The notes beneath the pieces were generated by a model. It had not been told where the DNA came from. It saw only the letters and a program-made list of their open reading frames with translations, and did no database searches. The translations under genes were made by a program, and so were the position numbers. 64,000 nt of DNA, taken from assembly GCF_000830005.1 (NCBI RefSeq), contig NZ_CP010407.1, forward strand, positions 7,142,001-7,206,000, read 5' to 3'. Source of the DNA: Streptomyces vietnamensis. GTDB lineage: Bacteria > Actinomycetota > Actinomycetes > Streptomycetales > Streptomycetaceae. Shown here one piece after another: positions 1 through 64,000 of this stretch (its first letter is position 1; every line of letters starts with the position of its first letter).

Positions 1-1024
1 GCTGGAAGCCGTCCACGACCTGGTCGGTCGCCACGCCGAAGTCCACCAGGCACGCGACCTCGTCCACGCCGGCGTCGGCGAGCTGCTTGAGCGTAGCCAT
101 GCACTCCTCGACGGTCCCGAACATGCCGCTGGTCTCGAAGTACCGGTCGAAGGCCTGGGCCACCAGGAAACGGCGGTCCTCCTCGCTCACCTTCTTCAGC
201 TCCCGCATCATCGCGGCGCCGTCGGCTCCCGCGGCCTCGGCAGCCTTGACCAGCAGGTCGAAGGAACTGGCGAGGTAGCGGGAGAACGGCTCGCGCACGG
301 TCTCCCGTACGGCCTCGCGGTCAGTGCCCACGAAGGTGTGCAACATCACCGCCACGTGGGCGCGTCCCCCGTCGCCCTGGTGCTCCTGGAATGCCGCCCG
401 GTACTCGGCGATCCGCTGTGCCAGTGTCCCGACCTCCTGGCCCAGCAGGTGGGTGAGGACGCCCAGGCCGTGTCGTCCGGCCAGTTCGAAGGTCGCCGGG
501 GAGCCGCCGGTGGTCAGCCATACCGGAAGCTCGGGCTGAACCGGCGGCGGGAACACCTTCAGCGACACCGACTCGCCCGCGCCGTCGACGAGTTCGATCG
601 ACTCACGCCGCCACAGCCGGCGAATCGTGTCGATCGTGTCCATCAGCGCGCTCTTGCGGGTCTCGTAGTTCTCCGGGCGCAGCGCGAAGTCGGCGGCGTG
701 CCACCCCGAGGCGATCGCCACCCCCGCCCGCCCGTTGGAGAGATTGTCGACGACCGACCACTCCTCGGCGATCCGCATCGGGTGGTGCAGCGGTGCCACC
801 ACGCTGCCGGCCCGCACGGCCACCCGCTTGGTCACCGCGGCGACCGCGGCGCCCGTGACCGCGGGATTGGGGTAGAGCCCACCGAAGGCGTGGAAGTGGC
901 GCTCCGGGGTCCACACCGCGGTGAAGCCGTGGTCGTCGGCGAAGCGCGCGCCCTCCAGCAGCAGCCGGTAGGAGTCCTGCTGCTCGGTGTCGTTGTTGGC
1001 GAAGTAGAAGAGGCTGAAGTCCAT
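1..1024 (-). CDS. LLM-class flavin-dependent monooxygenase (partial, C-terminus off the window)
   Basis: Open frame of 341 codons on the minus strand, starting at the ATG complementary to 1022-1024 with a GGAG ribosome site just upstream, and still open at base 1. The N-terminus MDFSLFYFANND, then WTPERHFHAFGG and later VWLTTGG, fits the bacterial luciferase-like fold of the subgroup found in natural-product clusters (MupA/Atu3671 type). Such enzymes use reduced flavin to oxygenate carrier-bound or free intermediates; the substrate cannot be read here. It is divergent from the MbtH gene and shares with it an intergenic StrR-type box, so it is probably part of the cluster regulon. The missing C-terminus is due to the window edge, not to truncation of the gene. 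Confidence 0.85.
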   Translation of the reverse strand, partial: MDFSLFYFANNDTEQQDSYRLLLEGARFADDHGFTAVWTPERHFHAFGGLYPNPAVTGAAVAAVTKRVAVRAGSVVAPLHHPMRIAEEWSVVDNLSNGRAGVAIASGWHAADFALRPENYETRKSALMDTIDTIRRLWRRESIELVDGAGESVSLKVFPPPVQPELPVWLTTGGSPATFELAGRHGLGVLTHLLGQEVGTLAQRIAEYRAAFQEHQGDGGRAHVAVMLHTFVGTDREAVRETVREPFSRYLASSFDLLVKAAEAAGADGAAMMRELKKVSEEDRRFLVAQAFDRYFETSGMFGTVEECMATLKQLADAGVDEVACLVDFGVATDQVVDGFQ

Positions 1025-1190
1025 CCGCGTCTCCGGATCGTGTGCACGTGGTGTGCAGTCGAGTGAAGGCGGACGCCGGGTCGCCGCGCCTGACCATCCG
1101 GCGGGCCGAGACTGGCACGCTCCGCCGCGGCCACCTTGGCACCATGCGCGACGTGGATCAAGACCGACCGCAGGTGGTGCGAAGTGCCCT

Positions 1191-1219
1191 GTTCAACCGG
1201 CGTCGGGCCGCAGTTAGAC
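1191..1219. promoter_or_regulatory. StrR-type operator box 1
   Basis: GTTCAACCG-N11-CAGTTAGAC, one of eight boxes in the window with exactly 11 bp between half-sites. It lies in the 318-bp region between the divergent monooxygenase (start 1024) and MbtH (start 1343). The rest of that region shows only the promoter at 1258-1288. The match to the known StrR recognition pattern (GTTCGActG-N11-CagTCGAAC) is from memory of that family; binding is inferred. Confidence 0.7.
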
Positions 1220-1257
1220 GGGCAATCGGGGCCACGGCGTGCTCGTGCGGCGGTTGT

Positions 1258-1288
1258 TTGACTCCGACTCGGCACCCTGGGTCATAGT
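1258..1288 (+). promoter_or_regulatory. Promoter for the MbtH gene
   Basis: TTGACT at 1258-1263 and CATAGT at 1283-1288 with a 19-bp spacer, 63 bp after box 1 and about 55 bp before the MbtH start. The same CATAGT element follows StrR-type boxes at 13439, 58047 and 58922. Confidence 0.5.
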
Positions 1289-1342
1289 GGGTCGCGGTGG
1301 GACCGGAGCGGTCCACATCATGCCCGCAGGAAGGACGACGTG

Positions 1343-1555
1343 ATGACGAACCCGTTCGAGGACCCTGACGCGAACTACCTGGTCCTGGTCAACGACGAGG
1401 GCCAGCACTCGCTGTGGCCGGTCTTCATCGAGGTGCCGGCCGGCTGGACCTCGGTGTTCGGCGAGGCTGCGCGGCAGGAGTGCCTTGACTACATCGAGGC
1501 GAACTGGACCGACATGCGCCCCAAGAGCCTGATCGCCGCGATGGCCCAGAGCTGA
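1343..1555 (+). CDS. MbtH-like protein
   Basis: 70 residues, the usual size for the family. It has the family pattern: NPFEDP near the start, then [19 protein letters not shown], and [12 protein letters not shown] with the conserved tryptophans. MbtH proteins bind the A domains of NRPSs as chaperone-like partners and are often needed for soluble, active synthetase. I chose the ATG at 1343 over the GTG at 1340 because the AGGAAGG ribosome site is well spaced from it. It stands alone, with its own promoter and a strong terminator, and is the only MbtH gene in the window, so it probably serves all three NRPSs and the free-standing A-T protein. Confidence 0.95.
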
Positions 1556-1575
1556 TCGGCCTACACCCCCGTCAG

Positions 1576-1619
1576 CACCCCCGAAGGCCGCTCCCCTCGT
1601 GGAAGCGGCCTTCGGGGTG
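1576..1619. terminator. Bidirectional hairpin terminator
   Basis: Inverted repeat with arms 1576-1592 and 1604-1619 (AGCGGCCTTCGGGGTG and its complement with one bulged C) and an 11-nt loop. It lies 20 bp after the MbtH stop and also downstream of the minus-strand FabH-like pseudogene, so it can end both transcripts. Confidence 0.75.
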
Positions 1620-1679
1620 TCACGACCGGCGTGCAACCGCGCCGGCCCCAGGTGCGGCCTCTGGGCGGTCGGCGGGTGA

Positions 1680-2264
1680 AGCCTGCTTCGTCGCCGAGCA
1701 GGCCCGGGCGCGGTGTCGGGATTGCGCCCGGGCCGTTTCCCGGACCTCTCGCCGAACCCGCCGTGCGCCTCTCAACGCAGCGCAGCACCACCGCGCCCGC
1801 GCCGTCGCCGAAGACCACGGCCGTGCCGCGGTCCGTCGGGTCGACGATCCGGGAGTGGATTTCGGACGCCACGATCAGGACGCTGTCGACGCCGCCGCCG
1901 GCGATCAGGCCGTCGGCCACCGCGGTGGCGTAGACGAACCCGCTGCACACGGCGGAGATGTCGAACGCCGGGACCTGGCCCAGGCCGAGGCGGTGGGCGA
2001 CCTCGGGCGCTGCGGCCGGGTACGGGCGGTCCGGTGTGGTGGTGGCCGGCACCACGCCGCCGACCGTTCGCAGGCCCGCCGAGCTCAGCGCGGTGGCGTC
2101 GGCCTCGCAGGCCAGGTCGCGCATTGACACCCCGGGGCCGCCCGGCGTCGTGCGGCGATGCCGGTGCGACTGCGGATCCACTCGTCGGTGGTGTCCAGAT
2201 GGGTCACCAGCGCGGCGTTGTCGATCGCGGTGCTGGGCAGGCAGGTGCCGAGGCCGGCCAGTAC
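1680..2264 (-). pseudogene. FabH-like ketoacyl-ACP synthase III, degenerate
   Basis: Translating the minus strand gives the FabH N-terminal pattern: GLGTCLPSTAIDN, then LDTTDEWIRSRTGIAARR. The frame then shifts near 2130-2140 into one carrying VSMRDLACEA, the active-site region DISAVCSGFVYA with the catalytic Cys, and VVFGDGAGAVVLR. Three lesions are visible. An in-frame TAG (2265-2267) directly precedes the conserved N-terminus, so no start remains. There is the frameshift. The C-terminal third, with the catalytic His and Asn, is absent. It follows the P450 gene on the same strand. Intact relatives prime fatty-acid or polyketide chains; here it may be a remnant of starter supply. Confidence 0.8.
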
Positions 2265-2325
2265 CTAGGCCGGCCGGTCGCGGCGGTCCCCGGACGATGA
2301 GGGGGACTCTGTCGTGGACATCGGG

Positions 2326-3534
2326 TCACGCGCCCCGCGGCGTCAGGCGGACCGGCAGGGACTCGGGGCCGTTGACGACGATCGATTCCAGCAGTTTCGG
2401 CTCTCCGGCCAGCTCGATGTCGACCCTGCTGTTGAGCAACTCGTCGAAAAGGAGGCGGAGTTCGGACTTGGCCAGCATGCTGCCGAGGCAGAAGTGCTCG
2501 CCGAAGCCCAGAGCCAGATGCCGGTTCGGCTTGCGCAGTACATCGAAGCGGTCCGGATCGTCGAACACGGTCTCGTCGCGGTTGGCCGACGGGAGCCAGA
2601 ACACCACGCGGTCGCCGGGCTCGATCCGTTTGCCGTGGATCTCGATCGGCCTGGCCGCGGTGCGCATGATGTGGGTAGCGGTCGAGGTCCAGCGCAGCAC
2701 TTCCTCGACGGCGGACGGCAGCAGGCTCGGGTCCGCCCTCAGGATGTCCCACTGCTCGGGGTGCTGGAGGAAGGCGAGCATACCGCCGGCCGCTGAGATC
2801 CGGGTGTTCTCGGTGCCGCCGACGAGCAGGTTGTCGCAGTTCAGGATGATGTCGTCCGGGCTGAGCCGATCACCGTCGATGACGGCGGTGGCGAGTGCGC
2901 TCACCAGGTCGTCGCCCGGATCCGCCGCCTTCTCCTCCTGGAGATTCTCGAAGTACCCCATGATGTCGAGGTGGGCGAATCGGCGGGTCAGTGGGTCGCC
3001 ATCGGCGAATGCCTTGCTGGTGAGATCGTACAGATACTGCCAGTCCGACTCCGGGATACCCATCATCTTGCAGATGACATACAGCGGAATGCGCGCGGCG
3101 ATTTCTGTGACGAAGTCGCAGGACTCCTGGGCCAAGGCGTCGCCGACCACGGCGCGGGCAATGTCCCGCATTTCCTCCTCGAGTGCCCGGACCGACCGGA
3201 CGGTGAACCACTCGTCCACCACGCCGCGCAGTTGGCGGTGGCGCGGCGGATCGGTGAGGGCCAGGGTGCGGCCGCCCCCGGGGTCGACTCCGTGGTCGGC
3301 GGGCCGCAGCAGGATTCCGTGTGCGGAGCTGAAGGTCTCGTGATCGCGGTAGGCGGTTCGCACGTCCTCGTACCTGGTCAGCGACCAGTAGCCGGGCAGT
3401 TCGGCCGGTTCGTGCCAGTGGACCGGGTCGTTGGCGCGCAGCCACCGCCACTGCACAAAAGGGTCGCCATGTGAATAGAGTTCTGGATCGACCAGGTTGA
3501 TAAGCGGTGGCGGCTCGATCGGCTTGCTTTGCAC
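2326..3534 (-). CDS. Cytochrome P450
   Basis: 402 residues from a GTG start with GAGG 8 bp upstream. The class I bacterial P450 landmarks are present: an I-helix segment LLVGGTENTR, the EEVLR (ExxR) motif, and the heme loop GFGEHFCLG with proximal Cys349. The I-helix has GGTENT in place of the commoner AGxDTT. No redox partner is encoded nearby. Cluster context (carrier-bound amino acids, several other oxygenases) makes hydroxylation of a peptidyl or aminoacyl carrier substrate plausible, but the substrate cannot be read from sequence. It is divergent from the CmlA-like gene across a StrR-type box. Confidence 0.93.
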   Translation of the reverse strand: MQSKPIEPPPLINLVDPELYSHGDPFVQWRWLRANDPVHWHEPAELPGYWSLTRYEDVRTAYRDHETFSSAHGILLRPADHGVDPGGGRTLALTDPPRHRQLRGVVDEWFTVRSVRALEEEMRDIARAVVGDALAQESCDFVTEIAARIPLYVICKMMGIPESDWQYLYDLTSKAFADGDPLTRRFAHLDIMGYFENLQEEKAADPGDDLVSALATAVIDGDRLSPDDIILNCDNLLVGGTENTRISAAGGMLAFLQHPEQWDILRADPSLLPSAVEEVLRWTSTATHIMRTAARPIEIHGKRIEPGDRVVFWLPSANRDETVFDDPDRFDVLRKPNRHLALGFGEHFCLGSMLAKSELRLLFDELLNSRVDIELAGEPKLLESIVVNGPESLPVRLTPRGA

Positions 3535-3637
3535 GCGATGCCTCGCAGGGGTCTAAGGGTTGATTTCACGGTGGCATGCTGTTTCGCACAGCGTCAAGGT
3601 TTGCCGAGCCGCCCGCTCCAGGTCGTCCGAGCGGTCT

Positions 3638-3666
3638 GTTCAAGTGCGGCAAAAACGCACTTGAAC
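3638..3666. promoter_or_regulatory. StrR-type operator box 2 (perfect palindrome)
   Basis: GTTCAAGTG-N11-CACTTGAAC. The dyad extends to 12-bp perfect arms at 3637-3648 and 3656-3667. It sits midway between the divergent P450 (start 3534) and CmlA-like (start 3827) genes and is the most symmetrical box in the window. Confidence 0.75.
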
Positions 3667-3703
3667 ACCGCTGCCGAGCCTTGTCCCAAGTCATTGAGGC
3701 ATG

Positions 3704-3732
3704 TTGATCTATTCAGCGCTGGGGGGCTATGT
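3704..3732 (+). promoter_or_regulatory. Promoter for the beta-hydroxylase/Hpg operon
   Basis: TTGATC at 3704-3709 and CTATGT at 3727-3732, spacer 17 bp, 60 bp after box 2 and about 95 bp before the CmlA-like start. The arrangement matches the promoters after boxes 1, 6 and 8. Confidence 0.5.
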
Positions 3733-3826
3733 TCCCCAGTCGGATGGAATTATTCCGGGCTGAGGTACGCCGAATCGTCGGCTGCCCCGTTGATGGTGTC
3801 GTTTTTTCTGGGGAGGAGGGGTGCAG

Positions 3827-5410
3827 ATGACTGACGAGCAGTTGTTTCTGCGGTCCAAGGTCATAATCGAGCCGCTGGTGGACAGGTTTGTCGCCCAGCC
3901 GCACACCATGGCGCCGGTGCAGGCGGCGATGAACCTGGCGTTCCTGCATGTCCCGCTGCTCGAGTCGTACCTGCAGTCCCCGCAGGTGCATGTCGCGGCC
4001 AGCAACAACCCGGAGCTGCGCGGCGGTTACTTCATCAACATCCCGGAGGAGCGCGCCGACGAGGTGCGCGAGCTGCTCGCCACCATCAAGCGTGACCGGG
4101 CCGACATGCTGAAGTTCGCCGAGGCGATCGCCGCCGGCCAGGAGATCCTGCGGGCGAACGCCACCGGCTTCGACCTGACCCCGCTCTACCCGAAGCTGCC
4201 GGACGAGCTGGGTGGTCTGGTCGAGCTGGCCTACGACACCGACAACCAGGCGCAGCTGCGCTTCATGGAGCCGGTGCTCTACACCAGCCCCTACTACCAG
4301 GAGTCGCGCCAGTCGGTGCAGCTCTCCTTCGAGACCGGCATCGAGCGCCCGTTCATCCTGAGCACGCCGCGGCTGCCCTCCGAGGACGTGCTCGAGCTGG
4401 ACATCCCGTTCCGCCACCCGGGCCTGACCGAGCTGTTCAAGGCCCGGGTCAAGCCGACCACGCTGGCCCATCTGCGCGAGGCCCTGGAGCTGAACGACGA
4501 GCAGGCGGCCGTGCTGCGCACCATGCTGAGCGAGACCCCGGCTCTGAACGAGGACCGCCACATCGAGTCCGGCGGCCGGATCCGCTACTTCGGCCATGCC
4601 TGCCTGGTGCTGCAGACGCCCGAAGCCGCCATCGTCACCGACCCGTTCATCAGTGCGGACAGCGACGCGGGCGACCGCTACACGCTGGACGACCTGCCGG
4701 ACTACATCGACCTGGTGCTGATCACCCACGGCCACCAGGACCACATCGTCATGGAGACCCTGCTGCAGCTGCGCGGCCGGGTCGGCAAGATCGTCTGCCC
4801 GCGCTACTCCCGCGGCAACCTGGCGGACCCGTCGATCGCGCTGATGCTCAAGCACCAGGGCTTCGAGGTGGTCGAGGTCGACGACTTCGACGAGGTCGAG
4901 TTCCCCGGCGGCAAGATCACCGCCACCCCGTTCCTCGGCGAGCACTGCGACCTGGACATCCGCGCCAAGTCGACCTACTGGGCGGAGCTGGCCGGCAAGA
5001 AGGTCTTCATCGGTGCCGACTCCTCCGGCATCGCCCCCAAGCTCTACCGCTACATCAAGGGCCATCTGGGCACCGCCGACTTCGCCTTCCTCGGCATGGA
5101 GTGCGACGGCGCCCCGCTGACCTGGCTCTACCAGGCGCTGCTGACCATCCCGGTCACCAAGAAGATGAGCAACTCCCGCAAGCTGTCCGGCTCCAACGCC
5201 GAGCAGGCCGCCGCGATCATGGTCGAGCTGGGCGCCAAGGAGGCCTACGTCTACGCGATGGGTGAGGAGGACTGGCTGGGCCACGTCATGGCCACCACCT
5301 ACACCCCGGACACGTACCAGATCAAGCAGATCGAGGAGTTCCTCGGCTGGTGCAAGGAGCGCGACATCCCGGCCGGCCACCTGTTCAAGCAGCAGGAGTG
5401 GCGCTGGTAG
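3827..5410 (+). CDS. CmlA-type diiron amino-acid beta-hydroxylase
   Basis: 527 residues from the ATG at 3827, with GGAGG about 10 bp upstream (a GTG at 3821 is too close to that site). The C-terminal half is a metallo-beta-lactamase fold with THGHQDH: H301, H303, D305 and H306, then E372 and D398. This spacing is in register with the diiron ligands I recall for CmlA of the chloramphenicol pathway. The N-terminal 240 residues match the extra domain of that family, and the total length is typical. CmlA-type enzymes hydroxylate the beta-carbon of amino acids held on an NRPS carrier domain, using a non-heme diiron centre and oxygen. It heads an operon with the Hpg genes, 71 bp before hmaS. Its substrate residue is not determined; Phe-like 9, Val and Asp are candidates. 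Confidence 0.85.
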   Translation: MTDEQLFLRSKVIIEPLVDRFVAQPHTMAPVQAAMNLAFLHVPLLESYLQSPQVHVAASNNPELRGGYFINIPEERADEVRELLATIKRDRADMLKFAEAIAAGQEILRANATGFDLTPLYPKLPDELGGLVELAYDTDNQAQLRFMEPVLYTSPYYQESRQSVQLSFETGIERPFILSTPRLPSEDVLELDIPFRHPGLTELFKARVKPTTLAHLREALELNDEQAAVLRTMLSETPALNEDRHIESGGRIRYFGHACLVLQTPEAAIVTDPFISADSDAGDRYTLDDLPDYIDLVLITHGHQDHIVMETLLQLRGRVGKIVCPRYSRGNLADPSIALMLKHQGFEVVEVDDFDEVEFPGGKITATPFLGEHCDLDIRAKSTYWAELAGKKVFIGADSSGIAPKLYRYIKGHLGTADFAFLGMECDGAPLTWLYQALLTIPVTKKMSNSRKLSGSNAEQAAAIMVELGAKEAYVYAMGEEDWLGHVMATTYTPDTYQIKQIEEFLGWCKERDIPAGHLFKQQEWRW

Positions 5411-5481
5411 CAGGCCCGGAACGACCGCGGCCCCAGGCGAACACCTCGAACTCCGCTCCCGGCTCCCGCAGGAGGTACTTC

Positions 5482-6501
5482 ATGGCTGTGCACGACATCG
5501 GCTACGTCGAGCTGTACACGAGAGACAAGGTTGCGACCGTCGACTACTTCGTCTCCGCCATGGGGTTCACCCGGGTGGCCGACTCGGTCGAGGTGGAGCA
5601 GAGTTCGGTACTGTTGCAGCAGGGTGGGGTTCGCCTGGTGGTCACCTCCGGGCGGGGGATCGTGAGGTTCCTGGAGCAGCACGGCGAGGGCATCGCCGAC
5701 ATCGCGCTGACCTGTGACGACGTGGCGGAGACGGCTGCGGCGGCCGCCGCAGCCGGCGCCACGGTGACCGACTCCGCACAAGGCCTGCCGGTCGTGTCCG
5801 GCTTCGGAGACGTCGTGCACACCCTGCTGCCGGCCGATCCGCTCGTGAACGGCCTGCCCGTCGGCCGCAGTTGGGTACCCACACCCGGGGCCGCCCCGGC
5901 GGCGACCGGCCGGATCACCGAGCTGGACCACATCGCGGTCTGCCTCGAGGGCGGCACCCTGGAGAAGTACGCCGACTTCTACCGTGAGGCCTTCGGCTTC
6001 TCGCGCTACTCCTCGGAGTACGTCGCGGTCGGCGACCAGGCGATGGACTCCATCGTGGTGCGCAGCGGTCCGGGCAGCGCCATCTTCACCCTGGTCGCAC
6101 CGGACCCCGGCAAGGAACCCGGTCAGCTCGACAACTTCCTGGAGCGCAACGGCGGTGAGGGCGTCCAGCACCTCGCCTTCCTGACCGGGGAGATCATCCC
6201 CGCGGTGCACGAGTGCCGCGACCGGGGCGTCGTGTTCCTCGACACCCCGGACAGCTACTACGACGTGCTCGCCGAGCGGCTCCCGGGCCTGCGCGTGGAG
6301 ATCGAGGAGCTGCGCGAGACCAAGGTGCTGGCGGACCGCGACGAGTGGGGCGACCTGCTCCAGCTCTTCACCCGCTCGCCCTACCCGCGCAACACGCTCT
6401 TCTTCGAGCTCATCCAGCGCAACGGCTCGCGCGGCTTCGGCAGCGCCAACATCCGCGCCCTGTACGAAGCGGTGGAGCGCGATCGGCTGACCGCCGGATG
6501 A
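5482..6501 (+). CDS. hmaS: 4-hydroxymandelate synthase
   Basis: 339 residues, ribosome site GCAGGAGG. It belongs to the HPPD/HmaS family of non-heme iron dioxygenases. Metal ligands by position are H150 (LDHIAV), H230 (VQHLAF) and E309 (FFELIQR). The C-terminal GFGSANIRALYEAVE resembles HmaS rather than the housekeeping HPPD ending. It converts 4-hydroxyphenylpyruvate to 4-hydroxymandelate, the first committed step to 4-hydroxyphenylglycine. The next gene overlaps it (ATGA) and encodes the remaining two steps, which makes the HmaS assignment much stronger than HPPD. Two A domains in the window carry Hpg-type codes. Confidence 0.93.
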   Translation: MAVHDIGYVELYTRDKVATVDYFVSAMGFTRVADSVEVEQSSVLLQQGGVRLVVTSGRGIVRFLEQHGEGIADIALTCDDVAETAAAAAAAGATVTDSAQGLPVVSGFGDVVHTLLPADPLVNGLPVGRSWVPTPGAAPAATGRITELDHIAVCLEGGTLEKYADFYREAFGFSRYSSEYVAVGDQAMDSIVVRSGPGSAIFTLVAPDPGKEPGQLDNFLERNGGEGVQHLAFLTGEIIPAVHECRDRGVVFLDTPDSYYDVLAERLPGLRVEIEELRETKVLADRDEWGDLLQLFTRSPYPRNTLFFELIQRNGSRGFGSANIRALYEAVERDRLTAG

Positions 6502-8909
6502 GAATCGAACCCCGCGTCCAGCCAGCCCTGTTGACCCTGTCGGATTACGAAGAAGCCGCCAAGAGCTGCTTCGACCGGGCGAGTTGGGACTTCATCGCGG
6601 GCGGCTCCGGCCAGGAGCGCACCCTGGCGGCCAATCTGGCGGCCTTCGACCGGGTGCGGCTGCGTCCGCGGGTGCTGTCCGGTGCCGGCCTTCCCGAGAC
6701 CAAGACCACGGTGCTGGGCCGTAGTTGGTCCGCGCCGATCGCGGTGGCGCCGATGGCGTACCACACCCTGGCCGACCCGGAAGGCGAGGTGGCCACCGCG
6801 CGGGCCACCGGCCGGGCCGGCCTCCCGCTGGTGGTGAGCACCTTCGCGGGCCGGACCTTCGAGTCCATCGCCGAGGCCGCCAGCACTCCGCTCTGGCTCC
6901 AGGTCTACTGCTTCCGGGACCGGGCGACCACCCGGCAGCTGGTGGAGCGGGCCGAGCGGGCCGGCTTCGAGGCGCTGGTGCTCACCGTCGACGCGCCGCG
7001 GCTCGGCCGTCGGCTGCGCGACCTGCGCAACGACTTCCGGCTGCCGGACGGGATGGTGCCGGCCAACCTCACCGGTGGCGACTTCGCCTCCCCGAGTGCC
7101 CACGCGCTCACCGAGTTCGATCCCGCGCTGGACTGGTCGGTGATCGGCTGGCTGCGGGAGGTCAGCTCACTCCCGGTGCTGGTCAAGGGAGTGCTGAGCG
7201 CCGCCGACGCCCGGGCGGCGCTGCGCGCCGGAGTCGACGGCATCGTGGTCTCCAACCACGGCGGCCGCCAACTGGACGGCGCCCCGGCCACGTTGGACGT
7301 GCTGCCGGAGATCACGGCGGCCGTCGCCGGGGCCTGTCCGGTGATGGTCGACGGCGGCATCCGCCGTGGCGCCGACGTGCTGGCCGCCTTGGCGCTGGGC
7401 GCCGACGCGATCCTGCTGGGCCGGCCGGTCCTGCACGGCCTCGCGGTCGGCGGCGAGCAGGGCGCCACCAACCTGTTGGAGCTCATCACGGAGGAGTTGG
7501 TCGAAGCCATGGCGCTCACCGGAACCCCGTCGGTCGCCGAGGCGAGCGCTGCCCTGGTCGGCGCCGAGCCGGCCCAGCCGCCGCACCCCGCCCCGACCTC
7601 CCAGCCCGCCGGGCTGCTCAAGGCGGAGCTGCACGGCAGCGTCAGCGACCCGGTGCTGGACACCATGAACTTCCTCAACGAAGTCACCACCCGTTACCCG
7701 CAGGCGATCTCGTTCGCCCCCGGCCGCCCGTACGAGGGCTTCTTCGACACCGAGCAGATCTTCACCCATCTGCGGCGCTACGTGGACCACCTGGAGGCGC
7801 AGGGAGCCTCTCCCGAGCAGGTGCGCTCCACGCTCTTCCAGTACGGCCCGGCCGGCGGCCAGATCCGTGAGCTGATCGCGGACTCGCTGCGCAAGGACGA
7901 GAACACCGACGTCGCCCCCGAGTCCATCGTGGTCACCGTGGGCTGCCAGGAGGCGATGTTCCTCGCGGTGCGGGCGCTGATCGCCGGTCCCGAGGACGTC
8001 CTGCTGGTCAGCAGTCCCTGCTACGTCGGAATCACCGGCGCGGCGCGGCTGCTGGACGTCACGCCGACCGCCGTCCCGGAGCGGGAGTCGGGTTTCGACT
8101 GCGCCGACCTGGAGGCGGCCATCCTGGCCGAGCGGGCCCGCGGCCGCCGGCCCCGGGCGTTCTACGTGATCCCCGACCACTCCAACCCGTCCGGCACCAC
8201 GATGCCGCTGCAGACCCGGCTCGACCTGCTCGACCTGGCGCAGCGCCACGACATCCTGCTGCTGGAGGACAGCCCGTACCGGATGGTCAGCCCCGGGCAG
8301 CAGCTGCCCACGCTGAAGTCCCTCGACCAGCACCGGCGGGTGGTGCAGCTGGGCTCGCTCTCCAAGACGCTCTTCCCCGGCGCCCGGGTCGGCTACGTGG
8401 TGGCCGACCAGCCGGTGGTCGGCGCCGACGACACCACCGGCCTGCTGGCCGACGAACTCACCAAGATCAAGAGCATGATCACGGTGAACACCTCGGCCGT
8501 CAGCCAGGCGGTGGTGGCCGGCATGCTGCTCGCCGCCGACGGTCGGACCTCCGAGCTGAACAGCGAGACCGCCGCCTACTACGGCGACGCGATGCGGGTC
8601 ACCCTGGAGGAGCTCGCCAAGCAGTTCCCGGCCGCCGAGCGGGAGGCCCTGGGGGTGCGCTGGAACGAGCCCACCGGCGGCTTCTTCCTCAGCCTCACCG
8701 TACCGTTCCAGGCCGACAACGCGGCGCTGATCCGCTCGGCCGAGGAGTTCGGTGTGATCTGGACCCCGATGTCCTACTTCTATCCGGACGGCGGTGGCGA
8801 GCACACCGTCCGGCTGTCCGTCAGCTACCTGACGCACCAGGAGATAGCCGACGGGGCGGAGCGGTTGGCGCACTTCATCAAGTCCCAGTCCCAGACGGCC
8901 CGCGGCTGA
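6498..8909 (+). CDS. 4-hydroxymandelate oxidase / Hpg aminotransferase fusion
   Basis: 803 residues. The start ATG overlaps the hmaS stop, so translation is probably coupled. Residues 1-355 form an FMN-dependent alpha-hydroxy-acid oxidase (Hmo type) with VSNHGGRQLDG, catalytic H254 and R257. A Pro/Ala-rich linker near 360-375 (QPPHPAPTSQPAG) leads to a class I/II PLP aminotransferase of HpgT type with GSLSKTLFPGARVG, PLP lysine K623. The oxidase makes 4-hydroxyphenylglyoxylate and the transferase makes L-Hpg, usually with tyrosine as donor, which regenerates hydroxyphenylpyruvate. In many clusters these are separate genes; here both reactions sit on one chain. No prephenate dehydrogenase is visible in the window. 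Confidence 0.92.
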   Translation: MRIEPRVQPALLTLSDYEEAAKSCFDRASWDFIAGGSGQERTLAANLAAFDRVRLRPRVLSGAGLPETKTTVLGRSWSAPIAVAPMAYHTLADPEGEVATARATGRAGLPLVVSTFAGRTFESIAEAASTPLWLQVYCFRDRATTRQLVERAERAGFEALVLTVDAPRLGRRLRDLRNDFRLPDGMVPANLTGGDFASPSAHALTEFDPALDWSVIGWLREVSSLPVLVKGVLSAADARAALRAGVDGIVVSNHGGRQLDGAPATLDVLPEITAAVAGACPVMVDGGIRRGADVLAALALGADAILLGRPVLHGLAVGGEQGATNLLELITEELVEAMALTGTPSVAEASAALVGAEPAQPPHPAPTSQPAGLLKAELHGSVSDPVLDTMNFLNEVTTRYPQAISFAPGRPYEGFFDTEQIFTHLRRYVDHLEAQGASPEQVRSTLFQYGPAGGQIRELIADSLRKDENTDVAPESIVVTVGCQEAMFLAVRALIAGPEDVLLVSSPCYVGITGAARLLDVTPTAVPERESGFDCADLEAAILAERARGRRPRAFYVIPDHSNPSGTTMPLQTRLDLLDLAQRHDILLLEDSPYRMVSPGQQLPTLKSLDQHRRVVQLGSLSKTLFPGARVGYVVADQPVVGADDTTGLLADELTKIKSMITVNTSAVSQAVVAGMLLAADGRTSELNSETAAYYGDAMRVTLEELAKQFPAAEREALGVRWNEPTGGFFLSLTVPFQADNAALIRSAEEFGVIWTPMSYFYPDGGGEHTVRLSVSYLTHQEIADGAERLAHFIKSQSQTARG

Positions 8910-9499
8910 GCCGTCCGCGCCGGAACCCGAGGGAGCTACCCGTGCCGGCGCCCACCCGCACCTGCTAGTCGATCACCGAGGCGCTGCTTCTGCCCAAGCC
9001 GATCAGGCTCGGCCCCACGCTGTACGGCATCATTCACCCTGCTGAAACTGCTCCCCGCCTGCCACATCCCGCGACGCGCCGAGGAGCGCGGCGAGTGAGG
9101 ACCGTACACCGTGGTCGTGGAGACCACTGGGGGCCTTCGGCTGACCGACCTCGATGCCGAGGTGGAGATCTGCCCCGAGCCGGTCGAGGCGCCCCACAAG
9201 GCGGAGGAGGCCTGGACCGGGTTCGCCTGGGCCCGCGCACCCGTCGGGTCGTCTACGGCGAGCCCGGCCCCGCTGATCCGCCAGGAGCTGGAGCACATCA
9301 GCTGACCGCGCGGACCGCCGCCATTGTCGCGGCCCGGTTGGACAGCGACAGTCCGCGTACCGGCACGGCACCGTAGGTTTCCGTCAACTCCTGGATGTCT
9401 TACCGGTGTTCGCTGCTCCAGTGTCGGCATGGGCGCCCGGGTCGACGGCCAGGTGGGCGAGCAGGCTCATGTGAGGTCTCCGTGCTGTCAGGAGGCCCG
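8910..9499. other. 590-bp gene-poor region
   Basis: No credible complete gene. A short plus-strand frame (9111-9305) and a minus-strand frame (8936-9430) show no family resemblance that I recognise and lack convincing ribosome sites. It lies between convergent genes and may hold the 3' remains of a lost gene. Confidence 0.4.
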
Positions 9500-10303
9500 T
9501 CAGTACTTGTCAAGGAACTCGGTGATCGCGGCGTTGACCGCCTCCGGTTGCTCCAGGTGCCCCAGGTGTCCAGCATCGGGGATCTCGACGAAGTCGCAGC
9601 CGGGGATGGCGTCGGCCACCTCCGAGACCAGGTGGGGCGGGCAGATCAGGTCGTCGGCGAAACTGATCGCCCGGCACGGCACCGTGATCGCGCGCAGCGC
9701 CTTGCGCCGGTCGCCGGACTGGATGACCCAAGCCTGGCCGTCGGCGGTGTTGCTGCCGCTGCCGGTCAGTTCGAAGATGTCCAGCCAGGAGCGGATGGCG
9801 TCGTCGTCGTTCAGCGAGGCGGGGGAGAGCATCTCCAGGACGGTGCGGACCGCCTCGTACTTGGGCGGCAGTTGGACGCGGTTCTCCCGCATCAGCTGGT
9901 CGCTCTCCAGCATCGCCCGGCGCATCGCGTCAGACCGGGCCCTGGTCGCCATCAGGACCGCCGAGCGCACCAGATGAGGTGCCTCGATGGCCAGTTCCTG
10001 GGCGATCATGGCGCCCATGGAGTACCCGACGATCCGGCACGGGCCGAGGTCCAGCGCCTCGATCAGCCCCTTGGTGTCGGCCACCATGTCGGCCAGCGAG
10101 TACTTGCCCTCCGGTGCGTCCGAGCCGCCGATGCCCCGGTTGTCGAAGACGACCGCCTCGTAGCCGGCCTGGATGACGGCCGGAGTCTGGTGCATCGTCC
10201 AGACGCGGCCCGCGGCCCCCGAACCCATGATGAACAGGACGGGTTCGCCCTGGCCCGAGCGCTGGTACGAGAGGCGGATGCCGTTGGTGCTCACCTGGGG
10301 CAT
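9500..10303 (-). CDS. Alpha/beta-fold hydrolase
   Basis: 267 residues from the ATG complementary to 10301-10303, with AGGAG upstream. Oxyanion region FIMGSGAAG, nucleophile elbow GYSMGA with Ser95, and a C-terminal catalytic His in DAGHLGHLE. The N-terminal VSTNGIRLSYQRSG is typical of single-domain hydrolases, esterases and cofactor-free haloperoxidases. A possible role is hydrolysis or transfer of acyl intermediates. The SyrC-type aminoacyltransferases share this fold but use Cys, so Ser argues against that role. A second copy with an internal deletion lies at 61698-62008. StrR-type box 3 lies 260 bp upstream. Confidence 0.88.
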   Translation of the reverse strand: MPQVSTNGIRLSYQRSGQGEPVLFIMGSGAAGRVWTMHQTPAVIQAGYEAVVFDNRGIGGSDAPEGKYSLADMVADTKGLIEALDLGPCRIVGYSMGAMIAQELAIEAPHLVRSAVLMATRARSDAMRRAMLESDQLMRENRVQLPPKYEAVRTVLEMLSPASLNDDDAIRSWLDIFELTGSGSNTADGQAWVIQSGDRRKALRAITVPCRAISFADDLICPPHLVSEVADAIPGCDFVEIPDAGHLGHLEQPEAVNAAITEFLDKY

Positions 10304-10477
10304 GGTGTCGGGACTCCTGAGTGAGAGGGAATCGAGGTGGAGGAGGCCCGCCGATACGGCTCCGCTGCACCCACCTTGGCACTGCGGCGCGCCGGTCATC
10401 AAACCAGGCTGTAGGCAGGGCCGTTCAGGAACCATTCGTCGCCGGCCGTGGGGAGTCCGGCGTCCCAGGCGAGCAGG

Positions 10478-10770
10478 ATGGGCGAGTCCCACCCGCACAT
10501 GTCGGACGGGGCGATCGCGTGGACCGCGGGATCGGGGACGAAGGCCGTCGCGGCCAGTCCGCGATGTTCAGCTGAGGCGGTGCCGCAGTTGAACGCACGA
10601 GTCGGCCGGGATGGCAAGGTGCGCCCGCTCAACAGCGGAGCGAGTCGGCAGGGGCCGCGGAACTCATCGCCGAGCGCCCGCAGGCCACGTCGCGTGAGGC
10701 CGCCCGGCTCGCCGTGGTCTCGGCAGCGACGGTCAGCGACGTGCGCGAGCGGCATCAGCTCGGTGCGCCC
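10478..10770 (+). pseudogene. Remnant of a StrR-like regulator
   Basis: Plus-strand translation gives SHPHMSDGAIAWTAGSGTKA, then VPQLNARVGRDGKVRPLNS. After a frameshift near 10630 it gives AAELIAERPQATSREAARLA and VSAATVSDVRE. Each block aligns in order with the intact regulator at 11744-12736 (SHPHLSDRAIARTAGLGAKA, RVGRDGKVRPLNS, AAELLAERPEASLREVARLA, SPATVSDVRR). Both ends are missing, so only the middle third survives. It contains StrR-type box 3. Confidence 0.8.
10566..10594. promoter_or_regulatory. StrR-type operator box 3 (inside the regulator remnant)
   Basis: GTTCAGCTG-N11-CAGTTGAAC, a close consensus match. It falls where the intact regulator gene has no box. It may act on the minus-strand hydrolase gene that starts at 10303. 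Confidence 0.65.
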
Positions 10771-11743
10771 GCGGTGGACACCGAGAGCAGCCCCGATGGG
10801 GCCGGCTCGAACTGCGAGGCCCTGACACCGGTCGGGCACCCAAGCAGCGTGACGAGCGGCGGCCCCGGCTGGTACAGCCGGGTGCGGCGGGCGGCCGGTG
10901 TGCGGCGTACGGGTGCGAGGTGGTGGGCGCGGAGAGCGGTGATGCACCTGAGGCACGCCGGCCGGCAGGTGCGACCCGGGACCTTCCGTGTCATTCACGT
11001 GAAGGAAGGCGTAGTCCTCGCCACTGTGCTCGGCGCGGTGACGCCATGACCCCGGACCCTTTCATGTTGCACCACACAATCAGAGAACAAAGAACTTCCC
11101 TGTTCCTCGGAGTACTTGGCCGGAATGCCTACCCTGCTTCGCTGGGTCGGATGCGCGCGGGAATCAGCGGGCACCCCGCCCTCTGCAGGTCGCGTTGAAC
11201 GCGTGATGTCGTTGGATGTGCGCCTTCGGCCGTTTCGAGCGCTGTACCTCCTGTCTGTGAGGTATGCGCAGGGAGGGGGCCTCACCGAAGGGCGGCGGGC
11301 ATTTCGGGGGCAGACGTGAACTCGCCAAGGGTGCCGCAGGGCACGGGCGGCGCGATTCGCAGTGGACACTCGATCGGATAAGACTTCTGATGCTCCATCA
11401 GTTTGTCGTTCGTTGCGGACTGGTGGCACGGGAGGTGACCACTGGCCGTGTGAAGGAATGATGGCTATTCAGTGAATGATGGTCATTCAGTGGGTGATTC
11501 AAGCCAATCGATGAGCCGTACACGGCTTGCTGGTTGTGCCCCCTCGACAGTTCATGGGGCGGAAGTCATGATCGAAGCAGTTGAATTTGGCTGGGACGTG
11601 TCCTTGAGGGCCGGCTTCGAACCTTGGTGGTGATTCGCGGAGCGAGCCTTCGGGACCTGGTAGGCGCCTCGCCGGGACGCCCCTGTGGAGTATCGACACG
11701 CGCCTGGGCCCAGCTCGGAGCCGATGACAATCAGGGGGATCAC
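10771..11743. other. Gene-poor region upstream of the StrR-like regulator
   Basis: About 970 bp without a gene I can support. It is less GC-rich than its surroundings around 11060-11120. Short frames on both strands show no recognisable family. The only structured element is the tandem palindromic repeat at 11456-11491. It probably contains the promoter of the regulator gene. Confidence 0.45.
11456..11491. repeat. Two tandem 18-bp palindromic repeats
   Basis: Unit GAATGATGGYYATTCAGT occurs at 11456-11473 and 11474-11491, followed by a partial third copy (GGTGATTCA). Each unit holds the dyad GAAT...ATTC and is unlike the StrR-type boxes. The position, about 250 bp before the regulator start, suggests an operator for a higher-level regulator of the pathway activator. 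Confidence 0.6.
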
Positions 11744-12736
11744 TTGAGGCGGACTGTTCGAGACCTGAAACCGACCGTTGTGGTGTCGGCCGCCGTGTTG
11801 CAGTTGGGAGAGTCGCCGCGCACCGGCGGCTGGGACGAGGAGCACATCGCCAGGTTGGCGGAGCTGGACGGCCCGCTTCCGCCGATCCTGGTCGAGCGGC
11901 AGACCATGCGCGTGATCGATGGGGCCCACCGGCTGCTGGCCGCGGTTTCCAAGGGCCAACTGGCCGTCGAGGTCGAGTTCTTCGACGGCAACAGTGCGGA
12001 TGCCTTCCTGAAGGCGGTCGAGGCGAATGTCGCCCATGGTCTGCCACTCTCCCTGGCCGACCGACGGGCAGCAGCCGAGCGGATCGTGACCTCGCACCCG
12101 CACCTTTCCGACCGGGCGATCGCGCGGACCGCGGGGCTGGGTGCCAAGGCGGTGGCGGCGATTCGCCGCCGGGTGGCTGAGACCGCGGATGGACCGCAGG
12201 TGCAGGCGAGGGTCGGTCGGGACGGCAAGGTCCGTCCGCTGAACAGCCTGGAAGGGCGCCGTCGGGCCGCGGAGCTGCTGGCCGAGCGCCCGGAGGCCTC
12301 GCTGCGCGAGGTCGCCAGGCTGGCCGGGATCTCCCCGGCGACGGTCAGCGATGTCCGGCGCCGGCTGGCGGCCGGGGAGGCGTCGGCCACCGAGCAGGCG
12401 GGCGACGGCGCCATGGGCGTGGTGATCCCGGCCCAGCGGACCCAAGCGACCATGGCCCAGCATATGCGGCTGATGCGGTCCGACCCGGCCACGGTGCTGG
12501 AGAAACTGCTGCGCGACCCGTCGCTGCGCCACAAGGAGGAAGGCCGCCAACTGCTGCGCCTGCTGCAGCAGAACGCGATGGGGGCCAATGAATGGTCCGA
12601 GCTCACCGAGGTCGTGCCCACGCACTGTGGTGCCCTGGTGGTGGACCTTGCCCGGCAGTGCGCCGAGACCTGGCTGGAGTTCGCGCAGCAACTGGACCAG
12701 CGGGTTCGCGCGGTGGGCCAGGCCGCGACCGGCTGA
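11744..12736 (+). CDS. StrR-like pathway-specific activator (ParB-type domain)
   Basis: 330 residues from a TTG start with GGGGGA 5-10 bp upstream; a GTG at 11624 would add 40 residues of no clear homology. The N-terminal ParB/sulfiredoxin-like part contains RVIDGAHRLLAA and VEANVAHGLPLSLADRRAAA. A helix-turn-helix region follows (HLSDRAIARTAGLGAKAVAA, then SLREVARLAGISPATVSDVR), and the C-terminal domain ends with MGANEWSELTEVVPTHC. This is the layout of StrR, Bbr and Tei15 activators of antibiotic clusters. Known StrR boxes have an inverted repeat split by 11 bp, and eight such boxes occur in this window. No box is seen directly before this gene, so it may be controlled from outside. A hairpin follows the stop. 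Confidence 0.93.
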   Translation: MRRTVRDLKPTVVVSAAVLQLGESPRTGGWDEEHIARLAELDGPLPPILVERQTMRVIDGAHRLLAAVSKGQLAVEVEFFDGNSADAFLKAVEANVAHGLPLSLADRRAAAERIVTSHPHLSDRAIARTAGLGAKAVAAIRRRVAETADGPQVQARVGRDGKVRPLNSLEGRRRAAELLAERPEASLREVARLAGISPATVSDVRRRLAAGEASATEQAGDGAMGVVIPAQRTQATMAQHMRLMRSDPATVLEKLLRDPSLRHKEEGRQLLRLLQQNAMGANEWSELTEVVPTHCGALVVDLARQCAETWLEFAQQLDQRVRAVGQAATG

Positions 12737-12743
12737 CCGAGTG

Positions 12744-12783
12744 GTGCCGGGCCCGTCGTGGCGGTCACACGCGGGCCCGGCAC
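12744..12783 (+). terminator. Hairpin terminator after the StrR-like gene
   Basis: Perfect 12-bp arms GTGCCGGGCCCG (12744-12755) and CGGGCCCGGCAC (12772-12783) with a 16-nt loop, 7 bp after the stop codon. No T-run follows, as is common in actinobacteria. Confidence 0.7.
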
Positions 12784-13296
12784 GGACCGGCAGGGCAGCC
12801 GGTGGGGCGCTGCTGTCATGCGGCGCGGATCAGGACGAGCGACCCGTTGAGGTGGGGCTGTTGCCACAGGTGGCCGTGCCGCTCGTCCCAGCTGCCGGAG
12901 GCAAGGGCCTGCTCTTGCTGGTAGGCGGTTTCCTGGCAGGACAGGCCGTACACGGTCGCCGCTGGTGGCCGTCAATGCGATCGCCGGCAGCCGGCGGCCC
13001 GGCAACCGGTCGACCGCGGTAGGCGGCCGTGTCAAGGCGAGCGGTCGGCTGGGCCCGCCGAGTGGCCAACTCCTCAATTCACACGATGAGTTCGTCGATC
13101 TCCGTGCGGTACTCGGCCATCGAGGACGGGCAGTCGTCCACCGCCGCGGCCCCGGGGGCCAGGCAATCGAGGAACGGCCGGCCACTCCGCCGGAATCCCC
13201 AACTCGCATAGCAACAGGCCGTCAAATCAGGGCTGTTGACGAGTGATGGCTTGGCATCGGATCGAGCGATGCGGTCCCGCTCGCCGGCGACCGGAT
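12784..13296. other. Gene-poor region with a possible minus-strand gene remnant
   Basis: The minus strand from about 12955 down to a TGA at 12816 encodes a protein-like C-terminus (LSCQETAYQQEQALASGSWD, then HLWQQPHLNGSLVLIRAA). An in-frame stop lies a few codons upstream, so no gene of normal length remains. I do not recognise the family. Nothing else is visible. Confidence 0.3.
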
Positions 13297-13325
13297 GTTC
13301 AACCGATGGCGTGCGGCAGTTGGAC
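13297..13325. promoter_or_regulatory. StrR-type operator box 4
   Basis: GTTCAACCG-N11-CAGTTGGAC. It precedes the long transcription unit from the FAAL remnant through the dehydrogenases, carrier protein and three NRPS genes. The CATAGT element at 13439 is 113 bp downstream, farther than at the other boxes. Confidence 0.7.
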
Positions 13326-13438
13326 ACCCGCGCGCACTCGTCGGGGACCGCACACCCTTGTATTCCAGCACCCCTGAACCATCTGGGTGTTCAGGGTCAG
13401 CGTGCACTTTGCCACTTACCGAGGGACGGGGGCTGGGG

Positions 13439-13444
13439 CATAGT
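13439..13444 (+). promoter_or_regulatory. Probable -10 element of the main biosynthetic operon
   Basis: CATAGT in the context GGCTGGGGCATAGTGGTC, identical over the core to the element at 58922 before the intact FAAL gene. No clear -35 is visible, which fits activator dependence. It lies about 185 bp before the first start codon. Confidence 0.4.
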
Positions 13445-13628
13445 GGTCGCCGGGCCCCGCCATGATCCCTAACGCCGACGCAACCGATGCCGCTGATGAG
13501 CGCTTCGCGAGCAGTCCGGCCTGGACGGCGACGCGAGGCGGCCGCATCTCGGCTGAGGTAGGAGTCGGAACGGTGCGCCGCACCCCGGAACAACAGTGAC
13601 TGACGGAGCAGCAGCCTAGGGGAACAGC

Positions 13629-13838
13629 ATGGATTTCGATCTCGGCGGCTACCAGAGCCTGGGAGCTGCCTTCGACGCGCGGATCGCGCGTCACCCGGAG
13701 AAAGCCGCTCTCACCGTCACCCGTGGCACTGCCGAGGAAGACGACGAGAACCTCGGCTTCACGGAGCCGGTGCGGCTCACCCCGCCGCGCGAACCGGACC
13801 CCAAGGTGCGGCGCCTGGCGGCGGGAGCCCTCAGGTGA
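13629..13838 (+). pseudogene. Fatty acyl-AMP ligase with most of the gene deleted in frame
   Basis: 69-codon frame with an AGGGGAA ribosome site. Its first 46 residues (MDFDLGGYQSLGAAF, IARHPEKAALTV) match the N-terminus of the intact FAAL at 59176. Its last dozen (EPDPKVRRLAAG) match the end of that FAAL (ELEPAVRRLTAG). Everything between, about 520 residues including the whole active site, is gone. The stop overlaps the GTG start of the next gene (GTGA), so it may survive as a leader that keeps translational coupling to the dehydrogenase. Confidence 0.85.
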
Positions 13839-15592
13839 CCGCCACCCGCACGGGCGCCGGGATCGCGGCCGCCCTCGACGAAGCCCTGGGCCCGCTCGAC
13901 GAGACGGCCCGCCGGTCCGTGGAGCTCGACGAGGACGATCAGTTCCCCGCGGACTTCTGTGCCCGCCTCGATGGGTTGGGCCTGTCGGCCTACTACGTAC
14001 CGACCGAGTGGGGCGGCGCGCTGTCCGACCACGAGGAGATGATCCGGCTCTGGCGCATCGTCGCTCGCCGTGACATCAGTGCACTGACGGCCCACGCCAA
14101 GACGTACCTGGGCGTGGCCCCGATCTGGATCGCCGGCAACCCGGAGCAGGCCAGGGCCACCGCTGACGCGGTGATGTCAGGTTCGCCGGTGGCTTGGGCG
14201 CTGTCCGAGCCGGAGCACGGTGCCGACCTGCTGAGCGGTTCCGTCACCGCCACGGCGGAGCCCGACGGCTACCGTGTCGACGGCGTGAAGTGGCCGATCA
14301 ACAACGCCACCCGCTCGAGCCACCTCACTCTGCTCGCGCGCACCGGCCGGGACGGCTCCGGGCGTGGCCAGAGCCTCTTCCTCGTCGACAAGTCGGTGCT
14401 GCAGCCGGGTACTTGGCGGACACTGCCGAAGGTGCTGACGCACGGCATCCGCGGAATCGACATCTCCGGCATCGAGTTCGACGGTGCGCTGCTGCCGGCC
14501 GACGCATTGATCGGCCCGGAGGGAAGCGGCCTGGAGACGGTGCTGCTCGCGCTCCAGTTCACCCGGACGATGTGCACCGCACTCTCCCTCGGCGCCGGTG
14601 AGCACGCGCTGCGACTCGCGGCCCGGTTCGTGGGGGCACGCATCATACAGAAGCGCCCGCTGGCCGAACGGCCCTTCCCGGCCTCGGTCCTGGCCCGCAG
14701 CGCCGCGCTGCTGACGGCTACGGAAGCGACCGCGCTGGTCGCCGCCCGTTCGCTCCACAGCCTCACCGCGGAGATGAGCGTGACCTCGGCGGCCGCCAAG
14801 GCACTCGCGCCCACACTGGTCGACGCCACGCTGGGGGAGCTCGCCGAACTGCTCGGCGCACGTTCCTTCCTCTCCGACGTGTACGAGTACGGCGCGTTCC
14901 AGAAGGTGTGGCGCGACCACCAGATCGTGGCGGTGTTCGACGGCAGTACCCCGGTGAACCGCGCCGCCCTGGTGCAGCAGTTCCCCAAGCTCGTCCGTGG
15001 CTTCGCCACCGGCACCGTCGATGCGGCCGGACTGGCAGAAGCCGTCTCGATCGGCAGTCCGGTCCGCCGCGTGGACCGGGGCGCACTGACCATGCTGTCC
15101 CGGCAGGGATGCTCCGTCGTGCAGGCGCTGCCCGCACTCGTCGAGTCGATCGGCAGCCGGCCCGCCCCCGCCGGGCTCGCCGACCAGGCCGTCGCACTGG
15201 GTGCCATGGCCGACCACCTGCACAGCCAGATGGCCGACGTGGCGCCCGCCGCCCGTCCCCCCATGGCCGCCTACGAGCTGGCCGCCGCCTATGAGCTCTG
15301 CTACGCGGGTGCGGCCTGCCTGCACCTGTGGACCACGGGTGAATCCGAGCATGCGGCGGAGCCGCTGTGGCAGGACGGCCTCTGGGTGCGGGCGGCGCTG
15401 CGCGCCCTGCTGGCCAGGCTCGCTGCGGTACTGCGAGTGCCGGTGCCGGCTGCCGGGCCCGGCGACGACCGGCTCGACGCCACGCTGGCCGGTCTCGTCG
15501 TCGACGCCGCGAACACCGGTGCCCCCATCACCCCGTTCGGGGCGCCGGCGCCCCGAACGCTTCAGCAGGGGAAGGACTCACGTGAGCGCTGA
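13835..15592 (+). CDS. Acyl-CoA dehydrogenase-like enzyme 1
   Basis: 585 residues, GTG start overlapping the previous stop. Acyl-CoA dehydrogenase features include ALSEPEHGADLLSG in the flavin/substrate region, VDGVKWPINNATRSSHLTLL, and the C-terminal VYEYGAFQKVWRDHQIVAVFDGS. It is longer than the usual 380-residue enzymes and carries an extra C-terminal helical region, like the dehydrogenase pair of the enduracidin and ramoplanin clusters as I recall them. Inferred role: introducing a double bond in the fatty acyl chain bound to the carrier protein or CoA. It overlaps the next dehydrogenase by 11 bp. The end of the intact FAAL at 60954 carries only the first 12 codons of a second copy of this gene. 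Confidence 0.88.
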   Translation: MTATRTGAGIAAALDEALGPLDETARRSVELDEDDQFPADFCARLDGLGLSAYYVPTEWGGALSDHEEMIRLWRIVARRDISALTAHAKTYLGVAPIWIAGNPEQARATADAVMSGSPVAWALSEPEHGADLLSGSVTATAEPDGYRVDGVKWPINNATRSSHLTLLARTGRDGSGRGQSLFLVDKSVLQPGTWRTLPKVLTHGIRGIDISGIEFDGALLPADALIGPEGSGLETVLLALQFTRTMCTALSLGAGEHALRLAARFVGARIIQKRPLAERPFPASVLARSAALLTATEATALVAARSLHSLTAEMSVTSAAAKALAPTLVDATLGELAELLGARSFLSDVYEYGAFQKVWRDHQIVAVFDGSTPVNRAALVQQFPKLVRGFATGTVDAAGLAEAVSIGSPVRRVDRGALTMLSRQGCSVVQALPALVESIGSRPAPAGLADQAVALGAMADHLHSQMADVAPAARPPMAAYELAAAYELCYAGAACLHLWTTGESEHAAEPLWQDGLWVRAALRALLARLAAVLRVPVPAAGPGDDRLDATLAGLVVDAANTGAPITPFGAPAPRTLQQGKDSRER

Positions 15593-17255
15593 GAAGTTGG
15601 ACGCACTGTTCGGCGACCCACGGGACCCGGACAACCCGGTCGGCTACGCCGCCGTCCTCGCCGCCGACGAGCGGCACGAGATGCTCGCCGAGGGCGAACG
15701 CCTGCTGGAGGCCTACGGCATGAACGCCGAGTTCGTGCCGGCCGCGTACGGTGGCCGACTGGTGCGGGCCGACCGGCTTGCCGAAGTGCAGCGGGCACTG
15801 TGGCGACGCGACCCCTGCCTCGGCCTCGGCTACGGCTTCAGCTCCCTCCTCGGATCGGTCAACATCTGGTCCGCCGGCACGCACGAGCAGCGCACGAAGG
15901 CAGCCGAGATCCTGCTGGGGGGCGGCCGGATCGCGGCCGCCTTCCACGAACTCGACCACGGCAACGACTTCGCGCACGCCGAGTGCGCTGCCGTTCCGAG
16001 CGACGACGGCTGGCTGCTGACCGGGCGCAAGGAGATCGTCACCAATCTGCGCCGTGCCGAGGCCATGGTGCTCTTCGCACGGACCAGTGAGGTCGCGGGC
16101 AGCCGCAGCCACAGCCAGTTCTTCGTCACCCGGGACGAGTTGCCGGCCGACCGCGTGCTGGATCTGCCGCGGTTCCCCAGCTCCGGCATGAACGGAGTGC
16201 AACTCGGCGGACTGCGGTTCTCCGACTGCCCGATCCCCGGCAACGCGATGCTCGGCCGGCCCGGCCAGGGCATCGAGAACGCCCTGCGCGCCTACCAGCT
16301 CAGCCGGGTGGTGCTCCCGGCCATCCTCGTCGGGCCGTTGGACACCGCGCTGCGCCTGGCGCTGGAGTGCGTGCACGAGCGGCGCCTCTACGGTGGCGTC
16401 GCCGCCGACCTGCCCTATGTGCGCGCCGCCCTCGCACGCACCTACGCCGACCTGCTGGCCGTCGACGCCTTCTGCGGCGTCGGACTCCGGGCGCTGCACC
16501 TGGCCCCGGAGGCCACGCTGCTCTACGCACCGGCGGTGAAGTACCTGACGTCACGGATCGTGCTGGACGCCTTCGAGGATCTGCGTGCGGTCATGGGCGC
16601 CCAGGGCTACCTCCGCGAGGGCTCCTACGCGATGTTCCAGAAGCTCGTCAGGGACGCCGCTCCGGCCACCTTCGCCCACATCTCGCGCTCCGCCTGCCTG
16701 GTTCTGATCCTGCCGCAACTGCCCCGGCTGGCGCGGAAGTCCTGGCTGGCCGACCCGGCCGCCGCTCGGCAGCTGTTCGACCTCGGCGCGGACCTGCCGC
16801 CGCTGGACTTCGACCAGCTCGCCGTCGGCATGCTGTCCGGTGACGGGCTGATCGGCGTGCTGGCCGAGACCGCCGAGCGCGAGTCGGCCGGCAGCCCGGT
16901 CGGTCGGTTCGCAGTGCGCTTCAGGGACGAGGTGCTCGCGCTGCGCGACCAGTGCGCCGCACTGGCCCCCTCGGACCTCACGATCGGGGCCTCTCCGGAG
17001 GCCTACGCGGTGGCCGACCGGTACACGGTGCTGCTCGCCGCCGCCGCCGCGCTCGCGGTCTGGCGCAGCGATGACCGTCAGCAGGAGGCGGCGCTCCTCG
17101 GGATCCTCGACCGGCTCTCCGGACGCCTCGGTGGCGCCCCGGTGCTCACTCCGGACGAGCGCGCGAGTGCCGAGCAGGCGCTGTTCGACATCGCTGTCGA
17201 GCGCTTTCAGGACGGGCGGCTCCTCGACCTGTCCGCACGTCATGTTTCGGGATGA
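15582..17255 (+). CDS. Acyl-CoA dehydrogenase-like enzyme 2
   Basis: 557 residues from a GTG inside the end of the previous gene, with AGGGGAAGGA upstream. Family features: FHELDHGNDFAHAE, LTGRKEIVTNLRRAEAMVLF, and VLDAFEDLRAVMGAQGYL with EGSYAMFQKLVRD near the C-terminus. It is related to but distinct from enzyme 1. The pair probably acts on neighbouring positions of the lipid tail, giving a di-unsaturated acyl group as in enduracidin-type compounds. The carrier-protein gene follows after 13 bp, in one operon. Confidence 0.87.
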   Translation: MSAEKLDALFGDPRDPDNPVGYAAVLAADERHEMLAEGERLLEAYGMNAEFVPAAYGGRLVRADRLAEVQRALWRRDPCLGLGYGFSSLLGSVNIWSAGTHEQRTKAAEILLGGGRIAAAFHELDHGNDFAHAECAAVPSDDGWLLTGRKEIVTNLRRAEAMVLFARTSEVAGSRSHSQFFVTRDELPADRVLDLPRFPSSGMNGVQLGGLRFSDCPIPGNAMLGRPGQGIENALRAYQLSRVVLPAILVGPLDTALRLALECVHERRLYGGVAADLPYVRAALARTYADLLAVDAFCGVGLRALHLAPEATLLYAPAVKYLTSRIVLDAFEDLRAVMGAQGYLREGSYAMFQKLVRDAAPATFAHISRSACLVLILPQLPRLARKSWLADPAAARQLFDLGADLPPLDFDQLAVGMLSGDGLIGVLAETAERESAGSPVGRFAVRFRDEVLALRDQCAALAPSDLTIGASPEAYAVADRYTVLLAAAAALAVWRSDDRQQEAALLGILDRLSGRLGGAPVLTPDERASAEQALFDIAVERFQDGRLLDLSARHVSG

Positions 17256-17268
17256 GAAAGGGAGTTCG

Positions 17269-17550
17269 ATGACTGATCGGACAGTGGGTGTGCGGGTGTC
17301 GGGTGAGGACATCGAGCGGTGGTTGATGGAGCGGGTGTCCTATTACCTGGAGACGCCGGTGGGGGAGATCGATCCGGGCGTCTCGCTCGCCGAGTACGGG
17401 CTGGAGTCGGTGTACGCCTTCGCGTTGTGCGGGGACATCGAGGACAAGTTGGGTGTGACCGTGGAGCCGACCCTGGTGTGGGACGTCGACACGGTTGCGG
17501 CTCTGACCGTTCACCTGACCGGCCTGGTGGCCGAACTGCCGTCGGCCTGA
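17269..17550 (+). CDS. Acyl carrier protein, copy 1
   Basis: 93 residues, AAAGGGAG ribosome site. The carrier-domain helix II motif YGLESVYAF gives the phosphopantetheine serine S47, and the length is normal for a free-standing ACP. It should carry the fatty acyl chain from the FAAL to the starter C domain of the first NRPS, 173 bp downstream. Copy 2 at 58364 differs at only four of 282 bases (G7D, P30A and two silent changes), which implies very recent duplication or gene conversion. Confidence 0.92.
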   Translation: MTDRTVGVRVSGEDIERWLMERVSYYLETPVGEIDPGVSLAEYGLESVYAFALCGDIEDKLGVTVEPTLVWDVDTVAALTVHLTGLVAELPSA

Positions 17551-17723
17551 CGGACCTTCCGGGCCTTCAAGGCCCGCAGGGCTCTTAGTACACGTTTGTC
17601 TGCCGGCGGCGGGATCCGACGGGGTCCTGGGCCGGTTCGGTTGATTCGCGCGGTCCCAGTGCCGTGGTTCAGCGTCCTGCCTTTGTTCTTCCAGAGTGTG
17701 TCGATCGATTGAGGGATACGAGA

Positions 17724-20700
17724 ATGGGTGCCTCCGCACAGGGTCCGTGGGATCTGATGTCCGGCCAGCTGGGGGTCTGGTACGCGCAGCAGCTCGCGCC
17801 TGACAATCCGGCGTACAACATCGGTGACTGCACGGAGATCCACGGCGAACTCGACGCGGATCTCTTCGTGCGCGCGCTGCGCCGCACGGTGCAGGAGGCG
17901 GAGGCTTTCCGTCTGCGCCTGTGCGTGGAGGACGGGACGCCGCGGCAGTTCCTGGGGGAGGCCGGGGAGGTTCCGGTTCACGTGGCGGATCTCCGGGGGG
18001 AGGCTGATCCGCGTGCGGTGGCGCAGGAGTGGATCCAGGCCGATCTGGACACGCCGGTGGAGCTGGTGGGCGGGGCGCTGTCGGGGCATGCGTTCTTCGT
18101 GCTCGGGCCGGATCGCTTCCTGTGGTACCAGCGTGCTCACCACATCGTTCTCGACGGCAATGGTCTGTCGCAGTTCGCTGAGCGGCTGTCCCAGGTGTAC
18201 GAGGTGCTTCGGGCGGGTGGGGATCCGGCCGAGAGTGCTCTGCGGTCGGTGTCCGAGCTGATCGAGACCGACGAGGTCTACCGGGATTCGCAGGAGCGTG
18301 ACCGGGACCGGCGGTTCTGGCTGGAGACGTTCTCGGACCATGAGGAGGAGACGGCGTCCGAGGGGCCGCAGGGGCGGCGCCTCGCCGGCCGGCCGGTGAC
18401 CCACCAGCAGGATCTCGGAGTCGACGCGACCGCTCGGCTGCGGGCTGCCGCGAAGCGGCTTCGGGTCAGCTTCGCCGGTTTGGTGATCGCCGCGTCGGCC
18501 GTCTACCAGCACCGGTCCACCGGGGCGCAGGACGTCGTGCTCGGAGTGTCGGCCAGCGGCCGCACGAGCATGCGCGAGGTGGGCATCCCCGGCATGACGT
18601 CGAACATCATGCCGATCAGGCTCAGGGTCCGCCCGGGCACGTCCGTCGAGGAGCTCGCGCGGCAGACGCAGCGAGCGGTCCACAGCGGTCTGCGTCACCA
18701 GCGCTACCAGTACCCGGACCTGCTCAGGGACCTGAAGCGGGTCGGCGGCACCCCGCTGTACGACATGATCGTCGACGTCATGGTGGCCGACCGCCAGATC
18801 GGGTTCGGCGACTGCGCGATCACCTGGACCGCCCTCTCCAGCGGGCCTGCCGAAGGCCTGAAGATCGACGTGTTCGGCAAGGCGGGCAAGGCGGCCGAGG
18901 GCGGCGTGCAGACCCTCATCGAGATGAACCGCGAGCACCACGACGCCGAAGCGGCGTCGTCGGTGAGCCGCCGGTTCCTGGCCGTGCTGGACTGGCTCAG
19001 CAGTGCTCCGGCCACCGCCTCGGTCAGCACCGCCGACCTGCTCGACCCGGCTGAGCGACGGCTGGTGCTGGAGACCTGGAACGACACCGTGGTACCCGGC
19101 GAGGCCCTGCCGGTACCGCAGCGGTTCGCGGCCCAGGTGGCCGCGACGCCGCAGGCGGTTGCCGTGGTGGCCGACGGCGCGGCGGTGTGCTACGCCGAAC
19201 TGGACGAGCGAGCCAATCGTTTGGCGCACCACCTCCTTGCCCAGGGCGTCGGTGCGGAGTCCCTGGTCGGTCTGTGCCTGCCGCGCGGCCTGCAGGCGAT
19301 CGAGGCGATCCTGGCGGTGTGGAAGGCGGGGGCGGCGTACCTGCCGCTGGACCCGGCGTACCCGGCGGAGCGGCTCGGCCGGCTGCTGGCCGACAGCGGG
19401 GCCGGGCACGTGCTGGGCGAAGCGGCGCTGATCGGGGAGCTGGCAGCCCAGGGTGTGCGCACGATCGCCCTGGACGACCCGACGGTGCTGACCGAGTTGA
19501 TCGCACGACCCACCGCTGCGCCGGAACTCGACGTGACGGCCGACCAGTTGGCCTACGTGATCTACACCTCCGGCTCGACCGGCAAGCCCAAGGGCGTGGC
19601 TGTGACGCACCGCGGGCTCGCGAACTACGTGGCCTCGGTGCCGGGACACGTCGGCTTCGGTACGCCGGGCGGTAGGTATGCGCTGCTGCAGCCCACGGTG
19701 ACGGACCTCGGTAACACCGTGGTGTTCGCGAGCCTGACGACCGGCGGTGAACTGCACGTCCTGCAGGAGGGCGCGGTGACCGATCCGTCAGCCGTGGCCC
19801 AGTACCTGGCGGAGAACCGCATCGACTTCGTGAAGGTGGTGCCCTCGCACCTGGCGGCGCTGGGCGCGGCAGCCGGCCTGGCCGCCCTGATGCCGGCCGG
19901 GGCGCTGGTGCTGGGCGGCGAGGCGGCGTCGCCGAAGCTGGTCGCCGGACTGCTCGAAGTGGCCGGTGACCGTGGTGTGTTCAACCACTATGGGCCCACT
20001 GAGACGACCATCGGCGTGGTAGCCGGCCGACTCGACCGGAAGCCGGTCGACGCGGGCGTGGTGCCGCTCGGGGTGCCGGTGGCCAACACCCGTGCCTACG
20101 TGCTGGACGGGTCGCTGAGCCCCGTTCCGGTCGGTGCGGTGGGTGAGCTGTACGTGGCCGGTCCGCAGGTGGCGCGCGGGTATGTGGGTCGTGCCGGTCT
20201 GACCGCGCAGCGGTTCGTGGCCTGCCCGTTCGGCCCGGCCGGCGAGCGGATGTACGCGACGGGCGACCTGGTGCGGTGGACCACCGACGGCGAACTGGTG
20301 CACCTGGGCCGTACGGACGAGCAGGTGAAGATCCGCGGCTTCCGGGTGGAGCCGGGTGAGGTGCAGGCGGTGCTGGCCGCGCACGAGTCGGTGGCACAGG
20401 CCGCCGTCGTCGTCCGCGAGGACTTCCCGGGCGACAAGCGCCTGGTCGCCTACGTCGTTCCCGCCGCCGCGCAGACGGCTGACGCCGCGCGACTGAGTGA
20501 GCTCGTGTTCGTGTTCCTGGCCGAGCGGCTGCCGGGGTACCTGGTGCCCTCCGCGGTGGTGGTGCTGGACGAGCTGCCGCTGACGGCCAACGGCAAGCTG
20601 AACCGCGCCGGCCTGCCTGCTCCGGACTATCTGTCCTCCACCGCCAAGGCCGTCGGCCGGGGTCCGGCGACGGTGCACGAGGAGATCCTCTGCGGTGTGT

Positions 20701-23700
20701 TCGCGCAGGTGCTGGGGATGGAGAGGGTCGGCGTCGACGACGACTTCTTCGCTCTGGGCGGCCACTCGCTGCTGGCGATCCGGCTGATCAGCCGGATCCG
20801 GACGGTCCTGAACGTCGAGTTGCCGATCCAGGTGTTCTTCGAGATGCCGTCGCCGGCCGGGGTCGCGGCCTGGCTGGCCGAATCGGCGGTCACCGAAGGA
20901 CGTGCGGCGCTGGTGCCGGCGGAACGGCCGGATCGGGTGCCGCTGTCGTTCGCACAGCGCCGCCTGTGGTTCCTGGGGCAGCTGGAGGGTCCGAGCGTCG
21001 CCTACAACGCCGCGGTGGCGCTGCGACTGAGCGGAGAGTTGGACCAGCAGGCACTGGCGGCCGCGTTCAAGGACGTGATCGGGCGGCACGAGGCGCTGCG
21101 CACGGTCCTGCCGGCGGTGGACGGTGAGCCGTATCAGCGTGTCCTGTCGGTGGAGGCGTGCGGGTTCGAGCTGTCGGTGGTCGAGGTGGCCCCGCAGGAG
21201 CTGGATGCGGCGGTGGCCGAGGCCTCGGGTTACGCGTTCGACCTGTCGGCGGAGATCCCGCTGCGGGCGACGCTGTTCGCGGTGGCGCCGCAGGAGCATG
21301 TGCTGGTGGTGCTGGTGCACCACATCGCGGGTGATGGTTGGTCGACGGGACCGATGCTGCGGGATGTGTCGGCGGCGTACGCGGCACGGCTGGGCGGTGC
21401 GGCGCCGGTGTGGGAGCCGCTGCCGGTGCAGTACGCGGATTACGCGCTGTGGCAGCGGGAGTTGCTCGGCGACGAGAACGATCCGCAGAGCGTGATCTCG
21501 GGGCAGGTGGCGTACTGGCGCGAGGCGTTGGCGGGGGCGCCGGAGGAGCTGGAGCTGCCGACCGACCGCCGGCGCCCGGCGGTCGCCTCGTACCGTGGGC
21601 ACGAGGCCCTGCTGGATGCCCCGGCCGAGCTGCATGCGCGGGTGCTGGAGGTGGCGCGTGAGCGGGGGGTGACCCTGTTCATGGTGCTGCAGGCGGCGTT
21701 GGCGGTCACCCTGAACCGGATCGGCGCGGGCGCGGACATCCCGATCGGGTCGCCGGTCGCCGGGCGCACCGACGAGGCGCTGAACGACCTGGTCGGGTTC
21801 TTCGTCAACACGTTGGTGGTGCGGACCGACCTGTCCGGTGACCCGACCTTCGACGAGGTGCTGGAGCGGGTCCGGGAGACCAGCCTGGGGGCGTTCGCGC
21901 ACCAGGACGTGCCGTTCGAGAAGCTGGTCGAGGAGCTCTCGCCGGCCCGGTCGATGGCACGCCACCCGCTGTTCCAGGTCGTGCTCACCCTGCAGAACAC
22001 GGAGTCGGCACGGCTGGAGCTGCCCGGTCTGCGCGCCGACCGGGTGCCGACCGGCCTGGTGCACGGCAAGTTCGACCTGGACCTGAACCTGAGCGAGGCG
22101 TTCGACGCCGACGGTGCGCCGGCCGGCTTGCGGGGTGTGCTCCTGGCGGCGGCGGACCTGTTCGATGCGCAGACCGTGCGGCGGATCGCGGGCCGGCTGC
22201 TCCAGGTTCTGGAGACGGTGACGGCGCAGCCGGGGACGCGGTTGAGCGCCGTGGATGTGATGGGCGCGGATGAGCGTCGCCTGCTCCTGGAGGAGTGGAA
22301 CGACACGGCGGTCGAGGTGGCGTCGTCGACGCTGCCGGAGCTGTTCGCGGCGCAGGCGGCGCGGACGCCGGATGCGGTGGCGCTGGTCTTCGAGGGCGTC
22401 GAGCTGTCGTACGCGGAGCTGGACGCGCGGGCGAACCGGCTGGCGCGGCTGCTGATCGGCCGGGGTGTGGGCCCGGAGTCGGTGGTCGCGGTGCTGATGG
22501 AGCGCGGCGTGGAGCTGGTGGTGTCGCTGCTGGCGGTGGTGAAGGCAGGGGGCGCGTATCTGCCGGTCGATCCGGCGTACCCGGATGAGCGGATCGGGTA
22601 CACGCTGGGTGATGCGGGCGCGCGCCTGGTGCTGACCTCGACTGAACTGGCCGGTCGGCTGGGTGGGTTCGGTGTCGAGGTGGCGGCGTTGGACGAGCCG
22701 TCGGTGGTGGAGGAGTTGGCGGCGCTCGATGACGCGGCGGTGGAGGGTGTGGTGTCGCCGGGGCATCCGGCGTATGTGATCTACACCTCCGGGTCGACGG
22801 GTCGGCCCAAGGGCGTGGTGGTGACGCATGGCAACGTGACCGGGTTGTTCGCGCAGACCGGGCCGCTGTTCGGCGGGTTCGGGGCGGACGACGTGTGGTC
22901 GTGCTTCCACTCGTTCGCGTTCGACTTCTCGGTGTGGGAGTTGTGGGGTGCGCTGCTGCACGGCGGTCGGGTGGTGGTGGTCCCGCATGGGGTGTCGCGG
23001 TCGCCGCAGGAGTTCCTGGCGCTGATCGAGCGCGAGCGGGTGACGGTGCTGAGCCAGACGCCGTCGGCGTTCTACCAGTTGGCGGCCGTGGAGGAGCAGC
23101 GGCCCGAGGCGGTGGCGTCGGTGCGTGCGGTGGTGTTCGGTGGCGAGGCGCTGGATCCGGACCGGCTGAGCGGCTGGTGGGGGCGTCACGGTGACGGTGG
23201 TCCGCGGTTGGTGAACATGTATGGCATCACCGAGACCACGGTGCATGTGACGTTCCGCGAGCTGTCCTCGGGTGAGGGCGGGTCGGGCAGCGTGATCGGG
23301 CGCGGTATTCCGGGTCTGGGCGTGTACGTGCTGGACGAGTTCCTGCGGCCGGTTCCGGTGGGCGTGACGGGTGAGATGTATGTCGCGGGTGGGCAGTTGG
23401 CGCGGGGGTACCTGGGCCGTGCGGGGCTGACGGCCGAGCGGTTCGTGGCGTCGCCGTTCGGGGTGCCGGGTGGCCGGCTGTACCGCACGGGTGACCGGGC
23501 GAAGTGGTCGGGCGACGGCGAGCTGGTGTTCGCGGGTCGTGCGGACGAGCAGGTGAAGATCCGCGGTTTCCGGATCGAGCCGGGTGAGGTGCAGGCCGTC
23601 CTGGCCGCACACCCGGGCCTGGAGCAGGCCGTGGTGCTGGTCCGTGAGGACGTGCCGGGCGACAAGCGCCTGGTGGCGTACGCGGTTCCGGCCGACGTCG

Positions 23701-26700
23701 ACGCCGGTGCGGATGAACTCATCGCCAGTCTGCGGGAGTTCGCGGGTGAGCGGTTGCCGTCCTACATGGTTCCGTCGGCGGTGGTGGTGCTGGAGAAGCT
23801 GCCGCTGACGGTGAACGGCAAGGTGGACCGCAAGGCGCTGCCGGCCCCCGAGTACGCCGCCGGCGCGGGCCGGGCACCGGCCACGGTGCAGGAGGAGCTG
23901 CTGTGCCAGGCGTTCGCCCAGGTCCTGGGGCTCGACCGGGTCGGTGTCGATGACGACTTCTTCACGCTGGGTGGACACTCGTTGCTGGCGATGCGGCTGC
24001 TGAGTCGGATCCGTTCGGTGCTGGGTGTGGAGTTGGCGGTCCGTGAGCTGTTCGAGGCGCCGACGCCGGCGAGTCTGGCGGGACGGCTCGGGCAGGCCCG
24101 CGAGGGCCGGTTGGCACTGCGTGCGACGGAGCGTCCGGAGCGGGTGCGGCTGTCGTTCGCGCAGCGCCGTTTGTGGTTCCTCGGCGAGTTGGAGGGTGCG
24201 AGCGCGACCTACAACACTCCGATGGCTCTGCGCTTGTCCGGGGAGGTGGACCGGGAGGCCCTCGCGGAGGCGCTGCGGGATGTCATCGGACGGCACGAGG
24301 TGCTGCGGACGGTGTTCCCGGCAGTCGATGGCGAGCCGTACCAGCGGGTTCTCGGTGTGGAGGAGTGCGGGTTCGAGCTCTCGGCGGTCGAGGTGGCGTC
24401 GGAGGGGCTGGAGGACGCACTGGCCGAGGCGGGCCGGTATGCGTTCGACTTCTCGTCCGAGATTCCGCTGCGGGCGACGCTGTTCACGGTGAGTTCGGTC
24501 GATCATGTGCTGGTGCTGCTGTCGCACCACATCGCCATGGACGGCTGGTCGAGTGCTCCGCTGGTGCGGGATCTGTCGGCGGCGTATGCGGCGCGGTTGG
24601 GTGGCGTGGCTCCGGTGTGGGAGTCGCTGCCGGTGCAGTATGCGGATTTCGCCTTGTGGCAGCGGGAGTTGCTGGGCGACGAGCAGGATCCGTCGAGTGT
24701 GTTGTCGCGGCAGGTGGAGTACTGGCGTGAGGCGTTGGCAGGGGCTCCGGAGGAGCTGCCGCTGCCGTTCGACCGGCCGCGTCCGGCGGTTGCTTCGCAC
24801 CGCGCCCACACCGTGGAGCTGGATGTTCCGGCCGAACTGCACGGGCGTCTGGTGGAGTTGGCGCGCGAGCGTGGGGTGACCATGTTCATGGTGCTGCAGG
24901 CGGCTGTTGCGGTGACGCTCAGCCGACTGGGCGCGGGGGCCGACATCCCGATCGGTTCGGCGATCGCCGGGCGTACGGATGAGGCGCTGAACGATCTGGT
25001 CGGGTGCTTCGTCAACACCGTTGTCGTACGGACGGATCTGTCGGGGGACCCGACGTTCGAGGAGGTTCTCGGGCGGGTGCGCGAGACGGGGTTGAGCGCG
25101 CTGGAGAACCAGGATGTGCCGTTCGAGAAGCTGGTGGAGGAGTTGGCGCCGGCGCGTTCGCTGGCCCGGCACCCGCTGTTCCAGGTCGTCCTGACCCTTC
25201 AGAACACCGGCCTGGTAGCGGATGGCGGTGCGCTGGACCTGCCTGGCCTGGGGGCTGAACCGCTGTTGTTGGGTCGGGCGATGGCGAAGTTCGACCTTGA
25301 TGTGATCGTGGGTGAGGCGTTCGGTGCGCAGGGCGCGCCGGCGGGGATCCGGGGCATGCTGACGGCGGCGGCGGATCTGTTCGATGAAGGTGTCGCGGGT
25401 CGGGTCGCGGGCTCTCTGGTGCGGGTGCTGACGGCGATGGCCGATGACCCGCGGGCCCGGGTCGACGCGGTGGATGTGCTGGGCGCGGATGAGCGTCGCC
25501 GGGTGCTGTCGGAGTGGAACGACACCACTGCGGCCGGATCCGGGTCGATGGTTCCGCAGGTGTTCGAGGCGCAGGTGGCGCGGACGCCGGATGCGGTGGC
25601 CGTGGTGTCCGATGGCGTGTCGGTGTCGTACGCGGAGTTGGATGCGCGGGCCAACCGCCTTGCCCACTATCTGGTCGGCCAGGGTGTTGGTCCGGAGTCG
25701 GTGGTGGGGTTGGCGTTGCCCCGTGGTGTGGAGATGATCGCGGGGATTCTGGCGGTGTGGAAGGCGGGGGCCGGGTATCTGCCGGTCGACGTGTCCCAGC
25801 CGGCGGAGCGGGTCGCGTTCACGGTGAAGGATTCGCGGGCGCAGTTGGTGCTGACCACCGATGAGGTGCTGGAGGACCTGCCGTCGGTGGGTGTGCGTCT
25901 GGTGGCGGTGGACGGCACGTTGACGGCGATGCAGTTGGCGGCGGCGCCGACCACCTCGCCTGGCGTGGCGGTGGATCCGCGGTCGCTGGCGTATGTGATC
26001 TACACCTCCGGCTCGACGGGTCGTCCGAAGGGCGTGGCCGTTACGCACGGGGGCCTGGCGAACTACGTCTCCTCGGTGCCGGCCCGGGTCGGTTTCGAGG
26101 GCGGCAAGTATGCGTTGCTGCAGGCGCAGGCGACCGACCTGGGGAACACGGTGCTGTTCGCGAGCCTGCTGTCGGGTGGTGAGCTGCACGTCCTGGACGA
26201 GGAGGCGGTCACCGATCCGCGCCTGGTGGGCGACTACCTGGCCGAGCACGGGATCGACTTCTTGAAGGTGGTGCCCTCGCACCTGGCGGCGCTGGGTGCG
26301 GTGGGCGGTCTGGAGCGGGTGCTGCCGGGCCGGTCCGTGGTGCTGGGTGGTGAGGCCGCCTCGCCGGGGTGGGTCGATGAACTCCTGGCCGCCGCAGGCG
26401 AGCGGGCTGTGTTCAACCATTACGGTCCGACGGAGACCACGATCGGCGTGGCGACCACCCGTCTGACGTCGGGTGGGGTGGTGCCGGTGGGTTCGCCGGT
26501 GGCCAACACCCGCTTCTACGTGCTGGACGAGCGCCTCGACCCGGTGCCGGTGGGTGTGGAGGGCGAGCTGTATGTGGCGGGCGCGCAGCTGGCGCGCGGC
26601 TATGTGCGCCGTCCTGGCTTGACCGCGGAGCGGTTCGTCGCCGACCCGTACGGGCCGGCGGGTGGCCGGCTGTACCGCACGGGTGACCGCGCGAAGTGGT

Positions 26701-29700
26701 CGGGCGACGGCGAGATCGTGTTCGCGGGTCGTGCGGACGAGCAGGTGAAGATCCGTGGTTTCCGGATCGAGCCGGGTGAGGTGGCCAGTGCCCTGACGGC
26801 TCACCCGCTGATCGCCCAGGCGGCCGTGATCGCCCGCGAGGACACTCCGGGGGACAAGCGTCTGATCGCCTATGTGGTCGCGGACGACCCGGAGGATGTG
26901 GACGACACGCTCGCGGACGGGGTGCGGACCTTCGTCGCCGCCCGGTTGCCGGAGCACATGGTGCCCTCCGCTGTGGTGGTGTTGGACGCCCTGCCGCTGA
27001 CGGGCAACGGGAAGTTGGACCGCAAGGCGCTGCCCGCGCCGGACTTCGCGTCGGTGGGCGGGGTGTCGGGTCGTGGGCCGGCATCGGTGCAGGAGGAGAT
27101 CCTGTGCGAGGCGTTCGCCGAGGTCCTCGGGGTGGAGAGCGTCGGCGTCGATGACGATTTCTTCGCGCTGGGTGGGCATTCGCTGTTGGCGGTGTCGTTG
27201 GTGGAGATGCTGCGGGCGCGTGGGGTCTCGGTGTCGGTGAAGGCGTTGTTCCAGACGTCGACCCCGGCGGGCTTGGCGGTCGAGGCGGGTTCGGAGCGGG
27301 TGGTGGTGCCGGCGAACCTCATCCCCGAGGACGCCACGGAGATCACCCCGGAGATGCTGCCGCTGGTGGAGCTGACCGAGGCCGAGCTCGAGTTGATCGT
27401 GGCGAAGGTGCCCGGTGGTGCTGCGAACGTCGCGGACGTCTACCCGCTGGCCCCGCTCCAGGAGGGCATCCTCTTCCACCACCTGATGAAGGCCGGGCGT
27501 GAGGGCGAGCGGGATGTGTATGCCGGGCCGACGGTGCTCGGGTTCGACTCCCGCACGCGGCTCGACTCGTTCCTGAACGCGCTGCAGCGGGTGATCGACC
27601 GGCACGACGTGTACCGCACGGCGATCGTGTGGGAGGGCCTGCGCGAGCCGGTCCAGGTCGTGGCCCGACACGCCGAACTGCCGGTCCGGGAAGTCGTGCT
27701 GGACCCGCAGGGTGCGGACGCGGCGGAGCAGTTGCTGTCCATCGGCGGCGCCTGGATGGAACTGGACCGTGCCCCGCTGATGGACGTGCACATCGCCGCC
27801 GAACCGAATGGCGACGGCTGGCTGGCCCTGCTGCGCGTCCACCACCTGGTGAGGGACGACACGACGACGGACGCGCTGCTGGGGGAGGTGCGTGCCTTCT
27901 TGACGGGGCGGGGCGAGTCGCTGTCCAAGGGGCTGCCGTTCCGCGACTTCGTCGTCCAGGCCCGCCTCGGTGTGCCGCGCGAGGAGCACGAGCGGTACTT
28001 CGCCGGGCTGCTGGGCGACGTCACCGAGACCACCGCCCCGTTCGGCCTGCTGGACGTGCACGGAGACGGCACGACCGCAGTATCGGTGCGTTCCTCGGTG
28101 GAGGCTGAGCTCACGCTTCGACTGCGGGCGATCGCGCGCCGGATGGCCGTGAGTCCGGCGACGGTGTTCCACCTGGCGTGGGCGCGGGTGCTGGCCGCGG
28201 TGAGCGGTCGTGAGGACGTGGTGTTCGGCACGGTGCTGTTCGGCCGGATGAACGCCGGGGCGGGTGCCGACCGGCTCCAGGGTCCGTGCCTCAACACGCT
28301 CCCGGTGCGGGTGCGGGTCGGCACCTCCGCCGTGGGCGAGGCGCTGGCCGGGATGCGGCAGCAGTTGGCCGAGCTGCTGGTGCACGAGCACGCGCCGCTG
28401 GTGCTCGCGCAGCAGGCGAGCGGTGTGGCGGGCGGCAGCCCGCTGTTCACCGCCCTCTTCAACTACCGCAACGGCCGCGGCGGTGCGACGGAGCTCGGCA
28501 CGGGTCTGGGCACCGGGTTGGAGGAAGTGCGGATCCTTGCCGCCGAAGGGCGCACCAACTACCCCCTGGTCGCGAATGTCGATGACGACGGGAACGGGTT
28601 CAGCCTGACCATCGACGCGGTGGCGCCGGCCGATGCGGAGCAGGTGGGCACGATGCTGCACACCTGCCTCCTCCAGCTCGTGACCGCGTTGGAGGAGGAT
28701 CCGCAGGCGCGGTTCGCGGCGCTCGACGTGCTGGGTGCGGATGAGCGCCGACTGGTGGTCGAGGAGTGGAACGACACGGCGGTCGAGGTCGAGCCGTCGA
28801 CGCTGCCGGAGCTGTTCGCCGGGCAGGTGGCGCGGACGCCGGATGCGGTGGCGCTGGCCTTCGAGGGCGTCGAGGTGTCGTACGCGGAGCTGGACGCGCG
28901 GGCGAACCGGCTGGCGCGGTTGCTGATCGGGCGTGGTGTGGGCCCGGAGTCGGTGGTCGCGGTGCTGATGGAGCGCGGCGTGGAGCTGGTGGTGTCGCTG
29001 CTGGCGGTGCTGAAGGCCGGTGGCGCGTACCTGCCGGTGGATCCGGAGTATCCGGCCGGCCGTATCGAGGCCGTCCTCGCCGATGCCGGGCCGGTGTGCG
29101 TGCTCGGCACCACCGCCCTGACCGGGGTGGTGCCGGATGGCGTGGCCCGGGTCGCAGTGGACGATCCCGCGGTGGTCGCGGAGCTGGCGGGTCTGTCGGC
29201 GCAGGCTCCCGTGGTGGGGGTCCTGCCTGCGCATCCGGCGTACGTGATCTTCACGTCGGGCTCCACCGGGCGTCCGAAGGGCGTTGCGGTGCCGCATGCG
29301 GGGATCGTGAACCGTCTGGCGTGGATGCAGGAGCTGTCCGGGCTGTCGGCCGGGGACCGGGTGCTGCAGAAGACGCCGTTCGGGTTCGACGTCAGCGTGT
29401 GGGAGTTCTTCTGGCCGCTGGTGCAGGGCGCGGCGCTGGTGCTCGCCCGTCCGGGTGGGCACCGGGAGCCCGCCTACCTGGCCGAGTTGATCCAGCGTCA
29501 GGACATCACGGTGACGCACTTCGTGCCGTCGATGCTGGAGACGTTCCTGCGCGAGCCGGCGGCCGCCGACTGCACGGGGCTGCGGGCGGTGTTCTGCAGT
29601 GGTGAGGCGCTGCCGGCGCCGTTGCGGGACCGGTTCCTCGAACTGCTGGACGGCGTACCGCTGTTCAACCTGTATGGGCCCACGGAGGCGTCCGTCGACG

Positions 29701-32700
29701 TCACGGCCGCGCGCTGTGCCGTCGGCGACGGTGCGGTGGTGCCGATCGGTGGGCCGGTGGCCAACACCCGGGTGTACGTGCTGGACGCTTCGCTGTCCCC
29801 GGTGCCGGTGGGTGCCGAGGGTGAGTTGTACCTGGAGGGTGTGCAGCTGGCGCGCGGGTATGTGGGGCGTGCCGGTCTGACCGCGGAGCGGTTCGTGGCC
29901 TGCCCGTTCGCCGAGAGCGGGAGGATGTACCGCACGGGTGACCGGGTCCGCTGGAACGCCGACGGTCAGCTGGTGTATCTGGGCCGTGCGGACGAGCAGG
30001 TGAAGATCCGCGGCTTCCGGATCGAGCCCGGCGAGGTCCAGGCCGTCCTGGCCGCCCACCCTGCCGTGGCCCAGGTCGCGGTTGTCGCTCGCGAGGACGT
30101 CCCGGGTGACATCCGCCTGGTGGCGTACGCCGTTCCGGCCGGCTCGGACACGCCGTCGGACGAACTCGTGTCCCTGCTGCGGGAGTTCGCGGGTGAGCGG
30201 TTGCCGTCCTACATGGTTCCGTCGGCGGTGGTGGTGCTGGACGCGCTGCCGGTGACGGTCAACGGCAAGCTGGACCGCAAGGCCCTGCCCGTTCCGCAGC
30301 ACACGACGGGTGGGGGCCGTGCGCCGGCCAGTGTGCGGGAGGAGATCCTCTGCGAGGCGTTCGCCGAGGTCCTCGGCTTGCCGGCGGTCGGGGTCGATGA
30401 CGACTTCTTCACGCTGGGCGGCCATTCGCTGCTGGCGGTGGCCCTGGTGGAACGTCTGCGAGTGCGGGGTGTGTCCGTGGCGGTGCGGGCGCTTTTCGAG
30501 ACGCCGACGGTGGCCGGGCTGGCAGCCGCACAGGCCTCCGAGGGGGTCGTGGTGCCGGCGAACACCATTCCCGTCGACGCGCGGGAGATCACGCCGGAGA
30601 TGCTGCCCCTGGTGGAATTGGACGCCACCGAGATCGAGCGGATCGTGGCCACGGTCGAGGGCGGTGCGGCCAATGTGGCCGACGTCTACCCGCTGGCCCC
30701 GCTCCAGGAGGGCATGCTCTTCCACCACCTGATGGCGGATCAGGGCGCCGAGGCGGATGTCTACATGCGGCCGTCGGTGCTGGGATTCGACTCGCGGGAG
30801 CGGGTGGACGCGTTCCTGGAGGCGCTGCAGTGGGTGATCGACCGGCATGACGTGTACCGCACGGCGTTCGTGTGGGAGGGGCTGCGCGAGCCGGTGCAGG
30901 TGGTGTCGCGTCGGGTGGAGCTGCCGGTCCAGGAGGTCGTGCTGGACCCGCAGGGCCCCGACCCGGTGGAGCAGCTGGCAGCCGTCGGCGGATCGTGGAT
31001 GGATCTGACCCGGGCGCCCCTGATGACGGTCCACATCGCGGCGGAGCCCGGCGGTGACCGCTGGCTGGCACTGCTGCGAACCCACCACCTGGTGCAGGAC
31101 CACACCTCGGTGGACGTGCTGTTCGGGGAGCTTCGGGCGTTCATGTCCGGTCGGGGCGACGCGTTGCCGGAGCCGCTGCCGTTCCGCGACTTCGTGGCGC
31201 AGGCCCGCCTGGGCGTCCCGCGCGAGGAGCACGAGCGGTACTTCGCGGAGGTGCTCGGGGACGTCACCGAGACGACGGCGCCGTTCGGTGTGCTGGACGC
31301 GTACGGCGACGGCAGTACCACCCACCAGGCACGCCTCGTGGTGGACGATGAACTGTCCTGCCGCCTTCGTGAGGTGGCGCGACGCGAGGGCGTCAGTGCG
31401 GCCACCGTCTTCCACCTGGCGTGGGCGCGGGTGCTGGGTGTGGTCAGCGGCCGTGACGACGTGGTGTTCGGCACGGTGCTGTTCGGCCGGATGAACTCCG
31501 GGGCAGGTGCCGATCGGGTGCCGGGTCTGTTCCTCAACACGCTGCCGGTGCGCGTGCGGTTGGACGGACAGAGCGTGGGCGGGGCGCTGTCCGGGATGCG
31601 GCACCAGTTGGCGGGGCTGCTGGTGCACGAGCACGCGCCGCTTTCGCTGGCGCAGCAGGCGAGCGGGATGACGGGCGGCAGCCCGCTGTTCACCTCGATC
31701 TTCAACTACCGGCACAATCAGGCCGCCGCGCGGAACTTCGACTCCGGCTTCGAGGGCGTCGGCGTGCTCTCCACGCGGGACCTGACCAACTACCCCCTGA
31801 GCATTGCCGTCGACGACGATCAGACGAGGTTCGGCCTGACCGTCGACGCGGTGGCTTCGATCGACCCGCAGCAGGTGGGGTCGCTGTTGCACACCTGCCT
31901 GCGCAATCTGGTCGCGGCCCTGGAGGATGCCCCGGAGCAGACGCGGCTGGGAGAGGTCGGCGTCCTCGGTGAGGCGGAGCGGGAGCGGCTGCTGACCGGC
32001 TGGAACGACACGGGTGTTGCTGCTCCTGTGCTGTCGGTGGCGGAGGTGTTCGCCGGGCAGGTGGCGCGGACGCCGGATGCGGTGGCGGTGGTGGCCGAGG
32101 GCATCGAGCTGTCGTACGCGGAGTTGGATGTGCGGGCTGCCGCGTTGGCGGGTGTGTTGCGGGATCACGGGGTCGGCGCGGAGTCGCTGGTGGGTGTGGT
32201 GATGGACCGCTCGGTGGAGCTGCTGGTGGCGTTGCTGGCGGTGGTGAAGGCGGGTGGTGCGTATCTGCCGGTGGATGTGGAGTCTCCGTCGGAGCGGATC
32301 GCCTATGTGCTGGATGACGCGGCGCCGGTGTGTGTGCTGACCACGCGGGATGCCGCTTCGCGGGTGCCGGGGTCGGTGGAGGTGCCGGTGCTGGTGGTCG
32401 ACGGTGAGCGGCTGCCGGCCGGGTCGGCGCGGGTGACCGGCGTCGGGGTGGGTCTGGAGTGTCCGGTGTATGTGATGTACACCTCGGGTTCGACGGGTGT
32501 GCCCAAGGGTGTGGTGACCACGCAGCGGGATCTGGTGGAGTTGGTGTCGGCTTCGCACTGGGGTGTGGGGTCGGGGGACCGGGTGTTGTTCCAGGCTCCG
32601 CATGCCTTCGATGCCTCTTCGTACGAGGTGTGGGTGGCGTTGCTGTCGGGTGCGGCGGTGGTGGTGGCGCCGGCGGGTGCGGTGGATGCGGTGGTGCTGC

Positions 32701-33824
32701 GGAAGCTGCTGGTCGACTGTGCGGTGTCGCACGTGCATGTGACGGCGGGGCTGTTCCGGGTGGTCGCGGAGCAGGATCCGGGGTGTTTCGCGGGTGTGCG
32801 TGAGGTGTTGACCGGTGGTGATGTGGTGCCGGTGGGGGCGGTGCGGCGTGTGCTGGAGGCCAGTGCGGGTGTGGTGGTGCGGCACCTGTACGGGCCGACG
32901 GAGGTGACGCTGTGTGCCACCCAGTACGAGGTGGGTTCGCCGGAGGTGCTGGGTGAGGTGCTGCCGATCGGTGGGCCGTTGGACGGTACCCGGGTGTATG
33001 TGCTGGACGAGTGCTTGGTTCCGGTGCCGGTGGGTGTGGCGGGTGAGTTGTATGTCGCGGGTGCGGGGTTGGCGCGTGGTTATCTGAACCGTCCGGGGCT
33101 GACGGGTGAGCGGTTCGTGGCGGATCCGTTCGGTGCGGTGGGTGGTCGGTTGTATCGCACGGGTGACCGTGTGAAGTGGTCGGCGGACGGCCGGCTGGTG
33201 TTCGCGGGGCGTGTGGATGAGCAGGTGAAGATCCGTGGGTTCCGGGTGGAGCCGGCCGAGGTGGAGTCGGTGGTGGCCGGGCACCCGCAGGTGGCGCAGG
33301 CCACGGTGATCGCACGTGAGGACGTGCCGGGTGACAAGCGCCTGGTCGCGTACGTCGTCGGGGACGGCGACAGCACCGAACTGGCCACCACCGTCCGCGA
33401 GTTCGTGGCTGGGCGGTTGCCGTCCTACATGGTTCCGTCGGCGGTGGTGGTGCTGGACGCGCTGCCGCTGACCGTCAACGGCAAGGTGGACCGCAAGGCC
33501 CTGCCCGCCCCCGAGTACGCCGCCGGCGCGGGCCGGGCACCGGCCACGGCGCAGGAGGAGCTGCTGTGCCAGGCGTTCGCCCAGGTCCTGGGGCTCGACC
33601 GGGTCGGCGTGGAGGACGACTTCTTCGCTTTGGGTGGCCACTCCCTGCTGGCGACCCGGCTGGTCAGTGAGGTGCGGGAGTCACTCCGGGCCGAACTGCC
33701 GATCCGGGCGGTGTTCGAGGCACGGACGCCGGAAAGGCTCGCCGGCTGGCTCGCCGGTCAGAACGAGACCCAGAGCACGGCCAGGCCCACTCTGCGGCCG
33801 ATGCGCAAGCAGGAGGACCACTGA
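17724..33824 (+). CDS. NRPS 1, five modules (Asp-Thr-Asp-Ser-Hpg)
   Basis: 5366 residues from the ATG at 17724 (GAGGGA site). Domains by nucleotide: starter C 17745-19070 (HHIVLDG), A1 19080-20590, T1; C2 20910-22230, A2 to 23810, T2; C3 24120-25480, A3 to 27020, T3; C4 27300-28720, A4 to 30280, T4; C5 30540-31960, A5 to 33500, T5. C4 and C5 have the long N-terminal linker, [10 protein letters not shown] and HHLVxDxT of dual E/C domains, so residues 3 and 4 should be D. C2 and C3 are ordinary LCL domains. Codes read by eye: A1 DLTKVGHI (Asp), A2 DFWSVGMV (Thr-like), A3 DLTKVGHI (Asp), A4 DVWHFSLV (Ser), A5 DAYHLGLL (Hpg). The starter C domain receives the lipid from the ACP. The chain ends in the tail [14 protein letters not shown], a likely docking element. 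Assignments are confident for Asp, Ser and Hpg and less so for Thr. Confidence 0.93.
32003..33316 (+). repeat. Long near-identical segment, Hpg A domain copy a
   Basis: About 1.3 kb almost identical to 50139-51452 in NRPS 3. It covers most of A5 including all specificity residues. Differences are a handful of substitutions near the 5' end; the stretch 32460-33280 is nearly unchanged. This suggests recent duplication or gene conversion. Confidence 0.85.
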
Positions 33825-34030
33825 TGATTCCGTTGTCGTCTGCGCGGCGTCGGCCGTGGTTCCCGAGTCAGTCGGAGGGTCCGAGTGCGACCTACGACAT
33901 TCCGATGGCACTGCGACTGACCGGGGATGTGGATCGGGAGGCCCTCGTCGGCCGGCCCGCCAGTCAGATCAAGACCCAGAGCATGACCAGGCCCACTCTG
34001 CGGCCGATGCGTAAGCAGGAGGACTACTGA
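33824..34030 (+). pseudogene. 68-residue scar of a deleted NRPS gene
   Basis: The ATG overlaps the NRPS 1 stop (TGATG), and the stop likewise overlaps the ATG of NRPS 2. Residues 1-42 are the start of a C domain ([32 protein letters not shown]), copying the N-terminus of NRPS 2 with several damaging changes: F6S, Q8R, two L-to-P, one L-to-S. Residues 43-68 are an NRPS C-terminal tail ending [14 protein letters not shown]. All domains between are absent. This is what an in-frame deletion of a whole NRPS gene between its start and end would leave. Whether the 68-residue product is made, and could interfere with docking, is unknown. Confidence 0.8.
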
Positions 34031-37000
34031 TGATTCCGTTGTCGTTTGCGCAGCGTCGGCTGTGGTTCCTGAGTCAGTTGGAGGGTCCGAGCGCGACCTA
34101 CAACATTCCGATGGCACTGCGGCTGACCGGGGATGTGGATCGGGAAGCCCTCGCCGAGGCGTTGCGGGACGTGGTGGGGCGGCACGAGGTGCTGCGCACG
34201 GTCTTCCTGGCCGAGAACGGGGAGCCGTACCAGCGGGTCCTCAAGGTTGAGGACAGCGGGTTCGAGCTTGCGGTCGAGGCGGTTTCCCAGGAGTCGCTGC
34301 CCAGCGCCGTGAGCGGGGCGGTCGCGTACGCGTTCGATCTGTCCGCCGAAATCCCCTTGCGCGCAACGCTGTTCACGGTGAGCCAGGACGAGCACGTGCT
34401 GGTGGTGGTGGTTCACCACATCGCCGGGGACGGCTGGTCGACGGCGCCGTTGGCGCGGGACCTGTCGGTGGCGTATGCGGCGCGGGCCGCGGGTCGGGCA
34501 CCGGAGTGGGAGCCGCTGCCGGTGCAGTACGCGGACTACGTGCTGTGGCAGCGGGAGCTGCTCGGCGACGAGCAGAACCCGGACAGCGTGCTCTCCCGGC
34601 AGCTGGCGTACTGGCGCAAGACGCTGGCCGGGGCGCCGGCCGAACTGGAGCTGCCGACCGATCGGCCCCGTCCCGCCGTGGCCAGTCATCAGGGCCATGC
34701 GGTGGCGGTCGAGCTGCCGGCCGACGTGCACGAGCGGCTGGTGAAGGTGACCAGGGAGCGGGGGGTGACCCTGTTCATGGTGGTGCAGGCCGCGCTGGCG
34801 GTCACCCTCAACCGGTTGGGTGCGGGGAACGACATCCCGATCGGGGCGGCGATCGCCGGACGCACCGAGAAGGCCTTGGAGGACCTGGTCGGGTTCTTCG
34901 TGAACACGTTGGTGATGCGCACGGACCTGTCCGGTGACCCGACCTTCGACGAGGTGCTGGAGCGGGTCCGGGAGACCAGCCTGCACGCGTTCGCACACCA
35001 GGACGTGCCGTTCGAGAAGCTGGTCGAGGAGCTGTCACCGACCCGGTCGATGGCCCGGAACCCGCTCTTCCAGGTCATGCTCACGGTGCAGAACACGGCT
35101 TCGGCGGCGTTGGATCTGTCGGGGGCGGGCTCGCTGCCTTCGGATCTGGCGTCGTCAGCGGGTCTGGGGGCGTCGAAGTTCGACCTGGAAGTGAGTCTTG
35201 GTGAGGTCTTCGACGCGCAGGGCAAGTCGGCGGGCATCCGGGGAAGGCTGATCGCGGCTGCGGATCTGTTCGATGCGGGGACGGCGGAGCGTTTCGCGGG
35301 TTGGCTGCTGCGGGTCGTCGAGACGGTCGTCGCTGAGCCGCAGACGCGATTGTCGGCGGTGAATGTGCTCGACCCGGCTGAGCGTCGCCTGCTCCTGGAG
35401 GAGTGGAACGACACGGCGGTCGGGGTCGAGCCGTCGACGCTGCCGGAGCTGTTCGCGGCGCAGGTGGCGCGGACGCCGGATGCGGTGGCGGTGGTGGCCG
35501 AGGGCCTCGAGCTGACGTATGCGGAGCTGGACGCGCGGGCGAATGCCGTGGCGCGGCGCCTGGTCGAGCACGGTGTGCGCGCGGAGTCGGGTGTCGCGGT
35601 GCTGATGGAGCGCTCGGCGGACCTGGTGGTGGCGCTGCTCGCGGTGGTGAAGGCGGGCGGTTACTACGTTCCGCTGGACGCCCGGTATCCGCTGGCGCAC
35701 CGTCGGACGATCGTCGGGGAGACGGGTGCCTCGGTCGTCCTCACCGATGCCGAGCTGCGGGGCCAGGCGGCCGAGCTGGGCCTGGCGGTGCTGGAGGTTT
35801 CCGGTGTGGGCGCTGCGGAGCCGCTGGAGATCTCCTGTGACGTGGAGGGGCTGGCCTATGTGATGTACACCTCCGGCTCGACCGGTCGCCCCAAGGGCGT
35901 GGCGGTGACGCATGCGGACGTGGCGGCGCTGGCGCGGGACCGGCGGTTCGCGGGCGCGGCGATGGAGCGGGTGCTGCTGCACTCGCCGTACTCCTTCGAC
36001 GCGTCGACGATGGAGCTGTGGGTCCCGCTGCTGACCGGGCGCCGGGTCGTGGTGATGCCGGCCGGTGATGTCACGGCGGTCTCGCTCGCCGAGGTGGTCT
36101 CCTCGTTCGGGGTCACGGCGCTGTGGCTGACGGCGGGGCTGTTCGCCCTGGTGGCGGAGGAGGACCCGGGGTGTCTGGCCGGGGTGCGTGAGGTGTGGGC
36201 CGGTGGTGACGTGCTGTCGCCGGTGGCCGTGGCCCGGGTGCGGGCGGCCTGCCCGGACATCGTGGTGGTGAACGGGTACGGGCCGACCGAGGCCACCACG
36301 TTCGTCGCCACGCACACCGCGGTGGACGGCGAGGGCGCGCTGCCGATCGGGCGCCCGCTCGACAACATGCGCGCCTACGTGCTGGACGCCGCGCTGCGCC
36401 CGGTGCCGGTGGGTGTGGCGGGCGAGCTGTATGTGGCGGGCGCGGGGCTGGCCCGCGGCTACCTGGGCCGTGCGGGGCTGACGGCCGAGCGGTTCGTCGC
36501 CGACCCGTACGGGCCGGCGGGTGGCCGGCTGTACCGCACCGGAGACCTGGCGCGGTGGAACGCCGACGGCGAGCTGGAGTACGCGGGTCGTGCGGACGAG
36601 CAGGTGAAGATCCGCGGCTTCCGGATCGAGCCGGGCGAGGTGCAGGCCGTCCTGGCCGGGCATCCCGGCCTGGAGCAGGCCGTGGTGCTGGTCCGTGAGG
36701 ACGTGCCGGGCGACAAGCGCCTGGTCGCGTACGCGGTTCCGACCGACGTCGACGCCGGTGCGGATGAACTCGTAACCAGCCTGAGGCAGTTCGCCGGTGA
36801 GCGATTGCCGCAGTACATGGTTCCGTCGGCGGTGGTGGTGCTGGAGGAGCTGCCGCTGACGGTGAACGGCAAGGTGGACCGCAAGGCCCTGCCCGCACCG
36901 GAGTATGCGGCGGGTGAAGGTCGGGCGCCGGCGACGGTGCAGGAGGAGCTGCTGTGCCAGGCGTTCGCCGAGGTCCTGGGACTCGACCGGGTCGGTGTCG

Positions 37001-40000
37001 ATGACGACTTCTTCGCCCTGGGCGGTCACTCGCTCCTTGTGGTCTCCCTGGTGGCGAACCTCCGTGCGCGGGGTGTCTCTGTCTCGGTGAAGGCCCTGTT
37101 CCAGACGCCGACGCCGGCCGGGCTGGCCGGCGCTGCCGGGCCGGTCCAGGTGGTGGTTCCGCCGAACCTGATTCCCGAGGGTGCCGTCGGGATCACGCCG
37201 GAGATGCTGTCGATGGTGGAGCTCACCGAGACGGAGATCGAGTCGGTCGTGGCCACGGTCGAGGGCGGCGCGGCCAATGTGGCCGACGTCTACCCGCTCG
37301 CCCCGCTCCAGGAGGGCCTCCTCTTCCACCACCTGATGGCGGATCAGGACGCCGGGACGGATGTCTACGTACTGCCGTCGGTGCTGGAATTCGACTCGCG
37401 GGAGCGGGTGGACGCGTTCCTGGAGGCACTGCAGTGGGTGATCGACCGGCATGACATCTGCCGCACGGCGTTCGTGTGGGAGGACCTGGCCGAGCCGGTG
37501 CAGGTGGTGTCGCGTCGGGTGGAGCTGCCGGTCCAGGAGGTCGTGCTGGACCCGCAGGGCCCCGACCCGGTGGAGCAGCTGAAGGCTGTTGCCGGATCGT
37601 GGATGGATCTGACCCGGGCACCCCTGATGACGGTCCACATCGCGGCGGAACCCGGCGGTGACCGCTGGCTGGCACTGCTGCGAACCCACCACATGGTGCA
37701 GGACCACACCTCGCTGGACGTGCTGTTCGGGGAGGTGCGGGCGTTCGTGTCCGGCCGTGCCGACACGCTGCCGGAGCCGCTGCCGTTCCGCGACTTCGTG
37801 GCGCAGGCTCGCCTGGGCGTCCCGCGCGAGGAGCACGAGCGGTACTTCACCGAGCTGCTCGGGGACGTCACCGAGACGACGGCGCCGTTCGGCGTGCTGG
37901 ATCTGCACGGTGACGGCACCGCCGCGGTGCGCTGCCAGGTTCCCCTCGATGCCGAGGTGGCCGGCCGGGTGCGTGAGGTGGCGCGGCGGCAGGGCGTGAG
38001 TCCGGCCACGGTGTTCCACCTGGCGTGGGCGCGGGTGCTGGCCGCGGTGAGCGGTCGTGAGGACGTGGTGTTCGGTACGGTGCTGTTCGGCCGGATGAAC
38101 GCGGGTGCCGGTTCGGACCGGGTGCCGGGTCTGTTCATGAACACCCTGCCGGTGCGCGTGCGGGTGGACGCGCAGAGTGCGGGTGAGGCGCTGGACGGCA
38201 TGCGGGGCCAGTTGGCCGAGCTGCTGGTGCACGAGCACGCGCCGCTTTCGCTGGCGCAGCAGGCGAGCGGGGTGACGGGCGGCAGCCCGCTGTTCACCTC
38301 GATCCTCAACTACCGCCACGGCCAGGCACCGGCGACGGGGACCGGTCCCCGCCTCGAGGGCGTCGGGCTGCTGACCGTGAGCGACCACACCAACTACCCC
38401 GTGAGCGTGTCCGTCGACGACCTCGGGAGTGGCTTCAGCCTGATCGTCGAAGCGGTGGCACCGGCCGATGCGGAGCGGATCTGCGCGCTGCTGCAGGCCG
38501 CCGTCACGAACCTGACGGCCGTCTTGGAGGAGGCTCCGCAGTCGCGGTTCGCGGCGCTCGACGTGCTGGGTGAGGCTGAGCGCCGTCAGGTTGTCGAGGA
38601 GTGGAACGACACGGCGGTCGAGGTCGAGCCGTCGACGCTGCCGGAGCTGTTCGCCGGGCAGGTGGCGCGTACGCCGGATGCGGTGGCGCTGGCCTTCGAG
38701 GGCGTCGAGCTGTCGTACGCGGAGCTGGACGCGCGGGCGAACCGGCTGGCGCGGCTGCTGATCGGGCGTGGTGTGGGCCCGGAGTCGGTGGTCGCGGTGC
38801 TGATGGAGCGCGGCGTGGAGCTGGTGGTGTCGCTGCTGGCGGTGGCGAAGGCAGGGGGCGCGTACCTGCCGGTGGATCCGGAGTATCCGGCGGAGCGGAT
38901 CGCCTATGTGCTGGATGACGCGGCGCCGGTGTGTGTCCTGACGACGGAGCGGTGTGCACGGGTGCTGCCGGACTCGGTTGACGGGCCGGTGCTGGTGCTG
39001 GACTCCGCCGAACTGCGCGCCGAGTGCTCGGGCTTCGAGGAGGCGCAGCTGACGGATGCCGATCTGGAGGTGCCGCTGCTGCCGGCCCACCCGGTGTATG
39101 TGATTCACACGTCGGGTTCGACCGGGCGCCCCAAGGGGGTCGTGGTCACTCACCAGGCACTGGTGAACCATTTGCGGGCGGCCGGGCAGCGGGTTCCGTT
39201 GGGAGCCGGCGACCGTCTGCTGGCCGTGACGACGGTGTCTTTCGACATCGCGGCGCTGGAGTTGTTCCTGCCGTTGGTGTGCGGGGCGGCTGTGGTGCTT
39301 GCCGAGCGGGAGACGGTACGTGATGCGGCGGCGTTGCGGGAGTTGGTCGACGCGGGCGGGGTGACTGCCGTTCAGGCTGTTCCGTCGCTGTGGCGGACTC
39401 TGCTGTCCGCTGAGGCTGACTGGCCGCGCGGGGTGCGGGTGCTGATCGGCGGCGAGGCGCTGTCCGAGGAGTTGGCGGGCCGGGTGCGGGAGCTGGGCCT
39501 GTGGGCGGTGAACCTGTACGGTCCGACGGAGGCCACGGTCTGGGCGACCTCGGCCGAGGTCGGCGAGGGTCCGGTGACCATCGGGCGTCCGTTCGCCAAC
39601 ATGCGCGCCTACGTGCTGGACGGGTTCCTGCAGCCGGTCCCGGCAGGTGTGGCGGGCGAGTTGTACCTGGCGGGCGCGCAGTTGGCTCGGGGGTACCTGG
39701 GCCGTCCCGGCTTGAGCGCTGAGCGGTTCACCGCCGCGCCGTTCGGGCCGAGGGGCGAGCGGATGTACCGCACGGGCGACCTGGCCCGCTGGCGCGAGGA
39801 CGGGACGCTGGAGTGCCTGGGCCGGGTCGACACGCAGGTCAAGGTGCGTGGCTTCCGGATCGAACTGGGTGAGATCGAGGCTGCGCTGGAGCGTCACGAG
39901 CTGGTGGCGCAGGCGGCGGTGACGGTCAACGGGAGCGGTGCGGGGGATCAGCGGCTTGCCGGGTACGTCGTGCCCCGGGCCGGAGTGCAGGTGGACGCGG

Positions 40001-43000
40001 CGGACCTGCGGGCCCACCTCGCCCGCAGCCTGCCGGAGTACATGGTTCCGTCGGCTGTGGTGGTGTTGGAGGAAATGCCTCTGACGGCGAACGGCAAGGT
40101 GGACCGCAAGGCCCTGCCCGCCCCGGACTACACCGGCCTGGCCGGCGCCGGTCGGGCACCGGCGACGGTGCAGGAGGAGCTGCTGTGCCAGGCGTTCGCG
40201 CAGGTGCTGAGGCTGCCCGCGGTCGGTGTGGAGGACGACTTCTTCGCGCTGGGTGGTCATTCGCTGCTGGCGATGAAGCTGGTGATCCGGGTGCGCACGG
40301 TGCTGGGCGTGGAGCTGCCCCTGCGGATGCTGTACGAGCGTCCGACGCCGGCCGCGGTCGCGGCGTGGATGGGTGAGGCCGGCGAAGGCCGTGCGGCGCT
40401 GGTGCCGGTGGTGCGTCCGGAGCGGGTGCCGCTGTCGTTCGCGCAGCGCCGGCTGTGGTTCCTGGGGCAGCTGGAGGGTCCGAGCGCGACCTACAACATT
40501 CCGATGGCGCTGCGGTTGACCGGGGAGCTGGACCGCAGGGCCATGGCCGAGGCGCTGCGGGACGTGATCGGGCGGCACGAGGTGCTGCGCACGGTCCTGC
40601 CGGCGGCGGACGGTGAGCCGTTCCAGCGGGTGCTGTCGCTGGAGGAGTGCGGCTTCGAGCTGTCGGTGGTCGAGGTGGCCCCGCGGGAGCTGGATGCGGC
40701 GGTGGCGGAGGCGGTCGGGCATGGGTTCGACCTGACGTCGGAGATCCCGTTTCGGGCGACGCTGTTCGCGCTCGGCGAGGCCGATCACGTGCTGGTGGTG
40801 GTGGTCCACCACGTCGCCGGGGACGGCTGGTCGACGGCGCCGTTGGCGCGGGACCTGTCGGTGGCCTATGCGGCGCGGGCCGCGGGTCGGATGCCGGACT
40901 GGGCGGCGCTTCCGGTGCAGTACGCGGACTATGCGTTGTGGCAGCGGGAGCTGCTCGGGAGCGAGGACGATCCGGGCAGTGTGCTGTCCGGGCAGGTGGC
41001 GTACTGGCGCGAGGCGTTGGCCGGGGTCCCGGAGGAGCTCGTCCTGCCCACTGACCTGGCGCGGCCCGCGGCACCCACCCACCGCGGTCACACGGTGGGG
41101 CTGGAGATCCCCGCAGGGCTGCACGAGGGCCTGCTGTCGGTGGCCCGGGAGCAGGGGGCGACCTTGTTCATGGTGCTGCAGGCGGCGTTGGCGGTCACCC
41201 TGAACCGGATCGGTGCGGGCACGGACATCCCGATCGGTGCGGCGATCGCCGGGCGCACCGACGAGGCGCTCAACGACCTGGTCGGGTTCTTCGTCAACAC
41301 GTTGGTGATCCGTACCGACCTGTCCGGCGACCCGACCTTCGGTGAGGTGGTCGAGCGGGTCCGGGAGACGGGCCTGCGCGCCTACGAGAACCAGGATGTG
41401 CCGTTCGAGAAGCTGGTGGAGGAGTTGGCGCCGGCACGTTCGCTGGCCAGTCACCCGCTGTTCCAGGTCATGCTCACCCTGCAGAACACCGCCGCGGCCT
41501 CCGGCGATGGCCGGTCCGAGCTGGAGCAGCTGGAGCTGCCGGGGCTGCGGGTCGGCCGGCAGGCCGCCGGAACGGGGTTGGCGAAGTTCGACCTGAGCAT
41601 GTCGCTCGGGGAGGTCTTCGACGCCCAGGGCGCTCCGGCGGGCCTGCGTGGTGTCATGGTTGCGGCAGCCGACCTGTTCGACGCGGACACGGCCGAGCGG
41701 ATCGCGGTCTGGCTGGTTCGCGTCCTTGAGACGGTCACGGCCGAGCCGCGGACCCGGCTTGCGGCGGTGGCCGTGCTGGGTGAGGACGAGCAGGAGCGGA
41801 TCCTGACGCCCGGGCGAACCGCGCGTCAGGTGCAGACCGTGCTGGCCACGCAGCCCGGCTTGGCTCAGCTGGCGGTCATCGAGCGCGAGCACGATGCGGA
41901 CGACGGCCAGGCATCCGGGACGGGAGGCGGCGGGAGCCTGGTCGCTTATGTCGTACCCGCCGACTCCGGCGCTGATCACGCAGCGTTGGCGGACGCGGTG
42001 CGGCAGCTCGCCGGCAACCGCCTGGCGGAGCAGCTGGTGCCCTCCGTGGTGGTGCTGGACACGCTGCCGCTGACGTCGGACGGGGCGCTGGACCTCGCGG
42101 CCCTGCCCGCACCGGACGACTCCGGCACCGCGGATGAGGACGTCCGGGTGGGCCGTGGGCCGGCGACGGTGCAGGAGGAGATCCTGTGCGCCGCGTTCGC
42201 ACACGCCCTGGGGCTGGAGAGCGTCGGCGTGGAGGACAACTTCTTCGCCCTGGGGGGTCACTCCCTGCTGGCGGTGTCGCTGGTGGAGTACCTGCGGGTC
42301 CGAGGTGTGTCGGTCTCCATCCGCACCCTGCTGCGCAACCCCACGCCGGCCGAGCTGGCCGGCGCTGCCGGGCCGGTCCAGGTGGTGGTTCCGCCGAACC
42401 TGATTCCCGAGGGTGCCGTCGGGATCACGCCGGAGATGCTGTCGATGGTGGAGCTCACCGAGGCGGAGATCGAGTCGGTCGTGGCCACGGTCGAGGGCGG
42501 TGCGGCCAATGTGGCCGACGTCTACCCGCTGGCCCCGCTCCAGGAGGGCATGCTCTTCCATCATCTGATGGCGGATCAGGGTGCCGAGGCGGATGTCTAC
42601 ATGCGGCCGTCGGTGTTGGGGTTCGACTCGCGGGAGCGGGTGGACGCGTTCCTGGACGGGCTGCGGGAGGTGATCGACCGGCACGACGTCTACCGCACGG
42701 CGTTCGTGTGGGAGGGGCTGCGCGAGCCGGTGCAGGTGGTGTTGCGTCGGGTGGAGCTGCCGGTCCAGGAGGTCGTGCTGGACCCGCAGGGTCCCGATCC
42801 GGTGGAGCAGCTGGCAGCCGTCGGCGGATCGTGGATGGATCTGACCCGGGCGCCCCTGATGACGGTCCACATCGCGGCGGAGCCCGGCGGTGACCGCTGG
42901 CTGGCACTGCTGCGAATGCACCACCTGGTGGGGGACCACACCTCACGGGACGTGCTGCTCGAGGAGCTCCGGGCATTCGTGTCCGGCCGTGCCGACACGC

Positions 43001-45663
43001 TGCCGGAGCCGCTGCCGTTCCGCGACTTCGTGGCGCAGGCCCGCCTGGGCGTCCCGCGTGAGGAGCACGAGCGGTACTTCACCGAGCTGCTCGGGGACGT
43101 CACCGAGACGACGGCGCCGTTCGGGTTGCTGGACGTGCACGGTGACGGCACCGCTGCGATGCACTGCCAGGTTCCCCTCGATGCCGAGGTGGCCGGCCGG
43201 GTGCGTGAGGTGGCGCGGCGGCAGGGCGTGAGCCCGGCCACGGTGTTCCACCTGGCGTGGGCGCGGGTGCTGGCATCGCTGTCGGGCCGTGACGATGTGG
43301 TGTTCGGTACGGTGCTGTTCGGCCGGATGAACGCGGGCGCCGGTTCGGACCGGGTGCCGGGTCTGTTCATGAACACCCTGCCGGTGCGCGTGCGGGTGGA
43401 CGCGCAGAGTGCGGGTGAGGCGCTGGACGGCATGCGGGGCCAGTTGGCCGAGCTGCTGGTGCACGAGCACGCGCCGCTTTCGCTGGCGCAGCAGGCGAGC
43501 GGGGTGACGGGCGGCAGCCCGCTGTTCACCTCGATCTTCAACTACCGGCACAGCGAGGCCGCCGCACAGGGCAGTGGCCCCAGCCTTGAGGGCGTCGGGG
43601 TGCTGGCCGCGAGCGACCCCACCAACTATCCCGTGAGCGTGGCCGTCGACGACATGGGGAGTGGCTTCTTCCTGACCGCCAAAGCGGTGGCACCGGCCGA
43701 TGCGGAGCGGATCTGCGCGCTGCTGCAGGCCGCCGTCACGAACCTGACGGCCATCCTGGAGGAGGCTCCGCAGACGCGGTTCGCGGCGGTGAATGTGCTC
43801 GATCCGGCTGAGCGTCGCCTGCTCCTGGAGGAGTGGAACGACACGGCGGTCGAGGTGGCGTCGTCGACGTTGCCGGGGTTGTTCGAAGAGCGGGTGCGGC
43901 TGGCTCCGGCTGCGGTGGCGGTGGTGGCTGACGGTGTCGAGGTGTCGTACGCGGAGCTGGACGCGCGGGCGAACCGGCTGGCGCGGCTGCTGATCGAGCG
44001 TGGTGTGGGCCCGGAGTCGGTGGTCGCCGTGCTGATGGAGCGCGGCGTGGACCTGATGGTCTCGTTGCTCGCGGTGGCGAAGGCGGGCGGCGCGTACATG
44101 CCGGTGGATCCGGGATATCCGGCGGAGCGGATCGCGTACATGGTGCGGGACGCCGCTTCGGTGCTGGCTGTTGCGAGCCGGGCTACGGCCGGGATGCTGG
44201 CGGGGTCGGTGCCGGTGGTGGTCCTGGACGATGCTGCGACGGTTGCGGAGCTGGCCGGGTTCTCGGGTGAGGGGGTGACGGACGCGGAGCGTCGGTTGCC
44301 GCTGCTTGCGGCGCATCCGGCGTATGTGATCTACACGTCGGGGTCGACGGGGCGTCCGAAGGGTGTCCTGGTGTCGCATGCGGGTGTGGCGCACCAGGTG
44401 GCGGGTCATGTGCGGTGGTTGGGGGTCGGTGCTGGTTCGCGGGTGGGGCAGTTCGCCTCGGCGGGTTTCGACACCTTCGGGTGGGAGTGGTTCATGGCGT
44501 TGCTGACGGGTGCCGCGCTGGTGGTCATTCCGCAGGACCGGCGCCTGGGTGAGGCGTTGCCGGTGTTCCTGGCGGAGCAGGGGGTGACGCATGTGACGTT
44601 GCCGCCGGCGGTGTTGGCGACGCTGGACGCGGGTTCGGTGGATCGCGGCGTGGTGGTGGTGACGGCGGGTGAGGCGTGTCCGCCGGAGGTGATGGCGCGC
44701 TGGGCCGAGGGTCGCAGGATGTTCAACTCCTACGGCCCGACGGAGACGACGGTGGATGCCACGTTGTGGCAGTGCGATCCGGCGTCGTCGGTGGTGGCGA
44801 TCGGCACGCCGGTGGTCAACACCCGGGTGTACGTGCTGGACGAGTCGCTGCAGCCCGTACCGGTGGGTGTGGCGGGCGAGCTGTACGTTGCGGGCGCGGG
44901 GCTGGCCCGCGGCTACCTGGGCCGTGCGGGGCTGACCGGGGAGCGGTTCGTGGCGAACCCGTTCGGTGCGCCGGGCGAGCGGTTCTACCGCACGGGCGAC
45001 CGGGCGCGGTGGACGGCTGAGGGGCAGTTGGTGTTCGCGGGCCGTGCGGACGAGCAGGTGAAGATCCGTGGTTTCCGGATCGAGCCGGGTGAGGTCGAGT
45101 CGGTCGTGGTCGGGCACCCGCAGGTCGCGCAGGCGGCCGTGGTGGTGCGTGAGGACGTGCCGGGTGACAAGCGCCTGGTGGCCTACGTGGTGCCGGCCGT
45201 TGACGGTACGGGCGGGGAACTGGCCGCCGGGGTGGCTGCTTTCGCGGCCGAGTGGTTGCCGCAGTACATGGTCCCGGCCGCGGTCGTGGTCATGGACGCG
45301 CTGCCGCTGACCGTCAACGGCAAGGTGGACCGCAAGGCCCTGCCGGCCCCCGACCTGGGCCCTGCGGCCACCCACCGGCCCCCGACCACGCCACGCGAAC
45401 AGCAGCTCTGCGAGGCGTTCGCGCAGGTGCTGGGGGTGGAGGTCGCATCGGTCGGGCTCGACGACGACTTCTTCGCCCTGGGCGGTCACTCGCTGCTGGC
45501 GGTGCGACTGGCCAGCCGGATCCGGAAAGCACTCGACGTGGAACTGCCCATCCAGGCCCTCTTCGAGGCACCGACGGTCGCCGGCGTGGCAAAGCTGCTC
45601 GAATCGGCGAACAAGAAGGCACGGCCCGCGTTCCGGGCAATGCGCGCGAACAAGGAGTCCTGA
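34030..45663 (+). CDS. NRPS 2, four modules, module 8 lacking its A domain (Val-Gly-X-Phe)
   Basis: 3877 residues, AGGAGG site. Domains by nucleotide: C6 34030-35370 (VHHIAGDG), A6 35385-36900, T6; C7 37140-38560 dual E/C, A7 38580-40115, T7; C8 40410-41760 LCL (VHHVAGDG), only a C-terminal A remnant 41790-42115, T8; C9 42360-43780 dual E/C, A9 43810-45340, T9; tail [14 protein letters not shown]. Codes: A6 DAMWWGGT (Val-like), A7 DILQLGLV (Gly), A9 DTWTVASV (nearest to Phe types). The dual E/C domains imply D-Val6 and D-X8. Module 8 cannot activate its own residue, as in the A-less module of ramoplanin and enduracidin synthetases. There too, as I recall, a free-standing A-T protein loads the module and a Phe or citrulline module follows. 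Confidence 0.93.
35404..36640 (+). repeat. Long near-identical segment, Val-like A domain copy a
   Basis: Matches 47038-48271 in NRPS 3. It is identical or nearly so from about 35860 to 36600, with a more divergent block near 35660-35860 and a one-codon length difference. It covers the complete specificity pocket (both codes DAMWWGGT). Confidence 0.8.
41790..42115 (+). other. Remnant of the deleted A domain in module 8
   Basis: After C8 the chain reads [30 protein letters not shown] and [20 protein letters not shown]. This corresponds only to the end of an A domain after core motif A8. The usual catalytic lysine motif NGK is SDG here. Core motifs A1 to A7 (ATP and substrate binding) are absent, with no stop or frameshift. 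The frame is intact and T8 is normal ([16 protein letters not shown]), so the module should be loadable in trans. Confidence 0.88.
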
Positions 45664-45666
45664 ACG

Positions 45667-48600
45667 GTGATCCCGGTTTCCTTCGCCCAGCAGCGGCTCT
45701 GGTTCCTGAGCGAGCTGGAGGGCCCGAACGCCACCTACAACATCCCGATGGGCCTGCGGCTCACCGGCACCCTCGACATCGCGGCGCTGGACGGCGCCCT
45801 GCACGACGTGGTGACCCGCCACGAGGTGCTGAGGACGGTGTTCCCGGCGGTCTCCGGGAAGCCGTGGCAGAACATCCGGGACGCCGAGTCGGTGGGCTCG
45901 CTGCTGACCGTGGTCGACGCCACCGCCATGACCGAGCCGGAGTTGACCGCCGAACTGGCCGGCGCAGCCGGCTGCGTCTTCCGCCTCGCCGAGGACATCC
46001 CGCTGCGCGCCTGGCTGTTCTCGCGCGGCGAGGCCGAGCACGTGCTGCTGCTGGTGGTGCACCACATCGCCGGCGACGGCTGGTCGATGGGCCCGCTCGC
46101 CCGCGACGTCTCCAGCGCCTACCGGGCCCGCCTGGCCGGCACCGAGCCCGACTGGGACGAACTGCCCGGCCAGTACGCCGACTACGCGCTCTGGCAGCGC
46201 GAGCTGCTCGGCGAGGAGGACGACCCGGAGAGTCTGCTCAACGATCAACTCTCCTACTGGCGGCAGGCGCTGGCCGAGCTGCCCGAGGAGCTCGCGCTGC
46301 CCTTCGACCGGCCCCGCCCGCCCGTCGCCGGCCACCACGGCGGCACCGTGGAGTTCCAGGTGCCCGCCGAACTCCACCGGGGGATAACCGAACTGGCCCG
46401 CGCCGAGGGCTGCACCCCGTTCATGGTGCTGCAGGCGGCGCTCGCCGTGCTGCTGTCCGGGTTCGGCGCCGGCACCGACATCCCGATCGGCACCGCGGTC
46501 GCCGGCCGGATGGACGAGGGCCTCAACGACCTGGTGGGCTTCTTCGTCAACACCCTGGTTCTGCGGACCGACTTGGCCGGCGCGCCGAGCTTCATCGAGC
46601 TGCTGGGCCGGGTGCGTGAGACCAGCCTGCGTGCGTTCGAGCATCAGGACGTGCCGTTCGAGCGGCTGGTGGAGGAGTTGTCGCCGGCCCGGTCGATGTC
46701 CCGTCACCCGCTCTTTCAGGTGATGCTCTCCTTGCAGAACAACGCCCAGCCCGTGCTGGGCCTCCCGGGCCTCACCGCCAAGCCGGTGGCCGCCAGGCCG
46801 GCCCCGGCCAAGTTCGACCTCAACTTCACCTTCTCCGAGAAGTTCGGCACGGCAGGCGCCCCCGCCGGCCTGACGGCCGGCGTGGTCTTCGCCCGCGACC
46901 TGTTCGACGAGCAGACCGCCGAGCGGATCGGCAACGGCTTCGTCCGGGTACTGCGTGAGCTGCTGGCGGCACCGGAACGCCCGATCATCTACGTCGAGTT
47001 GATGACCGAGGAGGAGCGCGAGCTCGTCCTGACGGGCTGGAACGACACGGCGGTCGAGGTCGAGCCGTCGACGCTGCCGGAGCTGTTCGCCGCGCAGGTG
47101 GCGCGGACGCCGGATGCGGTGGCGGTGGTGGCCGAGGGCCTCGAGCTGACGTATGCGGAGCTGGACGCGCGGGCGAATGCCGTGGCGCGGCGCCTGGTCG
47201 AGCACGGTGTGCGCGCGGAGTCGGGTGTCGCGGTGCTGATGGAGCGCTCGGCGGACCTGGTGGTGGCGCTGCTCGCGGTGGTGAAGGCGGGCGGGTGCTA
47301 TGTGCCGCTGGACAGCCGCTATCCGTTGGCGCATCGGCAGGCGATCGTGTCCGAGACGGGCGCGAAGGTGGTGCTCACCGATGCTGGACTGCGGGAGCAG
47401 GCCGAGGAGTTGGGCCTGACCGTACTGACGGTCGACGCGACGACTGCCGAGTCGGTCGACGTTCCGTTCTCCCCGCGCCAGTTGGCGTACGTGATGTACA
47501 CCTCCGGCTCGACCGGTCGCCCCAAGGGCGTGGCGGTGACGCATGCGGACGTGGCCGCGCTGGCGCGGGACCGGCGGTTCGCGGGCGCGGCGATGGAGCG
47601 GGTGTTGCTGCACTCGCCGCACTCCTTCGACGCGTCGACGATGGAGCTGTGGGTCCCGCTGCTGACCGGGCGCCGGGTCGTGGTGATGGCCCCCGGGGAT
47701 GTCTCAACGGCTGCTTTCGCCAAGGCGGTCGGTGCCTACGGGGTCACGGCGCTGTGGCTGACGGCGGGGCTGTTCGCCCTGGTGGCGGAGGAGGACCCGG
47801 GGTGTCTGGCCGGGGTGCGTGAGGTGTGGGCCGGTGGTGACGTGCTGTCGCCGGTGGCCGTGGCCCGGGTGCGGGCGGCCTGCCCGGACATCGTGGTGGT
47901 GAACGGGTACGGGCCGACCGAGGCCACCACGTTCGTCGCCACGCACACCGCGGTGGACGGCGAGGGCGCGCTGCCGATCGGGCGCCCGCTCGACAACATG
48001 CGCGCCTACGTGCTGGACGCCGCGCTGCGCCCGGTGCCGGTGGGTGTGGCGGGCGAGCTGTATGTGGCGGGCGCGGGGCTGGCCCGCGGCTACCTGGGCC
48101 GTGCGGGGCTGACGGCCGAGCGGTTCGTCGCCGACCCGTACGGGCCCGCGGGTGGCCGGCTGTACCGCACCGGAGACCTGGCGCGGTGGAACGCCGACGG
48201 CGAGCTGGAGTACGCCGGCCGGGCCGATCAGCAGGTGAAGATCCGCGGCTTCCGGATCGAGCCGGGTGAGATCGAGTCGGTCGTGATCGGGCACCCGCAG
48301 GTCACGCAGGCGGCCGTGGTGGTGCGTGAGGACGTGCCGGGTGACAAGCGCCTGGTGGCCTACGTGGTGCCGACCGCCGACGGCAAGGGCGAGGAACCGG
48401 CCCGCCGTGGCGCGGCCGTGGGCATGGACGCGCTGCCGCTGACCGTCAACGGCAAGGTGGACCGCAAGGCCCTGCCCGAACCGGGGCATGCGGCGGGTGC
48501 GGGTCGGGCACCGGCGACGGTGCAGGAGGAGTGGCTGTGCCAGGCGTTCGCGCAGGTGCTGGGACTTGACCGGGTCGGTGTGAAGGACGACTTCTTCGCG

Positions 48601-51600
48601 CTGGGTGGTCATTCGCTGTCGGCGATGCGGTTGGTGAGCCGGATGCGCGCGGTGCTGGGCGTGGAGCTGCCCCTCCGGGTGCTGTTCGAACGTCCGACGC
48701 CGGCCGCGCTCGCGGCGTGGAAGGGTGAGGCCGGCGAGGGCCGTGCGGCGCTGGTGCCGGCGGAACGTCCGGAGCGGGTGCCGCTGTCGTTCGCGCAGCG
48801 CCGGCTGTGGTTCCTGGGGCAGCTGGAGGGTCCGAGCGCGACCTACAACATTCCGATGGCGCTGCGGTTGACCGGGGAGCTGGACCGCAGGGCCATGGCC
48901 GAGGCGCTGCGGGACGTGATCGGGCGGCACGAGGTGCTGCGCACGGTCCTGCCGCTGGCGGATGGCGGGCCGTTCCAGCGGGTGCTGTCGCTGGAGGAGT
49001 GCGGCTTCGAGCTGTCGGTGGTCGAGGTGGCCCCGCAGGAGCTGGATGCGGCGGTGACGGAGGCGGTCGGGCATGGGTTCGACCTGACGTCGGAGATCCC
49101 GCTTCGGGCGACGCTGTTCGCCCTCGGCGAGGCCGATCACGTGCTGGTGGTGGTGGTTCACCACATTGCCGGGGACGGCTGGTCGACGGCGCCGTTGGCG
49201 CGGGACCTGTCGGTGGCGTATACCGCTCGGCTGGAGGGCCGGATGCCCGACTGGGCGGCGCTGCCGGTGCAGTACGCGGACTATGCGCTGTGGCAGCGGG
49301 AGCTGCTCGGGAGCGAGGACGATCCGGGCAGTGTGCTGTCCGGGCAGGTGGCGTACTGGCGCGAGGCGTTGGCCGGGGCCCCGGAGGAGTTGGAGCTGCC
49401 GGTGGACCGCCAACGCCCGGCGACGGCTTCGCACCGCGGTGAGAGCGTGGAGCTGGCCGTCTCCGCACAGATGCACCAGCGACTGGCGGCGCTGGCCCGG
49501 GAGCGGGGGGCGACCCTGTTCATGGTGCTGCAGGCGGCGTTGGCGGTGACGTTGAACCGCCTGGGGGCGGGGGTGGACATCCCGATCGGGTCGCCGGTCG
49601 CCGGGCGCACCGACGAGGCGCTCAATGATCTGGTCGGGTTCTTCGTCAACACCCTGGTGATCCGGACCGACCTGTCCGGTGACCCGACCTTCGACGAGCT
49701 GCTGGAGCGGGTCCGGGAGACCAGCCTGCGCGCGTTCGAGCATCAGGACGTGCCGTTCGAGCGGCTGGTGGAGGAGTTGTCGCCGGCCCGGTCGGCGGCA
49801 CGCCAGCCGCTGTTCCAGGTCGTGCTCGCCCTGCAGAACAACCAGTCGGCACGGCTGGAGCTGCCCGGTCTGCGCGCCGAAGGGATGTCGGGCGGTCTGG
49901 TGCACGGCAAGTTCGACCTGGACCTGAACCTGAGCGAGGCGTTCGACGCCGACGGCGCGCCGGCCGGCTTGCGGGGTGTGCTCCTGGCGGCGGCGGACCT
50001 GTTCGATGCGGAGACCGTGCGGCGGATCGCGGGCCGGCTGCTCCAGGTTCTGGAGACGGTGACGGCGCAGCCGGGGACGCGGTTGAGCGCCGTGGACGTG
50101 ATGGGCGCGGATGAGCGTCGCCTGCTCCTGGAGGAGTGGAACGACACGGGTGTTGCTGCTCCTGTGCTGTCGGTGGCGGAGGTGTTCGCCGGGCAGGTGG
50201 CGCGGACGCCGGATGCGGTGGCGGTGGTGGCCGAGGGCATCGAGCTGACGTATGCGGAGTTGGATGTGCGGGCTGCCGCGTTGGCGGGTGTGTTGCGGGA
50301 TCACGGGGTCGGCGCGGAGTCGCTGGTGGGTGTGGTGATGGACCGCTCGGTGGAGCTGCTGGTGGCGTTGCTGGCGGTGGTGAAGGCGGGTGGTGCGTAT
50401 CTGCCGGTGGATGGGGAGTCTCCGTCGGAGCGGATCGCCTATGTGCTGGATGACGCGGCGCCGGTGTGTGTGCTGACCACGCGGGATGCCGCCTGGCGGG
50501 TGCCGGGGTCGGTGGAGGCGCCGGTGCTGGTGGTCGACGGTGAGCGGCTGCCGGCCGGGTCGGCTCGGGTGACCGGCGTCGGGGTGGGTCTGGAGTGCCC
50601 GGTGTATGTGATGTACACCTCGGGTTCGACGGGTGTGCCCAAGGGTGTGGTGACCACGCAGCGGGATCTGGTGGAGTTGGTGTCGGCTTCGCACTGGGGT
50701 GTGGGGTCGGGGGACCGGGTGTTGTTCCAGGCTCCGCATGCCTTCGATGCCTCTTCGTACGAGGTGTGGGTGGCGTTGCTGTCGGGTGCGGCGGTGGTGG
50801 TGGCGCCGGCGGGTGCGGTGGATGCGGTGGTGCTGCGGAAGCTGCTGGTCGACTGTGCGGTGTCGCACGTGCATGTGACGGCGGGGCTGTTCCGGGTGGT
50901 CGCGGAGCAGGATCCGGGGTGTTTCGCGGGTGTGCGTGAGGTGTTGACCGGTGGTGATGTGGTGCCGGTGGGGGCGGTGCGGCGTGTGCTGGAGGCCAGT
51001 GCGGGTGTGGTGGTGCGGCACCTGTACGGGCCGACGGAGGTGACGCTGTGTGCCACCCAGTACGAGGTGGGTTCGCCGGAGGTGCTGGGTGAGGTGCTGC
51101 CGATCGGTGGGCCGTTGGACGGTACCCGGGTGTATGTGCTGGACGAGTGCTTGGTTCCGGTGCCGGTGGGTGTGGCGGGTGAGTTGTATGTCGCGGGTGC
51201 GGGGTTGGCGCGTGGTTATCTGAACCGTCCGGGGCTGACGGGTGAGCGGTTCGTGGCGGATCCGTTCGGTGCGGTGGGTGGTCGGTTGTATCGCACGGGT
51301 GACCGTGTGAAGTGGTCGGCGGACGGCCGGCTGGTGTTCGCGGGGCGTGTGGATGAGCAGGTGAAGATCCGTGGGTTCCGGGTGGAGCCGGCCGAGGTGG
51401 AGTCGGTGGTGGCCGGGCACCCGCTGGTGGCGCAGGCCACGGTGATCGAACGTGTCATGGCAGGCGGCGACAATGCCGAACTCGCCTCTTCCGTCCGTGC
51501 GTTCGTTGCCGAGCGGTTGCCGTCCTACATGGTTCCGTCGGCGGTGGTGGTGCTGGACGCGCTGCCGCTGACCGTGAACGGCAAGCTGGACCGCAAGGCC

Positions 51601-52680
51601 CTGCCGGCCCCGCAGCATGCCGTGAGTGCGAAGGCTCCCGACGGCGGCGGCTCGCTCAGTGCCCTCGAACAGACCGTGTGCGAGGCGTTCGCGAAGCTGC
51701 TGGGGCTGGAGAGCGTCGGGCTCGACGACGACTTCTTCGCCCTGGGTGGGCACTCACTGCTGGCGGTGTCGCTGGTGGAGGAGCTGCGGTCGCGCGGTGT
51801 GTCGGTGTCGGTGCGCGACGTGATCACCAACCCGACTGCGGCGGGACTGCTCAGCAGGATGTCCTTGTCGTCGGTCAAGGACGCGCTCGGCGGCATGCTT
51901 TCCATCCGGCCGAGCGGCAGCAAGTCGCCGTTCTTCTTCGTGCATCCCGGAAGCGGGGCGAGCTGGTGCTACCTGCCGCTGGCCCGGTACATCTCGCAGG
52001 AACATCCGCTCTACGGGCTGCAGGCCGACGGGCTCGACGGCACGAGTGAACTCGCAGCCTGTGCCGTGGAGATGGCCGCGGCGTACATCGAGCAGATTCG
52101 TTCCGTGCAGCCGAGCGGCCCCTACCACCTGGTGGGTTACTCCTTCGGGGGGACGGTGGCGCATGAGATCGCGGTGCAACTCCAGGCGGCGGGTGAGCAG
52201 GTGGCCGCGCTGGTCATGCTGGACGCCTACCCGGCGGAGCAGGACGCGGATCCCGCCGCGGTCGGCGAGGCATCCCGCAACGCTGGGGAGGCGGACCGGT
52301 CCGACGACCCGGCGAGCTCGTCGGCGGACGGCGAGAACGCCGTGGGCGCCCAGAGGCTCCGGGAGCTCCGGGCGGACATGGGCGCTGTCCTCGGTGGGAT
52401 CTCGGACGAGGAGCTGATCCGCATCATGCGCGTCTTCGAGAACAACAGCCGGCTGTTGGCGGAGCACCGGACCGGTCGGTTCCGCGGGGATGCCCTGATG
52501 GTGGTCGCGACGGCGGACAAGGCGACCGATGTGCCGTGGGCGCAGCAGTGGGAGCCGTACGTCTCCGGGGAGGTCACCGAGGTGAGCCTTCCCTTCACGC
52601 ACGCCGACATGATGCGGCCTCAGGCGCTGGGCCAGGTGTGGGCCGCCGTCGAGGGGTGGCTGGGCTCGGGCCGGTCGTAG
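45667..52680 (+). CDS. NRPS 3, two modules plus thioesterase (Val-Hpg-TE)
   Basis: 2337 residues from a GTG 3 bp after the NRPS 2 stop, AAGGAG site. Domains by nucleotide: C10 45667-47000 LCL, A10 47030-48480, T10 48510-48710; C11 48760-50100 LCL, A11 50125-51600, T11 51650-51850; TE 51880-52680. Codes: A10 DAMWWGGT (Val-like), A11 DAYHLGLL (Hpg). A10 has lost about 14 residues around core motif A9: the usual LPxYMVP between GEE and [11 protein letters not shown] is missing, while the A10 lysine motif remains. The TE has GYSFGG (S2159), MLDAYP and a C-terminal FTHAD. It should release the undecapeptide, most likely as a macrolactone with the Thr2 hydroxyl by analogy with enduracidin. The ring position is inference. 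Confidence 0.93.
47038..48271 (+). repeat. Long near-identical segment, Val-like A domain copy b
   Basis: Partner of 35404-36640. The match stops just before the A10-specific deletion of core motif A9. Confidence 0.8.
50139..51452 (+). repeat. Long near-identical segment, Hpg A domain copy b
   Basis: Partner of 32003-33316. Divergence from copy a resumes abruptly after the shared ACGGTGATCG, within the C-terminal part of A11. Confidence 0.85.
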
Positions 52681-52722
52681 CGGTCTCCTACGGGCGCAGC
52701 GGTAGGCGCGCCGCAAGCGAAG

Positions 52723-52761
52723 GGGAGGGCCGTCATCCGCACCGCGGGTGGCGGCCCTCCC
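52723..52761 (+). terminator. Terminator of the main biosynthetic operon
   Basis: Arms GGGAGGGCCG (52723-52732) and CGGCCCTCCC (52752-52761), followed by GTTTCCCCTT, 43 bp after the NRPS 3 stop. Confidence 0.7.
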
Positions 52762-52874
52762 GTTTCCCCTTGCCGTCCTCACCGACAGGCGGCCGGTCAT
52801 GGCCGACGCGAAGCGAAACGAGCTGATCCCCTGGAGAGCGGGATGCCGGGGCTCGGGGCCGGCGGGAACGCCGA

Positions 52875-52917
52875 AGCGCGGGTGCCGAGGCTGTGACACA
52901 GCCTCGGCACCCGCGCT
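52875..52917 (-). terminator. Strong hairpin between the convergent operons
   Basis: Perfect 21-bp arms at 52875-52895 and 52897-52917 (core GCGGGTGCCGAGGCTGTG) with one central base. It lies 25 bp after the type II thioesterase stop on the minus strand and can also block read-through from the NRPS operon. Confidence 0.8.
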
Positions 52918-52942
52918 GTCGGTCCGAGAGTCCCCGGGGGCG

Positions 52943-53713
52943 TCAGCGGGAGCTGAACGCCCCGGAGAGGGCCGGGATGTAGGTCGGAATCCGACTCCAG
53001 ACCTCCGGCGTGTAGAAGTGGCCGCCGGGCAGGGCGTCGTGCCGGAAGTCACCGGTCGTGAGGTGCCGCCAGTACTCGCCGGCGTTGGGCTCGATCACCG
53101 TGTCCGTCTCGCCGGTCAGGACCTGCAGCGGCACACTGACCTTCGAGCCGGGAACGTAGCGGAAGGTGTCCCGGACCCGGACGTCGGCCCGCATCAGCTC
53201 GACCGCGAGTTCCCGCAGGTCCGGGTCGTTGACGACGTGCTCGGGCAACATCCCGTGCATGGTCATCCAGCCGAGCAGCTGCTCGTCGGTGTCCTGCTGG
53301 GTCGGGGACCCGTCCTGGGCGGTCAGTCCGCGGTCGGCCGCGTTGGCGGAGGACACCACGAGCGCCTCGGGCGCGGGGCCGCCGAGCCGCTCGATGCGCA
53401 CGGTGACGTCGAAGGCCATCCAGCCGCCCATGCTGTGACCGAAGAGCACATAGGGGCCCTCGGCGGCGGCGGAGAGCACGGCCTGGGTCGTGTCGTCGGC
53501 GAGGGCGTCCCAGGTCTGGGCGAAGTCCTCCATGAAACGGCCTTCCCGGCCCGGGTAGCAGATGGCGGCGAGGTCGACGTCCGCCGGGAGCATGCCGCCC
53601 CACTGGTGGTACTGCCCGGTGCCGCCGCCGCAGAAGCCGAGGCAGATCAGGGTGCGGGCGGCGTTCTCGGTTCGGCGGGATCGGACGACGATGAGGTCCT
53701 GGGCGGTAGCCAT
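52943..53713 (-). CDS. Type II thioesterase
   Basis: 256 residues. GrsT/RifR-type alpha/beta hydrolase with an early LGFCGGGTGQYHQW, nucleophile GHSMGG (Ser94), GETDTVIEP with the Asp, and PGGHFY with the His. It removes wrong or stalled acyl groups from carrier domains of NRPSs and so keeps the line running. It is the last gene of a minus-strand operon, 27 bp after the free-standing A-T gene, and may also proofread that carrier domain. Confidence 0.93.
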   Translation of the reverse strand: MATAQDLIVVRSRRTENAARTLICLGFCGGGTGQYHQWGGMLPADVDLAAICYPGREGRFMEDFAQTWDALADDTTQAVLSAAAEGPYVLFGHSMGGWMAFDVTVRIERLGGPAPEALVVSSANAADRGLTAQDGSPTQQDTDEQLLGWMTMHGMLPEHVVNDPDLRELAVELMRADVRVRDTFRYVPGSKVSVPLQVLTGETDTVIEPNAGEYWRHLTTGDFRHDALPGGHFYTPEVWSRIPTYIPALSGAFSSR

Positions 53714-53740
53714 GGGCGGGAATCCTTGTGATGTGAGGGG

Positions 53741-55552
53741 TCAGGGGGTCTCGGGAGCCGCGGCGAGCTTGGCCTCGACGTACCCGGCCAGTTCGCGCAG
53801 CTGCGGGTGCTGGTACACCTCTTTGGTCCGCACGGCGAGGCCGAGCTCGCGCTTCAGCCGGCTGATGACGCGCAGCGCGACGAGCGAGTGGCCGCCCAGG
53901 GCGAAGAAGTTGTCGTCGGCGCTGATCCGGTCCCGGCCCAGGACCTCCGACCAGACCTCGGCGAGCAGCTTCTCGACCGTTCCCCGGGGCTCGACGAACT
54001 GCTCGACGGGTGCCGCATGCGGCGCGGGCAGTGCCTCCCAGTCGACCTTGCCGTTGACGGTCAGCGGAATGGCGTCGACCGCCACGAAGACCGAAGGGAC
54101 CATGAACTCGGGGAGCGCTGCGGCGCAGTGGTCGCGCAACTCCGCGCCGGTCGGCGGCTCGGCGGCGACGTAGTAGGCCACCAACCGGTCGCCGAGCGCG
54201 GGGTCCCGGTAGCCGGTCAGCACGGCGGTGGTCACCCGGGGGTGCGAGGAGACCGCGGCCTCGACCTCGCCGAGTTCGATCCGGTAGCCGCGGATCTTGA
54301 CCTGGCGGTCGACCCGGCCGATGAAGTCCAGCGAACCGTCGGCTCGCAGGCGGACCTGGTCTCCGGTGCGGTACATCCTCGCTCCTTGCCCGCCGCCGGG
54401 CAGGGAAGGCCCGTCGCCGTTCGCGGCGAACGGGTCGGCGACGAAGCGCTCGGCGGTCAGGGCCGACCGGTTGAGGTAGCCCAGGGCCAGGCCCTCGCCC
54501 GCCAAGTACAGCTCGCCCGTCTCACCGGGAGCGGTCACCTGCCGGAGGTCGTCGCCGACCACGTACGCCCGGGTGCCCGGCAGCGGGTGGCCGATGTGCG
54601 CTTCCCCACCGGTGATCCAGGCACTGGTGGCGTCCACGGTGCACTCGGTCGGACCGTAGAGGTTCACCGCTTCGAGCAGCCCGTTCGCGGTCGCCTTGGA
54701 CATCTCCTCCCAGGTCCGCTCCGGCACCGGCTCCCCGCCCATGAACAGACGCGGCAGCGGGCCGTCGGCACCGCTGTCCAGCAGGCAGGTTCGCACCAGC
54801 TCCCAGAGGGAGGGGGTGAGGTCGAGGTCCTGGATGCCGTACGCGTCGAGCAGGGTCCGGAGCTGGACGGGATCGGTGCGCTGGTCCTCGTCGAGGATGG
54901 CGATGGTGTCGCCGCGGCAGATCCGCGCCCACTGCTTCACCGAGGAATCGAAGGAGACGCTGGCGTTCCAGCCGACGACCCGCGGCTCTTCGGCGTAGAC
55001 GCCGGCCCGCTCCAGGGCCGTGACCAGGTCTGCGACGGATCCCCGTCCGACCTGGACGCCCTTGGGCCGACCGGTTGAGCCCGAGGTGTAGATCACGTAC
55101 GCCGGGTCGAGCGGATTGGCGGCCACCGGCTTCGAGTCGGCGGCTTCGGGGTCGTCGGCCACGGAGTCCGGGGCGACGACGTCGAGGCCGGATGCCCACA
55201 GGGCGTGGCTCGGCGCCCCCACCAGTACCCGGATGCCGGCGTCCTTGGCCATGAACTCCAGGCGCTCGACCGGGTAGCGGGGGTCCAGCGGGAGGTAGGC
55301 CGCACCCGCCCGCCACACCGCGAGCAGCGATACGACCAGCTGGGTGGTGCGCGGCAGGCTGACCCCCACCAGGTCGCCGACGCCGATGCCACGGGAGGCC
55401 AGGGCACCGGCGAGCTGTGCGGTTCGCCGGTCGAGCTCGGCGAAGGTGAGCTCACCGTCCGTGCCCCGTACGGCGATCCGGTCCGGGGCGTGCTGTGCGG
55501 CAGCGCGGAAGCGTGTTACCAGGTCAACCGGCTTCTGGGCGAGGTCAGTCAC
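53741..55552 (-). CDS. Free-standing adenylation-thiolation protein, Glu-like code
   Basis: 603 residues from a GTG with AAGGAG upstream; an upstream ATG at 55597 lacks such a site. A complete A domain has [25 protein letters not shown] and NGK, followed by one T domain with [12 protein letters not shown]. There are no C or TE domains. Its specificity residues, read by eye, are DSKDFGLV. The D-x-K-D-x-G pattern is closest to Glu codes such as DAKDLGVV and clearly not Thr (DFW). It is the only protein here that could supply the residue for the A-less module 8. In kutzneride synthesis, as I recall, KtzN likewise loads Glu in trans onto a module with a truncated A domain, and partner dioxygenases hydroxylate it. 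Two such dioxygenases lie directly upstream here. The amino acid is a tentative call. Confidence 0.88.
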
Positions 55553-55630
55553 GAGAACGAGCTCCTTGTGCACAGGAATGGGGCATGGCGCGGCCATCGG
55601 ACCGACCCGGTCTGACGGCGCCGGTCAGGT

Positions 55631-56635
55631 TCAGGCGAACGCGGGCGCGGGCTCCACGGTCGGCCGGCACTCGGAGAGCTCGACCGGGTCGCCCATGGCC
55701 ACCACGATCTTCCGGTCGCCACGGAACGGATCCCGGCCGTGTGCGGTCAGGATGTTGTCGACCAGCATCACGTCGCCCGGCTGCCAGGTCTCGCGCACCG
55801 TGGCCGCGTCATAGGCCGCCTGGATGGCCTGGAGGTCCTCGTTGCTCAGCGCGTCCCCGTCACCGAACTCGGTGTTGAACGGAAGACCGTCGCGTCCGAA
55901 CTCATCGACCAGCGCCTCCCGCAGGTCCTCCTCCAGCGCCCACTCGTTCCAGAAGAGCAGGTGGTTGAACCACACCTCCTCGCCACTCGACGGGTGGGTG
56001 ATGATGCCGGGACGGATCTGGCTCGTCTTCAGGGTGCCGTCGTCGTACCACTGGTGGCCGATGAGGTTGTCCGCGCAGTAGCGCGCGACCTCGTCCACGT
56101 CATCGGTGGCGAACGCGGTCTGCCAGTCGGTGGAAATGTGCTCGGAGTAGCTGCGCGAGAGTCGCCACCCGGCGGTCCGGATCTTCTCGACCACCTGATC
56201 GGGGAGCGCGTCGAGGACCTTCCGGCAGTCCGCGACGGGTGTCGCCCCGCCCTGCGACGGTGCGACCAGGCAGCCGAACAACAGCCGGCCGGGGAAGGTC
56301 AGCGTGTAGCTGTTCTCGTTGTGCATCCGGATCGACTGCGCGGCCGGGAGGTCCGTCGAAGAGAAGACGTCGTCGCCGAGCCGACTGCGGGGAGTGGTCT
56401 TCTCCCGGTACGGCGTCCGCTCGCTGATGAGCACGTCTCGGATCTGCGCGAAGTCCTCGATGGTCGCCATCGGCAGGCCGCGCAGGTAGATCGCGCCGTA
56501 TTCCCGCAGAGCCGCGGTCAGTTGCGGACGGACATCCTCGAGCCACGCGCGGACCTGTGTCATCCCGGTGAGACCGGCGACCTGCGTTATGGCCGGCTTG
56601 CCCTCAACTACCTGCCATTCCAGCGTATGTGACAT
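55631..56635 (-). CDS. Fe(II)/2-oxoglutarate amino-acid hydroxylase A (TauD/SyrP/AsnO type)
   Basis: 334 residues from the ATG complementary to 56633-56635, with AAAGGA upstream. Iron ligands: H105 and E107 in MHNENSY (HxE form) and H299 in AHGRDPF. FPGRLLFGC and GGATPVAD are typical of SyrP, KtzO and AsnO proteins, which hydroxylate the beta-carbon of Asp, Glu or Asn, free or bound to a carrier domain. It lies 78 bp upstream of the free-standing A-T gene in the same operon, so the A-T bound residue is the likely substrate. Asp1 or Asp3 on NRPS 1 is the alternative. Upstream it has its own leader with a tandem repeat, after the terminator of hydroxylase B. Confidence 0.9.
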   Translation of the reverse strand: MSHTLEWQVVEGKPAITQVAGLTGMTQVRAWLEDVRPQLTAALREYGAIYLRGLPMATIEDFAQIRDVLISERTPYREKTTPRSRLGDDVFSSTDLPAAQSIRMHNENSYTLTFPGRLLFGCLVAPSQGGATPVADCRKVLDALPDQVVEKIRTAGWRLSRSYSEHISTDWQTAFATDDVDEVARYCADNLIGHQWYDDGTLKTSQIRPGIITHPSSGEEVWFNHLLFWNEWALEEDLREALVDEFGRDGLPFNTEFGDGDALSNEDLQAIQAAYDAATVRETWQPGDVMLVDNILTAHGRDPFRGDRKIVVAMGDPVELSECRPTVEPAPAFA

Positions 56636-56704
56636 TGGATCAGGTCCTTTCCAGTTCCGTGGACCGGTTGGATGATAGGAGGATCGGTTGCGCCACGTTA
56701 AGGC

Positions 56705-56740
56705 GTTCAACGGGCTGACTCCGTTCAACGGGCTGACTCG
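56705..56740. repeat. Tandem 18-bp duplication with StrR half-sites
   Basis: GTTCAACGGGCTGACTCC at 56705-56722 is repeated at 56723-56740 with one change. Each copy starts with a StrR-type half-site (GTTCAAC), but no inverted partner stands 11 bp away. Position is 70 bp before hydroxylase A on its upstream side. Confidence 0.65.
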
Positions 56741-56833
56741 ATGCACGCGGCCGGGTGCAGCGCGCCATCGCCGCCCATGAGGCGAAGATCGTCCCGCCGC
56801 CCGAGTGACGCCCCGGTCGCCACCGACCGAACC

Positions 56834-56870
56834 GGGAGCCCTGGTCCATCGGCTGCGGACCAGGGCTCCC
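56834..56870 (-). terminator. Terminator after hydroxylase B
   Basis: Perfect 14-bp arms GGGAGCCCTGGTCC (56834-56847) and its complement (56857-56870) with a 9-nt loop, starting 18 bp after the hydroxylase B stop on the minus strand. Confidence 0.75.
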
Positions 56871-56888
56871 GCGTTCTGCCCGGTGCTC

Positions 56889-57827
56889 TCAGCGCGACAT
56901 GGCGACCAGGACCCGGCGGCTTCCGGCGAACGCCCTGCGCCCGTGTGCGACGGCGACGTTGTCGATGACCAGGACGTCGCCCTGCCGCCAGTCGACGTCA
57001 ACGGCCAGCGCCAGCCCCTTCTCGCGGATCTCGAGCACGTACTCGTCGGGGATGGGGGAGCCATCGGCGAAGGTCACCGACTGCGGCAGCTCGTCCGCGG
57101 GGACGATGGCCGCGAGCTCGCGCATGGTCTCCTCGCCCAGCGTCGCGGGGTGCCATTGGTCCGCCTGGTTGAACCAGACCTCCTCACCGGTGACCGGGTG
57201 CCGGAGCGTCGAGGGCCGGACCTGACGCGTCCGCAGCGCATTGCCGGCGGTCCACTCCCAGCTCACGCCCGCCTCGGCCAGCAGCTTCTCGACCTCCGCC
57301 CGGTCGTCCGTCTCGAACGTCGCCTGCCAGCTCTTGCCGAAGCCCCTGCCACCGTGCAGGTACTGCCGGTAGCAGACGCCGCCGCCGAAGTCCGCACGGA
57401 TCCGTTCGTCGAGTGCCGCCAGCCAGGAGGCGCCGTCCAGCAGGGGAGTGGCGCCTCCCGTGGTAGCCGGCTGTACGCAGCAGAAGAGCAGCCGGGAGGG
57501 CCAGGCGTGGGCGTAGGAAAGCTCGCTGTGCATGGAGATCGCGTACTCGGGCGGGTACTCCGTCGAGGTGTAGACGTTGTCGGAGACCTTGGTCCTGGGC
57601 GTGTTGCCGTGCACGTACGCGAGGCGCTCGGGCAGCAGGGCGGGCATCACGTCCGCCAAGCCCGCCTCGGTGACGTCGAAACCCCGGAACAGCAGGGCCT
57701 GGTGACGGTCCAGCAGTTCGCCGACGGCGACCGAGTCGAGGTACTCCATCAGTCCCCGGGTGGTCGCGCTGGCGCCGGTGCTCTCGGGCGTGAACTGTTG
57801 CGGTGCCCAGCCCTGCTGAACGCTCAT
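56889..57827 (-). CDS. Fe(II)/2-oxoglutarate amino-acid hydroxylase B (TauD/AsnO type)
   Basis: 312 residues from the ATG complementary to 57825-57827, with AAGGAG 9 bp upstream. Iron ligands: H100 and E102 in MHSELSYAH and H295 in AHGRRAF. GGATPLLDG and EVWFNQADQWH are shared with hydroxylase A, but the two are only distantly similar overall. Two paralogues with one free-standing A-T protein recall KtzO and KtzP, which give opposite beta-hydroxy-Glu diastereomers (recalled, not checked). Here each may instead serve a different acidic residue, since the peptide has Asp1, Asp3 and possibly Glu8. A terminator separates it from hydroxylase A. Confidence 0.9.
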   Translation of the reverse strand: MSVQQGWAPQQFTPESTGASATTRGLMEYLDSVAVGELLDRHQALLFRGFDVTEAGLADVMPALLPERLAYVHGNTPRTKVSDNVYTSTEYPPEYAISMHSELSYAHAWPSRLLFCCVQPATTGGATPLLDGASWLAALDERIRADFGGGVCYRQYLHGGRGFGKSWQATFETDDRAEVEKLLAEAGVSWEWTAGNALRTRQVRPSTLRHPVTGEEVWFNQADQWHPATLGEETMRELAAIVPADELPQSVTFADGSPIPDEYVLEIREKGLALAVDVDWRQGDVLVIDNVAVAHGRRAFAGSRRVLVAMSR

Positions 57828-57869
57828 GGGGGATGTCTCCTTGGTGGTTGGGAGGTCGGGCGTCGAGTT

Positions 57870-57898
57870 GTTCAACCTGCGGGGCGCCACAGTCGGAC
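57870..57898. promoter_or_regulatory. StrR-type operator box 5
   Basis: GTTCAACCT-N11-CAGTCGGAC, 43 bp before the hydroxylase B start. It is closer to its gene than the other boxes and is one of a pair with box 6, 100 bp apart. Confidence 0.6.
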
Positions 57899-57969
57899 GC
57901 ACAGGTTCGGTTCGGCCGCCTGCCGGGAGGGTCGGCCGTGCCAATGGACCGGGGCGAATGTTCGGCGTC

Positions 57970-57998
57970 GTTCAACCGGCGCGCCAACGCAGTTGAAC
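57970..57998. promoter_or_regulatory. StrR-type operator box 6
   Basis: GTTCAACCG-N11-CAGTTGAAC, a near-perfect consensus. It lies between the divergent hydroxylase B and ACP copy 2 genes, 48 bp before the promoter elements at 58023-58052. Confidence 0.75.
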
Positions 57999-58022
57999 GG
58001 TGGCCGCGGTGAGCATCAAGGA

Positions 58023-58052
58023 TTGATCAGTCGTGCGGGCCTGCACCATAGT
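58023..58052 (+). promoter_or_regulatory. Promoter for ACP copy 2
   Basis: TTGATC (58023-58028) and CATAGT (58047-58052), spacer 18 bp. The leader to the ACP gene would be about 300 nt and holds a 16-codon frame and a hairpin. Confidence 0.5.
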
Positions 58053-58065
58053 GAAGCGAGGCGAC

Positions 58066-58116
58066 ATGGTGAAACTGGGGCCCTTGGGCACCTGGAGGCT
58101 GGTGCGGGTGGCCTGA
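58066..58116 (+). CDS. Possible 16-residue leader peptide
   Basis: ATG at 58066 with GCGAGG 5 bp upstream, coding MVKLGPLGTWRLVRVA and ending in TGA. It starts about 14 bp after the -10 element, so it would be near the 5' end of the transcript. A large hairpin lies 59 bp downstream. It is not similar to any family I know; the reading frame could be chance. Confidence 0.25.
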   Translation: MVKLGPLGTWRLVRVA

Positions 58117-58174
58117 CACGGCTTGGCGGTGGAGTCCCGTCCAGGAGCCTGATCGAGGCGATGAAGGAGTGGCG

Positions 58175-58219
58175 CCCCTGCTGTCGGGCCGGCCTGCTGA
58201 GGCAGCCCGACAGCAGGGG
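58175..58219 (+). terminator. Hairpin in the leader of ACP copy 2
   Basis: Perfect 15-bp arms CCCCTGCTGTCGGGC (58175-58189) and its complement (58205-58219) with a 15-nt loop. It lies between the promoter at 58047 and the ACP gene at 58364. It could be an attenuator, or the left-over terminator of a gene lost from this gap. The rest of 58117-58363 shows nothing else. Confidence 0.55.
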
Positions 58220-58363
58220 TCCGGCATTACGGCGGAGTTCTGGCCAGTACGGCGCGAAGCGCCGGTTCGAGCAGGCACTGCTCCATCTCGCGGTCCCACG
58301 CATCCGGGGGCCGTGGACCATGAACCGAGTTTTCACCATATATCTGATGAGAGAGGGACTTCG

Positions 58364-58645
58364 ATGACTGATCGGACAGTGGATGTGCGGGTGTCGGGTG
58401 AGGACATCGAGCGGTGGTTGATGGAGCGGGTGTCCTATTACCTGGAGACGGCGGTGGGGGAGATCGATCCGGGTGTCTCGCTCGCCGAGTACGGGCTGGA
58501 GTCGGTGTACGCCTTCGCGTTGTGCGGGGACATCGAGGACAAGTTGGGTGTGACCGTGGAGCCGACCCTGGTGTGGGACGTCGACACGGTTGCGGCTCTG
58601 ACCGTTCACCTGACCGGCCTGGTCGCCGAACTGCCGTCGGCCTGA
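58364..58645 (+). CDS. Acyl carrier protein, copy 2
   Basis: 93 residues with D7 and A30 in place of G7 and P30 of copy 1, otherwise the same protein. Phosphopantetheine serine S47 in YGLESVYAF. The ribosome site (GAGAGGGAC) and the first bases upstream are also like copy 1. It stands alone after box 6 and about 530 bp before the intact FAAL, so it may be the ACP made together with that ligase. Either copy should serve the starter C domain of NRPS 1. Confidence 0.92.
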   Translation: MTDRTVDVRVSGEDIERWLMERVSYYLETAVGEIDPGVSLAEYGLESVYAFALCGDIEDKLGVTVEPTLVWDVDTVAALTVHLTGLVAELPSA

Positions 58646-58835
58646 AGGCCCTTCAGGACATTGACGCCCGGCCTGATGGCCTGCGCCGCCGCCATCTACC
58701 GGGACTGCCTCACCGAACAGCCGACCAGCCGACCGGGCCGCGGACCGCTTTCCCGTCCCGTCGCCTGGTGTGAGACCGCCGCGCTCCCGGAAAACCCCCG
58801 TCCCGGGGGCGCGGCCTCCACCTCCGCCGGTTCTC

Positions 58836-58864
58836 GTCCAACTGGCGCACGGCGATGGTTGAAC
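58836..58864. promoter_or_regulatory. StrR-type operator box 7
   Basis: GTCCAACTG-N11-TGGTTGAAC, 57 bp before the CATAGT element at 58922. Unlike box 4, this unit still leads to a complete FAAL gene. The region 58646-58835 holds only a small GC hairpin near 58795-58810. Confidence 0.65.
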
Positions 58865-58921
58865 ACCCGTGCTGATCATTTGCACCGGGTTGAACGCCCG
58901 CACCATCGCCGGCGGCTGGGG

Positions 58922-58927
58922 CATAGT
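58922..58927 (+). promoter_or_regulatory. Probable -10 element of the FAAL gene
   Basis: CATAGT in GGCTGGGGCATAGTGGTC, the same context as at 13439 before the FAAL remnant. No clear -35. The leader of about 245 nt contains two tandem duplications. Confidence 0.45.
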
Positions 58928-58974
58928 GGTCTGCGCCGCCAGGAACCGACGGAGTTCAGCGAGGCCGGATGCCA

Positions 58975-59006
58975 GGACGTCAGGACGCCTGGACGTCAGG
59001 ACGCCT
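58975..59006. repeat. Tandem 16-bp duplication
   Basis: GGACGTCAGGACGCCT twice in direct succession in the FAAL leader. Confidence 0.85.
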
Positions 59007-59090
59007 GGACCGGATCGAGGAACCGCGGGCAGAGCCGCGGCCGAACCGCCTGATCGCGACAGTCGAGAACGACACCACTCAGCCGTGCGG

Positions 59091-59130
59091 CGCGCGCCGC
59101 CGTGCATGTCCGCGCGCCGCCGTGCATGTC
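59091..59130. repeat. Tandem 20-bp duplication
   Basis: CGCGCGCCGCCGTGCATGTC twice, followed by a 9-bp partial third copy, about 40 bp before the FAAL start. This is short-repeat slippage in the leader, as at 58975. Confidence 0.85.
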
Positions 59131-59175
59131 CGCGCGCCGACCAGATCGACGCAGCGCCAAGCCCAAGGGGAAGCA

Positions 59176-60957
59176 ATGGCTTTCGAGCTGACCGGCTACC
59201 GGAACCTCGGCGACGCGTTCGCCGCGAGCGTCGCCCAACACCCCGACAAGACCGCGGTCACCATCTACCGCGGCTCCGCCGAGGCCGCGCACGAAAGCCT
59301 CAGCTACGCCGAACTCGCCCGCCGAGCCGGCCTGCGCGCCGCCGACCTGGCGCAGCACCTGGCCCCTGGCGAGCGCGTCCTCATCGCGCTGCCCACCGGC
59401 ACCGAGTTCGTCGAGCTCTACCTCGCCTGCCTGCTGTCCGGTCTCGTCGCCGTGCCCGCCCCGCCGGTGACCGGCTCCAGCAGCGCCGCCCAGCGCGTCG
59501 CCGCGATCGCCGCGGACTGCACCCCGGGACTGGTGTTCGCCGACGCCGGGGACCTCGACACGCTCGCCGAGCGCTTCCACGCGCAGGGCCTGGGTCGCGT
59601 CCCCGTCCGGGCCGCCGCCCCCGTGCCGGCCGGTGAGGCATCTCCAGCGGCGCTCCGCGGCCGCCACACCGACCACGACTCGCTCGCCGTCCTCCAGTAC
59701 AGCTCCGGCTCCACCGGCACCCCGAAGGGCGTGATGCTCGCTCACGGGAACGTCCTGGCGAACCTCGAGGCCCAGTACTCCGTCGTGGGCCTGAACGGTG
59801 ACGACTCGTTCGGCAGCTGGATGCCGCTGCACCACGACTTCGGTCTCTTCGTTCAGCTCAGCGGCGCACTCTTCTGCGGCGCCACATCGGTCCTGATGCC
59901 GCCGACGGTGTTCGCCCGCAGGCCCGTCGAGTGGTTCCGGATGATGAGCGAACTCCGGACCACCGCCACCTCCGCCCCCAACTTCGCGTACGGCATCGCG
60001 CTGCGCCTCATCAAGGACGAACACCTCGAAGGGCTCGACCTGTCACCGCTGCGCTTCCTGATCAACGGTTCCGAGCCGATCCATGCCCCCACCATCGCCG
60101 CGTTCACCAAGCGATTCGCGCAGATCGGCCTGCGTCCCGAAGCCGTCGCGGCCGGCTACGGCATGGCCGAGGTCACCGTCTACGCCAGCGGCACCCCCAT
60201 GCAGCTCCCGCCGACCGTCCTGGTCGTCGACGCCCAGCGCCTCGCTGACGCGGACCACCCCGCGCTGGTTCCCGCCCGTGACGGCCGCAGCAAGGAGATC
60301 ACCGGCGTCGGACGCCCCGAGGCCTTCGACGCCCTCGTCGTCGACCCCGCCACCCTGCGCCCCCTGTCCGCCGGCGAGGTCGGCGAGATCTGGCTGCGCG
60401 GCGACAGCGTCGGCCGCGGCTACTGGGGCAAGCCCGACCTCACCGCCCGTGCCTTCCACGCCCGCCCCGCCGGTGCTGACGACGCCGAACCCGGCTGGCT
60501 GCGCACCGGCGACCTGGGTGCCCTGGTGGACGGCGAACTGTTCATCACCGGTCGGCTCAAGGAGGTGATGATCGTCCACGGCCGCAACTTCTACCCGCAC
60601 GACCTCGAACACGAGGCGCGCGCCGCCCACCCCGCGCTGGAGAGGTTCGTCGGCGCCGCCTTCGGCGTCCAGGCACCCGACGAGCGGATCGTGCTGGTGC
60701 ACGAGGTCAGCCCGACCGTATCGGCCGAGGAACTGCGCGCCGCCGCGGCAGCCGTCATCCGCCGCCTCACCGCCGCCACCGGTGCGCCGGTCCGCAACGT
60801 CCTGCTGGTGCGGCGCGGCAGCGTCGACCGCACCACCAGTGGCAAGATCCAGCGCGCCGCGATGCGCGACCGCTTCCTGGCCGGCGAGATCACTGCCCTG
60901 CACGCCGAACTCGAACCGGCGGTACGGCGGTTGACCGCAGGGCCCGAAACCTCGTGA
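59176..60957 (+). CDS. Fatty acyl-AMP ligase (FAAL), intact copy
   Basis: 593 residues, AAGGGGAAG site. ANL-superfamily ligase of the FAAL type: YSSGSTGTPKGVMLAHGN (P-loop), MPLHHDFGLF, GYGMAEVT, TGDLG, and a C-terminal GKIQRAAMRD with the catalytic Lys. It activates a fatty acid as acyl-AMP and passes it to the ACP instead of CoA, starting the lipopeptide. This is the only complete acyl-activating gene in the window, because the copy before the dehydrogenases is collapsed. Its stop overlaps the GTG of a chimeric scar frame, just as the remnant copy overlaps the true dehydrogenase gene. Confidence 0.93.
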   Translation: MAFELTGYRNLGDAFAASVAQHPDKTAVTIYRGSAEAAHESLSYAELARRAGLRAADLAQHLAPGERVLIALPTGTEFVELYLACLLSGLVAVPAPPVTGSSSAAQRVAAIAADCTPGLVFADAGDLDTLAERFHAQGLGRVPVRAAAPVPAGEASPAALRGRHTDHDSLAVLQYSSGSTGTPKGVMLAHGNVLANLEAQYSVVGLNGDDSFGSWMPLHHDFGLFVQLSGALFCGATSVLMPPTVFARRPVEWFRMMSELRTTATSAPNFAYGIALRLIKDEHLEGLDLSPLRFLINGSEPIHAPTIAAFTKRFAQIGLRPEAVAAGYGMAEVTVYASGTPMQLPPTVLVVDAQRLADADHPALVPARDGRSKEITGVGRPEAFDALVVDPATLRPLSAGEVGEIWLRGDSVGRGYWGKPDLTARAFHARPAGADDAEPGWLRTGDLGALVDGELFITGRLKEVMIVHGRNFYPHDLEHEARAAHPALERFVGAAFGVQAPDERIVLVHEVSPTVSAEELRAAAAAVIRRLTAATGAPVRNVLLVRRGSVDRTTSGKIQRAAMRDRFLAGEITALHAELEPAVRRLTAGPETS

Positions 60958-61115
60958 CGCCCACCCGCACCGGCACCGCACGCGGGATCGTGAACCGGTT
61001 GGCGTGGATGCAGGCCGAGTACGGGCTCGCCGCCTGGCTTGTCGACCAGACCGCCGGCCCGAAGAAGGCCAGGCCCGCGCTGCGACCGATGCGCAAGCAG
61101 GAGGAGTCCCGGTGA
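60954..61115 (+). pseudogene. Chimeric scar: dehydrogenase start, A-domain piece, NRPS tail
   Basis: 53-codon frame. The first 12 residues (VTPTRTGTARGI) match the N-terminus of acyl-CoA dehydrogenase 1. [15 protein letters not shown] is an A-domain segment after core motif A3. [16 protein letters not shown] is an NRPS C-terminal tail. It records deletion of at least a dehydrogenase gene and an NRPS gene, joined in frame. The tail and the MQAEYGL variant are not copies of any intact NRPS in the window, so a different synthetase was lost. Confidence 0.8.
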
Positions 61116-61171
61116 TACCGCTGTCTTTCTCGCAAAAAGCCGGCTCTGGTTCCTTGCGCAGCTCCACATAG
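61112..61171 (+). pseudogene. Start of a lost NRPS gene, frameshifted
   Basis: A GTG overlapping the scar stop begins VIPLSFSQK, like the first residues of NRPS 2 and 3. After a shift at the AAAAA run, the next frame continues SRLWFLAQLH (compare [10 protein letters not shown]). Nothing of the C domain remains beyond about 20 residues. Confidence 0.75.
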
Positions 61172-61441
61172 TGCTCCGCGTTGTGCCGCAGGAACGCCGC
61201 GGCCTCCTCGGGGGTCCAGCAGAGGCGTACGGCGGCGCGGGGTTCGGCGGGTACGGAGTGCCTGGCCGGGTTGTAGCGCAGCCGTCACGTCCGCACCGCG
61301 TGGTTCAGGGCGCCTCGCGGCATGGCCGCCGCGTGGTGAACGGTGGTGCGCCCGCGGCCGGCGGCGAGTTGCGTGCTCATCCAGGCGTCGATGTGCTTGG
61401 GGCGCAGGTCGACGAGCAGCATGCTGCCGAGCGCGGGAACC
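61165..61441 (-). pseudogene. Tyrosine recombinase (integrase) fragment
   Basis: The minus strand reads DLRPKHIDAWMSTQLAAGRG, then RTTVHHAAAMPRGALNHAVR, an in-frame TGA, YNPARHSVPAEPRAAVRLCW and TPEEAAAFLRH. This is the core-binding region of actinobacterial phage or ICE integrases. The catalytic R-H-R-Y domain is missing and the stop interrupts the rest. It abuts the NRPS scar and marks a past mobile-element insertion at the cluster breakpoint. Confidence 0.75.
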
Positions 61442-61459
61442 AGGTCACGCCCGGTGTGT

Positions 61460-61488
61460 GCTCAACTGCGTCCCCGCGGCGGTTGGAC
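61460..61488. promoter_or_regulatory. StrR-type operator box 8
   Basis: GCTCAACTG-N11-CGGTTGGAC, 57 bp before a CATCGT element. It should control the hydrolase remnant and, through it, the ABC exporter. Confidence 0.6.
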
Positions 61489-61521
61489 ACCCGCGGGGCG
61501 GGTGTCCGCGGTCGGCGACGC

Positions 61522-61551
61522 TTGATCGCCGCAGCGCTGCGATGCCATCGT
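61522..61551 (+). promoter_or_regulatory. Promoter for the hydrolase remnant and ABC exporter
   Basis: TTGATC (61522-61527), spacer 18 bp, CATCGT (61546-61551), placed like the other StrR-box promoters. Confidence 0.4.
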
Positions 61552-61697
61552 GAGCAGCGGCGCAGCAGGGGTGAGTCGCGCACCACAGCCTGTCCTGGAA
61601 GCAGAGCTGGAACGAGGTCACCGGCGAAGCGGCCACCCGGGACCGCTCCCGTGCCGCGCGGGGCGTGTGTGTCGCCCCCTACGAGAAGGGGCTCGTC

Positions 61698-62008
61698 ATG
61701 CCATTCGTGAGCACCAACGGCATCCGGCTCTCCTACCAGCGGTCGGGGAGCGGTGTGCCCGTCCTGCTGATCATGGGGTCCTCGGCCTCGGGCCGGGTGT
61801 GGACCCTGCACCAGACACCGGCCCTGAACCGTGCCGGGCCGTCGCGTTCGCCGACGACCTGATCAGCCCGCCCCACCTGGTCGCCGAGGTGGCCGACGCC
61901 ATCCCCGGCTGCGACTTCGTGGAGATACCGGACTGCGGCCACCTGGGCTACCTGGAACGCCCGTACGAGGTCAACGCGGCCGTCATCGAGTTCTTCGACA
62001 AGTACTGA
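61698..62008 (+). pseudogene. Alpha/beta hydrolase, copy 2, internally deleted
   Basis: Starts MPFVSTNGIRLSYQRSG and LLIMGSSASGRVWTLHQTPA like the intact hydrolase at 9500-10303. It then jumps, near 61830-61845 and with a frame change, to FADDLISPPHLVAEVADAIP and EIPDCGHLGYLE and ends EFFDKY. About 150 residues including the nucleophile Ser are gone. The junction sits on a GTGCCGGGC stretch similar in both parts. Confidence 0.85.
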
Positions 62009-62053
62009 GCACGCGGCGGCGCGCCATGCGCGGCTGCATGAGAAACGAGGCGG

Positions 62054-64000
62054 ATGTCCGTGTCGATGATGGGCGGCGGAAGCCCGGCACTGGGCCCGGC
62101 AGGACTGCAGCTGGAGGATGATTCGATCATCCGGCAAGGGGTCAGGCCGGGTACGGTGCGCCGGATCATTCCGTATACGAAGAAGTTCCGTTGGCCGCTG
62201 CTGCTGCTGATGCTGACCACGGTCGTCAACGCGGGCAACGCGGTCGCCACCCCGCTGATATTGAAAATGATCATCGACGACGGCATTGGGCCGAGGGACC
62301 GTTCGGTCGTGGTGGGGCTGTGCCTGGCGGTCGCCGGACTGGCGCTGGTCGACGCCGCGGCGGTGTACGTCCAGAGCTGGTGCTCGGGCCGGGTCGGCGA
62401 GGGCATCGTCTACGAGCTGCGCACCCAGGTCTTCGCCCATGTGCAGGAGCAGCCCCTGGCCTTCTTCACCCGGGCACAGACCGGTGCGCTGGTCAGCCGG
62501 CTCAACGCCGACGTCATCGGTGCCCGGCAAGCGGTCACCACATTGCTCTCCCAGTCGGTCTCCACGCTCCTGACGCTGGTCCTCGTGCTCGGTGCGATGT
62601 TCTACCTGTCGTGGCAGATCACCGTCGCCGCGCTGGTGCTGATTCCGCTCTTCCTCGTGCCGGTTCGGCTCATCGCCCGCCGCCTGCAACGGCTCACCCG
62701 GGAGACGATGCAGCTCGACGCCGAGATGAGCTCGATGATGAACGAGCGCTTCAACGTCTCCGGGGCGATGCTCGCCAAGCTCTACGGCCGCTCGACGGAC
62801 GAGGAGGCGATGTTCGCGGGCAAGGCCGCCCGGGTGCGGGACGTCGCCGCGGTCGGCGTGGTGTGGGGGCGGCTCCTGTTCATCATCGTCGGCGTCCTCA
62901 CCGCCATGACCACGGCTCTTGTCTACGGCCTCGGAGGCGCCCTCACCATCGACGGGGCGCTGGAGATCGGCACCCTGGTGGCCATGGTGACGCTGCTGCT
63001 TCGGCTGTACGGGCCGATCAACCAGCTGACGACCCTGCAGTCGACCGCGATGATCGCCCTGGTCAGCTTCGACCGGGTGTTCGAGGTGCTGGATCTGAAG
63101 CCCATCGTCAGTCAAAGCCCCACGGCGCGCGCGCTGCCCGCCGCCGCTTCCGCGCCCGACATCGAGTTCGACCACGTCTCGTTCCGGTATCCCGTCGCGA
63201 AGGAGGTCTCCCTCGCCTCCCTGGAGACCATCGCGCTGCGCAGGCCGGAACGCGCCGACAACGTCCTCACCCTGGACGGACTGACCTTCCGCGCTCCTGC
63301 CGGCAAGCTCACCGCCCTGGTCGGCCCGTCAGGAGCGGGCAAGACCACCATCACCCACCTGGTGCCGCGCCTCTACGACCCCAACGAGGGCCGGGTGCGC
63401 ATCGGCGGCCACGACATCCGCGACCTGACCCTCCAGTCGCTGCGGGACACCGTCGGCGTGGTCACCCAGGACGCACACCTCTTCCACGACACACTGCGCG
63501 CCAATCTGCTCTACGCCCGGCCCGACGCCGACGAGAAGGACCTGACGGAGGCGTGCCGGGCGGCCCTGATCTGGGACGCCGTCCAGGCGCTCCCCGACGG
63601 CCTCGACACCGTGGTCGGCGACCGGGGGTACCGGCTGTCCGGCGGGGAGAAGCAGCGCATCGCCCTCGCCCGGCTGCTGCTGAAGGCACCGCCCGTCGTC
63701 GTCCTCGACGAGGCCACCGCCCATCTCGACTCCGAGTCGGAGGCCGCCATCCAGCGAGCTCTGAAGACCGCCCTGGCCGGCCGTACGTCACTCGTGATCG
63801 CCCACCGCCTGTCCACCATCCGCGAGGCCGATCAGATCCTCGTGGTCGAGGCGGGCCGGATCCGTGAGCGCGGAACCCACGCGGAGCTGATCGGCCAGGG
63901 CGGGCTGTACGCCGACCTGTACCGCACCCAGTTCGCCGAGCAGGCGCCCGAGGACACCGACGTCGTGGCCGGGGTGCCCCAACCCGATCTCGTGCCGCCT
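62054..64000 (+). CDS. ABC exporter, fused membrane and ATPase domains (partial, runs off the window)
   Basis: At least 649 residues from the ATG at 62054 (CGAGG site), still open at base 64000. The N-terminal half has about six membrane segments, for example LLLLMLTTVVNAGNAVATPL and LLTLVLVLGAMFYLSW. The ATPase half has Walker A GPSGAGKTT, Q-loop VVTQDAHLF, signature LSGGEKQRIALAR, Walker B VVVLDEATA and the switch His in IAHRLST. MsbA/LmrA-like half transporters of this form export lipid-linked or amphipathic compounds. In this place it probably exports the lipopeptide and gives self-protection. It lies 45 bp after the hydrolase remnant, downstream of box 8. Confidence 0.93.
   Translation, partial: MSVSMMGGGSPALGPAGLQLEDDSIIRQGVRPGTVRRIIPYTKKFRWPLLLLMLTTVVNAGNAVATPLILKMIIDDGIGPRDRSVVVGLCLAVAGLALVDAAAVYVQSWCSGRVGEGIVYELRTQVFAHVQEQPLAFFTRAQTGALVSRLNADVIGARQAVTTLLSQSVSTLLTLVLVLGAMFYLSWQITVAALVLIPLFLVPVRLIARRLQRLTRETMQLDAEMSSMMNERFNVSGAMLAKLYGRSTDEEAMFAGKAARVRDVAAVGVVWGRLLFIIVGVLTAMTTALVYGLGGALTIDGALEIGTLVAMVTLLLRLYGPINQLTTLQSTAMIALVSFDRVFEVLDLKPIVSQSPTARALPAAASAPDIEFDHVSFRYPVAKEVSLASLETIALRRPERADNVLTLDGLTFRAPAGKLTALVGPSGAGKTTITHLVPRLYDPNEGRVRIGGHDIRDLTLQSLRDTVGVVTQDAHLFHDTLRANLLYARPDADEKDLTEACRAALIWDAVQALPDGLDTVVGDRGYRLSGGEKQRIALARLLLKAPPVVVLDEATAHLDSESEAAIQRALKTALAGRTSLVIAHRLSTIREADQILVVEAGRIRERGTHAELIGQGGLYADLYRTQFAEQAPEDTDVVAGVPQPDLVPP

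Follow-up and report, generated by a model that had tools for sequence, protein, structure and literature searches.

An Eleven-Module Streptomyces Gene Cluster for a Predicted Acidic Lipodepsipeptide, with a Putatively Trans-Loaded Eighth Module and an Apparently Copied Terminal Adenylation Domain

Described Systems

Certain nonribosomal peptide synthetase (NRPS) assembly lines possess an 'A-less' module, that is, one served in trans by a free-standing A-T protein. TEII-catalysed transfer from A-T to A-less module has been shown for LgnA and is supported for WS20/End_25645. WS9326A (WS20/WS22) and legonindolizidine (LgnA) biosynthesis resemble the locus considered here in combining an A-T in trans, a TEII (here a proposed shuttle), and C-T-C-A-T at the A-less module, but those A-T proteins are for Thr (WS23: Asn), whereas the A-T here is of Glu/Gln type and has an adjacent Fe(II)/2-oxoglutarate oxygenase. 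The rotihibin cluster (RthA/RthB/RthD) likewise makes a lipopeptide, uses an A-T and a TEII to serve an A-less module, and has an Asn oxygenase. Its A-T, however, is for Thr, and its five-module RthA ends in a reductase. The kutzneride system (KtzN/KtzO/KtzP) follows a similar plan, in which an A-defective module reportedly receives Glu activated in trans, with Fe(II)/2-oxoglutarate enzymes said to beta-hydroxylate it while it is carrier-bound.

Enduracidin, in those parts of its published description drawn upon here, likewise has an A-less module 8, a free-standing A-T (EndD), and a TEII next to that A-T, all of which are also present in this locus; its TE stands at the end of EndC. In those same parts, however, EndD is for allo-Thr, versus a Glu/Gln-type pocket here, and no oxygenase is described as paired with the A-T, versus pairing with 'TauD1' here. 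Enduracidin and ramoplanin also presumably share with this cluster their Hpg, lipid start, and macrolactone plan, but consist of 17 residues from 17 modules rather than 11. Their A-T proteins carry an N-terminal extension of about 300 residues (PMC8949500).

Daptomycin-type systems (daptomycin, A54145, CDA) have in common with this locus a starter C domain, a CAT-CATTe terminator, an ABC exporter and, in some, acyl-CoA dehydrogenases (ACADs). A start involving both a fatty acyl-AMP ligase (FAAL) and an acyl carrier protein (ACP) is seen in the daptomycin type and here, but CDA lacks the FAAL start, which rules out a CDA-type start for this locus. The daptomycin-type peptides otherwise consist of other residues, whereas here no E domains were found and residue 8 appears to be trans-loaded. 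Two further candidates were set aside, neopeptin/lipopeptin, for whose cluster seven A domains are reported, and cystargamide, a hexapeptide. Among the matches listed in the open-licence literature there was no paper title on this cluster which, given that scope, is weak evidence of novelty.

Extent and Gene Content

The 'window' is the whole stretch of Streptomyces vietnamensis DNA that was analysed, 64,000 nucleotides; coordinates are window positions, with strand. The cluster is wider than the limits of the initial annotation, extending from an MbtH-like gene (1343..1555, +; Pfam PF03621, E 3e-30; motif scan) to beyond the window end, i.e., into a continuation (L074) that carries a prephenate dehydrogenase, a second HPPD-family gene, and a PPTase. 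Also outside of those limits, at 3821-8909, are three genes recognized by Pfam. These encode a CmlA-type di-iron beta-hydroxylase (3821..5410, +; Pfam CmlA_N; PDB 8a90, E 3e-123; CmlA 4jo0, E 1e-87), a glyoxalase/HPPD-family protein resembling the 4-hydroxymandelate synthase HmaS (5482..6501, +; start by inspection), and an Hmo-HpgT-like fusion of FMN dehydrogenase and aminotransferase (6498..8909, +; Pfam FMN_dh, Aminotran_1_2). The latter two (5482-8909) account for the Hpg supply that had been claimed.

Elsewhere on this left side are a luciferase-like monooxygenase (2..1024, -; Pfam PF00296), 98% identical to its copy in a sister cluster, a cytochrome P450 with haem motif FGFGEHFCLG (2326..3534, -), an alpha/beta hydrolase with a GYSMG motif (9500..10303, -), and a putative HTH regulator (11624..12736, +), which has weak HTH matches only and homologs in K. 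humi, L074, and the sister genome, G368.

Also proposed earlier was a lipid start involving FAAL, ACP, paired ACADs, and starter C domain, and each of these indeed was found by Pfam or domain parse: ACAD 1 (13835..15592, +), a putative lipid desaturase; ACAD 2 (15582..17255, +; start by inspection); a free-standing ACP (17269..17550, +, of ORF 17071-17550; Pfam PP-binding; start by inspection); starter C domain C1 (17748..19070, +), a divergent N-terminal C domain with motif HHIVLDG; and FAAL (59176..60957, +, of Pfam ORF 58969-60957; Pfam and NCBIfam; start by inspection). An ABC exporter (62054..64000, +; Pfam) continues beyond the window end.

Assembly Line and Predicted Product

Three NRPSs (17664-52680) parse into modules that open with a starter C domain, lack an A domain at module 8, and finish with a TE. 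NrpA (17664..33824, +) supplies modules 1-5 (starter C-Asp, Thr, D-Asp, D-Ser, Hpg), NrpB (34030..45663, +; Pfam as well) modules 6-9 (D-Val, Gly, D-X without an A domain, aromatic), and the dimodular NrpC (45667..52680, +), a CAT-CATTe protein, modules 10-11 plus TE (Val, Hpg, TE). The parse thereby agrees, as 5 + 4 + 2, with the 11 modules counted earlier, and codes read from alignment match the earlier residue assignments at each of the 10 in-line A domains. The code-predicted order is Asp-Thr-D-Asp-D-Ser-Hpg-D-Val-Gly-D-X-aromatic-Val-Hpg. Published code parallels exist for Thr, Asp/Asn, Val, Hpg (e.g., A5, 32037..33524, +, DAYHLGLLCK), and Glu/Gln. The remaining assignments are putative readings of their codes. 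The code of A9 (43870..45363, +), DTWTVASVDK and presumably aromatic, was not found in the literature searched, where of six code strings sought only the Glu/Gln ones matched, in two papers. As the identical 11-module order occurs in a second Streptomyces genome, G368, at mostly 93-98% DNA identity, this architecture is not due to chance.

No E domain was present in the domain parse of the three NRPSs. Divergent C domains C4, C5, C7, and C9 (the last at 42451..43827, +; domain parse, motif scan) are taken to be of dual C/E type, and C-domain class would thus place D configuration at residues 3, 4, 6, and 8.

The reading preferred here, with a probability of roughly 0.7, is of a FAAL-started, acidic, cyclic lipodepsipeptide 11-mer, with X8 supplied in trans and Hpg11 owed to copying of A5. 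FAAL would put a fatty acid onto the ACP, the two ACADs would unsaturate that lipid, and the starter C domain would couple the acyl chain to Asp1. The eleven modules would then assemble acyl-Asp-Thr-D-Asp-D-Ser-Hpg-D-Val-Gly-D-X8-aromatic9-Val-Hpg, dual C/E domains setting the D residues, with the TE most likely forming a lactone between Thr2 and residue 11, that is, a 10-residue ring plus one exocyclic residue. The Thr2-Hpg11 macrolactone suggested initially accordingly seems plausible, the predicted ring size and ACAD role being as in daptomycin-type clusters. If correct, and if a product indeed is made, this would be a further lipodepsipeptide family of an antibiotic-rich type.

Judged from domain content, the start of synthesis and the TE-bearing terminal dimodule are both laid out as for daptomycin. 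In CDA, furthermore, ten residues form the ring and one is exocyclic, which is the size that Thr2-residue 11 closure would give here. A calcium-dependent lipopeptide of the daptomycin/CDA family, with an Asp-rich 10-residue ring, would fit those likenesses along with the shared starter C domain, ACADs, and exporter. It nonetheless is quite unlikely, since the predicted ring (with the order Asp3-Ser4-Hpg5-Val6-Gly7) lacks the Asp-X-Asp-Gly calcium motif of that type, module 8 appears trans-loaded, and CDA does without the FAAL start. Nor do the predicted D positions 3, 4, 6, and 8 seem to fit the chirality of the rings in daptomycin/CDA peptides.

Module 8 and Its Cassette

Module 8 reads as C-(A remnant)-T, with a degenerate C-terminal A remnant (41806..42165, +) in which the NGK motif reads DGA. 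Pfam correspondingly finds in NrpB four Condensation, three AMP-binding, and four PP-binding stretches. Together with a free-standing A-T (53741..55597, -; Pfam), this upholds what had been claimed for module 8. Adjoining that A-T, per Pfam, is a TEII (52943..53713, -; GHSMG; PDB 7e3z, E 1.8e-67), a proposed aminoacyl shuttle, and paired with it is the Fe(II)/2-oxoglutarate oxygenase TauD1 (55631..56635, -; Pfam; HxE motif).

The A-T pocket as read from alignment, DSKDFGLVDK, is Glu/Gln-like rather than allo-Thr, and 92 of 120 A-T homologs among the matches listed have DAQDFGLVDK. As DAQDLGVVDK has been reported for both Glu and Gln, and close A-T orthologs vary between K and Q at position 239, pocket code cannot distinguish these two residues. 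The A-T also lacks the approximately 300-residue N-terminal extension, with Pfam AMP-binding starting at residue 30 of 618. Code and missing extension together speak strongly against allo-Thr at position 8.

A genuine but shortened ramoplanin/enduracidin member, with L-allo-Thr8 from an EndD-type A-T and binding of lipid II, would match in its A-less eighth module, A-T with adjoining TEII, Hpg supply, and FAAL/ACP/ACAD start. Such membership, as initially assigned, is nevertheless very unlikely and is not retained here, given the non-Thr-like pocket, the absent extension, 11 rather than 17 modules, and the dimodular CAT-CATTe termination protein. An A-T that has a Thr code and about 270 additional residues does exist in another locus (L054), at 35% identity to the window A-T.

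Homologs of the window A-T instead travel with TEII and a TauD-type oxygenase. Of 25 loci with a TauD1 homolog, 17 have an A-T no more than 1.5 kb from it (14 of 22 excluding the window, G368, and G434), and 8 have no A-T within that distance. Ten of those 14 linked loci, all Streptomyces, were opened to about +/-20 kb, and TEII, A-T, and TauD were mutually within 3.6-4.0 kb in every one. Near the cassette, six of the ten possess an A-less C-T module, in two more a C domain closes one ORF and a T domain opens a different one, and in the remaining two no A-less module was seen. These calls employed HMMs from the window's own domains; a Pfam domain count, applied only to the eight positive loci, agreed in all eight. 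A-T and TEII are encoded along with an A-less C-T module in the window, G368, and K. humi.

By analogy with enduracidin, the free-standing A-T should fill module 8, with TEII probably the shuttle from A-T to that module. That is, A-T would activate Glu (or Gln), TauD1 would hydroxylate the tethered residue, and TEII would deliver the result. Because the A-T belongs to a TEII/A-T/oxygenase cassette and has a Glu/Gln-type pocket, residue 8 most likely is a hydroxylated D-Glu.

Relatives Sharing the Scaffold

Of 72 collected loci, 37 were parsed, the other 35 being mostly mycobacterial. A Catenulispora rubra cluster (G001 C70, C567) shares this scaffold: per domain, protein identity to window modules 3-7 is 82-95%, and it is 87% for FAAL and 94% for the second oxygenase, TauD2 (56889..57827, -; Pfam). 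Its A8, however, is intact and in cis, with Ser-type code DVWHFSLVDK, and codes differ additionally in A2 (Phe-type), A9 (Asp-type), and the last module (Val-type). A close A-T/TEII/TauD1 cassette was not found in that genome, for which best matches are 33% (TEII), 56% (TauD1, on another contig), and 43-45% (A-T-type). K. humi, by contrast, has on one contig TEII (91%), A-T (91%), and TauD1 (94%), and on another a C-T module whose A domain is reduced to a short remnant. Such comparisons suggest that position 8 was handed over to the trans cassette, which takes the place of what in a relative is a Ser-type A domain in cis.

More tentatively, at somewhat under even odds, the cassette may be a portable loader of beta-hydroxylated Glu or Gln across Streptomyces, one which here displaced cis A8, with an A5 copy giving rise to Hpg11 and the sister clusters forming a natural series of single-position edits to one antibiotic-type scaffold. 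Were that so, closely related natural assembly lines would differ at single positions 2, 8, 9, and 11, and would display a nature-made A-domain replacement as well as a trans cassette that fills the place of a relative's cis domain. As both swaps are aims of NRPS engineers, junctions and partner choices could then be read off.

NrpC

In the sister cluster A11 has an Asn-type code, whereas A11 of the window (50173..51624, +) is a near-copy of A5, the two sharing an 826-bp exact run. C-terminal Hpg thus looks recent, that is, module 11 would have been re-specified by a copy of A5. Relative to the sister cluster, A11 also has a 36-nt in-frame deletion (12 residues) in its C-terminal subdomain, and the Val-like A10 (47074..48498, +) has a 45-nt in-frame deletion that removes motif A9. 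Both sit near or within the recombined stretch, and with these losses NrpC may be impaired.

Long exact repeats, such as this one of 826 bp in a repetitive NRPS gene, are where assemblies fail, and it might be argued that the A5/A11 identity and both deletions are such errors, the true A11 being Asn-type as in G368. This is improbable, as the assembly has only two contigs, suggesting long reads, mismatches separate the A5/A11 exact runs such that there is no perfect duplicate, and A11 reverts to G368-like sequence past the junction. Decay, with deletions and copied A11 leaving no full peptide in this strain, has somewhat more in its favor, though still is unlikely: the three long frames are open, the deletions are in-frame, and, setting NrpC (79%) aside, the other 18 proteins compared are 88-100% identical to their sister copies (TauD1 97%).

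Targets of CmlA and TauD2

Aromatic residue 9 was the first candidate target of CmlA. Among 28 genomes, an A9-like domain (best identity 65-89%) accompanies a close CmlA (73-97%) in 9, a close CmlA occurs without such a domain in 2 (G001, 95%; G478, 72%), the converse is seen in none, and 17 have neither, one of which (G460) has a 37% CmlA homolog. Seven of those nine genomes, however, had been chosen for A9 code, and of the candidate A domains, up to 173 per genome, no more than 55 were scored. Of the 11 close-CmlA genomes, 10, both CmlA-only genomes included, have Asp/Asn-type codes in their parsed loci, versus 1 of the 17 others. Given that sampling and those counts, an Asp/Asn residue would be an equal or better candidate target. 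As for TauD2, its presence in one genome, C. rubra, without close TauD1 or A-T, suggests that it may act on something other than residue 8.

Family Placement

The initial annotation had assigned this cluster to the ramoplanin/enduracidin type. What stands of that assignment is an A-less module 8, which is present as in ramoplanin and enduracidin and is handled in the same general way. Speaking against it are the number of modules, the A-T pocket, and the A-T extension, the last as compared with excerpted portions of PMC8949500. By these three of the testable features the window's cluster, as judged from its sequence, is not a member of that family. Daptomycin-type lipopeptides have initiation and termination devices in common with it, but their Asp-X-Asp-Gly is absent from its predicted peptide. 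I would class it as a new family of lipodepsipeptides, built from known devices.

Cluster Organization

The window (contig C1, 7142001-7206000, of a 9.15-Mb, two-contig genome) holds three collinear NRPS genes which, by domain parse, total eleven modules. NrpA (17664-33824) runs from C1(starter)-A1-T1 to C5-A5-T5; NrpB (34030-45663) consists of C6-A6-T6, C7-A7-T7, C8-(A remnant)-T8, and C9-A9-T9, with Pfam stretches concurring at four Condensation, three AMP-binding, and four PP-binding; and NrpC (45667-52680) supplies C10-A10-T10 and C11-A11-T11-TE. Antisense to NrpA is a very long open frame (19788-33641, minus strand, 4617 aa), which in all likelihood merely reflects the codon bias of high-GC DNA.

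The parse of the three genes turned up no epimerisation domain. With an ordinary NrpC C domain as reference, six C domains score 549-967 bits, whereas C4, C5, C7, and C9 reach 29-35 bits, and these four share a common 14-residue opening. Presumably they are of the dual C/E or D-accepting type, a class assigned by motif, and I thus read residues 3, 4, 6, and 8 as D.

The NRPS genes are surrounded by genes for a P450, a luciferase-like monooxygenase, one CmlA-type and two TauD-type oxygenases; for an HmaS-like protein and an Hmo-HpgT-like fusion; for two ACADs, an ACP, and a FAAL; for TEII and A-T; and for an MbtH protein, an alpha/beta hydrolase, a putative regulator, and an ABC exporter. Because cluster genes continue past the window's end, the cluster extends from about 1 kb in the window to about 8 kb beyond it. 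That downstream region (L074:1003-8187) encodes a prephenate dehydrogenase, a regulator that resembles the 11.6-kb one of the window, a second HPPD-family protein scoring above the curated NCBIfam cut-off (TIGR01263), and a PPTase, with a weak HPPD-like protein additionally present in L074.

Residue Order

The order proposed initially, Asp-Thr-D-Asp-D-Ser-Hpg-D-Val-Gly-D-X-Phe-like-Val-Hpg, is borne out, since codes taken from a single alignment agree with published parallels, the Ser, Gly, Asn, and aromatic assignments being presumed readings of their codes. The codes are DLTKVGHIGK (A1, A3), DFWSVGMVHK (A2), DVWHFSLVDK (A4), DAYHLGLLCK (A5, A11), DAMWWGGTFK (A6, A10), DILQLGLVWK (A7), DTWTVASVDK (A9), and, for the free-standing A-T, DSKDFGLVDK. 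Parallels, from excerpts of the sources, are DLTKVGHI for Asp (PMC10548584); DLTKVGHVGK for Asp and Asn, with DFWSVGMVHK listed among Thr codes (PMC12283262); DAYWWGGTFK and DAFWLGGTFK for Val and DIYHLGLLCK for Hpg (PMC9113097); DAKDLGVV for Glu/Asp (PMC10548584); and DAQDLGVVDK for Glu and Gln (PMC12283262).

The last module differs among relatives. A second Streptomyces genome, G368, has the entire cluster with its modules in identical order; DNA identity is 93-98% for the most part, falling to 87-89% at 11.1-12.9 and 51.1-52.9 kb and to 52-72% from approximately 49.8 to 51.5 kb. A11 is Hpg-type in the window versus DLTKVGEVGK (Asn-type) in G368, and the terminal code of the other closest relative, G434, is DAWQFGLVQK. 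I take A11 to be a copy of A5, as suggested by their 97.5% DNA identity (median 66.1% over 45 window A-domain pairs) and an exact 826-bp run starting at 32463 and 50599; A6/A10 come second, with 89.0% identity. Intragenomic A-domain recombination in Streptomyces has been documented (PMC9205934, in excerpt). Relative to the G368 copies, A10 (47074-48498) is missing 45 nt, motif A9 included, and A11 (50173-51624) is missing 36 nt, both in frame and both within C-terminal subdomains.

Proposed Biosynthesis

I infer the lactone, stereochemistry, hydroxylation, and shuttle alike. A fatty acid would be brought in by FAAL and ACP and unsaturated by the ACADs, with C1 then acylating Asp1, a start like that of the daptomycin-type plan as excerpted from PMC9113097. 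Glu or Gln would most likely be activated by A-T as residue 8, hydroxylated by TauD1 while tethered, and then moved onto T8 by TEII. Such TEII-catalysed transfer has been shown with LgnA (PMC8748450) and is supported for WS20 and End_25645 (PMC13320435), as seen in excerpts of both. Lastly, TE would join Thr2 to residue 11, so that ten residues form the ring and one stays exocyclic, an arrangement likewise described for CDA in the excerpt of PMC9113097. With hydroxy-Glu as residue 8, Phe as residue 9, and a C12:2 acyl chain, the predicted product has a calculated mass of about 1441.6 Da, to which any additional hydroxylation would add 16.

Module 8 and the Proposed Trans-Acting Cassette

The module 8 A remnant retains most of its C-terminal subdomain, with the lysine motif NGK now DGA. 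The A-T gene (53741-55597) sits between those of TEII (52943-53713) and TauD1 (55631-56635). TauD1 as query against 392 genomes of the genus (E 1e-125 or better) matched 25 loci in 23 genomes, the window's own counted. An A-T lies inside the 1.5-kb flanks of 17 loci and of none of the other eight; minus the window, G368, and G434, this is 14 of 22. In all ten of those 14 which were opened to about +/-20 kb, TEII, A-T, and TauD lie within 3.6-4.0 kb (57-65%, 50-58%, and 57-69% identity, respectively), with gene order differing from the window's only in G317 and G412 (8/10 the same).

In six of these ten (G204, G302, G355, G066, G410, G317), C is followed by T without a full A. In G198 and G255, C closes one ORF and T starts another, consistent with an A-less module that has been split. 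Pfam domain counts concur for these eight; no A-less C-T module was found within about +/-20 kb of the cassette in G412 or G414. The code DAQDFGLVDK is seen in 92 of the 120 A-T homologs listed. Among the nine closest (P0121-P0129; 81-95% identity), the third pocket position, 239, is K in seven and Q in two, possibly a natural Glu/Gln switch to go by the pockets.

In G198 and G255 (L183-L186) the neighbour of the cassette is a small Hpg-containing NRPS, accompanied by supply genes of the HPPD family. In Actinacidiphila acididurans (L054:3406-6879, minus strand), a stand-alone A-T with a Thr code carries some 270 additional residues at its N-terminus and adjoins an NRPS where T comes after C, a candidate system of the enduracidin/WS9326A kind.

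Relatives and the Fate of A8

Catenulispora rubra modules 3-7 are 82-95% identical to the window's per domain (protein). In this species A2 is Phe-type and A9 Asp-type, A8 is an intact cis domain with a Ser code, and the last module is of Val type; the contigs are interrupted inside modules 1 and 9 and ahead of the final one. Its whole genome holds no close cassette (best TEII 33%; TauD1 56%, on another contig; A-T-type 43-45%). Kitasatospora humi has TEII (91%), A-T (91%), and TauD1 (94%) on one contig, and on separate contigs both a C-T module in which A is reduced to a short remnant (contig C9, L117) and a truncated A following a dual-type C domain (C141, L116); its NRPS order is unlike the window's. 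From comparison of C. rubra with K. humi and the window, cis A8 and cassette thus are alternatives in the genomes seen. So small a set of genomes does not prove which way the change went, but the degenerate remnant in module 8 indicates loss of A8 in the window's line. K. humi also has two TauD2-like fragments (C131, L107 6037-6202; 37 and 19 aa long, at 76-84% identity), perhaps a TauD2 relic.

CmlA and Residue 9

A close CmlA and an A9-like domain tend to occur together: of 28 genomes, nine have both, two have CmlA only, and 17 neither. Seven of those nine, however, were selected by A9 code, and with Asp/Asn-type domains in 10 of the 11 close-CmlA genomes, CmlA is accompanied by these about as well as by A9-like ones.

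A9-like domains also occur in very long NRPS frames (9689 and 10871 aa) of Streptomyces sp. Ag109_O5-1 (G459:C1:5087810-5137763; L037, L168, L175, L179), which has a CmlA of 73% identity some 18 kb away; this is possibly a much larger relative.
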